Assembly: GCF_000003815.2 (NCBI RefSeq)
Contig: NC_049992.1
Span: 6,902,558-6,966,557, forward strand
DNA: 64,000 bases
Origin: Branchiostoma floridae
Taxonomy: Eukaryota; Chordata; Leptocardii; Amphioxiformes; Branchiostomatidae
Reading direction: 5' to 3'
Shown one piece after another: positions 1-64,000 of the stretch (within the stretch, counting starts at the first letter, position 1; every line of letters begins with the position of its first letter). Position numbers and translations under genes: made by a program. The notes under the pieces were generated by a model that was given only the letters and a program-made list of their open reading frames with translations, ran no database searches and had not been told where the DNA came from.

Positions 1-1649
1 GGGTGTTGGCGAGCACATACTAGTATGTTACACATCACATATCTTCATATCACATACCACATATCTATCCTAAAATGACAGAGAAACTACCCATGTAAAT
101 ATAAAACTCTCTATATATATATCAATTTCGTACGCTAATATGTAAGATCATAACTTTCACAAATTGGACGTATTCGTCCCACGGCTTTTATATCTAGTAC
201 ATTTGCGTAGCGGCAAATTGAGCAGTGTTATCGCTAAAGAATAAAAACATAAATTTTGTTTTCTAATATGAATAAAACAAAGGCATGGCGCCGCTTAGGG
301 AAGCTAATTTGTACAGGCATTTGCTGGCACTTTATTTTCAGTTCATGGCCCTACAACCCTTTATTACTGTCATTAGAGGATTCTTTTTTTGGATTTCTTA
401 CAGCCCTCTTCTACTTCGGAAGAAAATTAAACCTTTGCAGCGAGTCCGTATATTATAGAGCCCTGTCATTAATCCTAACAGAGCTCATATTGTAAGGGGA
501 AAAGGCGTGCAATCGATAAAAACATTCATAGAACATGTTTGGAACAGAGCGAACAAGGTTCGGGTTCGATCGAACGGTTCGAGGAGTGCGCAAAGAAGCA
601 ATTATTGTACAAAAATACTCCTGTCCGGCATGAAGGATATTTATCAACTTTATTGAAAGCAGGCTGCCCTGAAATCTCTTCGAGCGATACTTATATGTAT
701 GCTTATACCGTAGAACCAATAGTGTAAATGACATGCTAGATCCAATATGTTAACTTATTCATACCTATAGATATCCATATATGTCTGTACTGTAAATAGT
801 TTTTATACATGTAGACTTTACGAAAGTCGCTGTACTTTTGCGATGTCAATAAAGATTTCATGTAAGCACCAAGACCTGTAAACTTGATGTTTCATTTTTC
901 ACCGTACGTGATAGAAAAAAGTTAGTATCATCCTTATGAATGAAGGATTCATTTGTAGCATGGGAGTGATATGAACATGTCAATGCTTTCTTTATTTCTT
1001 TCCACAACTAATGGGCAAACCTCCGTAATTTCTTCCTCGCATGAAAAGATACCTGCAACCAAAACATCAACATCATGAACAGGTCAAAAGATACGAAAAT
1101 TAAAGTTTTGATGCAGTACCAAGGTCAGTTGGTAAGGGGGGGGGGCAAATTTATATTGACCTCTGTCTTTTCAAGGAGGTCAAAAAAGTGTGGCCTTTCC
1201 AAGACCTACCCACATACCATATATCAGCACATTTCATCCTAGAGCTATCATGACTGAACACAAATATCTGGAAATACAATAACACAGAGACACACCCAAA
1301 ATGATATTTCCATTACTCAAGAATCTACCTCGTCACATTATTGTCATTGACATCCAATATTTACAAACTTGTTTTTAAAAATGATGTTTTTTTAGTTTTC
1401 TGAAAGAAAAGAATTAGACATAACTTTGGGGAATATTTCCGATTCTGTCGCCGAAAGCCTACAATAGGGACATCTTTTAATAATGCTGCATATTCGCTGC
1501 TATCAGCAGACGCGCTCTGGGATGGGTTGAACGAATTCTCTAGACAAGCTACGCAGGCTCTAAAGTCAGAGCGTGTACGGTCTCATTCCTGTGGCTATGA
1601 GTGGATCACATCTAGATATATTACGCATTCACCCCCCCCCCCCTTCCTC
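1..1649. other. No gene recognised; possible 3' UTR end near 850
   Basis: The only open frames (256-495 and 539-727 plus) have no recognisable motif. An AATAAA at 848-853 (gtcaataaagattt) could be the polyadenylation signal of a gene or retroelement entering from outside the window. A G-run (1136-1145) and C-run (1632-1643) are present. Confidence 0.3.
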
Positions 1650-2342
1650 CTTCGTGTCTGAGCCAGGAAGATAAGCCATGCTCTCCCCTGTAAGCAATAT
1701 TGCCGGATTTATGTCACCCCCCTCCCCCTCACGTCTGAGCCAGGAAGATAAACCCCGCTCTCCCCTGGAAGCAATATTGCCGGATTTATGTCACCCCCCT
1801 CCCCCTCACGTCTGAGCCAGGAAGATAAACCATACTCTCCCCTCTAAGCAATATTGCCGGATTTATGTCACCCCCCTCACGTCTGAACCAGGAAGATAAA
1901 CCATGTTCTCCCCCTTTAATCGAGTATTGCCTGGATTTATGATACCCCCCACTCACATCTGAGCCAGGAAGATAAACCGTGCTCTCCCCTGTAAGCAATA
2001 TTGCCGGATTTAAGTCACCCCATCCCCCTCACGGCTGAGCCAGGAAGATAAACCATGCTCTCCCCTGTAAGCAATATTGTCGGATTATATGTCACCCCCC
2101 TCCTCCTCACGTATGAGCCAGAAAGATAAACCATGCTCTCCCTTGTAAGCAATATTACCGGATTTAATTATGTCACCCCCCTCCCCCTCACGTCTGAGCC
2201 AGGAAGATAAACATGCTCTCCCCTGTAAGCAATATTATCGGAATTATGTCACCCCCCTCCCCCTCACGTCTGAGCCAGGAAGATAAACCATGCTCTCCCC
2301 TGTAAGCAATATTGCCGGATTTATGTCACCACGCCCCTTTCC
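1650..2342. repeat. 77-bp tandem satellite, about nine copies
   Basis: Units start at the gtctgagccagg motif near 1656, 1733, 1810, 1881, 1957, 2033, 2111, 2192 and 2268, a period of 71-81 and usually 76-77. Each unit has ataaaccatgctctcccctg, taagcaatattgccgg and a C-rich end. The open frame across it on the minus strand is a by-product of the repeat. Confidence 0.9.
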
Positions 2343-3308
2343 CCTGACGCTCGCTACTGATGTAATTACAAAACGGCGGGCCTTGTCAGAGGACTTGGAC
2401 ATTTGTTATGGTGCTTGTCTTTGTCATGTTGTAGAAGACCACAGCAAGTAACGTTTATGGATGGCATCAGCGCGCGCTTTAATTTTTCCTATTTCTGAAA
2501 AACAAAAACAAGAAGTTCTATTGCCTTCAGTGATGGTCAACATGACGAGAAAGTGGTAAAAATGGGCACATTTATGTCGTGTGGTAACCTTCAGTTTACT
2601 TAAAGAAGTGACGACAAAGGTGGCCAAGGCTATATCCAATACTGTGCAATTTGCATACTTTCTATATCATCTCTCACTGCGACCTAAATAGGATATGTGT
2701 AACCTTCGCTTTTAAACTGGGTATATCATACAAAATGTTATATGGCTGAGAAGAAAACAAAACACGGAAAGTGTAAAAATATTCGTTTCTTTTCTATAGA
2801 ATTCGTTGAGCGATCTGTCAAATTTTAGGTCGCAGAGAGAGCGTGGCGAGAGCGCCGTCCTAGTGGAAAGGGGGTATAACAACACCACATGCTTGTATTC
2901 ATATTAAAGAAAAATAATATATTGGTGGCAACAGTGCCCAAGCGTGCCTGTGGTATTGGCTACATACCAAGCGCCACACTTTTATCAAATCATCTGTCAC
3001 GAGTACAGTTACATAGACTGTTTCATATCCGCAATGTGTTACTCATTTCTTTCTTTCCTGAGGACAAAAAAAATCACTGATAGTATTGATCGAATCAAAA
3101 ACAATATCCGTGTGTTACATGTGTCCCAACGTCTCTGTTATTACAATAGGCGTGTTGTTGCCTGTAGAAATGGTAAGATTATATTTAGAGTGAAAACGCA
3201 ACTGTGTTTGGCATCGTACATGTCAAAAAGTGGAAAATTACATATGTGGTAACTTGATCGTACTTTATGTAGAAGTGGCACTAGTGAGGTGCATGTACAT
3301 GTACATGT
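2343..3308. other. No gene recognised
   Basis: A/T-rich sequence with short frames only; nothing conserved recognised. Confidence 0.4.
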
Positions 3309-3408
3309 NNNNNNNNNNNNNNNNNNNNNNNNNNNNNNNNNNNNNNNNNNNNNNNNNNNNNNNNNNNNNNNNNNNNNNNNNNNNNNNNNNNNNNNNNNNN
3401 NNNNNNNN
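3309..3408. other. Assembly gap (100 N)
   Basis: Run of N, flanked on the left by a gtacat repeat and on the right by the box B of a SINE; a collapsed repeat is the likely cause. Confidence 0.99.
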
Positions 3409-3600
3409 TGAGTTCGATCCCCGGCCGAGTCATAACAAAGACATTTAAAATGGTACATGCTGCTTTCTCTGCTTAGTACTACCAGCGGACTAGCTATAGC
3501 CTCCTGCATGCTGTAGTGGTTTGCACAGATGTGTGGCCCAAGGGCTACAGAAATGGAGATGGGCGCTACCCCTAAACATCTGTCACAAATGTACGGGAAG
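3409..3600 (+). mobile_element. tRNA-derived SINE, 3' part after assembly gap
   Basis: Starts at the gap edge with gagttcgatccccggccg, a good RNA polymerase III box B, followed by a SINE body containing gtgtggcccaagggctacag. The box A half would lie in the N run (3309-3408). Related tails occur at 6342-6440 and 59520-59610. Confidence 0.55.
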
Positions 3601-4337
3601 CTTTAACTTTTAACGTTTTTTTTCACCCCCTCGCTTTACATTTGGAGTCTACAAAGGATGCCAACCATAAGATTTACATGCTGTGGCCCTATTGCAGAGG
3701 GAATATGTGCATTTTTCTTCTCCTTTCCCTTGCCCTCTGCCATCGACATTATTCTTTCACATTTTCCAGCCAAAGAAATACGGAATTTCCATTCTGTGTG
3801 CGTATAGTCTGGTAGTCAGACGATAGTTTACTCCATCTATATAATGAGGACGGATTCCCAAGTCCGCGGTATGGCAATGTTAATTGATGTGCGGCAATTT
3901 ACCAGAGCCTCGTATAATGGTGAGCCTTCTCCGCTGCATAGCAATGTTATTATCGTGGTAACATATGAGGCAAAGGCACAGTACGTGAATAATAGTTGTA
4001 CTAGTTGCTGCAACTGCTGTGAATCCTTCGTCGACAGGAGCACAGGCAACTGCTGTATTTCATGTTCGCATGAACAGTATCTGATTTTCACGATGATCAA
4101 AACGAACTGAATCTAGAAACGATCCAGTAAAACAACATGTTGATCTGATGGTAAACTAAGTTTGTTGAGGTGTTTCTCTTTCTGCTGGATCTAAACTTCA
4201 AGAACTGCTAAATTTAAACATTTTCTATCAGTCTAACTCTTTACTCTAGCGATCACTAGTGATGATACGTGACAATTGAAGTTGATCTGCCGGTGATGAA
4301 GCTGTTGAGAGTATGTTCCTCGCAGTAGATATGTAAA

Positions 4338-4546
4338 ACTAGTTCACCTTTATCCGCGGGGTGATCTATATCCGTTGTTTTAACAAACAAGCTATGAAGT
4401 AACATCAAGTCGACGGACGATGCAATATTTCGAAAATAAGGCATGCAACATTCTTATTTGAAATCACCGTCTGTTGACTTGACATCCCTAGATACCCTGT
4501 TCTGAAAACAACGGATAAAGGTTACCAATAAAGGTGAAATAGCGTT
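4338..4546. mobile_element. MITE, GTTCACCTTTATCC ends, copy 1
   Basis: About 209 bp. Left end ctagttcacctttatccgcg, right end ggttaccaataaaggtg..agcgtt, with an inner inverted pair around gcaatatttcg. At least five copies of this family are present. Confidence 0.7.
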
Positions 4547-5208
4547 GCCAAAAGTGCTCCTGTAGCTGTATCTATATAGCCGGTATAACCGCCCTTCGGC
4601 GTAACACACCAGCTTCGCAGGCACGCGGCGTGGCAGCAGCTGGTTGTATTACACCGAACGACACCTAACTTTTGCACATCTATCTGCAAGTGTTCTATAA
4701 AACTACCCAGAGAAGATGCCCCTACTATGTACTTGGTGATACCAAATTCCACTCTACGATAGTTCTGGGAAAGTACGAATTTTTGAACACATCAATCCTA
4801 GGTTGTTAACTCTGGTATTTGAAGGCATGGCTGTTTCTTGTTCTTTTTGAGCTGGTATTAGATACTTATCAGTTGGTACGTCCACCAGTTTATTGGTCAT
4901 TTTGTACATCATGGACAGTCTGGACATCCACCCAAATCTGTTTTCATTTTGGTCACACTAGAATTCTTGGCCTTCCCGCAATGATACAGAAGGTGAAAAG
5001 TCCCATTATAGACGCGCCTTTCTGCCACAGGCTTAATAACGTGAACATAATGGATGAGCAGTGCGGACGCTTACGTGACTACTCCGGTACTCTAGTCATG
5101 CAGAACACCGTTTAAATCACTGCAGTGGGCTAAATGCACGGGCCTGGCAATTGTGTGCCATAGACATAAACTTTAGAGTAGACTTTTGGTTAATATAAAT
5201 TCTCATAC

Positions 5209-5384
5209 TTCCACCAGGTGCCATTATACCGCCACCTCAATAAACGTTGTTATAGAGGCCTTCTCAAGATTGTCTTCAACACCTAAATATCTGAATTGTA
5301 TTACATTTAAGATATTCAACATGCAGTGTTCAAGACAATAATACTAACGTTTTTTAGGTGGCGGTATTATGGCACCCGGTGGAA
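5209..5384. mobile_element. MITE with 29-bp imperfect terminal inverted repeats
   Basis: Left end ttccaccaggtgccattata then ccgccacct; right end aggtggcggtattatggcac then ccggtggaa. Inner arms (attgtcttcaacac / gtgttcaagacaat) are also inverted. A degenerate relative seems to lie at about 31195-31345 in gene A. Confidence 0.75.
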
Positions 5385-6084
5385 TTATGTTAGTCGATGT
5401 TATGTCCAAAGAAGATGCCATTTTTTTCAGCAATAGATTATCTTTTTCTTGCCGCAGCTTTAAGCAATGCCTTTCGTTCGTTTTGTTGTGTGATATGGAA
5501 TTGTTAATGATTCATGACAAATACATGACCGATGAAATGTAAATTTCGATGCACTACTACACTACATTATAAGCAATACAATACAACATGTAGCTACCTA
5601 GTTTTGTTCAATTTGAGTTTTCCTTTCAAAGTAGTCAATGGTCATCTTCTTAATGAATTTTAGAATTTAATCATTGTTTTCTGCTGTCAATCAAAGACGT
5701 CGATGAGAGAAAGGAAAATTAGAACTAAATATATCATAACCATAGCGTTTTGTGCGAGGTTTTGTGATATTGAAACGCTGACATTGATCGTACGCTTTGA
5801 TGAAAATTCCCGCCGACTGCCTTCTCTCTTTTGTGCTGGCAATCATTACGACCATTCAAGCGAACACAATCGACTGAACAATAGCTCATCACGGTCAGGC
5901 GTGAACCGGCAGTACGGATCAGCATATGGCGTGGGAGTAACTCTTCCATCATAGGGCTGACACCATATGCTTTGTTATCATAAATCATCTTACATTAGTG
6001 ACATTAAATGGGAGAGAGGTTGTGTTCCAGCAACCTGTATTCTGCTCTTCGACCCCAATTACCGTAATTTTCTTCCGTTAAAAG

Positions 6085-6150
6085 GCCTAGAGTCATTGGT
6101 TAACAATCGTGAGATCGCGGGTTCAAGCCCCAGTCAGGTTATATATAGAA
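6085..6150 (+). mobile_element. tRNA-derived SINE head
   Basis: tagagtcattggttaac (box A-like) and gcgggttcaagcccc (box B) at tRNA spacing. The body is interrupted by a MITE (6151-6341) and resumes at 6342. Confidence 0.5.
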
Positions 6151-6341
6151 AGCGCTAGTTCACCTTTATCCGCGGGCTAACCTATATCCGTTGTTTTAAA
6201 AACTGGGTATTTAGGAATATCAGTTCGAAGGAGGTTGCAATATTTTGAAAGTATAAAAATTACAATTCGAAATCACCCTCCGTTGACTTGATATCCCAAA
6301 ATGCTTTATTTTAGACAATTGATATAGGTTACCCCGCGGAT
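6151..6341. mobile_element. MITE, GTTCACCTTTATCC ends, copy 2 (nested in a SINE)
   Basis: Begins gcgctagttcacctttatcc and reads through gtgg..gacttgatatccc to gatataggttaccccgcgga. A tRNA-like segment lies directly before it and a SINE-like tail directly after, so it appears inserted in that SINE. Confidence 0.65.
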
Positions 6342-6440
6342 TTTGCGGTAGAACATACTACATTTTTCTGCTTGGCACTAATGAGACAATGTGTGTGGCC
6401 CACGGGCTATAGAAACGCAGCTTGGCATATTGTCGCACAG
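6342..6440 (+). mobile_element. SINE tail beyond the nested MITE
   Basis: Contains ctgcttggcact and gtgtgtggcccacgggctat, matching the SINE body at 3425-3590. Confidence 0.45.
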
Positions 6441-6892
6441 ATATAGACCGAATCATTGACATCTGCGAACTTCATACCATATGTCCAATTTAGTTAGTTA
6501 CCAATATCAATTTTTGCAATACTAATCTGTGTAAACATAATTCCCCTCAGGTGCCATGTCAATTCTATTAACATGTTGACACGATTAGGCTGATTAATTA
6601 CTCTCACTTAATCCTCTTCAACGGATGTTTGGGGAGAGATAATGGATTTGCTTAATCATCTGTTCTGAGCTGCTGTGAGTTAATCGAGTCACGTCGTATA
6701 AGTTGCAAGAAATTCGATCTTTAGCATAAGGTTTTTCATTGAGATGTTGTTCAAAATCTCCTAGTAAGAAATGTATGGTAATATAGGGGGTTCATGGATA
6801 CTGGGAATGCTGCCAAACGCACTGCGGGTAACATGCTTAAGTTGAAGTCCCTTGAGACAAAAGACGTCTAGCCGATGAATAATATCAAATGT

Positions 6893-7354
6893 ACTAGGGA
6901 TGGGTACCGGTACATTAAATTCAGGTCCAGGTCCAGGTTCAGGTTCAGTGGATCAGGTCCAGGTCCGGACCTGAACCTGAACCTGATTCTGTATGGGAAA
7001 ACATGTGAATGGACTATACTCAAAACAATGGTCCATTTCGCTACAAATAAATCTGTTTTCTGGAGTATTCAACTCCCACTGGCGTTTTAAATTCCTACAA
7101 GATCCACTGCCTCTGCACGATTGACTGTAAGATTTGTTGAAATGACTGTAAACTCTTCTCTACTTCGCTCTTGTTATTTTCCTCCACCGGTAAGCCCCGA
7201 AACGTGTGAATGCCTGATCATATAATCTGTTCATTTTTTAATATCCAACATTTTTAAGGCCCTACATCCGATCCACCTAATTTTTTCAGGTCCGTTTTTT
7301 TTTCTGGACCGGTCCAATAAGAAAAAAACGGTTTTGTACCGGTACCCACCCCTA
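6893..7354. mobile_element. Inverted-repeat element, GGGTACCGGTAC ends, copy 1
   Basis: About 460 bp beginning ggatgggtaccggtac and ending gtaccggtacccacccct. A subterminal caggtccaggtccgg / ccggacctgaacctg palindrome is present. Three copies occur in the window (also 19973-20373 and 26626-27083), none with coding capacity. Confidence 0.75.
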
Positions 7355-9618
7355 ATATGCACCGTTTCAAATGTCTACCAAAGGCTTCCTTCTGAATGTA
7401 CATTTTATTGCTCAGTGTAAAGGTTTCACCAGCTTTCCTGCGGCAAGGTAAGCAGCGCCATCTTGTGGCATATGACGGAAAGACAAATTTTTCATTGTGA
7501 TAGTAGACAATAATCATAGTATATTGCTTTGATGTTTCAATTTTCTTTATATTCTGTTCATACGTACACATACTAACTGAATGGAAATTCTTAATCGTTC
7601 AGAAATTTGATACTTTCAGCTAGTAACACATCAACTCAGCGGCATAAACTGATTATATAATTCTGTTCACCAGTACGTCGGTTGTAGTTGATGAAGTATA
7701 ATTATATTGCCTGGGAAATAAAAGTACGTAATTAATAGCTACTGTTTTCGGATGTATATTTAAACATCATGTCTTGTTTTGAAACAAATTAATCAAATCA
7801 TGACGTACATGGTTTTAAATCCTATTCAAAATTGCTATGTAAACAATAGAAACCTTAACATTGATTTATCTCATTGAATTCATTGCTATTTACAAAAATG
7901 ACTTTTCAAGTGCATGAGGTGCTGATTTCAACGCATAAATTCATAACTTCTAGTTGTTTTTCCGTATAGATCTCGTCCTCGATGTGTGCATGTTTTTAAA
8001 ACTCCTTGTCAATAACGCCCCCTCTCGATATGCTACTGCTGTCACAGAGAAAACTGTTGAGATAATTAGAGGCAATATAATGGCTAATATAAAACATTGC
8101 AGGACTTGTAAACCAGTATATATAAGATTATTATCTAAGTAGGTTATTTCGTGTGCATTCTTAAACACAGTACTGATACAAAAATGCATAATTTACACAT
8201 GCAAGGAATGTATGCCATAGATGAATGTCATAATCATAACTACACATTACATTTTATTTCTCTGCACCTATATCATAAACTACCGCAATCAATATAAATG
8301 TAAAAGGCAAAACGAATGACGAATGAATGAATGAATAAATAAATGAATGAAGACCTTTCTTGCACATTTTTACCACACCGGGCTAAGTACAGATCACAAC
8401 AAGACATGTTGAAAAGATACAGTGAACAGATACAAAATGAGACTATTGCTGGATAGATTCAACTTTTCCTCGCTTTTCTGTTATAGTGGAGATAAAAGAG
8501 CAGATATAATAACAACTGCCACAAAGTACTACAAGGCAAGAACGTTTAATTATATGATAGATATTCATTGAGTGAAAATGTAAGCCTTCTGTTTCGCCGA
8601 TAGATAGGAGACACGTTCGCAAACTCAGCTCTATAAACTTCAATTCTGGTCATAAAACAGTAATTTAGATACAATCGCTCTTTTCGGCATGTTTCCAACG
8701 CTAAAACCCACTCCAAATCTCCCCATAAATACTCCCTGACCTGTGTCTAATTGATGTCACTTGCTCGTTAGCCGGCAATGCTAGGAAGTGCAGCCAACTA
8801 AAATACACCTTGAATTGGAAAGGAATAGACAATGAATAGTCTAAATAGATGTGATGTGCCCAACTAACCGTGTAGTACCTGTTCATCAAGTTCATATTAC
8901 GCGAATTAGCCATAATCATGACCATGTGTAACCTTGGTTGAAACGATATTGATTGCGTGTAACGTAAAGCTACGAGATGTGACTTGGGCACTTTAGTCCA
9001 ATCATAGTATCAGCTGGCCTGGAGTTATTAGTCTTGACAGTAATGTATGTGCATCTAAAGGAGTTGGACAAAAGGTATGGTTTATGGCGTAGTCATGTTT
9101 CTGATGTAGATTCTTTTGATGAAAAACAAGGTTCTTAAATGTATTCACGATCAAGATATACATAACAATTGAAGCTGACGTTTTGGTGACCTTCTACGAT
9201 TTACATAATCCTGGTTGTAGATAAAGATTTATTATCCAACCTAGTGAAGTTATTCCCATAGATGCCTTTGGTATACACCACAATAGTGAATAACATAGTG
9301 TTGTTAGAATGCATTTCCACTCAGACGGGGATGGCTTTTGTATGTAAGATACATCACATCAATTATGAAATCTAAGTGGTCAGGAAGGCTGAACAAATGA
9401 TAGAACTCACAGAGTACGGTGTACCGTAAAAAAAATTCCTCATTTGTGTTCTTTCCCAGCGTGTTCTTTGACCTTGCAGTTGACATTGGCGTTCTAGTGT
9501 ACGTTTCGGATATGTTTTGCAACCTACGACACATACTTGCTGATTTTGCAGCTGATTTGTTCGATTTACCGTATCGTAAATGAACCTCCAGCAACATCCA
9601 GCAGCGATGGTAAAGAGG
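7355..9618. other. No gene recognised apart from a LINE end at 8315
   Basis: A/T-rich, no ORF with domain features or splice pattern that repeats elsewhere. Confidence 0.4.
8315..8415. mobile_element. LINE end with GAAT repeats, copy 1
   Basis: gaatgaatgaat repeats followed by gaatgaagaccttt and a conserved segment ending gatcacaacaagac. The same arrangement recurs at 36853-36925, which argues for a dispersed retroelement end. Confidence 0.4.
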
Positions 9619-10013
9619 TCAGTGAGTGAGTGTGCGAGTGAGTGAGCGAGCGATTGAGGAGTGAGTGAGTGAGTGAGTGAGTGAGTGAGTGAGTGAGTGT
9701 GTGAGTGAGTGAGTGAGTGAGTGAGTGAGTGAGTGAGTGAGTGAGTGAGCGATTGAGGAGTGAGTGAGTGAGTGAGTGAGTCTGAGTGTGTGAGTGGGTG
9801 TGTGAGTGAGTGAGTGAATGAGCGAGTGTGCGAGTGAGTGTGCGAGTGAGTGAGCATGTGAGTGAGTGAGTGAGTGTGCGAGTAAGTGAGCGATTGAGGA
9901 GTGAGTGAGTGTGTGAGTGTGTGAGTGAGTGAGTGTGTGAGTGTGTGAGTGTGTGTGTGTGAGTGAGTGAGAGTGAGTGAGTGAGTGAGTGAGTGAGTGA
10001 GTGAGTGAGTGAG
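9619..10013. repeat. (GTGA)n microsatellite with GCGA and GATTGAGGA interruptions
   Basis: About 395 bp of gtga/gagt repeats, interrupted at several points by gagcgattgagga and by tgtg dinucleotides. Higher-order duplication is visible because gcgattgaggagtgagtgag recurs three times. The Thr/His/Ser-rich open frames here are not genes. Confidence 0.9.
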
Positions 10014-10439
10014 AAAACGTTATCAAATCAACAATTGATGCTAGATAACGGTGGCCTTGCTTGCAGGTAATATGGAACAGAATAAAGGAAAATGTGCCTA
10101 TAAAGGTGTACAGAGAAGGTAAAGAGCTGCAATGTATATTAGCTATCCCAGCGGCGTATATCCATGTTGATACTAACAACAATAATGATAAAGACAGTTG
10201 TGATAACTAAGCTTATAATCTTTAAAAATTCATCTTTGCATCAGTGTAAGTAAAAAAGGTTGTGATTACGCTCAATCTTGTGTCTAACGATAGTTTTGAT
10301 CGCATCTCAGCTTTATATCAATGAACAGGTAAGAAGGCAAATCATTCAAGTCCCAGTCTTCCAATTCCAATGTGTGTGTTGGCATCCATCTGTCTCGGAG
10401 GACAATGGTAGGCAGACAGTTACTCGCCGTCTGCCTGGC

Positions 10440-10955
10440 CTACACGTGACTTTTTAAGGTGAAGAAGGGTTGAAATTCCAATGATACCTCATTAAATAAC
10501 TTCATCAAATCACCAACATTTTCTTTAGCTTGATCATCATAATCTCCATGATTCCATTTGGTCATGAAAATTTGGCTTATTTTATCAGCCCTGACATTGT
10601 GCAATCATTATGATCAAAGCATCGTTTGAATGCTGAGCTATATATAAAGTCAATTCTTGTCATTTCAATGCTGCTTCATTAAGCAAACTCATCAAACCGT
10701 CCCCCGCTCTTTGGTTCAATCATCGTGTTTTCCTTAATTCGTTTTTGCGAAGGCAATCTAACCTGATCAACTGTGACAGTGATTGTGAGCCATCTGATTG
10801 GAATAGCCTGGCAGAGAGAGAAATTAGAGCCAATTCTTGCGATTTTGATTGAGGACTACTTCATTAAGCGCAAAACCTCAGTAAATCATCCGACTTTTCG
10901 TCAGGTTAATCATTATGTTTTCTGTAATTGTGTTTGTCAAGGTAATTTGGCCTGA
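10440..10955. repeat. Degenerate ~187-bp tandem repeat, three units
   Basis: Three diverged units. The segment ttgatcatcataatct (10530), ttcaatcatcgtgttt (10715) and gttaatcattatgttt (10905) recurs 185-190 bp apart, each preceded by acttcat..a..c and followed by tttgg/aatctaacctgat-like sequence. Confidence 0.6.
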
Positions 10956-11059
10956 TTTCAGTAGAACAGATGAGTTAGAAAGCGGAGTATATCAAAGTCT
11001 AGCTTTGTAATAACCAAACCATTTCACAAACAGCCTCAGCAACCATTATGGAAAAGGAG

Positions 11060-11352
<293 letters not shown>

Positions 11353-11519
11353 ATCTCTTCTGAGGTCTGTCAGGGCAGACGCCGATTGATGAAACCCCTT
11401 CCTATCCAACATTGAATGGAGCGAACTATATTGGGTTGCCGGCCACGTCTTTTGAGGCTTCCCTCTGAGGCCGGGCCTAAAATACCAGCACCGATGACCC
11501 GTACCCCCGTTTTTCCTCA

Positions 11520-11729
11520 NNNNNNNNNNNNNNNNNNNNNNNNNNNNNNNNNNNNNNNNNNNNNNNNNNNNNNNNNNNNNNNNNNNNNNNNNNNNNNNNN
11601 NNNNNNNNNNNNNNNNNNNNNNNNNNNNNNNNNNNNNNNNNNNNNNNNNNNNNNNNNNNNNNNNNNNNNNNNNNNNNNNNNNNNNNNNNNNNNNNNNNNN
11701 NNNNNNNNNNNNNNNNNNNNNNNNNNNNN
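11520..11729. other. Assembly gap (210 N)
   Basis: Run of N between two microsatellite regions. Confidence 0.99.
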
Positions 11730-11797
11730 TATTCGTCTTTCTCCGTCTCTCTGTCTCTGTCTCTCTCTCTCCCTTTCTCTCTCTCTCCCCCTCTCTG

Positions 11798-11840
<43 letters not shown>

Positions 11841-11872
11841 CTCTATCTCTCTTTCTGTCTGTCTCTCTGATC
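11730..11872. repeat. (TC)n and (CTAT)n compound microsatellite
   Basis: tctctctc and ctatctatctat runs just after a 210-base N gap (11520-11729). Probably one larger low-complexity tract the assembler could not close. Confidence 0.85.
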
Positions 11873-14049
11873 TTCCTATCAGCAAAAACCAACGCCATCC
11901 TCCAACGCAAAACCACCATGAAACCAGCACCATTTAAGTCACACCATACAAATAGAAAAACGTCCACGAAGCAATTTGTTGGTTTCAAACGACAATTTGT
12001 TATCACTATCTCTTGCGATCAATCAATACTTGGCAACATATCTCGGCGATACCTAATTCTGATCTTCCTCTTTTTTCGATAACACATCCTTGGCCCTTCC
12101 AGCTGGTTCATAGATTATATATGTGGGCCGCATTAGTTTTGATTGAGTGGGGGCTGAATGTTCCAGGACCTTTTAATAAAGCCCGGAATTGGAGTAGGCT
12201 ACATGCTAACTTTCCCATTATCTCCAGTGTCGGGGTTTTATAGGATTACGGTCGTTCCGTGAGCTTGTCAATCACTTACTGCTGGGCTCGGTATGAACTC
12301 GATTGTCGCATCTGTCTGGTAGGTAGGGTACTTATAGGGTGTTCGGGACAGTCGCAGATCCGGACCACCCGGTTTAGGGTTCCAATCCCGTTTGTATCGG
12401 GAGTTCCGAATTCGAACCTCTACATGCATCGTTTGCAGTTAATCTAATAACGAGCCTGCATAAGCTGTATGTTTCCAGTAGGGTATTTCATTTGAGGGAA
12501 ACTACAACTTAACGCATAAAGAAAATTCATCCTTCTTTCTCTCTCAAAATAAAAAGTAAAGCCCAGTACAGTGATGATTTGGGCTTTTATATTGATATTA
12601 TTACCTCTCAAAACAGATTGAGGATGTCAATATTGACTGTATATTATATCTGATATTAGGAAGAATACCGGAACTAATGATTGCAATACTATATCAAAGT
12701 GTTATGTTACCCCTTATTACTATGTTAACTAGGTTGTTATTGTTAAGCTTTATCCTATACCTCTATTTTGTACTTTGTGTAATAGTTGTTGCCATACATT
12801 GTATCATGTACAATTGTCGTGCAATAAAGTTCTTCTATCATGTTGTTAGATTATTACTCACTATGATGATACCCTTTCTGTGTGGCCCCTTTTAAAGAAT
12901 ATTTTGCAGAGGTCGACGCCACAAAGACTGTCCAGAAAAGCCCTATCCCGAGAATAGCGCCGCTCACAGGAAATTACCGCGCTAAAATATTTATCTACGC
13001 GATAGACTGAACATGCCTTGAAGGTCAACTAAATCCTTAGCTTAGACATTATGACACCAGGAGTATTCATTGGAAAAATAAGGTCTTTATTCGGGGTCAC
13101 TACTTCCTTCCACCGTTAGACTGTGTAATCTGCCAGACTTTTAATACAAAATGTGATATCCTTGACAGTACAGAGGCGTTCATTAATAAATCAAAGACCC
13201 AACAGACAATTCTGACAGCAGGAAATCAACTGCTAGTTACTAAATGAAATATTCATAAGAGTAGTATTACATTAAGACCGAACGATATCTAATAAAATAC
13301 ATTGACAATAGAAGAAGGGTGAGGTTAATCTAATATCTTAGAAAACTTGTTTAAAACCCTGATAACTCGCATGTACATTATTCGATTGACAGCTTTGCAA
13401 TTACGCTAATATTAGATTCAGATCTGGCGATATCTAAGGTAATGGGCTCGTTGATAAAAAGAATAAGACATCCTTGACCGTAAGTAACTTCGAATTTCTT
13501 AAGAAAGGGTCTCCGTTACCAAGGTCAGTAAACGGTCTATTGAAGCAGACATCAGAATGCTTAATTTTTCATTAAGTGGTAAACGGAACAAGTAAGACCT
13601 ATTCAATAATTCCAGTCGGGTGAGCAGGGTTAACTGGCACGCTGCCTAGGGACACTACCGCAGTACCCTTCTCTCAAAGTAGGTATATTACTCTGGCTTA
13701 GTAGGTATGAATGGCGGAGGTTTAATCGGATTAGACTGATAACAAAGCCCCCATGAAGAAATTATAAGCCCCAGGAGATCTGACGATAACGCTGAGTCCC
13801 TGCGATGGAGGGCCCATCAAGGCTCGGTGCTGAAGCCATCGCTCTTGGGATTTCGGTAAATGTCAGACCTTTCAAAAGCTGTCGTCTCAAGTTTAAAGTC
13901 GTTTTGCGGTGCTTGGAAGACTCCTAGAAAACAGACCGTTTAGTTCCGGCGTTCAAGTACATCCCGTTTTGAACTGGAAGATTTTAGATGTCCCCCCTTT
14001 GGGCAGTTCATTTGTGTTTTCTGGGTCCTTCGAAGCGACATGATCATTC
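11873..14049. other. No gene recognised; one probable LINE 3' end
   Basis: Apart from the 12650-12845 segment, unique-looking non-coding sequence. Confidence 0.4.
12650..12845 (+). mobile_element. Probable LINE 3' end
   Basis: T-rich stretch ending in tcgtgcaataaagttctt, the look of a retrotransposon 3' UTR with AATAAA. The open frame across it is hydrophobic by base composition only. An old gene 3' UTR is the alternative. Confidence 0.35.
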
Positions 14050-14725
14050 ATCATGAACAAGAGACGGGGGATGCTACAGACTTCCAATCAACTTTGACCC
14101 GGAACCATGTCACACTACGTCATAAATGTGACTTGTGTTGTTGAAAAACCGGGTCCTCTGTTATCCTACATTGATCAGGGGACTGGTGGGATATTTATTT
14201 AGTCCAAATTGATTGTAATTACTCTTCAAGAACCAGAGACGGGGGCTGGTACAGACTTCCGAATCACCTTTGACCCGAAATCAATCACACTTCCGGTAGG
14301 TGACATGTTTTGAGCAACCGGGATTCTCTGCTATCCTAAAGGGACCAGAGGCATGGTAGAATATTGATCGAATCCATTCCGATTATAATTATTCAGTATG
14401 GACCGAAGACGGGGGCTGGTACAGATTTCCAATCAACTTTGACCCGGTATCAGCGTCACACTTCCGGTTGGTGATGTGTGTTGAGCAACCAGAGTCCTCC
14501 GTTATCCTAAAGTGACTGGAGGAATGGTGGGATATTGATCGAGTCCATTCCGATCGTAATTATTCAACATGGACCAGAGACGGGGGCAGATACAGATTTC
14601 CAATCATCTTTGACCCATAACCCACACTTCCGGAATGTGTGTTGATCAATAGGGTCCTCTGTTATCCTAAAGCAACCAGAGAAATGGTAGGACATTTGTC
14701 GAGTCCAATCTTTGCGTTTGAAAAT
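14050..14725. repeat. ~172-bp tandem repeat, four units
   Basis: Units start at the gagacgggggctggtacaga motif near 14061, 14236, 14406 and 14577 (period 170-175). Each has caatca.ctttgacccg, a cacacttccgg segment, tcct..gttatccta and a gggatattgatcgagtcca-like end. Solitary relatives are at 27930-28010 and 58140-58260. Confidence 0.8.
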
Positions 14726-15808
14726 GGCCTTTTCGATAAATTATTTACCCCCGGACTCCAGGAAGAAAAGTGACGTATCAGTCACTAATGGAGATCCGAA
14801 TTAAAACAAACCAAACCAAACCAACACATTACAACAAGATGACGTCCAAGTGATTTCAAGGGAAAACGCTCGTATATGGTGCAGCATCCACAAACAAATT
14901 CTTGTTGCCTACAATCGGCAGCAAAACTTGACGGACGCTCCCTCTCTCTCCGTGTGTTTAATCTGTGCTCACTGACATATCAGTCACGACAAAAGTGCTG
15001 AGAAACGGGGGATGTAATTAGGATCCTTCGCACCTGTCTCCTCCCAGTATAACAAAAGCTACAATTCACCCGAATGGAATGGCTCGGGCGGTAGGTAATG
15101 CGATGTGCACAGGGGATGAGCTGCCATCAATTGTCACCGTTAATATATATTTTAGGATCAGATGGGAGTCAGGAAAAGTTTTACGTGGCGTGCTGATTGA
15201 ATATTATGCACCTTGCGATGATATGCGTCTTGTTTTATAACTCAAGAAATGGGTAGTGACTTGAGGCATGTAGATTGTCTGACCTTTAGTAAGACGTTTT
15301 ATGTTTATCAAAGTTTTAGCTCAATAAAGCTGCGAAGTCCACAACTAGATTACTGACGCAGGATACAGCCAGGCGGAATAAAGTCCAAAATCCTTCCACA
15401 AATTGAACTGTTTCAACTTAGAATATTGTAGTAAGAACAGCTGGGCGTTTTAATGAGTTTCGGTCGTAGACAAGAATGACCTTGCAAGATGATTTCCCAC
15501 GTTTTTAATATTTTTTCTTATGTTTGCAAACATGTTTCTTGAATTATTCTTAAATTGTGTATGCAAAATACACGTAGGTTAATCGTTGAGTGATATCATA
15601 TAATGATGTCAAATACCTTTAGGGTATCAAACACAAACAAGAAATGTCGACTTCGAGAACGACTTTTTTATCTGCGCTGTGCCCACACCTCATCATTAGC
15701 AGCTGCGTTGAACAAAATGACATTTCACAATACATTACGCTGGTGAGTATCGGTGAGGTGGGTATTTACTACAAAACACGGTCTCTAGCGTTACTACGAA
15801 ACAAATTT

Positions 15809-16730
15809 AAAGGTATACTACGGAGTTTTAACGACCAAGATCTTCTTCTTTGAAAACACTCAATTTTTTTTCACTTCAGAATAGGACAGGATCATGCACT
15901 TGGTCTATTTTGTAGGGTATCAATAAGCTGTGGTTACATTTCCTTCAAAACTGCAAGAAATCTCGCAAAGACTACGTTTTAAAAAACTATGGTGAAACTG
16001 TCATCAGACACCCCACTGTGCAGTCAGGCACACAAGACAGTGATAAGGCAGATGTGGGCATGTTTTCCTAGGAAGTATGGAGGTCTATGTAGGAAGGTCA
16101 CAATTTGCAAACATGTTTGTATGATGAGCTGATGTTGCTTCTCTCACTGAGCCTTGGTATTCAATGCTAAAGGGTAGATTTAGCTTACTATGTAAAGAAA
16201 TGGCAGGAAAATCTACTTTTTGTATTGTCCCAATCTTCCGTACTTACCATTGGGTTGACTAAACATGGCCGGCCTAATTTCCAAGCGAGTGTTGTTTGCA
16301 GATCTTATGTTGGAGCTGATGGATTTCTGATCCGTTCAATTACACGTGAGTGTGGGATCGATGTCGTGAACGAGGTTAATCAACGATGCTGATTGATTTA
16401 CGTCGCTCACACATGGGACACGCCTGAGTCCATTAACTCGGGCGCGCCTGATTTAAAACTCGATTCTCCTCTTCTGCAGCTCCAGCGTCAGGACGTTATA
16501 TTACGCCTCCGCACTTACGGGACAATCACCCTTAAAGCTATACTACGCAATATTTGCACAATACAAAAAGTAGATTTTCCCGCCATTTCTTCACATAATA
16601 AGCTAAATCTACCCTTATTCATTTAACATTGAATACCAAGGCTCAGTGAGAGAAGTTGCAACATCAAGTTGTTATTTACAGCCAGGAGGGTCTAACTCTG
16701 GTGGTCACTCAGATTACGTAGTATACCTTT
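15809..16730. mobile_element. Fold-back element with long imperfect inverted arms
   Basis: Ends are aaaggtatactacg and cgtagtatacctt. Within it, about 16120-16225 is the reverse complement of 16550-16665 (shared gagccttggtattcaatg, gggtagatttagctta, ggcaggaaaatctac). A shorter inner pair (gctatactacgcaat) lies at 16530. No coding capacity. Confidence 0.65.
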
Positions 16731-16749
16731 GACTTTCTGATCGTGGCGT

Positions 16750-16915
16750 CGTGTGTGGTGTAATTGTTAGCGCGTTGGGCACGGAATCCAGAGGTTCCGA
16801 GTTGAATACCCGCCGTGCCCCGACGTTGTCCCCTTGGGAAAGGCACTTTACACGACCTTTTTCAGTTCACCCAGGTGTAAAAATGGGTACTTGACTTCGG
16901 TCGGGGAGGTAAAAA
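16750..16915 (+). mobile_element. tRNA-derived SINE
   Basis: Box A-like gtgtaattgttagcgcgttgg and box B-like gaggttccgagttgaatacc are followed by a body with cccttgggaaaggcacttta and cacccaggtgtaaaaatggg, a SINE body common in marine deuterostomes. It ends in a polyA-like gtaaaaaaaaa. Confidence 0.6.
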
Positions 16916-17079
16916 AAAAGGCTACCTTTACCTTCTGTCTGTTACTCACCGCTATATGTAGCCGATGTAGGTGGTGCTTTTGCGGTGAGAAAACAATCCT
17001 AAACGTGGCTAGGCTTGTATCCCCCATCGTCCCGGCTATATATAGCGGTGAGAAGCAGAACTCCAGTTAGAAGCTCTGA

Positions 17080-19280
17080 CGTATGACGAAGGTGTCTCAG
17101 AGACATCGAAACGTAAGCTATGTACGTACCAACTGGTTGTTACTAACTGGTTGTCATAACAGCATGTGGAGTCACGATCTTCCACACAGTAGGGTCGACG
17201 TGCACTGACTCATTATCGCCTCCAGAAAAGTCTGTGGCCTCCGAGATGGGTACTGGTTTATACAAGGCCAATTAACGCAGCCGCAAAAGGCCCAATTTGA
17301 GTCCATTATTTTAGCCTATTTTCGACTTGTAGCAGAAAAATGCAAGAGACATTTGATACTTGTGAGACAGCGTAGGGTGCAGACGTTCAGATTAGGCAAA
17401 AAAACAAGGTTTTTGTCCATTTCTAGGCCTGTGATGACCTCTAGTTTGAAGTTGTCAGTCCCTAAATTGACGTCATGAGAAACCAAGATGTCGGCATATT
17501 TGAGAGCTGTGATAAGTTTCGCTGGTCGGAATTTTGTTTCAAAAAGACATTTGACACTTGAAATAGCGGGCTGCTGTGTGGGCTGAGTTGTTATGACCTG
17601 GAATGTTCACGGATGATTTTATGACACCCTGAACTTGCCTATTTTTACATTATCACCTATACAGATTTCCATTGGTGTTCACTGGCCTACAAGTTGGAGC
17701 CAATTAGCTATATATACTCCCCAAGCAGAGGTTAACCGCTGTATCTGTGTTTCTACATTACCTTGTTACTGCCTAGTGTTAGAAAAGAAATCGCCTCCTG
17801 GACAAGAGTGGAAACGCGTTTTACAGAAATTGTCATTCCCTGTGAGAGCATCAAACACTTAACCTACACCGCAGGTACCATAGTTACTTCGCGGACTTAG
17901 GTTTGTGTCCCACGGTACCTTGTTTGTGCTTGTTTCTTTATTCATTTGTTTCACCTTAAAGGCCATAAGAGTTGATGACCTTGATGTCTAGGGAAGAAAA
18001 AGTAGGGCGTCATAGAGCTTTGTATTAAAGATTTACAACAGTTGGTATAAGAAGTATGCAATTTCTTTTGTCACTGTCTTTGAAGCGCCATTTGACTTTG
18101 ACTAAATTGCAACATGACAATACAGCATGCTGCACCAGGCAGCAAGATGTTGATGCTGTGCAGCAAACGCCATGTTAGCCTTTATATACCTAGAATGACG
18201 TACACATGAATGTTTTCAAGACATATTCCCTGTAATAATAGAACTTTCTAGCACGTTCTGGCTTTCCATTCAACTTACATTCTTTGATGTTTTATACATA
18301 CCGCAGATTTGCCCAATTTGGTCCCAATTCTTAGCCCTTAAAAGTTTAAGCGCACAAGAACCTTTGATGCTTGATTATTACCCTACTGCAGCTTACGATT
18401 CCAATGTCGAGGACATTTTTAGGGAAAGCTGATGTGATGATATCGGACAGCCTGGTATCTCCCTTCCTCATTGTAATTTTGTACAGCAAGCCGCGCATTA
18501 CGCCGACTGCTTCGGGGGATGCTTTTATAAGTTCATCGTTAATTCCCGTTGGCGTCTTGGGTAGCAGTGAAGCCTTACGTCTTAAATTGCTTTGTCATAT
18601 ACGTTTTGCCTTAATAGCGGGAGATGGTCCCTTTCTGCAGACGCGGGCGTTTTCAATGAGCGCTATCCATCAACCGGTAGTTGAAGATTGATGCTTGTTT
18701 TACCTTAAATGACGCCGTTTTTAAGTTAAGAAGACCAATGGATTTACGACCTTGGAGACTTGTGTATGCACAGGATCCGTTCACAACTGAATTTCAAGTC
18801 AAATCCGTTTTGCAACGCTTACACTAGACCATAAACTTTATAGCTTAATTCCAAAACTGAAACGACTGTCATCAAGCAATTCATTGTATTTTTTTTTACT
18901 TTGAAGTGTGCAATTTGGTAGATAACATCCCAATTCGCGTGTTTTATTGGAACAAGAATAGTTCACTCTTGGAGAAGACATGGCTCACACACTGCAACGA
19001 CATAAATTCGCTCCTAACACCCTTCCGACATGCAATGTTCACAACTTTCCGTCGTAATTGTATCAATAAATCAACATCTAATCTTTCTGCCAATAACTTT
19101 CGGACGCTAATCTTGTACCTAATGCGTCGAAAGAGGATTGGCAGCGATCAATAAAAAACATTATTTGGAGACGCGTACGTCGCTGTCACGTCGTAGCCCT
19201 CATTGAAGTGTGTCGAGCTTTGCAAGGAAATTACAAGGTAAGTTACCTATTCAAAGGACCGGCTATTCGCGAGGAATTGT
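17080..19280. other. No gene recognised
   Basis: A motif acgaaggt..ctcagagacatcgaaacgt at 17085-17113 resembles retroelement 3' fragments also hinted at 24000-24042 and 27868-27895. Frame 18371-18691 has no recognisable domain. Confidence 0.35.
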
Positions 19281-19286
19281 AATGAA

Positions 19287-19700
19287 TTGCGAATTGGACA
19301 TGTAGAGTCGATAGTGCCGTCATTACGTCAGTTGGACGGTTGTTACACGAGGTTGCTGAGAATTGCTCTCAACGTACACTGGACACAGCATATCGCTAAC
19401 AAGGACTTGTATGCTGGTATACCAAAACTGTCCGATAAGATCCAAAGGAGAAGATTAAAGTTTGCAGGTCACTGCCTTAGGAGTGAGGAAATGGTTGCTG
19501 ACCTGGTACTCTGGACACCCAGGCATGGGAAGAGGAGGCCAGGAAGGCCGGCAGCAACATATATAGAAATGCTTAGTAAAGACACAGGCCTGGAAGTCGA
19601 TAACTTACAACGTGCAATGATTGACAGGGACGCCTGGGCTGCCATCTCAACTCGAGGCCGGATGGACTCGACTTAAGCAAGTAAGCAAGCAAAGCAGTAA
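19287..19700 (+). mobile_element. LINE polymerase C-terminal fragment
   Basis: Plus-strand frame of 129 residues. Recognisable order: QLDGCYTRLLRIAL, RRRLKFAGHCLRSEE, LVLWTPRHGKRRPGRP, then a DTG motif and AMIDRDAWAAI. This matches the region after the reverse transcriptase in non-LTR retrotransposons, where a GH..R, LW.P and GRP series is common. No catalytic reverse-transcriptase motif lies upstream in the window, so it is a dead 5'-truncated copy. The 3' end shows an AAGC-type short repeat (19676-19695). Confidence 0.75.
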
Positions 19701-19972
19701 CATGGCGATAGATAGAGAAGATGTGGAGGAGACTGAGATAAACAGTTTACCACAGATATGCAGTTTAATCGATGGCCCAGTTTACGTGTAAACACACAGC
19801 ACCTGTACGATTACTCAAACGTTGATCCTACAAAAAACAGTGTATCGATTTTCGTCTGACTTATCAAAGTCTTCCTAAGTGACCAATTACCTAGATTACG
19901 TGACCTTATGACCACGTGACGTCATCAACATGCAATGTATACTAAATATCAGACTTTAGAAACACTGGTATC

Positions 19973-20373
19973 TAGGGGTGGGTACCGGTACAGAAAATGC
20001 AGGTCCAGGCCCAATTCAGGTCCAGAGGATCAGGTCCAGGTCCGGACTTGAACCTGGACCTGATTCANNNNNNNNNNNNNNNNNNNNNNNNNNNNNNNNN
20101 NNNNNNNNNNNNNNNNNNNNNNNNNNNNNNNNNNNNNNNNNNNNNNNNNNNNNNNNNNNNNNNNNNNAACTATAGAGTCTACTCTGCTTCGCTCTTGCTA
20201 TTTTCCCCGACCGGTAAGCCCCGATACGTGTGAATGCCTGATCATATAATCAGTTCATGTGCCAATCGGTCCAACATCCGGTCGACCAAATATTTTCAGG
20301 TCTGGTTTTCCTGGACCGGTCCAATGGGAAAAACTGGTTTTGTACAGGTATACCGTACCGGTACCCACCGCTA
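19973..20373. mobile_element. Inverted-repeat element, GGGTACCGGTAC ends, copy 2 (assembly gap inside)
   Basis: Begins taggggtgggtaccggtac and ends gtaccggtacccacc. The caggtccagg palindrome precedes an N run (20068-20167); sequence after the gap matches the right half of the copy at 6893. Confidence 0.75.
20068..20167. other. Assembly gap (100 N)
   Basis: Run of N inside the second GGGTACCGGTAC element. Confidence 0.99.
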
Positions 20374-20573
20374 CACCGGGCCATTCTGTTTCACTGAGCA
20401 AGGTCAAATAATAAAGTAATCTGAACAGAACTACTTCGTGAGAGGGATCAGAGAGGTCAACTACAACAGGGCACTCTAATCACCACTTAACAGGTATAAA
20501 CGTCCTGGCACCTATGACCAAACACTGACGTTACATGCCTGTATGTAAGGTCACGTGACCTGGGTAGGATCCG

Positions 20574-20673
20574 NNNNNNNNNNNNNNNNNNNNNNNNNNN
20601 NNNNNNNNNNNNNNNNNNNNNNNNNNNNNNNNNNNNNNNNNNNNNNNNNNNNNNNNNNNNNNNNNNNNNNNNN
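20574..20673. other. Assembly gap (100 N)
   Basis: Run of N in non-coding sequence. Confidence 0.99.
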
Positions 20674-21247
20674 ATTGAAGCTCATCTGTATAAGGTATAC
20701 CAACCCTATCTCAACCGGGAAGTGGGTGTTATCAACTACAACTGTTACAACTTAATGTCACGCGTGCATTCAATCTTGTATCCAGAGGCGATTCGGTCAC
20801 AGCTAGCTGAATATGAGTGAGTGATGAAGTCGAGAATTCTGGTGAGTGCATTTGTTTCAGTTAGTGAACAGTTTTAACAATCTCCATGATACAAACAGTC
20901 ATGTCCAACACAGCGCCACCCTACACGCCCAAATCTGCCGGGGTGGGTTAAGATCCTACCGCCGGCAATCGAACAGTCGTGATCGCTTCGTCAATTAGGG
21001 AACGTACTTTGTTTTTCATCGATTCCTGCAGTTCGCATCTCTGGAGACGTCTGCTTCTACCAGTGCAATTATCGTCAGTACTCAGTAGAGAGAGCCGTGC
21101 ACACAAGATCAGACTGTTCCAGGTCAATCACGACAGGTTAAGAAGCGAAGCACCGATACCTCTCTACTCATCTATAAGAGTCACTCTGATCTTGTCAGCA
21201 TTTGTTGAAGTTCTGCCTGAAAAGAGTTCGGCCTTGCCACATTGATT

Positions 21248-21370
21248 GTAGCGCGCGTAGTCCAGTGGTTAGCGGCCCTGCCTCTGGAACTAGAAGCCGT
21301 GAGATTCCGGCTGTGTCGCTCAGCCGACATGCACAGTACGCCTAGTACAATCTGCATATCCAGACAGATT
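21248..21370 (+). mobile_element. tRNA-derived SINE head or tRNA pseudogene
   Basis: gcgcgtagtccagtggttag fits box A; the box B region (gccgtgagattccgg) is degenerate. It ends at a T-rich run (21370-21390) that could be a terminator. Not a functional tRNA by eye. Confidence 0.4.
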
Positions 21371-21426
21371 TGTTTTTTTTTTTTGTTTTTTTACCTCATT
21401 CTTTTCGGAAAGTGTTGCTGTTTTCT

Positions 21427-21632
21427 TATACCCCTGTCACATTTGGCGAAAATCGATCGGACAACGATTCTGCGGCAATCGCCCGAGCCTCGCTTACAAA
21501 GCAAAAAGTATGGCTTATATGTGACAGGAGCGGTTTTCATGTGAAAAATACGCGCAACCCTCTGTTGATCTTAAATATGGCCGATCGTCCATTGATATGT
21601 CCGAAGATCGTGGATAATGTGACATGGGTATA
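21427..21632. mobile_element. MITE with TATACCCCTGTCACAT ends
   Basis: Left end tatacccctgtcacat, right end atgtgacatgggtata, separated by about 175 bp with further inverted pairs (cgatcgg, gaccgatc-like). No coding capacity. Confidence 0.7.
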
Positions 21633-21817
21633 TCAAACACGAGACCTCCGAGAGCCGTCCCCAGTCGAAGCTAGATAGATATTCATTTTCACCTCACTGT
21701 ACAGATGGAATTGGTGAGTAAAAAGTGAAGGAGTGAGCTCGAGTACAAAGCCACAAAGTACAAAGTCGAATTCACTTAGTGAAATATAATTATTGTACCT
21801 GAGTGACAATCTATGTA

Positions 21818-22036
21818 TACTGTAAATGCAGAAATGTTCGCGGTGGATTAATGTTCGCGGTTTTCGCGGGGGCCGCTTCACCGCGAATTTAAAACCACCG
21901 CGAACATTTTTCCATAATCGTAAGAGACTACAGTGCATGGTGCTATATGCTACCGCGAAATTAAAACCATCGCGAAAAGTCCATTTTCCCGCTACCGCGA
22001 AATTAAATCCCCGCGAACTTAAATGCATTTACAGTA
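21818..22036. mobile_element. MITE, CTGTAAATGCA terminal inverted repeats, copy 1
   Basis: 219 bp bounded by tactgtaaatgca and tgcatttacagta, a perfect terminal inverted repeat, flanked by TA. The interior is a run of cgcggtgg and ccgcgaa motifs in alternating orientation. A second copy lies at 29944-30163. No coding capacity. Confidence 0.8.
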
Positions 22037-22830
22037 TTATCTGCCATGTAACATGTTAGCCCGTACTTAAACCAGTGGTTATATAAGTACAATTAGGTAT
22101 TCATTCATTCAATATTTCACACCTTTACCTCATAGGCGCATTAACAATCACTGAGTGACATCGACATTTATTACACTCTCACCAAATAAAGCTATTTTGG
22201 TTTGATGAACATTTTTTTTCAAGCTATACATTCGACGTGCTCTTACCATTTTTCTACTCGATTAAGTTCTTGGAACTTTGACAACACCATCATCAACCAG
22301 TTGTCTCTCCAGCTCCCAACTGTTTTGGTATTCCCTGGATAGCTTCAATGTTTAAACCCGTATCACCTTTAGACTTTAAGTGTCATCACGTAGTCTCACG
22401 CGCCGTCTGCGCCACAATAGCCGGGAGGTCTGCATTAAGTGGTTCCTGTGTGGAGCCTGAGTGGTAATATTAACGATATGTAAACTGCAGAGTGCCTGGT
22501 GGGAGATTCCAGGGTATCCCGAACTTAAACACATGGCCTTGAGCGATCCATCGCAGCGTTCTAATTTGATGGAATAGGGTGAATTAGAAAATGATGTAGT
22601 AGGCTTAACCGTTCTATTATAACTGGCATCTACTATGAATTATGCCATGCATAAAAGTACTTTGTTGCCAAAAGGATGCGTATTCCATATCGAAGGAAAA
22701 CGTCTGGCGCTTAGTTGAAGGTTATGCAGTAGGATAAAGTGAGAGAAAACAATACCTGAAACACGGACACGCACGCGCGTGCTCACATACACAGACACAC
22801 CCATAACAATTCTTCCATTCTTTATAGAGG

Positions 22831-23347
22831 TACGAGGGGTGATCAATAAGTACTCGGCTTCACCCAGAAATAATAAGCACAACTCATATTTCGAAACACA
22901 ACTCCATAGTATGAAGCCTTTTATCAATACCATCCAAATTTCAAACCATTGCAGGCATTCGTTTTTTTAAACAAGGCGAGAAAAACAAGGGTGCATTGTC
23001 ATCAGACATGTGTGGGTCGAGTTCCCCATGCCCTAAAGTCTTTGTCATTAACAAAAGACATTGTCAAAATGTTTGATAATGATTCTCTTCCTATTTCAAG
23101 CAGAAAGAAGTGGGTGTCTGACTTCCAGCAACGCAAGTTGACGCGCACACGTCAGGTCGCAGCTCAATTGTCAATGTTTTTTGTCCTCCCTTACCTACCG
23201 TTACTGGGTGTCGCCTGCAAAGTAATGATCACAATAATTTGCATTTTGGTACACATTCACCTAAGAGTTTATACTTGACATCTGTGAAATCTAAGTTGTG
23301 CTCATCATTTCTGGATGAGGCCGAGAACTTGTTGATCACCCCTCGTA
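22831..23347. mobile_element. Non-autonomous Tc1/mariner-like element, copy 1
   Basis: 517 bp bounded by tacgaggggtgatcaataag and cttgttgatcacccctcgta. Long subterminal arms are inverted (cacccagaaataataagcac against its complement near 23285-23315). The ends resemble mariner-type termini with TA. The open frames inside are interrupted and not a transposase I recognise. Confidence 0.65.
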
Positions 23348-23544
23348 ACTACATACCCTGTACACAATATTCCTCCAATTTTCTTCACCAGCGACTGGTA
23401 TTTGGAGCCATAATTGGCGTCAAATTAGACCTTGACAGAGAACGCTCTAATGGCTGCACCCTCTCTCTATCTCTCTCTTTCACACATAGACATTGCTCAT
23501 AATCAATTTCTTTCATAATATCACATTCACTACAGATAGACTAC

Positions 23545-23830
23545 ACTACATCATCATCATCCTGGCGTGCTAGTTGCACGGATGGCCATGGCTCTCTTCC
23601 TCCATCCTTCCCTATCCTCCATAGCCTTGGGTAGATCTTCAGCCGAGCAGCCAGTATCTTCACAAAGTTGATGTACATATGTTTTGCGAGGTCTACCTCT
23701 GCTTGCATGGCCATGTTTGGGAGTCCACAGCAGAACGTCACTAATGATCTCATCTTTACTCCGCCATGCGTGACCAGCAAACCACAGCCTATAACGTCCT
23801 TGAGATAGATTATAGCACCTTAGTGAATAT
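23545..23830 (-). mobile_element. LINE polymerase C-terminal fragment
   Basis: Minus-strand frame encodes GRYRLWFAGHAWRSKDE, VLLWTPKHG, RGRPRKTYVHQLCEDTGC, and AMEDREGWRKR. It is the same protein region as the fragment at 19287 but from a different family, and it ends in an ATGATGATG tail (plus-strand catcatcatcatc at 23549-23562) like the fragment in the gene B intron. No intact polymerase is present. Confidence 0.75.
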
Positions 23831-24040
23831 TCGAATGAGCTCAGAACTTTGAACAGCAACCAAAGAAATATCAATGACACATGATAAAGACAGTGAACGT
23901 CTAATCTTGAAACAGGACTATACCTATAGTGCTGGGTGCTAAATGATTGATAGAATATTGAAGATTTGTCACTGTCTTACAACACCAAAATCAGCTTACC
24001 TCGAATTTTCAGTCGCACTTCCGTCGACCTTCTTCAGGAA

Positions 24041-24088
24041 GATTGATAGAATATGTGTTGATTTGATTGATAGAATATGTGTTGATTT
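24041..24088. repeat. 24-bp direct repeat, two copies
   Basis: gattgatagaatatgtgttg plus attt occurs twice in tandem without mismatch. Confidence 0.9.
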
Positions 24089-24342
24089 GAAATATCTACT
24101 TTATTATAAAATCAGCATATGACATTGATTACAGAAACCACTTATGGCATGAAACGTAGGAGGTTCTTTCTTCCTTTACTTTATAAAAAATCAAATACAA
24201 TAGATCTAGAGCATTTGACACTAAACGTACATCCCACGTCCAACATTGGCTGTGTTTATATACGAGTTTTTGAGTCGACTCTTAATATAAAGTCGACACC
24301 AAGTCTATTCCTTCAACCCCTTTCATTAATAACTTGTTGCAC

Positions 24343-24720
24343 TACGAGGGGTGATCAATATATGTACGCTCTCATCCAGAAATTACAAAAAACACAACTC
24401 AGATTTCTAAGCATAGATGTCAAGTATAAAGTCTTAATATGAATGTGTACCAAAATTCAAATTAGTGTGATCATTAATTTGCAGGCGACACCGAGTAACG
24501 TTAGGTATCAAAGGGATAAGGAATGAAAAAGGGAGAATTGAGCTTCGACCTGAGGTGTGCGGGTCAACTTGCGCTGCTGGAAGTCAGACACTAAATTCTT
24601 TCTGCTTGAAATAGGAAGAGAATAATTATCAAATGTTTTGACATTTTATGTATTTTGTTAATGACAAAGAATTCATGGCATGGGGAACTCACTCCACACA
24701 TGTCTGATCCCAATTCAAAA
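24343..24720. mobile_element. Non-autonomous Tc1/mariner-like element, truncated copy 2
   Basis: Begins tacgaggggtgatcaatata and carries cgctctcatccagaaatta, then the reverse complement of much of the 22831 copy (for example ctgctggaagtcagacac). The right terminus is missing. Confidence 0.6.
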
Positions 24721-25044
24721 AAATTGCTTTTTATTGTAATTGTTATTTCATTGTCTTTGTCAGTTGTAATTTTTTAGAGGTGATGTTGATATTAGCATGT
24801 CTCTAGAGTGCACAACTCTCTGTCCTGTACAGTACTTTGGTCATAAATAAAAAAAGTCTATTCCGAGTCGGCTTCAAAAACGCTTGTGTAAACTCAATCA
24901 TGGTTATTGTTTCATCCAAATTAAAGGTCGGATCTTTCGTCTTCCACTGTCTTCAAAAAAGGAGTCGAACCCAATAACCTTGGATCTGGAGCTAGCTTTT
25001 AGTAGCTTTAGACTAGATTAGACTCTTGTAATATTGTTTTTACA

Positions 25045-25110
25045 CTGATTGTATCTTTTATGTTACCTGCAATTAGCCCACGGGCAAGAATTTGCAATAA
25101 ACGTTATTCA
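25045..25110 (+). mobile_element. LINE 3'-tail fragment (family with ATGCAATTAGCC)
   Basis: Shares the pattern gttacctgcaattagccc, ..ggca..attt.., ..gcaataaa with 45745-45830 and 54430-54530, suggesting three truncated 3' ends of one retroelement family. Confidence 0.4.
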
Positions 25111-25439
25111 AATGTAGTTAGCATCTGGGAAAGATTTCACTTGCAAATCATTATGATTATAAAACACAATTAAGCATAATTCCTTTCCGGAACAGCTGAG
25201 CAGCCTGTTTTCTGGGTGGGCCTAATGTCGCTAAGAGCCCCATGGGGGTTACGAGTATAATTTGTCATTATTACCAGAATCCCTAATGTACTCATTGATG
25301 TTCCATCTCCGTTAACAGGAAAGCCCTTTAAGTTCCTCTCAGCTAATTAATAAGTGCCTTTTCCGCCCCGGTGTTCCATCGACCGTGTCAGCTATGCAGG
25401 TGGCGGGGACTAGAAATAAGTGTTACGGTTACGGAGGAT

Positions 25440-26000
25440 CGGTTTGTAGAAATTCTCGTTTTTTATCTCACTACCAAAAATGATTTTTTTGTTTTGTTTT
25501 GTTTACCCCATGAACAATTCTTATATGAACAAAATTATTCTTGCAGGAAGAAAATGTAGAATAAATTCAAGCAAAACGAGAAACTACAAAAATGCTTCTG
25601 GACATTTATCATGATTTAAGCAGAATCTTTTTATATTTTCTTCTAATACATGAAAAAAAATTCTAGAAATTCTTGCTTTTTTATAACCAGGTTCAACTCT
25701 AAGAAATACAAGAATTTTTTTCTTCCCTTTCTCCAAATATGACAGGTCTTTCTTCCTGGGAGATAAATTTCTGTGAGGAAGCAAAACAAGATAAACAAGA
25801 AAAAGCATTTTTTAAATACAAGAAAACAAATCTCAAAAAGAGTCAAATCGTCTCAAAAACTTAACAAGCAAAAATTTGCTTGCCCCATGGACAAGCACAT
25901 GTTTTCCTAGATTTCTTGGGGACAGAATAATTTTCTTCATGGAAAATATATTTTCTGTGAGGAAGCAAAACAAGATAAACAAGGAAGAGCATTTTTGGCA
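25440..26000. repeat. Duplicated A/T-rich block
   Basis: ctgtgaggaagcaaaacaag followed by ataaacaag..a..agcattttt occurs at 25771-25812 and 25949-25996, and related inverted pieces (gttttgtttaccccatgaac; ttgccccatggacaagc) lie around it. Probably a decayed inverted-repeat transposon. Confidence 0.45.
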
Positions 26001-26625
26001 GTGCTCGACCAGGAATTGTCATGTGCGATGCAAAGCGTTGTCCCATGTACTGGATAGTTGTATATGAGTGCCATGTACAGTACAGTCTAAACAATTGTAT
26101 TCACACTCAAATTCATATACTGAACCCTTTATTTGTAACCTGAGCTTTGCCCAAAAGGGTAAATGCACACAATCTTCAATGTCTTCAAGATATTTTACAG
26201 GAGATGCTAGATGAGACTCTGACAAAGTTGCACAGTTGACGAGAAACAGGCAACATTAACATAAAAAAATGAAAAATACTGTTGACATAGTGTATTTTCA
26301 TAAAGTTGTGCTCAGACGCGACTGTAAAGCTCCTGAAATTATTTGATATCATTCAGATAATAATTGTATCTTACAGCCAATGGAAAAGAAACTAGTTGAA
26401 ACAAAAGTTTGATCAATGTTTCTTGTTTTATTGATGATTGTTTTACATGTACATTCTCTGTGTAATGGTGAATATAAAACCAAATGACGTAGAGAGAAAA
26501 TGTAAGATAGATGGTCAAATTGCCATGTATCCTGGGTACATATCAGGTTTACGTTTACACTGATGATGAACCGGATCAAGGTTTAGAGTGCGCATTCGCA
26601 TGTACAGCGTAATACATTGTGGATA

Positions 26626-27083
26626 TGGCTGGGTACCGGTACAAAACCGCTTTTTTCTTATTGGACCGGTCCAGAAAAAAACCTGTAAAAATTCGGTGGA
26701 ATGGATGGTGAACCGGATGGTGGACCGAATATTAGATCTATGAGAAAATGAAGAGATTGATCGGCAAAAATCCACATGTTTGTAGATTACAGATTAAAGA
26801 AAATATAGAGCGAAGTAGAGTACAGTTTATTGCAATCTCTACCAAGTTTTACAGTCAATCGTATAGTGGCAGTTAACCTTGTAGGTTTTTAAAACGCCAG
26901 TGGGACTCAAATACTCCACCAAACAGATTTCTTTGTAGCGGAATGGACCATTGTTCTGAGTATTGTGCATTCACAAGTTTTCAAATACTCAATCAGGTCC
27001 AGGCTCAGGTCCGGACCTGGACCTGAACCTCTGGACCTGAACCGGACCTGGACCTGAATTTTCTGTACCGGTACCCACCCCTT
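26626..27083. mobile_element. Inverted-repeat element, GGGTACCGGTAC ends, copy 3 (reverse orientation)
   Basis: Begins ctgggtaccggtac and ends gtaccggtacccacccct; interior is the reverse complement of the 6893 copy (for example the aatggaccattgt and ctccaccaaacag segments). Confidence 0.75.
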
Positions 27084-29046
27084 ACTGTGGGTAATATCTC
27101 AAAGTTGAATTTTTTTAATAAAAACATTTCTGGACATACGTATCCAAAGCATAGTTAACGACTTCATCAGTTCAAACCGAGAAAATATCATTGTTCATGA
27201 GTATATAAAAAGTTACTGAAATGTTATTTATTCACAAGGTTACATTCGCTTATTCCGTCCTACACCGGACTTCTAATATTTACTAAACTGGTCTAAATGT
27301 TTAAAATGTAGGTCGTGAGAACGTAAAAGAGGTAAACTGTATTTATTCTGGATCCATTTAATATATAAGCCGAATCGGAGTCGAGTTGTGTTTTAGCCCT
27401 ATGATTTAACATGGCATGTCATGAAAGCTAATGTAACAATACATTTTGATCCTTAGAGAAAATGTTAATATGCTTATGGAGCTTTGGGCGCTATTCCATC
27501 CTTATCCTATCTAATTGTACATTGTCAGAGTGATGGATCGTCGATTATGTGCTGTCTCTAAAATCAGATAATACAAAAACAAGACTATATGTCGTGGAAA
27601 TTTATCTGTCTGAGTGCTCATAATCAACATGATTATGCCGTCAATCCTACATATACTTTGTTTATGGATGTTAAGTGATAGACTGAGCTGAAGTGGTGCC
27701 AGTAGTCTGTACATCGATTCAGAAATGCCACGAGTGACTCAAACACAAACAGACAAGTCCACTTACTCATTACGTCAAGGTCTGGATCTGGTAAAGTATT
27801 ACCATTGTCATTATGTTGCAATTTTAAGACCATATATCCGTACACAAAATAAAGCGCTTACCAACAAGCTTTCGATCAGTCCTCTGATCCTTCTCAAGTT
27901 GAAATGACCCAGAGTCCCAGATGCCAAAGTCACAATTCCGGAACGGAAGTGTGACGTCAGCAAAGGGTCAAAGGTGCTTGGCAGTTGATATCGGCCCCCG
28001 TTTCTGTTGAGGGAAGGTTGGCTACCGTCACAGATGAACTTACATTCAACTTCAAGTATTACCGTTGTCGTATATTGATGGGTACTAGTTACATCTCGCA
28101 GTCACATTTGTCGTGAGCGGTCATACAATTTTGATGTTAACTTTTCAAGCAGGCTGTGACAGAACCAAAAACAAGCAAGAAGGATGTAAATTAGCCTTTT
28201 CTGCCACAAGACAATTAAAATTTGCACTCACAACTATTATACGAATACCCTAATCAGTTTGCTGTCGTACTGCGACGTTGCGAGAAATGCAGTAGCGTAT
28301 TATTAGCCATCAAATGCCTGTCTTCTTCTTCTGTACACACAACCGTATCAAACGGTGAAGTGTATTTTGATGAAATACTTTGATACCGCGCCAACCCGTC
28401 ACTTTTGCCCGCGAGTGAAGTATACGGATGGAGTAGCTTGAGTCGAGAGACAACTTTCTGAGTCTCGTACGGCAACAGTGATCCATCTTAGACGTCGCCT
28501 TTAAACACTCCGCTTCATCTGTATTTCCTCCGCTTCGGCAATCTGGCGAGCTGCCACAACTGGAGAGACAAACAGACGATTGGGGATGTGTCAGTACACA
28601 AATTAAACCCTCGTCGTTAACCAATACATCACTGTCACTGGACTCCACGGGAGGATTTGGGAGGTTTCTTTCTTAGGATTAACTACAGAGGCAACCACAT
28701 TACCCTTCTTATATATAAGTCATTACACAAAGGTGCACAGGGCTTAAAGATGCACTCTCACTGCACTTGCGTCACGCATGCGTCACTGCCGGGTTTGTTC
28801 ACTGCGTCACTGTTTTGTGATTGTCATAATTCAGATATTGCGTAATACGCAAAAGTATGACTCAGAAGACGAAAAACTACACAAAACCTAAGAAAATTCG
28901 TTCTTTATCTCTGAAATTCGTTGAGTATCTTTCGAACCCCGAACGACGCATGCTTGACGCAACTTCAGTGAGAGTTTCCATCTAGATGCGACTGAAATGG
29001 CAATTCTAGAACTTCCGAAAATAGTTTCATCAGGTTGGTAGAATAT
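27084..29046. other. No convincing gene; one ORF of unknown status (28310-28648 minus)
   Basis: The minus-strand frame starts MESSDSDVLVNDEGL and contains several cysteines (SVCLSSCGSSPDC, MDHCC) but no domain I recognise and no paralog in the window. A relative of the 172-bp repeat lies at 27930-28010. Confidence 0.3.
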
Positions 29047-29136
29047 AGGATAAAGGAGAATTCTTGTTACACAACCAGTGGGTACTAAGCTATGTAAGTA
29101 CCCACTGGTTGTGTAACAAGAATTCTCCTTCATCCT
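29047..29136. repeat. 40-bp near-perfect inverted repeat (hairpin, 10-bp loop)
   Basis: Left arm 29047-29086 and right arm 29097-29136 are complementary with a single mismatch. The arms contain gagaattcttgttacacaac and its complement. No flanking element was recognised. Confidence 0.9.
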
Positions 29137-29943
29137 AAATTCTAGAACTGTTTTAACGATCTATTGAAACAATGTGCTAGATTTAAGACAATGAAGTTGA
29201 TGAATAAACAAAGGTTCAAACAAAAAACATTGCCATTATGCTTCATATTCGTGACCAAAAACCCCTGGTTTTATGTAATCAAAAAAATTGCTGACATTTG
29301 ACCATAACAGACCGATGAATCTGCTCCAGGGAATCGGCGTTTCCCGATAAACACTGTCATGTCAGTTTCCAACTCATTCTTCATGAACACGGATTTGTGA
29401 CCTTGAAATGTATATTGCTCAAAATATCAACTTAAGGTCATATTGATTTAGTGGCTTAGCGGAGATCCAAATAATTATTTCTCGTCCGTACATTAGCAAT
29501 AAATTGTAAATTCATAAAGCCAATGCTAATTAATAAATTGTTGATGTATGGACTAAAGGATTTTAATCATTGAGCAAAACAATAGATCATAGAGAGTCAA
29601 AATCATGAGTACAACAAAAGTTTGGACCTTTCTAGAGGTATTCTGCAACTGTAGAATAGATACACTATAGCAAAGGCCATTACATAAATAATAGTAATAA
29701 CAAGGGGTATCAATATATGGATGTTGTTACCGTTTACAGTATTGTTTCTAAGATTTTTTATGTATTTCTGTCCACGGTAATGATAGTCTACTTCTAAAAC
29801 ACTATTTATCTATCTAGAATGAAATATTGCAAATTCTTCTTAATAAGCAGAAATGAAGGTCAAGAGCTTTACAACAAGGTTCTTAGTCATTGATTGCGAA
29901 TTTGATTTTATTTTCAATCACATTTGGACGGAATATGGAAGTT

Positions 29944-30163
29944 CTGTAAATGCAGAGATATTCGCGGTGGTTTTATGTTCACGGTTTTCGCGTTGCCAAT
30001 TTACAGCGAACTTAAAACCACCGCGAAGATTTTATGGCAGATCTATGGCAGTAAGGGCCTACAGTGCAGGGTGCTACCGCCCGCAAACTTAAAACCACCG
30101 CGAACAGTTCTTTTCCCGCTACCGCGAAATTAAATCCCCGCGAACTTAAATGCATTTACGGTA
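29944..30163. mobile_element. MITE, CTGTAAATGCA terminal inverted repeats, copy 2
   Basis: 220 bp from ctgtaaatgca to tgcatttacggta with the same cgcggtgg / ccgcgaac interior as 21818-22036. It lies 40 bp beyond the stop codon of gene A and so is probably in its 3' UTR. Confidence 0.8.
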
Positions 30164-30202
30164 CCCTGACTCCATAGGAAACTTTCTGGTACCTTCCTAC
30201 AA

Positions 30203-30411
30203 CTACGTTTCAATCCTGTACAGACCTCTCCGATCCTGTATGAACTTGACATAGTTGGAGGGGAAGAGGCCTATCCTGCCCCGCAGGTAACCCAAGCACC
30301 AGCCGCCATCTTCCCCCTCCAGCACCTCGATGACGTCATCAACCTCCAAGCGTAGCTCGTTCTCTTCGTGGGGCACGTACGAGTACAGGGCCTTGGCGAA
30401 TCGCCGCGAGC
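30203..30411 (-). CDS. Gene A terminal exon: SH3 domain and stop
   Basis: 209 bp of coding sequence, acceptor TTTCAG, phase 1, ending in TAG. The SH3 signature runs in order: RRFAKALYSY (the ALYDY motif), EENELRLE (RT loop), DDVIEVLEGEDG (n-Src region), GWCLGYLRGR, and GLFPSNYVKFI (the 3-10 helix PSNY motif). The second tryptophan usual in SH3 domains is cysteine (GWC), as in PACSIN-type SH3 domains; the first W, the ALYSY tyrosines and P/Y of PSNY are intact, so ligand binding is plausible. Only 12 residues follow the domain. A possible minus-strand AATAAA lies at 29907-29912, beyond a MITE that sits 40 bp past the stop. Confidence 0.92.
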
Positions 30412-33400
30412 CTGAAAGAAATTCAAAAATAACGATTTATTGTCTCATATCGAAGTTCTCGTCCTTTACAGTTAAATGAAGTGAAGCCGGAATACTTAAC
30501 CGCGCACAGATGCACTGATGTCATAATTCTTTAGGCTTACGGCAATAACAGTTTCGTCTGGTATTCTCTGATAGCAATACCCAAGATACGCCGCGTATAT
30601 ATTCATTCTGCCGTCTTGTCTGGAATCGATAGAATAACCCCTGGTGCACTTTTATGGCTTAGTAATAACCGTTAAGAACTGCCACCGCGGTGCTGTGTAG
30701 TTGTTTTCAATTTTGCCTGATATTCTACCTAAGGGTTTGGCCATGTGGGGCCCGGCACTAAAAGTCCATATAGTTTATAGATCGATAGACAAGAAAGGTA
30801 GTTGTTGTAAATAACAAGATTTCTTTACCATACACTGATGCACCTGTGCACGGTAAAGCATCAAAAAGGACAATACACAGTTCATATGGCGATGTCTACC
30901 AATAATAACTATCTAAACATGATTTACATATGAGTGACGATGATCCCTATGAGTTAGTGACTCTGATATGCTCAACTTACTTCCATAGTTAGTTGTACTT
31001 GTATTGAATTGTTTTGCAAGTTCGTTCTTGTAACACTTAAAGAAGAGTAATGGATGTCTCTCGACACGACCTATTTCTATCCATTTGTAGAGATTGAATC
31101 ACCTTAAATATTGTTTACCTGGATGTCTGACCTTCATAAACGTGACAATATTGCTTGTTAATGGTGGCAATATTTTGGAGCTCTCTTGTAGAATATTGGT
31201 TCCTTCTTGATAACACCATCCCGGTGGGTACGCTAACTCCGCCTATTAACAAAACTGTGATATTGAGGTCATCTCTAAATTGTCTTGAACAACACTTGGA
31301 TATTTGAATAAGTGTATTTCCAGATGTGGCAGCCATATTGGATTTTCCGGGGTCAGACAGGGTCATTGCACCAAAACGAGGCTTGTATGGCCAGGCATAA
31401 ATTTTTATAATACTATAGTGTAGGTATTTTCAGTGGTAGTTTCGCCCCTATAACTTGAAATACTGCAGAGTATGTGCTTGTCATGTGAAGAAATTTTTTT
31501 TGGACATTTTGAATTTCATTTCAGCAATTTTATTCATTTTTCACAGTTTTTGGTTGGTGAGTTTGCCAAATCCCATTTTTTGGATGACCTTGCAATACGA
31601 CCCGTACAAAGATTTTGTTGCTGATTCTATACCTCTGATGAGGTGTGCACAATAAGAATCTATATCTCGAGAATTGATGAATTGAGAATGCCGCATTTAA
31701 TTCACCAAGTTTTCGAGTTTTATTTTGGTCGACTTGGCCATAGGGTACCCGGTAGACTTATGAGCGAGAGAGAGACTTTAGGTTAGGGTTAGGGTTAGAG
31801 TTGGAAGACTTTTATTTTCAATTTGCTACTGTTTTTGTCACCCAACTGGGTATAGGGCAGTAGTCTATACATCTAAAGTGATATTTCAGAGACTGCTGTT
31901 ATTACCATTGGTATTCAAGAGAAAGTCATTGTCATAATGAAGAAAGTATTACGTTTACATATCATGTGACATCTTTCAACAAGAGCTTCCTTTCCTCTCC
32001 TTGATCACAGAAAACCAATGGCCTCGTTAAATCCTATCCTCGACAAAATGTCTGGTTCTTTCGCTGAATCATTTATGTCTTCAATTTTCTTCTCCTGTTG
32101 GAATAACTTAGGCTTAGCACAACTGAAGGTGAAAATGCCAAGAAACGTATTTCACTAATCATTGCAACTCTGTAAGATTATGGGATTTGTGCGCTGTACT
32201 GTGTACTAATACGTTTGGATGCGATTTTCAGCGGCGTACCTTTGAGGGCTGCAGTCTTCCTCATCGTGTTTATCCCGGCGTAGGTGGATTTGGACCCCAC
32301 GGGCTTTGCTGTAATACACGGAGAGATAGTGCCAACTTTAGTACTCTGTTTCACCTTTATCCGAGGGTGACCTATATCCGTTGTTTGTAAAAAAAAGCGT
32401 ATTTAGGAATATGAATTCGACAGACGGTTGTTTCAAATCGGAACATTTTGAAAATATTGCAAATTTGAAACCATAGTTCGCAGACGTAATACTCCTAAAC
32501 GGATAAAGGTCACCCCGCGGATAAAGGTGGACTAGCGTTATATGTAATGCCATGGTTCACTTTACCAAACCCGAACCCACGGTAGGGCAGCTATCAAGAA
32601 CGAAAAGTACAATGTAAAAGATATTAAACACATAGAACGTAAACAAATTAGTCATTAACATAACTTGTGTATATATCTGGATAAACAGTTTTATTTTCCG
32701 TTTCCGCAAACACCCCTGCCGGGCCACGGTTTGGAAATGTGACTTTAGCATAACACGAGCTCTCACAGTACTGGACTCTATGGAGCCCCTCCCCACAGAG
32801 TTTGCGGTCGTTTACCGCTAAACCTGGAGCTCAGTTTTCGTTATCGCTATGGAATCCAGCGATCGGGATACTCTGTCACCATGGAAAGAAGTCATCACAC
32901 CCTCAAATATATTTTGGAGCACGCAGACACGCCGTAGAACTTTACGTGCAGACAAAACTTTGTGTGCCATCGGGCTGTGAATTCGCCCCCTGGACGGGCG
33001 ACGCGCCTGCCCTGTACAGCCTGAACGTTTTCAGAAATACGTGGCGGACGTGGCCTCCCGAAAAAACGTACGGACAAATTGCACGTACGGCGGGTTGTAC
33101 CCCTGGCTCTATATATGTGTGTGTGATCCGGTACAATAATTGGCAGGGAATTGCGACACTCATGCATATTCGTGTAGTGAAAGTCAATGGCCAGTGAGGT
33201 CTTCTGGTAGCCCGGTATCTTCGCAATTACGAAGAGGAGAGAAGAGACTCGGGAGCTATATTACGGCTGGATACCAGGCTAGTCTTCTGGCGCCTTGCAG
33301 TCCCGCAATATAGAGTGTATTACGTTAACGATGGTTATCGATACAAATTTATTTAAGACTGAGTCAAGAAAGTGCATGTGTGCGGTCAGAGGCGACATGA

Positions 33401-36400
33401 ATTTCTCATCCACAATTTGGAAAGAGTATTTATTGTAATTTTGTGTTACTATTACGGATCAGTTGTGGAACATTGAGGCAAGTTCAGTTCAGTTCAGATT
33501 AAGGCAAACAAGACAGTAAAACCCTACTATAGCTTGCTAACTAGTGCAAACCTTTTGTTACAATCGGCTATCAAGGCTTTATGACAACATGTATAATAAT
33601 GAATGAAAACCCACCTGGTAATACAACATAGGGCGGCGGTTCACTTCCCTTAGTTCGTTTGGGACTCTTTCCTACGGGCGGGTCACGGCGACCCATGTTG
33701 TAGTAGAACGCGAACTTCTTCTTCTCCTTCGCCCTTTTCCGCCTCCTGACACCGTACACACAGATCGCTATGCAGATGAGCAGCCACAGGCCGCCCGCTG
33801 TGGAGCCTACGATGATGGCGATCGTGGTGGATGACATGCTGACTCCCGGAGCTGTTGGACAACAAACGGTACAATTACAACAACTTGTCAGCCTCTTTCA
33901 TCGTTTAAAGTGAATGCCTTTGGTGGTCGTCTCGGTGGTCGATGACGGTTGAATAACTAATCAGGTATGCCAAATAGCTATTACTCAAGCAACTAAATAT
34001 GATTTTGGAAGCGGTCAGATAGCATCCATGGCCACTCACTATCTTTCGTCAGTGACAATGAGAACTAAGATCTTGTAGAACAATAGGTTTTATACCCTCA
34101 CTATAAATTGATATATAAGAGGCGAAGAGAAGGTTCAGATAGTCCAATAGGAAAGTCTCGGTCGTTTGCTACAATCTGATCGGTTAATAATGAGTTACAG
34201 AAATCATTTAGGCTCCATGAATATTTTCATCTCTGGCTGCCAGTTACGGAAACATGTGGGTCTTATGGGTCATGTCCATTGATGCTATTGGTTAAAAGTT
34301 TCTTCAGGCCTTACTAAGGGTCACTGACACAACACATGGCTCTGGCAATGGGAGAAAGGTCAAGTTCATGATCCTACCTTGTACCTTGAGATGTAATTTC
34401 TTCACATCCCCCTCGCCAACGAAGTTGCCCGCCGCACACAGGTACGTGCCCGTGTCGTTCACCTGGACGTCACGCAGGATCACAGAACTGGCGCGCACGT
34501 CACGCGACAGGACGTGAGACCTAGCAGCCAATGGGATGCCGTCTCTTGTCCACGTGATGTTAGGCGGCGGGTTGCCATCGGCAACGCACTGCAGGGTCAC
34601 GTGATCGAATACTGTGGCAGCACTGGTGTCTGACATGCTAATTATGGACGCCGGATCTAGAAAATATGATAAATTATAACTCATTTTCATATAGCCACGC
34701 CGTGTTGACCAATCACAGGCCTTCATTGCAATGAATTATACAGCCATAACGTGAATAGCATGGGTTAAAGAAGTATGTATTACTAAGCGCACAATAAGCT
34801 CACTTATAGGACTGAAGGGATTTCAACTTCAGTGCCAGTTTGAATTAGACATATGATAGTAATGTTATTGACCCACTTTCCCAAACGGGGAAGTTGCACA
34901 TGCCCAGTAACCTGTGGTTACCACGATTCGCTTACTCAGTGGTCTATTCGATTATATGGGCCAAACGCTATATATCACCGTAAACACAGGGTGAAAGCTG
35001 GTTAACTTTTTCATCATTTACCGAATTCAAACTAACATCGACAAAAAGCTGAACTCCCAGCACTCTTACAAATGTACCTCATTGGTCGAGCATTTACTTG
35101 TAGCAATGTAATCAATGTCAACGGCTTTAGTCTAATAGGAATCATTTAGATGAAATAAGACAAGTATTTTCAAAATCCTCACATTGAACGTCAACTTGCA
35201 TCTCATCACTCGCCGACTGGATCACGTGATCCACCACACAGCTGTATCGACCCGAGTCGGTCCTGGTCACGTGATGAATGTTCAAAGATGGCGTCCGGAC
35301 GTTTCCGCCGGAGTACTTCGTGTCGAATCCGTAGGTCTCGATTGGGAAGTCATCTTTCTTCCAGTGTAGTGACGTCACGTTCGGCTTGGCGTTCCTCACT
35401 GCGCATGTCAGGGTGACGGTTTTACCTGACGTCACGACGAAAGGACTTGTGGGTCCAACTTGCACCACAGGAGGAACTGAAAGAATTATGGAGTAGAGCC
35501 GTGTGTGTTATGCATGTAACGAAGACAATAAGAAAGTAATGATGAATGTGCTAACAATAATTGCACTGATTTGAGGTCTACTACACAAAAAGCGGTTTTC
35601 AACAATGTGAAGTTTTATATCTGCACAGTTTTATTGTGTGTACTCAATATTTTCTAGTCAAAGTCATGACCACACATACCAATCACAAGTTTTCCACGTG
35701 CTACAAAAGTGTTGTTTACAACCTGCAGGCTCATTGAACATACATCCCCTTGTTTAGACCACTAAACAGTTATAGAACATCGTTTCGTTGTAAAGCCAAC
35801 ATGATAAATCATGGTCCTAAACAGGTAGTAACACGGGGTGAAACGACCCTACCAGGTTTTCAAATTACCTTGCCAGTCCGACATTTAACGCTCGATAAAA
35901 TGTGTATGCGGGCATAAATGAGGTAATATTTCATTTCTGTAACATCGCAGGCGTTATATCAAGTTTTACTGCCAAGCGTGGCTTATAGAGAGGACCAATC
36001 ATGACGTGTTCCACTTTTTTGTGTAACGTCTTTCACGTGTATATCAGAAGTTAATTTAAAACAACGATGGCTATCTGTCTCCATCGATATTTCTGTCCCT
36101 TTTCGTGTTTCATAGAGTGAAAGTGTGAAATAGGATATGATTTTCCTTTTATGTGCACCGCGATCTGATGTTTTCAACAGGAATAAAGACGTAAAAATAT
36201 AGAAATGCATTCTTGACGTAAGTGTTCTTATTCACCCATTGACAAAGATACGTACCCAAAAGAGAAAGTTTTACAAAGCCCTCTTCACTGGGCACTCCCG
36301 CAACCATGACCACTAACACATATGTTCCTTCATCCTGCAACCTTGTGGGGTTGATCCTTAGACCTGCACCGTCTACAATGTCTGCTCGTCCAACGTAAGT

Positions 36401-36606
36401 ACCATAGGCCTCTCTTAGACCCGCCATTGGAGCATAATTAAAGATCATGGTCCGCTTAGACTTATCATTCCCCTGTACTTTATACCACGTTACCGCAACT
36501 ACGGCGTAGTCTGATGAGTACGTGGCCGGCAATGTGACGGGATCGCCCAAGATGGCCTGGAAGTTCTTGGCCATGTGGAGCCCGATGCTGCCCTGTGCGG
36601 TCATCC
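30203..36606 (-). CDS. Gene A: three-Ig transmembrane receptor with cytoplasmic SH3 domain (multi-exon)
   Basis: Six minus-strand exons were joined by eye: 36256-36606, 35183-35476, 34378-34656, 33615-33851, 32240-32308 and 30203-30411. Every intron starts GT and ends AG, and every junction is phase 1. The joined frame is open for 479 residues plus a TAG stop; only the signal-peptide exon is uncertain (candidate at 44671-44722). Domain order is V-type Ig (about residues 1-117), C2-type Ig (118-215), I/C2-type Ig (216-308), transmembrane helix and basic tail with YYNM and PPPY (309-387), basic linker (388-410) and SH3 (411-479). Known of the families: Ig domains mediate cell-surface recognition, and SH3 domains bind proline-rich peptides inside the cell. 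Inference: a type I plasma-membrane recognition receptor with a built-in adaptor domain. A paralog of identical exon plan (gene B) lies about 11 kb away in the same orientation, so the pair arose by tandem duplication. Ligand and tissue are unknown. Confidence 0.88.
31195..31345. mobile_element. Degenerate relative of the 5209 MITE (gene A intron)
   Basis: Shares ccggtgggtac..taactccgcct and attgtcttgaacaacactt..gatattt with the element at 5209-5384. It is in the intron between the linker and SH3 exons. Confidence 0.35.
31777..31799 (+). repeat. Short interstitial telomere-type repeat
   Basis: Contains taggttagggttagggttag, about three TTAGGG units, in a gene A intron. Confidence 0.7.
32240..32308 (-). 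CDS. Gene A exon: 23-residue basic cytoplasmic linker
   Basis: 69 bp, phase 1-1, acceptor TTACAG and donor GTACGC. It encodes AKPVGSKSTYAGINTM followed by RKTAALKG. It was recognised because gene B has the same micro-exon (48884-48952) with KPVGSK, AGINTMR and TA.LKG conserved. It joins the proline-rich end of the transmembrane exon to the SH3 exon. No known domain was recognised. Being 69 bp and symmetric, it could be skipped without breaking the frame. A MITE lies about 30 bp upstream of its acceptor in the intron. Confidence 0.82.
32339..32539. mobile_element. MITE, GTTCACCTTTATCC ends, copy 3 (gene A intron)
   Basis: Begins gtttcacctttatccgagg and ends ggtcaccccgcggataaagg..ctagcgtt. It lies in the intron about 30 bp upstream of the acceptor of the 23-residue linker exon of gene A. 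Confidence 0.7.
33615..33851 (-). CDS. Gene A exon: transmembrane helix and proximal cytoplasmic tail
   Basis: 237 bp, phase 1-1, acceptor CAACAG and donor GTGGGT. It encodes a short stalk, a hydrophobic helix (from IAIIVGSTAGG to ICIAICVYG), then a strongly basic stop-transfer run (RRRKRAKEKKK). The cytoplasmic part contains FAFYYNMGRRDPP, a lysine-rich spacer, and PPPYVVLP close to the exon end. YYNM fits the YxxM (PI3-kinase SH2) and YxN (GRB2 SH2) consensus as in CD28-type tails; PPPY fits the PPxY WW-domain ligand; YVVL fits YxxL. These are motif matches, not proof of binding. The YYNM block is identical at the nucleotide level to gene B for 44 bases. Confidence 0.9.
34378..34656 (-). 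CDS. Gene A exon: I/C2-type Ig domain (third Ig)
   Basis: 279 bp, phase 1-1, acceptor TTCTAG and donor GTAGGA. Motifs in order are VTLQCVADGNPPP with the first cysteine, NITWTR with the core tryptophan and a glycosylation sequon, SVILRDVQ, then NDTGTYLCAA with the second cysteine and another sequon. The GNPPPNITW signature is typical of I-set/C2 domains of cell-adhesion molecules such as hemicentin, nectin or CEACAM-like proteins. It is the membrane-proximal domain. The gene B counterpart (50923-51201) has exactly the same length and keeps both sequons, but differs at many synonymous sites. Confidence 0.92.
35183..35476 (-). CDS. Gene A exon: C2-type Ig domain
   Basis: 294 bp, phase 1-1, acceptor TTTCAG and donor GTGAGG. 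The domain starts VPPVVQVGP. It has the canonical first cysteine in VTLTCAV, the core tryptophan in LHWKKD, and the second cysteine in DSGRYSCVV. An N-glycosylation sequon (NVT) lies between them and is conserved as NIT in gene B. The exon ends at a TGT codon split by the intron. Length and motifs fit a single C2-set domain, the second of three in the ectodomain. The gene B counterpart (52058-52354) is 3 bp longer. Confidence 0.9.
36256..36606 (-). CDS. Gene A exon: V-type Ig domain lacking canonical cysteines
   Basis: 351 bp, phase 1 at both ends, acceptor TTCCAG and donor GTACGT. It encodes about 117 residues with a V-domain pattern. The B strand reads DPVTLPATY with alanine where the first disulfide cysteine belongs. 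The core tryptophan is in VTWYK. A GRADI and LRINPT stretch matches the D/E strands, and DEGTYVLVV is the F strand with leucine where the second cysteine belongs. CD2 domain 1, the CEACAM N domain and HEPACAM share this disulfide-free plan, so the domain belongs to that structural group on pattern alone. The residues just before it (TAQG then SIGL) look like a signal-peptidase site, placing the domain at the mature N-terminus. The open frame runs further 5' past the acceptor, but that is intron read-through. Confidence 0.85.
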
Positions 36607-36852
36607 CTGGAACATAATGGATGAGAGTGATTAGTTCTGCTGCAGTTTGCGGCCGCACTACTGATGGAGAAGACCGCTGCTTCATGCAGGTCTGCAGTAA
36701 GCCTGTTATAGGTGGGAAATGGAGGTCATCTACCATTAGGAACCGACAGGTGAAATAGATGTTGGGTCAATTTTAGAGGTCAAGTTCAGAATGAAATGCA
36801 GTGAATCGCTTTTTATTTCTTCAGGACTGCGCATTCTTGTTTTTTCGGGACA

Positions 36853-36925
36853 TTAATGAATGAATGAAGACCTTTATTGTAGGTTTGTGCCCAACCTAGC
36901 TAGCTATAGGTCACAACAAAGACAA
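36853..36925. mobile_element. LINE end with GAAT repeats, copy 2
   Basis: gaatgaatgaagacctttat and ggtcacaacaaagacaac match the copy at 8315-8415. It lies upstream of the V exon of gene A. Confidence 0.4.
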
Positions 36926-37690
36926 CATACATGTAGAATTATCATACATCTTGTCTAGAAAAGACGTTCCTATTCTTCTCGCTTGTTGGTTATGGTGAAA
37001 ATATAGGATTGTATGGATTTAGTAACAGTCGGTTTACACAATCGCATGAAGAATATCAATTTCTATACCTAATACCCGAGTGCTCGTCTTTTTATGTTTT
37101 AATCGTTTGATAGTGTTACGGCAACTAATTCACAGTCCTGAGAGACTTATACGGCCTTCACACTGAACCCGAATTAACAGAAATCAAGCAGAACCAGCTG
37201 GAATGAAGTCTTTGCAAAATTCGTGCCACATTCGGGGCCATTCTTCGTTGGAATTTCGAATGGACCTTATATCCCCTTTACACGAGAAGGAATGAGCCAA
37301 AATGCCGTCAGAATAAAAATCTTTTTTTTTCTGGCAATTCGTAGTGTATTCTAGAAATTCTCACTGCATTCCAGATATTCTTTTGGCTACATTCGGGCAG
37401 GATTCGAAGTGGCTTGCCGTTTCGGTTCTCCATCGAATGAGATAAGAATGTTACGAATTTGTTGAAATGCCGCAGAATGCGGACATAATGCAGTTAGAAT
37501 AGTTAGAATACACTTAGAATCCACTTTGAATGACATTCGACGCGCAGTTTCTTTCCTCAACCACCGAATGTTTAAGATAAACACAAGTTATAAGTTTGTT
37601 CTGTAATTTGTGCCTAAAACTTCCCCTATATTTCTAATATAGGGCAGTAAAAGTCACGAAGAATGCGATGCGATTTTTCCTTCAAGCTAC

Positions 37691-37758
37691 TCACATCTGA
37701 TATCCTAAGATACGTCGCTTCTTGTCACATCTGACGTCCTAAGATACGTCTCTTCTTG
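37691..37758. repeat. 34-bp direct repeat, two copies
   Basis: Units 37691-37724 and 37725-37758 (tcacatctga..tcctaagata..) differ at three positions. Confidence 0.85.
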
Positions 37759-38910
37759 ACGTATAATGACAGAGAGTGTGCTTGACGAGGGTCAAAGTAG
37801 CGATATCTCATAAGTTTACTGTAGTTGCCTCTCCTAGGCGTACGTTTATCGGCTTAGCTTTGCGCACCTTACGTTAGGGTGTGTTTGGGAGGATTGTGAA
37901 GACAGAATCGTAAGTATGATAAATTGTTGATGGAAACTCCTTGACGTGTTTTGTGGGCTGCGATTAGGATATGATGAATGGTGGAGGATGGCAGGGTTTT
38001 CCAAATAAGACGGTTCGCCATTCTAAGGTTGATATGTCAAGGTTCAAGGCCTCTGGCACATAGATTAAACACAACTGGCCAATGTTATGCAAATCTAGAC
38101 AATGGACGAGAAGAGTGGCTGTATATACAATGTAGAAGTTTTTATTGACTCTATAAAACATTTCCTGTCTGAAGCATCAGAATCAGAATGGTTTATTTGT
38201 ACAATTTCGCGGTCTTTAGGGCTAAATTGTGTGATACATTACACTTCAGCACACACTAACTTAAAATCATTAAAACGGTTGAATAAAATTATATACATTA
38301 CAAATATATTAGTATACATAATGATAAACTCGATCACTTAAAACATCTGACGATTGAGATACAACGTGAAGAACATTCGGTAGGCTTAAGAGAAATTCAG
38401 TGCTGGGTTACGTGAGTTCAGATGTCTAGTTCACAGTCACTTGTTCAACAGTTTCACCAGGTATGGGATCGGAGAGTTTTTGTGTCGATTGGTATGGCAT
38501 AGTGGAGTATTCAACCTGTAATCATGCTTAAGTGCAGGAGATGTATCCAAAAGGCCGCCTACATATTTTGCGGGGGAGTGGACATTAAACCTGACATTTT
38601 AGCTGAGAAAGTTACTGAGATGTTATAAAGCTTCTACAGCGCCAGGTAAATGCACCGGAGGCGGATGATTGACGTCTCAGACGGAGTGGGGGAGACTTCC
38701 CGGATGTAGGCGGCGGGAGTAAGACATCGTTTCATGCCTATGATTGACATGTGCATTCTTAAATTCAATCAAATTGAGCTCTGTATGACGTTTACAGCTT
38801 TTGGTGGGCTCAGTGTAAAATGGTAAGTAAGTGAGTTACTGTCGTTATCTTCAGCAAGAAGATTAAGTTTTCAGTTGTGCCATAGTGGAGCGGCTGTCGC
38901 GTGGGTATGT

Positions 38911-39131
38911 AACACCGGTTCACCTTTATCCACGGGGTGACCTTTATCCATTGTCTTTAATTAAATGGAAGCACACATTAAGGAGTATTAAGTCTGCGGA
39001 CTGTGGTTCAAAATTTGCAATACTTTCAAACGGTTCCGATTTGAAACCACCGTCCGTCGACTTCATATCCTTGAATGTTTTTTTACAAACAACGGATATA
39101 GGTCACCTTCGGATTAAGGTGAACCAGCGTT
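38911..39131. mobile_element. MITE, GTTCACCTTTATCC ends, copy 4
   Basis: Begins aacaccggttcacctttatc and ends aaggtgaaccagcgtta, with the family interior (gcaatactttc, gtccgtcgacttcatatcc). Confidence 0.7.
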
Positions 39132-39564
39132 ACATAGGTCAAGAGTATAACCTGTGGATGGATCTTCGTTATATTTGGTATTTTAGTAGCGGTTGTGTAA
39201 AGAAAGGTCCAGTAAAATGGGTTCCCTGGCAAATTCCTACGGTATTGCAGCCGGGTGTGTATATTTGTGTGTGTGTGGTTTGTATAACAAAACTCGAGAA
39301 GCTGTGGACGGTTCTGCATGTTAGTTGCTAAAAAAAGGTAGGGGTTGCAAAAAGAAAGGTCGAAATCGATAATGGCAGTGAAGGGTCAAAGCTCGCGGTA
39401 AAATGTCTAGATCTAGATTCACGAGCTCTTAGTAGAGGAAAGGTCTTGGCTCAGGTTGAAGGTAAGGATTTGACTTAAGTAATCAGAGCAATGTTATAAG
39501 AAAGAAATCTTAGCCACGTATTACTAATAGGAATTCTAATGTCTTTAGGTTTATGTCATACCTG

Positions 39565-39915
39565 TGACGCGAAAACGTTCGATACGGGTGTTCCGGACCG
39601 TGTGATAACTTCCGTATCACACAGGTTTGAAAGTTGTATCACACAGGCTTCCTTCGAGTAAATCGAACCATTTCGAGCGGGCCGAGTGCGGCACGGTTGG
39701 CAATTCGAATACCTGACTCGGACGTTGGAACACTTCTTGTTCGAGGGCACCAAATTTGTTCAACTTCTGGCGCATTTCGCATAAAAACATGGGTTTTCTC
39801 AGGTGAGTATGACATAAATAAAATTCAACACCTTCGGCACTCGGGCGATCTGATCCGCGGGAGGGCTGGGACCGAGGGTGATACGGAATACCCCGTGTTG
39901 TATTCTATATGTATC
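39565..39915. mobile_element. Dispersed ~350-bp repeat, copy 1
   Basis: Shares gttc.atacgggt, gtgataactt, gtatcacac, caaatttgttcaacttctgg and a gagggtgatacggaat..gtgttgtattctat end with 56695-57060. Confidence 0.6.
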
Positions 39916-42900
39916 AGTCTCCATTTATGCGCGATGTATACATTTTATCTTTTAAGAGCGATAGGTTGAAGTTTACTTTACGTTTAGCTTATTCTATCAT
40001 GTTAAGGTGTTACTTGAGGGGATGTACAGAAGGATGTACAACAAATAGCATGTACTGCAAATTTGTATTTTTCTGAAATCTTAAGATATTGCAGCAGACT
40101 TGTGTTATCAACTAATTTGGTGAATTTGTAGACAACAATAAGACCCTTTAAGCTTTTTACAAAAGGTTTTTATCAGCCTACTACAACGGAACATAACCAA
40201 CACAAACTTAAACAAAATAAAAACAATTTAACTTAAAACGCGTTATAAAACAACGAATGTCACTACAAAAACTTTGACGCAAAATGCTCTATCATGCAAG
40301 TTCCTTGTTTACAAATTTACCCTTGAAAACTGCACGTATCTCCATTTGTGTAAGTATCCCAGGCAAGGTGTATAAACCCGATCCAATAAATACCGCGACG
40401 GAAAAACTCTAAGCTTCTCAACCCGCAGAAACTACGATAAAACCAGTTATCGAGACAACAAGGGCGGTTCGCCCTCCAACCTAACTCTTAGGATGCGCGT
40501 TATCAGCAGCAACGTTATTGACAGGCCGCAAGCTTTCCCCGTAAAGTTCTTAAGACACCGGCACATGAAAGATAGGATGTGACAAATTCTTTGTCTTAAT
40601 GACTAGAGAAGCCTATCTTTCCTCAGCAGGTCTCTTTCGCCTCTACAGGGTGATTTAGAAATCGTTGGTTTCAGGGTTTTGTCGAAAGAAGCTTTTCTAA
40701 AGTGCAGCAAAGTGCACATCAAAAGTTCTCCTCGCATTTCGGATGGTTTAGTAAAAGGCTGTGGCTTTACGTTTGTAATCTTCACGCTGCAATGAAAGGG
40801 ATTTGAATTCAGCACTATTACATATCGGCGTCTGTATATATGTTTAAATGATTGTTATTGTCTCTAAGGCATGGTCATTTGGAACGGTAATTGTAGGCAC
40901 TATCTTTTAAAGTACTGCTTTTAGTGTGTTTCTTTCCTGGTGTGAAAACCGCAATTTCAAAAACGCTTTCACGGCAATATAGGCCCATTTCAACTTGACA
41001 ACATCCCTGCTCAAGTTGTTTCGGGACGCGTCTTTTCAATATGGTTCCTGTCGGGTGTTAAATTGCCATCTACAACTTCATCATCTTCTGGTTGAGCACA
41101 TCTTCTCACATAAATACTGATGGAAATGTCCAAAATAAACCATCGGGGATTTGTCGTGGAATTCTGAGACTTCCACCAGTAACAAACGATGCTGACGACG
41201 AGGGCCAACCTGGCAACTCTTGGAATAACAACCAGCAGACAATTTAAAAACAAACAGTTGGAATCGACCTGTGAGACCTGCAACATAAACTGCCTTTGTA
41301 TTTTTATTTTCATTCGTATGTATAAACAATAACGTCATGTGAAGCTTGTGGTGGCATTTGATAAAACTAAAATCACAAATGCAATAATAAATGATAAAGA
41401 TAATAATAACTTTATTACAAGCTTGGAGGTATGCAATGTATTAGAGTACATGTGCAGGTCAGGCAAACAGGTCGTCGCAACCACCTCTGCAAGTCACTGC
41501 TTGCCTGCTCATCTGTCAAAAAATTGACAAGAGAATCCGAAGTAGGGTTCGTAAACCTGGTTTAACAGAAAAGGGAAGATATATAAAGAAATGGTGTCTA
41601 TTGTAATTCTATATAAAATTGATCTCTACTATAGCCATGATCATTCCAAAATTGTTTTCAGACATCTTTGGTTGCTTATTCTTCTTACCCAGCTCGCTCC
41701 GTGCTACATATGGCCTCAGTGGCCTGGCACGCATCTCACAGGAGCTTATTACTTGAACTCCGAAGAGAACTCGGAGGATGAATGTGTCTTCTAGGAGCTG
41801 ACTCCGAGTAATTTCGAGTTATACCTGTATGAAGGCATCTGTCATCATTACTAGGGTTACTGCAGCACAGGAGTCGCTAACGAGTGTCACAGCCGAGACT
41901 ATTACAACACATAACAGCGTTTTTATGGCATATTTATCTTTGCTCTGTTGTGACCGAGATACAGGTAATGCAAATTTCACTGTAAACCCAATTAGGTAAC
42001 ATTGGCCCCAAATTTTGAAATACTCTCGAGAGCAAAACCTCATGTGAATAGCATTTACAGCCATTTTAAGCATATCTGTATTGTTATTTTGTGTTTCTGC
42101 ATTTGTGTTAAAATTGTGAACAAAACAAGCTAGACATGGCCCGCTGAGTTTTTAAAACCATCTCAAACCAGACACCCCTGGTCTAAACAAGATAACTGTA
42201 CACTGGTAAGTACGTCCCCTAGGGTGGGCTGATGATGCAAAAATGCTGAAAGGTTGCTGTACGTGTCATGTACCTGAAGATTTCGTTCTAGAGAACATTT
42301 TAAGACCAAAATGATACATCGCGAAGCTTTAAGGTTATAGTTGAAATCCTGATAGTGTGTCTGCCTTCCAGTCAATGTAACCCAGTCGACCTTGAGCCGT
42401 TTCTTTATAAGATATTCCTGAAGATTCGAGGAAAATGTGCGCCTTGAAGGTCTCTGGCGTACACTTAAAAATTTCCTGTCTACGTGTTGAAATCAGAATC
42501 TCTCTTCATAATCTTTGCAAAGAGTTTCATTTTCGCAAAGCAAAACAACCACCCCCTTTCTGAAACAAAACAATGAACTGAGAATGGACTGATATCATTT
42601 TCGTGCTTATTCATCGGTAGTTGATTACGCCAAAATGATTCCTTACAATAGATCCAAATTAAAAACAGCTTATTATAATTCCCTTCACATATGAGCAATC
42701 ATATACATTGAATGCCGAACAACAAAAGAATAAACAAAGCGAAAAAATCCAAAATTAACAAAAAAAAATCAAGGAACTGAGCATAGATATGAATAAAAGA
42801 CGGAAAATCATATTCTGTGTTCCTCCTCTGCGATGTATTTGAATGGACTCGTCTACAGACAACTCAATTTTGCATTCTGGCAGGGAAACCGACGTGTCAG

Positions 42901-43038
42901 ACCGTCAAATTACCGCACTTCGCTGGTGCACTTGCCTACGTGACGGCCCGCCTCCGCACTCGGCGCAGATATTAGCAGGTGGGGGCAAACCATTAGACGT
43001 GCTATTATGTGGAAATGTCGTGTCGGGTGTGAGTATCT

Positions 43039-43505
43039 TACTGAGTGAGTGAGTGAGTGAGTGAGTGAGTGAGTGAGTGAGTGAGTGAGTGAGTGAGTGA
43101 GTGAGTGAGTGAGTGAGTGAGTGAGTGAGTGAGTGAGTGAGTGAGTGAGTGAGGGAGTGAGGGAGTGAGTGAGTGAGTGAGTGAGTGAGTGAGTGAGTGA
43201 GGGAGTGAGTGAGTGAGTGAGGGAGTGAGTGAGTGAATGCCCGACTGACCGACTGACCGAACTGGCTGACTGACCGACTGACTGACCGACTGACCGACTG
43301 ACCGACCGACTGACTGACCGACTGACTGACTGACAGACGAACTGAACGACCGACTGACTGAACGACTGACATACTGACTGACCGACCGAATGACCGACTG
43401 ACTGACTGACTGACTGACTGACTGACCGACTAACTGACCGACTGTCTGACCAACTAACTGACCGATCGACTGACCGACGGACTGACAGACCGACTGACCG
43501 ACAGA
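43039..43505. repeat. (GAGT)n then (CTGA/CCGA)n compound microsatellite
   Basis: About 195 bp of gagt repeats (a few gggagt variants) changes abruptly at 43236 to about 270 bp of gactgacc / gaccgact repeats. Ser/His/Thr and Ser/Val/Gln frames on the minus strand are artefacts. Confidence 0.9.
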
Positions 43506-44670
43506 TTAAGTGTTGGGTCTGGACAGAAAACTACACACATGGATTTCAGGAACACACATTCTTCACACAGACTTTCAGTAAAACCAACAGTTCTTTGCGT
43601 TGCGGTTTCCACTGGTATCGAATGGCAAGTTTGAACTTTACTCCTCGGATCCTTTCACAAGATCATTGACATGTGAATATAGTCGAACCTCTGGGTTAAG
43701 TGCCAAGCAACCTGACAATACTCCACTCGGCAATATATGAATATAGGTAATTATCATCAAGATACCTCAAGACTTTAATATGCACACCGACATCAGACAT
43801 GTTTAAATCTTACTTCTACCACGTATGACAGTTCACAGATTATTGCTCATCCATTCTAAAACTTTCCTCAGTTTATTTTATAACTCCCCCGCATAACTTT
43901 TGGGTTACCCCCCGTTGCGCTGCAATAATAATGTTAGGCTCAGCAGCAGGATCTAGAAAAGAGTCTATGATTAATATATGATAATGATCTGTAATACATA
44001 CTCATGCACATGAACTAAATTATACCCACTTAAGTCCATATGCAATCTATCTCGCAGACATACTTTCTGCTCTGACGATTGAGATAAGATGTCTGCTATT
44101 CTAGAAGGAATAGAAATGCTACCAGTTGGAAGTAAGGATTACAAAGATAAGAAACATTCTCAATATTAGTCTTTATAAAGAGAAGTAATAAAGTTTGCTT
44201 ATCTTTTAATCAGTTAATCACATCTGGCTTGCATTTTTTGCCAGGGGATTATCATTTAGCGTGCCATGCTTCCTGTAAAATGCAGTTAAGTTCTGCTTAA
44301 GTTGACTTCGATATTCGCTCCACGCAGGAAGGACGTTAAGAATTACCTCCCAGGCGTTTATAACGTCAGGAGGCGAGTAGAGCGTGAAAATTAAAACCGA
44401 CGGAGGGTCTAACGTATGTGGTATGAAACCTGCATGAATCACTCCCAACCATGGTTATATGTCTATATAACACAGCGGTATAAACATGGCCAAAGTTAAG
44501 ACGTTCCTATCAACCGGTTGCTAGCGCAGTCCATCCATCTTTCAGACAGTAGGTTCTATCTCTCCCACGCTATACACTGCAAAGACGCACTACTGATAAA
44601 GAGAGCAAAGATCATACAACTGCATTCTAGGCACGAAATTATCATCAAAGCAAGTGCGACAGCTACTTAC

Positions 44671-44722
44671 CATGGTAAAGGCTTGTTGCCAACAGCCCCA
44701 GGAAGTAATGACGATAGGTCAT
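44671..44722 (-). CDS. Candidate signal-peptide exon of gene A (tentative)
   Basis: A 52-bp minus-strand stretch starts at an ATG with A at -3. It encodes 17 residues (MTYRHYFLGLLATSLYH) plus one base, and ends at a strong donor, GTAAGTAG. The phase (1) is the one the V exon of gene A needs, and the joined junction codon is GGG. The hydrophobic core FLGLLATSL is short, with a likely cleavage after TAQG encoded in the next exon. Against it: the intron would be about 8 kb, the hydrophobic stretch is weak, and no homologous exon was found upstream of gene B. A chance ORF beside a chance donor is a real alternative. Confidence 0.3.
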
Positions 44723-47700
44723 TGTTGCGGTACCAGATCGCAAAACGCTGCTCGCAAAATTGCCTCGTCCAGTTGCTTCAGGCAGTATTCACGGGCAAAA
44801 TTGTTTTCCCGAAGAAGTGTCTCCGATAAAAACGGCACCTTTCTCCTCCAGTTGAGCCTCTGGCTTAGGCCAAGTCAAATGGCGATCTACCGTGAATGAT
44901 GCAGTCCTAAGATAGGTGCTTATAGCATGTCCCACGGCTACTCCGTTTTTCTGGCTACGGACGAAGTGCTAGAAACGAAGATATGGCGACGTCGTCGTAT
45001 AGAGCTGTCTACGAGATCTAGCGGAAATGATACCTCGTTCCACGAGTCGGTATCGACGATGAGCGGCGGTCCCTCGCCGGTAGGAGCTCGCCCAGACGCC
45101 GCCGGAAAATTAACGAGGCAATACTTGGCCCCAACAGCATCGTCGGCTATTCTGGTATTGCTTATAACAACAAATGGTTCTGCAGTGCGCAGGCTCAGGC
45201 TATCTGGAACGCGTAGCGAAGCAGTCAATCAAGGAGCAATGCATTTCGCTCATCCAGCCCCGAGGGCATCCATGTTAACTTTTTTCAAGGAGAGGCAATG
45301 GCGTTGAAAATGCGGGAGGAGATTCTGACCCAGAAAATGAGGCTTCAAGTGCATTGATACATACCCTGGCTTCTGGGCACACGGAAATCAATAGAAGAAA
45401 ATGGGGTTCGAATTCATTATAATAGGCGTCTGGAGAATTACTGTACCTTGTTTCCAGAGAAGACAAATTATGAGAATGCTGTTCATTGAATGCAGTGGAA
45501 AATGAAACACATTTTATCAGTCAGTGTACCCACTATGAAACCGAAAGAAACACATTATTTCAAACAGTTGTCACTATTTCACCAAGCTTTTAACACCTAA
45601 GTGATCACCAAAAGACTGTATTTCTACTAAAAGCACAAAACCCCACCATCATACAGAACGTGGGACAGTTCATTAACCACTGCCTTCAAAGAAGAAGTCA
45701 AACCCGACAATAGTATTCATAGCATCATGTATTTGATTAGACACTAGTTTTATGTATTTACCTCTCTTAGTTCTTGATACTGTATATGCAATTAACCCTC
45801 TGGCATGATTTTGCAAATATACATCAATTATGACTATCATTCCTACTCAATGATTCTTTTTCACTTCGTGTGTCCGCTTTAACACGTTTGAGAATTTCTA
45901 GGTGCAGTTGATGGTTTGCAAGTGAAACACGTCTTACACGTACCGAGTTCCTACCTACATGGCCCCGTATACATGTACTTCCCGCTTCATTACATCCCAA
46001 TAACAGCTATAAGCTCGGTCACACTTCAAATTACGAATGCGCGACAACAGGTATTATTATGGATAGTATGTCAATGGTGTGGGGCTCTGACTTGTAAAAC
46101 AGTTCTCGATTGAACAGACAATTGTCTCGATTTGCATGGCAATGTCCAGACGTGTTTTCTTTATGTCTCAGGGGCCTTCACTTTTGACATATTACCCACA
46201 ATTCATGTCGCCACGCATGCGCACTCGGAAGTGTGAAAGAGCTTATTGACTCCCGGCTTTATAATCAAGAGCTACCATGAAAATGTATTTCTTCCTGTGC
46301 ATCATGGCTTTACCCTCGAGAAAGTGGACTCAGCAAAAATAACTGGATTCTAATAAACAAGATAATTTATTTCATAGAATATGTTAAAGTTATGATGTAA
46401 TATTTTCTCTAATCCCATAGAGCTATCGTCAAGATACAACGAGGAAGTTCATGTATAGATTCGTTTGGTTTTTATTGATTCCCAAACGTGCCGCCTGTAT
46501 TTTACAATGGCTGGAATGAAAACAATAAAGAAAAGGCATTACGGTTTATGTATGTAGAATGCCGAGCTGAATAAAGACCTTGACAACCGTAGTCGAAAGG
46601 AATATTGTAAAATGCTCATGCCAAAACAGAACCTAAAGTGGATTATTTCTGGACGAGACCTGGAACAAGAATGTGGAAGTCTGATTCCACCAAATGAAAT
46701 TCGTGGTACGTGTGCCAAACTGTGGTCACTGTTCATTTTTCTTCTTCCCTGTGTATTGAGTAAAAGACATGAAAACCGCAGAATTTACACGATGATAACG
46801 ATTTCTGCAGTTTCTCACATAATGTCTGTTAAAGTCACAGATCATAGAAAGAAGAATTATTAGACTTACACCACATCTGAAGCCACTCAATAGGTTGAAT
46901 ATTCTGGATATGCTGAAGGCTTTATCGACGTCTGGCAAGCTGGAAGGTTACTCTAGCTGAAATACATCGTCATCCATATTCCTTCAGGGGATACCAGCTT
47001 TAAAGGCTAGAAGCTGTACAGTTTTAAAAGTTGAAGTATGGGGATCATTTTCACGTCTATGGTCAAACAGATCTAGACAGCGAACAGATACTCTTTCAGT
47101 GCACTCTTCTGACATGTAAAACATTTCCGATATAACTATCACGACTCTTTTCTACTGGACATTCCACCTGCCAAGAAAATTCCACACACATATAACAGCA
47201 GACATTTGAGAATAAAAATCCTTGCGGCGTCCAAGCGATTAGAGTGAATTGCTCCTTGCTTCGGCGCAGTCATAATGTCTGCCAGTGGGATCAAGAAAGT
47301 ACTGCAGGCGTCTCTGCATACATTCTGTGGAGTAAAACACTTTCCTTGGAGACAAGTCGTTGCATATGATGTAGCAACATTATGTACAAAGTCGGAGTTG
47401 GGAACGAAGAGGCCCGTACTGTCAGTCCCAAGAACATGACGTTCCTTATACTTGTCTTGCCTTGGTCTTATAAGACACCTATTCCACATCTTCGACAGTT
47501 CTTTAATTCCAACGTTCGTATATTCCTTTTTCGAATGTTCTTTTTCGAAGCCTTCCTTCTACTGGTTCCTTGTAGTAATCATGTCTTGTGGTTGAAACTT
47601 CTAGCCTGTATGAGACAAGACTTCAACACGTCACACACTTCTCTTCATCTGTCGTTCTTCTAGTTCCACAGTTTGTCGAAGTGCAGGCACTGTGGAAAGA

Positions 47701-47930
47701 TGCAGGGTAGTGAGCGTTTGTGAATGTTAAATCGTTATGACAATTCAAGTTTTTAAAAATAGGTCAGAGTAACCTATCGTAGCATTGACCATCAACTATC
47801 GAAGAAACGCTGTCATCATGAAATATTTTCAAACTGATATTTACTTCAGCAGTGCCTTGTTCACGTCTAAAAATGTAGTGTGGTGGAAGTACTTTCTTGA
47901 TAAACCAACTCATTTATTTAGATGAGTATT
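44723..47930. other. CpG-rich island with open frames on both strands, then no gene
   Basis: 44927-45307 (plus) and 44938-45228 (minus) are both open in a noticeably CpG-rich block. The minus frame includes SGRAPTGEGPPLIVDTDSWN and a basic IRRRRHIF stretch. Neither matches a family I know. It lies just upstream of the candidate first exon of gene A, so a promoter CpG island is one reading and a decayed transposon another. 45831-47930 shows nothing recognisable. Confidence 0.3.
45745..45830 (+). mobile_element. LINE 3'-tail fragment, near-copy of 54430-54530
   Basis: The stretch acactagttttatgta, then tacctctcttagttcttga, then tatatgcaattaaccctc is repeated almost exactly at 54430-54530. Confidence 0.45.
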
Positions 47931-48205
47931 TCAACCTTCGATTATATTTCTGATGAAGATACCATTGATTTTAGCATCTTTAAGGCATGTAGAAGTCTTA
48001 GAAACTACCGAAGAATCACCTTTCCTTTCCGCTATGAACTTGACATAGTTGGAGGGGAAGAGGCCTATCCTGCCCCGCAGGTAACCCAAGCACCAGCCGC
48101 CATCTTCCCCCTCCAGCACCTCGATGATGTCATCGACCTCCAGGGGCAGTTCGTTCTCTTCCCGGGGTATGTACGTGTATAGGACCTTGGCGTACCTTCT
48201 GCCTG
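47931..48205 (-). CDS. Gene B terminal exon: SH3 domain and extended C-terminus
   Basis: 275 bp of coding sequence, acceptor CTGTAG, phase 1, ending in TGA. SH3 motifs in order: KVLYTY, EENELPLE, DDIIEVLEGEDGG, WCLGYLRGRI, GLFPSNYVKFI. After the domain come about 34 residues rich in Ser/Thr/Lys (from AERKGDSS to NIIEG) with no counterpart in gene A. A minus-strand AATAAA lies at 47913-47918, only 13 bases past the stop, giving a very short 3' UTR if used. The middle of the SH3 (48033-48127) is identical over 95 nucleotides to gene A. Confidence 0.9.
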
Positions 48206-51200
48206 CTACAGGGAACACAAATGGACGTCGTTTATGAAGGTTAGTCATCCAGGTAAACAACGTTCAAATACAATTCAACCTCTATAACGGAAAACGCGGG
48301 GATTTACTTCCCAGCTAAGTGACATAGGGAAATAATTTGACACAGAAGAGTATTTATTATGCTAAACTTTTTTTCCAATTATATGTGGAGAAAGGTCAGA
48401 GTTCTGTAATAAAACACATTATGACGATACTATTACCTTCCCTGGATTAGCATAATCATAACACTTCGTATTTGCTTGATTGATAGAGCACTAACAGAAC
48501 CCATTATCCAGACAAAATTATACACAACATGCCTATAACGTATCTATTACAACACTGAACTAGATAAACATAAAGCCATGGTGAAATCCCGTCCTCGCTT
48601 GCATGCAAATAATTGCATCGTTTCGCCTAATCAGCTCCCATATGCAACATTAAACCCCGGTGCGTAATTGACTCAACTACTTTCATTAGCCAGGTGCGTA
48701 CCGCCGTTCAACGATTCCATCAGACCAGAGGCTTACAAGCAGTTCTGATTTATTTGCCAACGCTTCACAGTCCTAAACACATGCATCACGAAGTAAGGTG
48801 TTGATATCCCAATAAATCTCCCTATACTGAGCACAAAGCTTTCATCCAAGCTTCACACGCCGTGGACTAAAAGATCCCCTCACCTTTTAGCTCGGCAGTT
48901 CTTCTCATGGTGTTGATGCCGGCACGGGCAGCTTTGGATCCCACCGGCTTGGCTACGAGAGGGAAAATTCGGGTTGACATAGACATATGACCTTTCTGCA
49001 GCCTGAGCTTTCGAGATAAGAAGTGCCTTTTAAAGTATAAAAGGCCTAAAGTAAGGTTCAACACTGTTGCCATAATGTGTTTTTGCAAGGTTGTAAAAGA
49101 AAGTGGCATTTTACTGATGGTTCTGTTGCTTTGGACGGTCGATGAGACCCGATAGACAACCCGGGTCCAGTGTTGTTTTCTTCTATTGCTTCGTCGATAT
49201 CTACACTTAGAGAATATATAACCCTTGTTAGTCGAATTTATGTGTGTGCATTTTTCCAATACAGTATTATGAAAGCATCGATAAGATTTTCAGGCTGGGT
49301 CAAATATGTGAAAGATTGGGATACATTGAGCAGTGCAAGTCGTGTTAGGGTTAAACGGCAACCCATGAACAATGAACGATTTTTCCGAAGTTAAATAGTC
49401 TTCATATACCAGGCCACTTAAACAATCCATACAAGCTAGCTTAAGGAAGACCGGCCTTCAATTTGTTGATCTTTTGATCTGGAACTGCATTTGCAAAGCA
49501 TTAGACAACTACACTGACGGTGACAACTGGTAACAAATCTCTTTCTTCTTTTATGTATACTGCCGTCCCTAGCTCTTATGTTACTGGATGTGTACGGTGT
49601 TTTGAATAGACAGTAACTTTATACATAGCAATACATAATGAATTAATCCTTTCGGCGAGTATTTTTGCGTGAGGTTTGAATTTTGACAAAAATAATACCC
49701 ACCGGGTAGTGCAGCGTAAGGGGGCGGTTCACCGTCTTCGTCCCGCTTTGGACTACTTCCTGCGGGCGGATCACGGCGACCCATGTTGTAGTAGAACGCG
49801 AACTTCTTCTTCTCTTTCTCTTTCCGGCGCCTCAGCAGGATGTAGACACACAGACCGACACAGATAATGAGCCAAAGGGCTCCCGCGGTCGCGCCGACTA
49901 TAATTGCCAGCGTCGACGATGGGGTGCCTCTCCGACGGGCTGTAAGAATCCATGGCATAAATGGTCTGAACTTTTCATGATTGAAATTGAACAATTTCAA
50001 TAACAGCTTATTGAGAAGGAAGTGCGCGACTGCTTTCCGAGACAAACTAATCAACAATTGTCGTGATTTTCAATTTTAAATGCCATTTATTATAGTGATT
50101 TTCAGAACAAAGGAGCACCATGACAGTGTACTGATTGATTTCATCTTACTACTTTATGACGTTGATAAATTTGTGCAATTTTATCATTCCGAAATCAACT
50201 GGCATAAAGAGAAAAAGTACAAGACAAGGAATTGTCACTGAAACGTGTGGAGAATAACGATCTCCATGAATTCACATAATCTCTACTTGAAGAAAGAATG
50301 GGCAAGGCCATGGACTAAGCATTTTGGTAATAGGCATAACTAATCAAGAGAACTTCAAAGGTGAACGCCCCCGAGACGTAAACAAAAAGACCTCTGGCCA
50401 TTGTAATGCAAACCACTGACTTGGGCCCTATGCACGACAACAAGTATTGTGGGTAAATGTCAAAGGTGATGGCCCCTGACTAGTCAATAGTTTTTGTCTG
50501 AACCAGGAAGTGTTTTGTTTATGTCTCAAGGGCCTTCAACTTTGATGTGTTACCCACAATACCTGTCGCCGCGCAAGCGTACAAGGAGTGGTAAACCAGT
50601 TTTTTAAGAGCCCTTCACCCTTGACCTTACTCATGCGTACTCAGAGTCGTGAACCTCCTCTTGTTAGGACATTCATCATCATCATTAATCATCCTCTATG
50701 AGGTGCGACAAGTAAAGTTTAACTTCCCGAAAAGTCTGTCTTTAATCGCTGTGAGAAGTCCCAGGCCCTCTAGACCAGTTTCTGACTCAATAAGTTTCTT
50801 CGAAGTTAGCCTTGGGCGACCAACACCTTTCTTACAGAAATCAGGTGTCCAGAACAAGAGTTTTCCAGCAGGCTCTATACTACGAGCCACATGGCCGGCA
50901 AGGAGTAGTCGGGCATGCTTACCCTTAACTGATAGATCCACGGACTTGATGTCGCTCTCCTTCACCCCGTTGTCCGCCGTGCACAGGTACGTGCCCGTGT
51001 CGTTCGTCTGAATGTTCCGCACGGTGACCGAGCATGCGCGCACGTCGTTGGACAGGCGGTGGATCTTGGACGGCATGGCCAGCCCTGCCCGTGTCCACGT
51101 GATGTTGGGAGGGGGGTTCCCGTCCGCCACACACTGTAACGTGACGTCATCCGACACCCAGGCGGTCTGGCTTTTGGAGATGCTGATGATAGAAGCGCGA

Positions 51201-53557
51201 TCTGGGAGTGGATAACCACCGACGTTATGTTAGATTACTTAAAATAGTTTAGCCCCCCCCCCCCCCTCACCAATGAAACAGTCCACGCATGCGGACTGGG
51301 AATTGAGTATGGTTTTACGGACTCATTGTGAATACACATTGTTCTACTACGTCTGTGTGTGTGCTTGATTATTCCCTGGCAGCAGAGGGATAGAAGCCTG
51401 TTTAACATGTTATGCATGGTTTACAAGTACATACTGACTAAGTGTAGAAAACGTGATCAGTAATAAGAAATATGCATTTTGGGTATATTAATGGTCTACA
51501 GAGGTCAACGACCAAACTACGATGAATAGTCACATGATTTATTTAAGGTGTATTCCACTCCAGAAGCGAGTGTTATTTTCTGATAGATGATATTTTGGGG
51601 GGATACAAATGCACCCGACTTTTCGTCAAGCTACCTCATTTGTCTTTTCGACAATAATGCTTTCTAAATCCAAGTACCCCCATTCGGACCCGCTTCTAAT
51701 GTTCTGCGCCGTATACAATACTAGTATTGCCAGCAAAGACGACTTGCATCACACTTTCTAGTTAACGGTAGTCGAGATAAGCTTGACAAAGCAGTCAAGA
51801 GATTTGGGTACTTCAATGTAAGAAGTTGAAAGTAGGTCAACGTAAAATGGCTGCGCCAAAACTGTTTGCATTTCCGACTTCGGGCACAACAGTTTGCTAA
51901 TGGTTGGGTCTCTAAGCTAATGACAGCAATTGAGTGACTATTAGAAGGTACACAAAAACTTGATTCAAGCAGAACTATCTATTCTCCGAGTGAATCATAA
52001 TACCCGCTTCTGGAGTGGAATACCCCTTTAAAAACGCAAGAAATCTATCATCCTTACACAAGACGTCCAGACGTAGCTCCGCCCCTGTCCTCTGCACCAC
52101 GTGCTCCACCGCACACCTGTACGTCCCTGCGTCGGCTCGCGTCACCTTGTTGATGGTCAGAAACGGCGAGTTGGCGTTCCCCTGGTTGTACTTCATGTCC
52201 ATCCCGCTCGTCCTCTCTATGGGAATGCCGTCCTTGAACCAGGCCAGGGACGTGATGTTGGGTTTAGCGTTCCGAACGGTGCACGTCAGCGTCACAGACT
52301 TTCCCCACTCCACTGCGTACGGGTTGGCAGGGCCAACCTCTACTACTGGCGGAACTACATTAGAAGAAAAAACACAAGAATCAGCATGCAATATTGATCA
52401 CAAACAGTAAGGTGTCCCTAATAGATATCCTATGCGATGCTACTGGCTTTGACGTTAAGTCGTACCCATAGGAGAGTGCTAGATCTAGTCGATAAGCTTG
52501 GCATTCAGTTCAAATTTTTCGTGAAAGTTCACCACAACGTTTCATCATCATAAAGGTCGAGTTTTCTGCCATGGGGGACAAAATCATGTATGTTTTTAAA
52601 GTATTGCAAAAAAATATGACCTTTGCTATGTTTTGACGTGTATTTAACCTCTGAATTGCAGCTGACATGCTGGACTGATCTATTAGGACGGGGGTGAAAT
52701 CCCAGTGTCATTGCTATATTGCTGTGAGTTGACCTCTCATTTTTGAACGAAAATTAACATGACAATTCCAGTTTTGCAGCAGTGGTAAAGATTTAAAGGT
52801 GAAAATGTACCTGTGATATGCTTTGGATTAATCGTTATTGAGTGCCTTAACCATGTATGGCATTGGGAATCTTATTTGGTAGTCCCTCCCTTTAGTTAGT
52901 TGCTTGACAGTAGACAAATGCCTGTAACAGACAACAGGCGTGACCCATCAGTTTCCTAGGCAGCTACTGCCGTGGCTGGTTATACTAACGGTCTCCCCTA
53001 AGCCTCCTATATCCCAAATCCCACTGCAATACCTGGTTCTACTACATCGCACGGCTTGTCCCACCTAAACCCTGCATATTTAACTCCCAGGTGGATACAT
53101 TCTTATCTTTTCAAGGACAACCATAATCCCGCTCCCTCCCCGTAACGAGTGTAAAACCTCTATATCGGGGAAAGCCGTGCTGCATATGGAAGGCAGTGAT
53201 CCCTCTCACCCATCAATGTCAGCTGAAGAGAGTCCTCCTGACCGCCAAGCTCCTCCGACATCACCATCAGCACGTAGGTTCCGCCGTCCCCGGGCTTGGT
53301 GGGGTTAATCCTTAGCGAGGCGTGGCCTGTAAGATCGGCTCTGCCCTGGTAGGACTTGTAAGCCTTCCTGACGGAAGACGCCGGGCTGTAGAAGAAGACG
53401 ACAGTTCGCGTGTTCTTGTCCGTGACTTTGGACCACGTGAGGCTGAGGATCTTGTAGCGAGTGTTGTAAGATGCAGGGAGGACAGCGGCTTCACCAAGGA
53501 TGGTACGGACCTCCTTCTGGGTCACCTTCAGTCCGATACCACTCTGCGCTTGTGATC
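47931..53557 (-). CDS. Gene B: paralogous three-Ig transmembrane SH3 receptor (multi-exon)
   Basis: Six minus-strand exons: 53210-53557, 52058-52354, 50923-51201, 49703-49939, 48884-48952 and 47931-48205. All splice sites are GT/AG and all junctions phase 1. The joined frame is open for 501 residues to a TGA stop; the signal-peptide exon was not found. Architecture and exon lengths match gene A exon for exon: cysteine-less V Ig, C2 Ig, I/C2 Ig, transmembrane helix with YYNM/PPPY tail, 23-residue linker, SH3. By eye the V domains are only about 40 percent identical, while the transmembrane-tail and SH3 parts are far closer. Inference: tandem-duplicated receptor whose ligand-binding part has diverged while signalling has been kept. 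It differs from gene A by a longer C-terminus after SH3 and by transposon insertions in its introns. Confidence 0.88.
48884..48952 (-). CDS. Gene B exon: 23-residue basic cytoplasmic linker
   Basis: 69 bp, phase 1-1, acceptor TCGTAG and donor GTGAGG. It encodes AKPVGSKAARAGINTM followed by RRTAELKG. It corresponds exactly in length and phase to gene A exon 32240-32308. The sequence joins PPPYAALP of the preceding exon to the SH3 exon, so the junction reads LPAKPVGSK. No domain was recognised; the basic residues could contact the membrane or a protein partner. Confidence 0.85.
49703..49939 (-). CDS. Gene B exon: transmembrane helix and proximal cytoplasmic tail
   Basis: 237 bp, phase 1-1, acceptor TTACAG and donor GTGGGT. 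Order: short basic stalk (RRGTPSS), transmembrane helix (LAIIVGATAGALWLIICVGL and on), basic stop-transfer RRRKEKEKKK, FAFYYNMGRRDPP, an acidic/lysine spacer (SSPKRDEDGE), and PPPYAALP. The YYNM, PPPY and YxxL (YAAL) motifs are conserved with gene A; the spacer between them is not. Conservation of the short motifs against a diverged spacer supports function for the motifs. Confidence 0.9.
50355..50600. repeat. Inverted-repeat fragments in gene B intron
   Basis: gggtaaatgtcaaaggtgat is complementary to atcaaagttgaaggcc-type sequence at 50530-50565, and a related segment (tatgtctcaggggccttcac) is at 46160-46190. A dispersed repeat of unknown class. Confidence 0.45.
50690..50920 (-). mobile_element. 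LINE (non-LTR) polymerase C-terminal fragment in gene B intron
   Basis: Minus-strand frame encodes HARLLLAGHVARS, a KLLFWTP motif, then KGVGRPRLTSKKLIE and ETGLE. This follows the C-terminal pattern of many LINE ORF2 proteins (R..FAGH, LW/FWTP, GRP, DTG/ETG). It ends in a short ATGATGATG tail near 50673-50690, as expected of a 3' end. It begins about 5 bases after the donor of the third Ig exon, so it is a 5'-truncated insertion in the same orientation as the gene. Confidence 0.75.
50923..51201 (-). CDS. Gene B exon: I/C2-type Ig domain (third Ig)
   Basis: 279 bp, phase 1-1, acceptor TCCCAG and donor GTAAGC. It encodes VTLQCVADGNPPP, NITWTRAG and NDTGTYLCTAD with both disulfide cysteines, the core tryptophan and two sequons. 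The length is identical to gene A. The reading frame does not stop at the donor: it continues in frame into intronic sequence down to 50696, where it encodes a LINE polymerase tail (listed separately). If the intron were retained, the receptor would end there as a three-Ig protein without a membrane anchor. Confidence 0.9.
51543..52031. mobile_element. TTAA-flanked MITE in gene B intron
   Basis: Ends are inverted: TTAAGGTGTATTCCACTCC on the left and GGAGTGGAATACCCCTTTAA on the right, each continuing into cagaagcg / cgcttctg. Both ends abut TTAA, the target duplication of piggyBac-type transposons. No transposase frame. It ends 27 bp from the donor of the C2 exon of gene B. Confidence 0.75.
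52058..52354 (-). CDS. Gene B exon: C2-type Ig domain
   Basis: 297 bp, phase 1-1, acceptor ATGTAG and donor GTAAGG. It starts VPPVVEVGP and has the disulfide cysteines in VTLTCTV and GTYRCAVEH, the core tryptophan in LAWFKDG, and an NIT glycosylation sequon. RNAKPNITSL is shared with gene A. The donor side of this exon lies only 27 bp from the end of a TTAA-flanked inverted-repeat transposon (51543-52031). Confidence 0.9.
53210..53557 (-). CDS. Gene B exon: V-type Ig domain lacking canonical cysteines
   Basis: 348 bp, phase 1-1, acceptor CTTCAG and donor GTGAGA. The mature N-terminus is probably just after QAQS, before GIGL. The B strand reads AAVLPASY (alanine at the cysteine position), the core tryptophan is in LTWSK, GRADLTGHASLRINPT covers the D/E strands, and GGTYVLMVM is the F strand with leucine at the cysteine position. 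Loss of both cysteines is therefore shared by both paralogs and predates the duplication. The GRAD, LRINPT and GTYVL stretches are shared with gene A; the regions between them (BC, C'C'' and FG equivalents) are the most divergent parts of the pair. Confidence 0.85.
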
Positions 53558-54014
53558 CTGAAGAATTAGAGAGAGAGAAATAGTTTATTAGATTTTTTAA
53601 AAAAACTGTTGCAGCACAAGAGCTCAATTGCAATTTTTGTACATTGACCGCTTCACATTAGCGGTATACATACATACATACAACGTATCAAATTCGTCAA
53701 AACTAACGTGTCCGATTCTTAAAACGCTACAAGTTTTCATTGATGAGTCTAACGCAATATGGGAGAGTGCTGTTACTAAACCTGGACGTCCTACATTTGA
53801 ACATGGTGTAGCTGACATTATTTCTTAAAGTTCTGTTGTGGACATCCCCGCGCCGCAATGGGAGCCATAAACTGTATCTGCTAGAGTTCGCAAGAGATAG
53901 AAAACAAAAATTCTGTATATTAGTTGTATATACGTATACGCGGTACACTTCCTTCCTCGAGCTACCGACATCTTGCACACGGCAGTCGTCCCTCAGTAAG
54001 ACATCTGGAGCCGC

Positions 54015-54075
54015 ATAGTTCAAACTTGTAGGATGTATGAGAGAAAGGTGGCAACCTTCTAAAGGATCAACTGAT
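54015..54075. repeat. Short dispersed repeat shared with 55195-55255
   Basis: cttgtaggatgtatgagaga then aaggtggcaaccttctaaag matches 55195-55255 closely. Read on the minus strand both give PLEG.HLSLIHPTSL, so a retroelement protein remnant is possible. Confidence 0.5.
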
Positions 54076-54429
54076 CCTGTGGGAAGAACCTCGCAGTGAG
54101 TGTTAGGGTGAGTGAGCAAGCGAACTATTAACATAGAGACTCAGTGAGTAGATGCCAGCAGCTCTTTGCCCTTGGCTTTCACAAATAAGATGTGCACATT
54201 TCATGTCTTAATGCAAGCCATGGTCACCAGTTGTATTTTGCCAGCCAGTAGGTACCCAAATTATGAGTAATGAGGCTGTTTAACGTGGTCGAGGCACCTC
54301 CTCGAGCACGGGACACCCGTTTTGCGTCCCTCCCGGAAGACGATTTTGTGGAAAGCTTCGTGAGGCTACAGCAATCCGACCGTCCTTGGTTGGGGGTCTT
54401 CTATCCTAGAACTGTCCGGACCGCGCGTT

Positions 54430-54530
54430 GCTTAACACTAGTTTTATGTATCACTCTACTTACCTCTCTTAGTTCTTGAGACGGTATATGCAATTAGCCA
54501 TCTGGCATGATTTTACAAATAAACTACTAT
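54430..54530 (+). mobile_element. LINE 3'-tail fragment, near-copy of 45745-45830
   Basis: Carries acactagttttatgta, tacctctcttagttcttga and tatatgcaattagccatc followed by an A-rich end (acaaataaa). Confidence 0.45.
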
Positions 54531-54645
54531 AAGCTGTTCTTAACTTCCGAGATCGAGGGATCGGGTGTACCATAGATGGGCCATATAAAATTAACAGCAA
54601 ACAATGTAGATATCACGTCCAGTACAAATCCTTCAAAAGACGATG

Positions 54646-54726
54646 AAAATCGGAATTTACGACAAAATCGGGATTTACGACAAAATCGGGATTTGGATTT
54701 ACGACAAAACCGGGATTTACGACAGA
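54646..54726. repeat. ~18-bp tandem repeat
   Basis: About four units of gatttacgacaaaatcgg, one interrupted by an extra gatttg. Confidence 0.85.
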
Positions 54727-55194
54727 AGAGTGACATGAGCCCAGTGGCGGCGGAGGCGACGGCCTGATTGAGTCTAGGTGCATGGTAGGTGAGGATCAAT
54801 ACTACAGGGACAGGGGCAGAAAAATTAATTTGGCGGATGCGTCGCCACTCCTGGTTGTAAGGCACAGGAAGCCACGGGCGTGCAGTCGCGACTGAATAGA
54901 TGGGGAAATAGGAAAGCTGGGGTTCATCTCTGAGGTCACCGCCAGACGAAAATGACTGATTCCGACGGGGAAGCGAATAGTAATCGACAGATTAAACAGC
55001 GGACCGGGTCCTGTGAACAAAGCTGAGGTCAGGACATAATGACAACGGCTGTTGTCTCGGGAGGTACAGCCGCATACAACTCCGCAGAACATGTGGAATC
55101 TTCTCAGGAAAATAAAGTCGTCAACCCTGGTATTTTTTTTTCATTATTCATCCGAGTGGCCGAGGCAAAGCGTGGTACTCTACGATTTGTAAGC

Positions 55195-55255
55195 AAGCTT
55201 GTAGGATGTATCAGAGAAAGGTGGCGGCCTTCTAAAGGATGAACTAATTCTGTGG
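55195..55255. repeat. Short dispersed repeat shared with 54015-54075
   Basis: cttgtaggatgtatcagaga then aaggtggcggccttctaaag. The frame on the minus strand gives VHPLEGRHLSLIHPTSL, nearly the same peptide as the other copy. Confidence 0.5.
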
Positions 55256-55597
55256 CCAGGTTAGGGCGAGTTCTCAGGGGGTAGAGACGCAGACAACTCC
55301 GCAGTACAAACATCCTTAAGTCGTCAGCCCTTTCTTTAGGACAACCAACACTCGGAGACTTTAACGAACCACGCAGTGGCATTAAAAAACCCGCTCAAGT
55401 ACCACAGGGTTGTGTTTTATTGAACACTGATTTGCATGCTAATTCAAACTTGGGCACGAGGGAGCAGGCACCTTCCGAGACAACAGCCGTTGTCATCATG
55501 TCCTGTCCAGTGGAAACCCGTGCACACGATGAGCACACGGCAGGTTTCACCATCGTGCACAAACGTAGGAACTCGTGGAAATCTGCCTTTTTTTGCA

Positions 55598-55915
55598 GTG
55601 GACGGTGGTTTCCAACATCAAGATTGTGAGAATATTGCAATTTGAAACCAGCGTCCATATGGGTTACCCCATGGACCAGCGTGAACCAGCGTTAACACTA
55701 GTTCACCTTTATTCGTTGGGTAACCTATATTCGATGCAGGGTAATAACAGGGTATTGGGGATATCATGTCGACGGACGTTGGTTTCAAATTGCAATATTT
55801 TCATCAGGATATTGCAGTTTAAAACTACCACCTGTCGACTTGATGTGCCTAAATACCCTGTTTTGTAAAACAACGGATATAGGTTACCCCGCCTATAAAG
55901 GTGGAGCAGCGCTAC
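55598..55915. mobile_element. MITE, GTTCACCTTTATCC ends, copy 5 plus adjoining half copy
   Basis: A full copy occupies about 55694-55915 (aacactagttcaccttt to ggtggagcagcgctac). Directly before it, 55598-55693 is the right half of another copy (gaatattgcaatttgaaacc to gaaccagcgtt), suggesting nested or tandem insertion. Confidence 0.65.
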
Positions 55916-56694
55916 ATCTTGGTGCGGGGAGTACAATCTTTTGGATGGCAAGCCGTCAGTTCTGCGTTCTAAAAACTCTAAACATGATGAGAAAGTATCT
56001 TTCAGAGTCTTCCTTTCGACAGCTTAACCTAAATACGAACTGGTGCATTACACCATCAGGCAGTTTTCTTCGACATAAAATGTGAGACTGTGTTGTAGAG
56101 TCAACAGAAATTGTTGTAAACAAAACATAACATTGCACTTAGCGTGATGAAAAACTACTACTCTATGTACAATACTACTGAATGCATACGGTATATGATA
56201 AACTAGTGTACACAACGTAGCATTCTAAATGTAGAGCAATTATTACTGACGACACGTTTGGGAGATGCTTAGAGCTCTTCAAGCACGGAGAACGTTTGTT
56301 ACAGCACAAAGCAGCGATAAAGAAAAGCTTTGATCGGATTATGTGCTCACCCACATTAAATATTGATCAAGTTCCTACCGCCGGGACTTGTGCACTCCCA
56401 AATATAACGAACCCCTCTACTTATTAACAACTCCAGATGTTTATCTCCCAGCTCTAATGAAGTCAAACACTCTCAGCAGATCTAATAACACTCACCCGGG
56501 CAAGCCTTTGAAAAATGCAGCACATAATTAGTTTTCCTTTTTGCCTCGTTATCTATAGATATGATCGACTTAAGTTTCTTGGGCGTCCCTTAATAACTCT
56601 GAAAGTGGTGAGAGGAAAGAAGAGAGGCTTATTTTGTGAGTTATTGAAATGAAATCACGGCTTGATGCATGGGATATGTGTTTTATTAATAAAT

Positions 56695-57060
56695 GGGCTG
56701 CGATAACGTTCAATACGGGTATTACAGACCGGGTGATAACTTTCCGTATATCACACAGACTTCGAAGTTGTATCACACGGGCTTCCATCGAATAATTCGA
56801 ACGCAAGACGCGCACACACACACAGTGCAGCGCTGCGAAAAATTCGAATACAAGATTCGGACGTTTGGGATCGCTGCTGTTACCATTTTTGTTCGATGAT
56901 ACCAAATTTTCTCAACTTCTGGCGTATTTTGCAACATAGTATGTATTTTCTCGGGTGGGTATAACATAAATTTCGGCCGTCTTGCGCTCCTACTCGCGGT
57001 GGGGCTGGTAATACGAGGGATACGAAATGCACCATGTTGTATTCTACATTTACGTACACT
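56695..57060. mobile_element. Dispersed ~350-bp repeat, copy 2
   Basis: Same order of segments as 39565-39915: gttcaatacgggt, gggtgataacttt, gtatcacacgggcttcc, caaattttctcaacttctgg, and cgagggatacgaaatgc..gtattctac. Divergence is considerable, so both are old copies. Confidence 0.6.
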
Positions 57061-59519
57061 GTAGCAAAATTGCCTTGTCTGTTGTAGAGCGGTAATAAAA
57101 AAAACATATCAGCAAAAATCTTTGTGTATCATGTCAGACTTTGTCGCCATTTCGTCTTGGCTACAGTATTTTCATTACTTCTCGGAGTTAGTAAGTGCCT
57201 GTATTTACTGATTGCTCACGCAGATAACATACGGGATGCTGTCTTTTACGATAAGTACTGCAATCATGTCTAAGATAATGACATGATTTATAACTAGTAC
57301 TTTCGGAACTACTTCAGCTCTTTACAATTTAGAATTTCCCTTACTCAGGTGACTTAAGGCCTGTGACACGCGTGTAGCTATGTTAAAACTCTTAAATGTT
57401 CATAACTTTTTTTCGCGAAGTCGTATCAAGATAAAACTTCACACACTGCTTGAATTGTTTTAAGTGTACTAAACACTTTTAGTGTGCCCCATACATAGTA
57501 CTAGTAAGTTCCTGTTTTCGCAATGTAACGTTACATTATGAAATTGGACCGTTCTGAAAACTTGGCGGTCCCGCAGGTCACCTGAGCTTACGGAGTGGTT
57601 CGAAATTCATGTTCGGTTCCATCACCCTGGTAACCTTGCGGAGCCGCGCCCCTTTTGCCGCCCCGGCGAGCTCCATCGAATCACAGGCCTTAAGTTACCC
57701 GAGTATGAAGAAACTTAACGTGACCTGAAATAAGATACATGTACATACGCCATTAATATGTTCCATATCGCTGAACATTTGGAAGTTGTTCAAATTAGTA
57801 ATGTTATATTCTATAGTAGCCTGTACTGTATGCATACAAAAGCACTTGACCGACAGTATATAACTCGCGAGTTACGCAATTGGTTCACTTCAAACTTAAA
57901 GCAATTTCATCTCTTATCAAAGCTGAAACCCCTTTCAACAATTTGTGTAATAAATGTTTTAAATGTCTTCATCGTGTATTTTCATTTGATACATTTCTGG
58001 AGAGCAATAAATTCTTCTAACTTATATGCTTATCTCGGTCAAATTTTGTAGACATTAGTCTTTGAGCGATTCAGCCTTTAGTGCCAATTTGAGCCATATT
58101 TTTAGTCTGTTTGACATAGAAACCTGTGACGTAATTGCCGGGTCAAAGGTTGTTGGAAGTCTGTACCGAACCCCGTCTCAGCCCAACAACCTTCCATGAA
58201 CAGAGACGGGGGCCGACACAAACTTCCAATCACCTTTGACCCGGTTCTTACGTCACACCGGAAAGGGACGTGCACTGTGCGTAAAGGTTCTTACTTTATC
58301 CTGAAAAACATGACATGGCTGGCCGATAACTTTGTGGAGACCCAATGCTTGTGTTGTAGTAGATTCGAATCATTTTCCAAAAGAGTAATAGTTTATTCCC
58401 GTGTCATCCATAGCCACTAAGACCCCCATTCCTTCTTCAATGCCGCTCGTTTGGTCCCCGATGGTTAATCGAAATTACTAGTACTAGAATAGCATAAAAT
58501 AGCGGATTCTGCTATATATGATATACAATGTAATTTTACCAGAACATCCTTTCACTATCCGAGAGCAAAGTGCCGCGTGACCAGTGCTTGATATATCTGT
58601 TGGGCGAAGATTCCTCAGATGCTATTGTCAGCTCCATGCAACCATTCAGTATTTCTTTCACGTCCGTTTCGCAACACTGGAAGCGCTGTAAGCCTAAATG
58701 TCTCCGTTTATTTTGATGGATGGGGTATTCAGACAACAGGCCTGTGGACTCGAGATGTTAAAGAAAATCGAATAAGAGCTATTACGGTGGAACATTAGAT
58801 ATATGATCGCGGAAGGTTTTCTCGCTTACGCTTGGCAGATCACTCATGTTTGGGAGGGAAAGTGCACCTCGTGACTGCCTGACTTTTAGAGCCAGTTTGC
58901 ACGCGCTATCCGGAAAGGTCATCTAGATAAGTACAACATGTTTATAGCAAACATTAAGAGATAATCCATGCCTCATGTCAAACCATGTACTTATGCGTTA
59001 GCGACACATTCGGCTACATATCTTGTATCCCTCCGACCATAACTGCAGCGTGTTCAGCAATGGTCTTAATCCGTTATTGGCGCTTCAAAGTAGGTTAGAG
59101 CTTTTAGCCTCGGTCGTTACAGCCATTGACAGTTACGAGCCGTGTCGCAGTTCCACTGACTGTAACCTATTCGGTTAATGTCAGGTCATTGCGGGACCGT
59201 CCTCGGGGAATGGTAACGTAGGATTAAAGAGCCGGAACCGTGTGATGGCGCCGGGGGTGACAGCTAACTGCCGCCCTGGCATTTGCCATGACACCGGCAT
59301 CTTGTCTGTCATCTATGTCCTATCACTCAAGATCTCTTTTACGTGTGACCTAGAGACGCTGGGAATTTTATTAGGACGGCCCTGGAGTCACCCCCATCAC
59401 GATACGGGCGATTTGAAGAGGAAGACCGCAATTTAGAACCTATCTAGGTGTCGCCAAGGGTAGAGAAGGTGAAAGAGAGTGACCATGTGTAAATAACTAA
59501 ATATCGCCTCATTGTAGCT

Positions 59520-59610
59520 GCTGTAGCGTAGCACCCAACAAAGTAGATTGTATAGAGATAGCACACATGTGTGGCCCTAGGACAATAGAAGCGGAGATTG
59601 GTGACACCTT
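59520..59610 (+). mobile_element. SINE tail fragment
   Basis: acatgtgtggccctaggacaatagaagcggagatt aligns with the SINE body at 3525-3565. No tRNA head is seen. Confidence 0.35.
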
Positions 59611-61502
59611 AAACACTGGATAAACACATAATGATTTGTATAGAAGACATTGTCATGTTTTTATTGAATGCTAGCAATTATATTCACTTTTCCGACCGAT
59701 GAATCATCAAAATCATCTTTGAGTACTTTAATCCCCAAACAACGCAAAGACAATTGATTATCATAAACGGGGATCTTCTTGGACTAACATTAATACGATA
59801 CAAAGTAGATTATCCCCAGTAGTCGAACACTCAGCATCTGTCATAGGCGTAGAAGGTAAGAACCCGAAAAGCATGGCTAGACTGACAAGAACCCATCCAC
59901 AACCTCCTTATCAACGGAACATCTGAGAACAACCACTTCAAGCATTTACGGCTGGATATTGTGTTGTATTCAATAATGCAGCAAACTGCCCACTCAATAG
60001 CAAATTTATACCTATATCGACTTAAACAGTGATCTTCCTTCTGGTGTGTGGTTCAACCATAATGCAATTTGGAAGCAAACGCGAAGAGATTTGACGGCAC
60101 GCCTGCCCTTCCTCCTTCATGTTTCCTGCATACTTCGTCCAACATAGTCAATAATCCATTGGAAAACGTCTTAGGAAAAGCACATTTGACAATGCCGCAC
60201 TGTACACAGTTACGACCGGACACAGTGCCTTCGAAATCGCAGCAATTTGTCGGACTTTATTTGTGGGACTTATCTTTATTGAATCTGCAATAATTGTTCC
60301 TTTGGTGAAGTTAGATATATTGAAAAGTTATTGGTGTTTCAAGGGGAGACAGGATTGACAGGATGCCCTTTTCTATCGGTTCCGTGTCCATCAACTGAAC
60401 TTGACCAGGCATCAACGTACGTAATGGTTTTAACATTGGCAGTTCGGTTACAGCCGCCAACAATGAAGACAAAGGAGCAAATAATCAACTTCGGTACCTA
60501 ATGAAGAGAACTCCACCACAATTGCCGACCAAAAATCATCATTACGAAAGTGTTTGGGGACTAGTTATGCTGATCTTTGCTAATCTAATGACTGCCTCGC
60601 AACCCCCGATGGTTGAGAAGAAGCGCTCATCAGCACTAATGTTGTCTTATATATCATACACAGCCTTTAAGCTGAGCTGAACGCAATTACTCTCCCTCTC
60701 CCGTCTGCCAGTGCTTACTGTGCCATATGGCGTGCCCAATACTCCCGTAAAATGTCAAGCAGAACACCGAGTCGATGCTATTATCGAGGAGTACTCGCTG
60801 AGAGAAAGGGACTCTCCCGTCGTTGATGGAGCTTGACTTAGTCAACGGTTAAAATCGATGGCAGGGCCTTGGTCGTGATCTTATTTGTACGGGCGTGTAA
60901 TGCAGTTTCTGGCTCGTAAGAGTGGTTAGCTACGTATATATATCCATATATACATCGATATATATATACATCGTGACCAAATTCCTTTTGGCTGGAGTAT
61001 CTTCAGTTCTTATTTTAATGTACAATCCATATGACGTTAAATCATCGGATATCATTAAAAGGGTTTTCATGTCTTTCTAAACTTACATTATCGACGTTTT
61101 CGTTTCCGTCGGTTCGGCTGAAATGGAAATAGTGTCTGGCGATATCTTACAAGTTTGACACTTCATTCATTTAACCTGGGGCCATTGACCTCCGTCTAAA
61201 GTTGTTTTGGAAGTGCAGTTTGAAACTACACGCATAATGAACAGAAGAAACGTAAGGTAATGGCAACAAGACTACCAGTATGCTACCTAAACTTATAAAG
61301 AGTATTTCTGATTTTACTGAACATATGTTATATTATATTAGTATGTATAGTATATTTCTCTAAGCTTGGCTAGTTTATTCCTTTGCATAATGTACCTGGG
61401 ATATTCTATTTAGATTTTTCCTCTTGTTTTTACAGGGGAAGTTTACGCTCCTAAGCTCGAAGGTCAAAAAGTACTATAGGTCCGTCTAGAAAGAATTAAA
61501 AA

Positions 61503-61607
61503 AACAGAAGGGGGTGCAACAACAGAAGGGGATGCAACAACAGAAGGGGGTGCAACAACAGAAGGGGTGCAACAACAGAAGAGGGTGCAACAACAGAAGA
61601 GGGTGCG
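61503..61607. repeat. ~18-bp purine-rich tandem repeat
   Basis: Six units of acagaagggggtgcaaca with small variants. The open frame on the minus strand is a by-product. Confidence 0.85.
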
Positions 61608-64000
61608 CCAAATTGCTTTACTGTAACCTAAAACCTTGGCATTGAACGTAGTAAGACTAACAGTAGTTCTGAGTTGACGTGCTTTGAACAAATCGAAGAT
61701 AATGAGGTCTAAGCAACCTTACAGATTCCCATAGATCACTCGCCACGTACCCTCCCAACTCGATCTAGACAATCAGACGACATCTATTCAGATTTCCCTC
61801 GAGTTGGTCCGCAATTCCCTCAGAAAATCCCTTCTTCGCGTGAGTTAGAAATTCCCTGAAACTAAATTACAAGATTATACATCCCCAAGCAGGAAGGGTC
61901 AGGTTTATCTTTTGTGGAATTGGTCGCCGGAATGAGTTAGTTTAGTTCTCGGAGAACTTTGCGACCACGCCGCGTGTGTGAGATCCCCTGGCCGTGAGTT
62001 CCAATTATTCTGGCGGATCCATGGGATGAACGTCAAGCTGATGCCACAGACGGACACGCTGAGTCACGTTTACCGCGGAATTGGGAACTAATTATGGAAA
62101 ATTTGCCGAGTTACTGCGACGCAAACGACGTTAGAGGAATGACGCTCGCTTCGCGTGAGTGATTCAACGTCGAGCGACGGTTTTTTGTCTCGAGTGTTCG
62201 TGCGATAAGTCCTACTGAGAGGACATGTCTGAATTTGTTTGCGTGTAAAAGGAACATAGGTTTAAATCACGGACTCCAGTAATTCATTCTGATGCGGGCA
62301 AGCGGCGTAGTTCACTCTCAGCGACAGGAATAAATGAAGTGAACTGAAAGGGGCATTCCACTTCACACGGGAGTGTTACAAAACTAATTTCAGGATTGCT
62401 AAGAAATCTCGCCTTGTTATGTGTTCTTTGGTATCTTGCGATCTTTGCTATCTGAGCAATTGGCCTTCTCGGTATGCTTAGCGATCCACATTTATTCCGA
62501 AAAAATGCACGATAAACAAAGTGTCTATGCGTATAGGGAATGCATGGATAGGGTCTGCATGGGTTTAGTGAGTGTCATATTGTTTTACAAAACGCACATC
62601 GCGCACATGTGAAATCCACAAAATTTGGCTGATTATGTATTCATTGACAAGTTATCTATTGAAAAGTCTTCTTGAAGTGGCATCGCTGATTGGTAGTTCA
62701 TACACGTGTGTTCAGAAACTCTTTCTACGTAAATTTTTGCAGTAATGAAAAAAAACTACCTGAGGCAGAGTGATTTTATGATTGTGGGAACACCTTCTCC
62801 CTTATAATGTACTCGGCCAAAATAATTCTCAATTTTTTTGCCTTCTTATCCAATTGTTTCGTGAGACTCGTGTTCTCGTGCTATTCGAGTCCTAAATACA
62901 TGCTATTATAACGCTAGCATCAAACGGTATGCACTTCGAGCAGAATAATCATGTAATTTTACGAGAACTTCCTCTCGTTTATACTGGCCGAAAAAAAAAA
63001 TTATTCCAATCTTGTCCTACTGTGGAGCTATTATGAGAGTCTATAACCGTCTTCTGTTTATGCTATTCGAGTCCATCTTGCATGATAACCTGATCATACG
63101 CTGCCTTACGCTTCATACCGAATGATTAGGTGATTACGATGACGTCTCGCTGGCAACCGTCTCCTGTGTTCTTCATAAGCTCCAAAATAAAGCCGCCACC
63201 AATTCCGATTGATTTCCATGTATGAAGGGCGGTGAAGGATAAGTAGGTATAAATTATTGATTAGGCTTCGAATATCTGATAATCTTTTGTCAGATGGAAG
63301 AACGGGGAAAGAAACGAACGCGAGTCAAAAAATCTAGAAGGCGTGGTCTTCGGCTTTGCGTCCAATATGTGGTGAAGAATTGGATAGAAGGAAGGCAGGG
63401 TAAAGATTTTCATTTCTATGCTGCAATCGAGACCATTATTCGCAAAATACGTTCTGCTGGTAAACCGTCATACTCTTTGGAGTACCAAAATGACATGAAA
63501 GCATAGGAATGTGTCCAAAAGAGGCAAAGATGTTTCCACTACCATTCCAGTAATGTATAATCCTAGGATACCCCAATGTTACTCTCTGCATCGACAGGTG
63601 AAATGTGGAAGTCAGATAATGGGGAGCGAGTAAGGCCACATCAAAATGGCATAAACCTTTTTCCCAGTTAATGAAGTTCCTAGGTTGTAGGACATTATAC
63701 ACTGATAAACAGTGTGGATGCACATTACAGGAGGAGTTTTGACAGCAATGGTACATCTTCATGCCCCTATAATGTGACAAAGAGCACGTTCTGGTAAAAC
63801 AAATAGGACAAAGTCTGAGTACTGATGATGATGCTACAGTGGGCCCGTAGCTGATTCTGTAAGTAACATCGTGATGCAGTCGCGTCACATCTACATTACT
63901 GCACTTTGTGTCCTACCTACAGTAAAAGGCTATAAACCGATAGGGTTCGTAGTTGGAGTCGATGTTTAATGGATACCTGTACTGAGGTCGACCTAAATGT

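What the first reader, a model, noticed from the sequence alone, without database searches (positions are those of the whole stretch)
30203..53557. Tandem pair of Ig receptors that carry their own cytoplasmic SH3 domain
Both genes splice by eye into three Ig domains, one transmembrane helix, a motif-bearing tail and a C-terminal SH3. I know of no well-characterised vertebrate Ig receptor with an SH3 inside its own tail; such receptors normally recruit SH3 proteins (for example CD2 recruiting CD2AP). A fused receptor-adaptor would be a distinct signalling design. The exon joins are seen directly; the receptor role and novelty are inference.
Basis: partly seen in the sequence, partly recalled or inferred. 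Interest (0 to 1): 0.88.

Follow-up and report, generated by a model that had tools for sequence, protein, structure and literature searches.

The report
Amphioxus Ig receptors with built-in SH3
Two neighbouring lancelet genes each encode a cell-surface recognition receptor that carries its own signalling (SH3) domain inside the cell; they belong to a family strung along one chromosome, in which half of the SH3 domain is kept almost letter-for-letter identical while the outward-facing parts have diverged.

Summary
Gene A (28501-44722) and gene B (47631 to beyond the window) of Branchiostoma floridae encode signal peptide, V-set, two more Ig domains, TM helix, tyrosine/proline tail and an SH3 with an intact pocket. 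Each has 8 phase-1 exons, not 6; the SH3 is near-terminal. They are not just a pair: at least 26 such SH3 exons lie on this chromosome and one on another. In the rows listed by three protein searches, Ig plus SH3 occur together only in Branchiostoma. That architecture is already in print (one table row, PMC7286890); ten searches turned up no functional study. New here: the family's extent, a disulfide-free nectin-like V domain, a conserved YYN(M) motif, and an SH3 C-terminal half that is 95% identical in DNA between paralogues (N-half 65%). This tract's likeness tracks chromosomal distance (weakly) and not ectodomain likeness, which suggests gene conversion; constraint on the DNA itself is not excluded. 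Most likely they are recognition receptors with varied outer faces sharing one SH3 effector; function is inferred.

The parts
44671..44722 (-). Gene A exon 1: signal peptide (MTYRHYFLGLLATSLYH..)
   Evidence: same start as database protein P0004
36256..36606 (-). Gene A exon 2: V-set domain without the canonical Cys pair
   Evidence: Cys positions (family alignment, A represented by P0004)
35183..35476 (-). Gene A exon 3: second Ig domain
34378..34656 (-). Gene A exon 4: third Ig domain
33615..33851 (-). Gene A exon 5: transmembrane helix and proximal tail (FYYNM, PPPYVVLP)
32240..32308 (-). Gene A exon 6: distal tail (PAKP.., STYAGINTMRK)
30226..30411 (-). Gene A exon 7: SH3 domain
28501..28559 (-). 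Gene A exon 8: last residues ending QMKRSV and stop
53210..53557 (-). Gene B exon 2: V-set domain without the canonical Cys pair (exon 1 lies outside the window)
52058..52354 (-). Gene B exon 3: second Ig domain
50923..51201 (-). Gene B exon 4: third Ig domain
49703..49939 (-). Gene B exon 5: transmembrane helix and proximal tail (FYYNM, PPPYAALP)
48884..48952 (-). Gene B exon 6: distal tail
48020..48205 (-). Gene B exon 7: SH3 domain
47631..47689 (-). Gene B exon 8: last residues ending QMKRSV and stop
30239..30333 (-). 95-base tract in gene A's SH3 exon, identical to that of gene B; homogenised across the family
48033..48127 (-). 95-base tract in gene B's SH3 exon, identical to that of gene A

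Best explanation
Genes A and B are two members of a cephalochordate family of nectin-like cell-surface recognition receptors, with at least 26 SH3 exons on one chromosome of B. floridae, in which a V-Ig-Ig-TM receptor is fused to an SH3 exon. SHOWN: the architecture, the conserved ligand pocket of the SH3, a conserved YYN(M) tyrosine motif near the membrane, ectodomains that have diverged to median 42-52% identity per domain, and a C-terminal SH3 half that is near-identical in DNA between paralogues. INFERRED: each ectodomain binds its own ligand (a sister receptor or another surface protein). Clustering lets a Src-family kinase phosphorylate the YYN motif, which docks Grb2/GADS (and p85 where YxxM is present), while the built-in SH3 directly holds one common proline-rich effector of the actin/endocytic kind that CD2AP/CIN85 SH3 domains bind. 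Many outer specificities thus feed one inner pathway without a separate adaptor. The C-terminal half of the SH3 is kept uniform by recurrent short gene conversion between paralogues, more often between chromosomal neighbours. The confidences given here and for the rivals are not mutually exclusive.
Against: No expression, binding or phosphorylation data. 6 of 69 models lack the SH3; three of them end at or soon after the proximal-tail exon, so SH3-less isoforms or annotation splits exist. YxN is missing in 7 of 26 and PPxY in 17 of 26 non-redundant tails. The CIN85-type ligand motif PxxxP[RK] occurs in only 4 of 26 own tails; nothing shows which ligand the SH3 holds. The residue after the conserved SH3 tryptophan is Cys in 37 of 39, where the CD2AP chains aligned have a second Trp. 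The distance effect is weak, and proteins of other species or hybrids stood in for some B. floridae ectodomains in that test. Two blocks of the tract resist change even in drifted copies, which conversion alone does not predict. GC3 is higher in the tract (0.81) than in the whole coding sequences (0.65 and 0.73), so codon preference may add to its likeness.
Confidence: 0.6

Rival explanations
1. Immune receptors: the family recognises microbes or non-self, as other amphioxus receptors do, and signals through Grb2 and Lck homologues.
For: Large family on one chromosome; V is the most divergent Ig domain between paralogues and the fastest part between orthologues (71 of 987 residues); CD28-like YxNM in 15 of 26 tails (motif reading from PMC11599192 passages); V domains of P0005 and P0008 hit Pfam Receptor_2B4 above cut-off; amphioxus Grb2 and Lck are reported with surface receptors (PMC10199209, PMC8211107 passages).
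Against: Orthologue pairs are stable, 89-100% identical in V in 8 of 9 pairs, 79% in the ninth; no expression data.
Confidence: 0.3
2. Cell-adhesion molecules only: a nectin analogue that ties itself to actin-linked partners through its SH3, with little signalling (close to the reading of PMC7286890).
For: DIP, nectin and IgLON ectodomains are among the nearest folds; the paper proposes direct SH3-mediated interactions in place of adaptors.
Against: The juxtamembrane tyrosines are among the best-kept residues of the tail (Y385 in 37, Y386 in 38 of 39), which pure adhesion does not need.
Confidence: 0.3
3. The near-identical tract reflects nucleotide-level constraint (an exonic regulatory or splicing element) and not gene conversion.
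For: Two blocks inside it hardly vary even in drifted copies: TGACRTCA in 25 of 26 and AANATGGCGGC in 25 of 26 loci (the likeness to CREB and YY1 sites is recalled and was noticed after the fact).
Against: Silent sites between the blocks are also mostly above the N-half baseline; variants follow chromosome position (TTG codon in 6 of 7 loci below 7 Mb, 0 of 19 above); TGACGTCA is common here (7 places in the window, counted on both strands as 14); three of nine orthologue pairs differ by the same S/R switch at residue 481.
Confidence: 0.25
4. Annotation artefact: Ig gene and SH3 gene are separate neighbours.
For: Wrong domain architectures from gene prediction are documented in lancelets (PMC4967905, start of abstract and passages).
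Against: Same order and phase in both genes; V, Ig2, Ig3, TM and SH3 exons in order in three further loci on this chromosome (L028-L030); the order recurs in annotations of several species and assemblies.
Confidence: 0.02

Closest known systems
Lancelet IgV/IgC/IgC/TM/SH3 protein of PMC7286890 (Table 2)
   Same: Same species, same domain order, same stated restriction to Branchiostoma
   Different: There one table row and a paragraph, with no exon, family or motif analysis in the parts read; here at least 26 loci, complete gene models, homogenised SH3 half
Nectins / nectin-like proteins (PVR)
   Same: V-C-C type ectodomain, one TM; among the nearest V folds
   Different: No Cys pair in V, no afadin-type C-terminus, SH3 in the tail
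CD2 / SLAM family with CD2AP
   Same: V domain without disulfide (recalled for CD2); SH3 like that of CD2AP
   Different: CD2 recruits CD2AP in trans (recalled); here three Ig domains, SH3 in cis, no ITSM
CD28 family
   Same: YxNM-type tail motif
   Different: CD28 has a single V domain and no SH3 (recalled); PMC11599192 reports no convincing CD28, CTLA4 or ICOS homologue in B. floridae
CD2AP / CIN85 (SH3KBP1)
   Same: Closest single SH3 sequences among solved structures
   Different: Adaptors with three SH3 domains; no Ig, no TM (recalled)
VCBP3 (amphioxus)
   Different: VCBP has tandem V regions and a chitin-binding domain; secreted (recalled)

Membership tests
Branchiostoma IgV/IgC/IgC/TM/SH3 family (PMC7286890) | V, two further Ig, TM and SH3 in one protein | tested here: met
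Branchiostoma IgV/IgC/IgC/TM/SH3 family (PMC7286890) | found only in Branchiostoma | tested here: met
   Both Ig and SH3 families in none of the 66 non-Branchiostoma rows (120 of 259 listed) and none of the 8 (two of them of unnamed organism); 42 of 42 hits are Branchiostoma. Reach limited to proteins of 0.55-1.75 times the query length that share short words; other cephalochordate genera were not seen
Nectin family | V-C-C ectodomain with TM | tested here: met
Nectin family | canonical disulfide in the V domain (recalled) | tested here: not met
   no Cys at either position in 39 of 39 rows (one row has a gap at the first and lacks a proper V domain)
Nectin family | C-terminal afadin-type PDZ motif (exact letters recalled) | tested here: not met
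   last four residues of 26 paralogues, none of the ExYV/AxYV type
SLAM/CD2 family | V domain without disulfide (recalled) | tested here: met
   Pfam Receptor_2B4 above cut-off on the V domain of P0005 and P0008; E <= 0.001 in 11 of 39 members, in P0036 on the third Ig instead
SLAM/CD2 family | two-Ig ectodomain (recalled) | tested here: not met
   three Ig domains
SLAM/CD2 family | ITSM TxYxx[VI] in the tail (recalled) | tested here: not met
   0 of 26
CD28 family | YxNM/YxxM tail motif | tested here: met
   YxNM in 15, YxxM in 18 of 26 tails
CD28 family | single V-domain ectodomain (recalled) | tested here: not met
   three Ig domains
CD2AP/CIN85 | SH3 sequence similarity | tested here: met
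   top hits; best single-domain chains
CD2AP/CIN85 | three SH3 domains, no membrane span (recalled) | tested here: not met
   one SH3 and a TM helix

The most novel reading that the evidence does not exclude
The family works as a chromosome-wide 'variable outside, constant inside' receptor system. The signalling half-domain is a constant cassette of about 90 bases, continually copied between paralogues up to megabases apart, so that every recognition face keeps addressing one shared effector; the unvarying YY1-like block inside it may also act at DNA level as a conversion seed or shared regulatory element.
Probability: 0.2. Interest if true: 0.85.

Novelty: new variant of a known kind. Interest (0 to 1): 0.62.

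Why it matters
Vertebrate Ig receptors call in SH3 adaptors; here the SH3 module is part of the receptor and the receptor is a multigene family. It offers a natural test of whether receptor-adaptor recruitment can be short-circuited by fusion. It is also an unusual case in which gene conversion appears to hold part of an intracellular module constant while the recognition domains go their own ways.

Tried and rejected
Separate-genes artefact: rejected. 'Hemicentin/amalgam/nectin-4-like' database names: similarity labels only. Tyrosine motifs of other families: ITSM in 0 of 26; ITAM-like spacing in 3 of 26, one of those inside the SH3; ITIM-like in 13 of 26, several of them SH3 residues. A self-ligand for the SH3 of the CIN85 kind: PxxxP[RK] in 4 of 26, PxPxx[RK] in 0 of 26; plain PxxP in 18 of 26 and PxKP in 15 of 26, not pursued. 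TGACGTCA as a special signal: common in the window. Literature: ten searches, in a library that lacks most subscription papers; the only mention of the architecture that I saw is PMC7286890. PMC6071037, PMC4967905 and PMC4284660 have no 'SH3' in the main text (only passages seen). Huang 2008 (PMC2493400) is not held, so a mention there is not excluded. The Ig3 DNA control search never got an answer; script controls took its place, and there the Ig3 control reached only 3 of the 11 sources tried. A Pfam SH3 census of the genome did not complete. Families missing from structure tables were not used as evidence of absence.
Full report
What is there. The window is Branchiostoma floridae: gene B's exons 2-8 are contained letter for letter in P0002, 'hemicentin-2-like [Branchiostoma floridae]', and the window lies at G000:C14:6902558-6966557. 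On the minus strand two genes follow each other head to tail. Their exons splice with GT/AG and keep phase 1 throughout, each Ig domain being one exon. Gene A is complete in the window (44722-28501, 508 residues). Gene B's first exon begins 6.85 kb beyond the window's edge. Pfam finds V-set, I-set/ig and SH3 in both proteins above cut-off. AlphaFold2 gives three confident Ig domains, a TM helix, a disordered tail and an SH3.

The family. Protein searches returned 69 Branchiostoma rows in all, from B. floridae, B. belcheri, B. lanceolatum and hybrids; 63 carry the SH3 signature. In one search (best 120 of 259 listed) 54 rows are Branchiostoma and none of the other 66 carries both Ig and SH3 families. 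In one search (SH3 region only) 42 of 42 hits are Branchiostoma proteins with both. In one search (profile of 18 members) 63 of 71 are Branchiostoma and none of the other 8, two of them of unnamed organism, carries both. These searches reach only proteins of similar length sharing short words. In the genome, the 95-base tract finds 27 places, a lower bound: 26 on C14, from 3.78 to 17.85 Mb, and one on C16. All 27 SH3 exons are open. V, Ig2, Ig3, TM and SH3 exons are seen in order in L028, L029 and L030 on C14; in the C16 locus (L032) exons matching the Ig2, Ig3 and TM parts of P0052 are seen, the V exon not in the listed matches. For 21 of the 26 C14 loci I could name a matching database protein that is in the alignment. 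An ectodomain tree of 37 rows puts orthologues of different species together at short distances and paralogues roughly one change per site apart, with many inner forks weakly supported. Nine orthologue pairs differ at 1-7% of residues per domain, paralogues at 14-60% (one of the nine, P0036/P0037, comes from two hybrids and may not be cross-species). So many of the duplications predate the split of these Branchiostoma species.

The inside. The pocket residues of the SH3 are invariant or nearly so. Its nearest solved relatives are the SH3 domains of CD2AP and CIN85 (the higher Grb2 total sums two domains). CIN85 SH3 domains are said to prefer PxxxPR (PMC3805583 passages). In CD2AP a Phe-to-Tyr change ended ubiquitin binding of the first two SH3 domains but not of SH3-C (PMC3770644 abstract and passages). 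This family has Tyr (Y491, 39 of 39) where the CD2AP SH3 aligned has Phe, so ubiquitin binding of the first kind is not expected; that the two places correspond is my inference. Next to the membrane sits FYYN[MI]: YxN in 19, YxxM in 18 and YxNM in 15 of 26 non-redundant tails. [quoted passage not shown] Amphioxus Grb2 and Lck homologues are described in PMC10199209 and PMC8211107 (passages).

The homogenised half-domain. Between A and B pS is 0.66-0.79 in the V, Ig2, Ig3, TM, distal-tail and last exons, and 0.27 in the SH3 exon. The difference sits in one run of 95 identical bases covering the C-terminal half of the domain; no shuffle of 20,000 gave so long a run of identical silent codons (32, best shuffle 19), and the flanking introns are 31-33% identical without gaps. 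Across the 26 C14 loci the N-half of the same exon has a median nucleotide identity of 65%, the C-half 95%; mean silent-codon identity is 0.49 over 18 columns against 0.83 over 28 (p 7e-6). The boundary was set after seeing the A/B tract. Other exons give 0.52 (TM, 10 genes, 45 pairs) and 0.51 (Ig3, 3 genes, 3 pairs). The tract's likeness follows chromosomal distance (rho -0.28, Mantel p 0.0185) and not ectodomain likeness (rho 0.07, p 0.69), whereas the N-half shows no distance effect (rho -0.04) and a slight one of ectodomain likeness (rho 0.16); this used 21 loci, several with a protein of another species or a hybrid as stand-in. A TTG codon variant occurs in 6 of 7 loci below 7 Mb and in none of 19 above (Fisher p 3e-5; the cut, at the gap between 7.0 and 14.6 Mb, was made after seeing the data). 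That is what short-tract gene conversion predicts. Against a pure conversion account, two blocks (TGACRTCA and AANATGGCGGC) stay in 25 of 26 loci, even in copies that have drifted elsewhere (L024, L025), so some constraint on the DNA itself is not excluded; one locus, L026, has neither. GC3 is 0.81 in the tract against 0.65 and 0.73 in the whole coding sequences, which fits GC-biased conversion but also codon preference.

How it most likely works. A set of diversified recognition faces reports into one shared inner module: ligand binding clusters the receptor, the YYN tyrosine recruits SH2 adaptors, and the built-in SH3 brings a common proline-rich effector of the actin/endocytic kind without CD2AP-like intermediaries. 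Architecture and conservation are shown; ligand, kinase, SH2 and SH3 partners are inferred.

Known or new. Duraivelan and Samanta (PMC7286890; abstract, section 10, part 1 of 2 of the discussion and passages seen) list IgV/IgC/IgC/TM/SH3 for Florida lancelet, state that the protein seems to be present only in Branchiostoma and that its order is not found elsewhere, and suggest that the SH3 lets it avoid multiple adaptors. Huang et al. 2014 (PMC4284660, passages) describe Ig domains expanding in lancelets almost wholly through 1-1 phase exons, which is the exon phase seen here. I found no functional study in ten searches of the held library; Huang 2008 was not available. The family's extent, complete gene models, tail motif and the homogenised half-exon are additions made here.

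Noticed in passing
30239-30333 and 48033-48127: 95 identical bases in two genes whose other exons are near silent-site saturation; family-wide homogenisation of half an SH3 exon.
   Followed up: yes
33851-32240 (gene A tail exons): Gene A's tail has YVVL and STYAGI with ITAM-like spacing and an ITIM-like STYAGI; gene B has AARAGI there and so lacks the second tyrosine. The same spacing occurs in P0005.
   Followed up: partly
C-termini of family members: Recurrent ending [KQ]RS[IV] (10 of 26 paralogues), not a textbook PDZ motif; meaning unknown.
   Followed up: no
32308-32240 and 48952-48884: The small tail exon carries a family-wide motif GIxTxR (G, I and T each in 24 of 26, R in 25 of 26) of unknown use.
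   Followed up: no
19242-19673 and 23560-23976: Open stretches that look like retroelement remnants (from memory of such sequences; not searched).
   Followed up: no
42905-43530 and about 9375-10206: Simple-repeat tracts that translate as THSL/SVSQ-like repeats; open, but hardly genes.
   Followed up: no
P0003, P0034, P0044: Database models that end at or soon after the proximal-tail exon (LPG..), so without SH3: either split annotation or an SH3-less isoform.
   Followed up: partly
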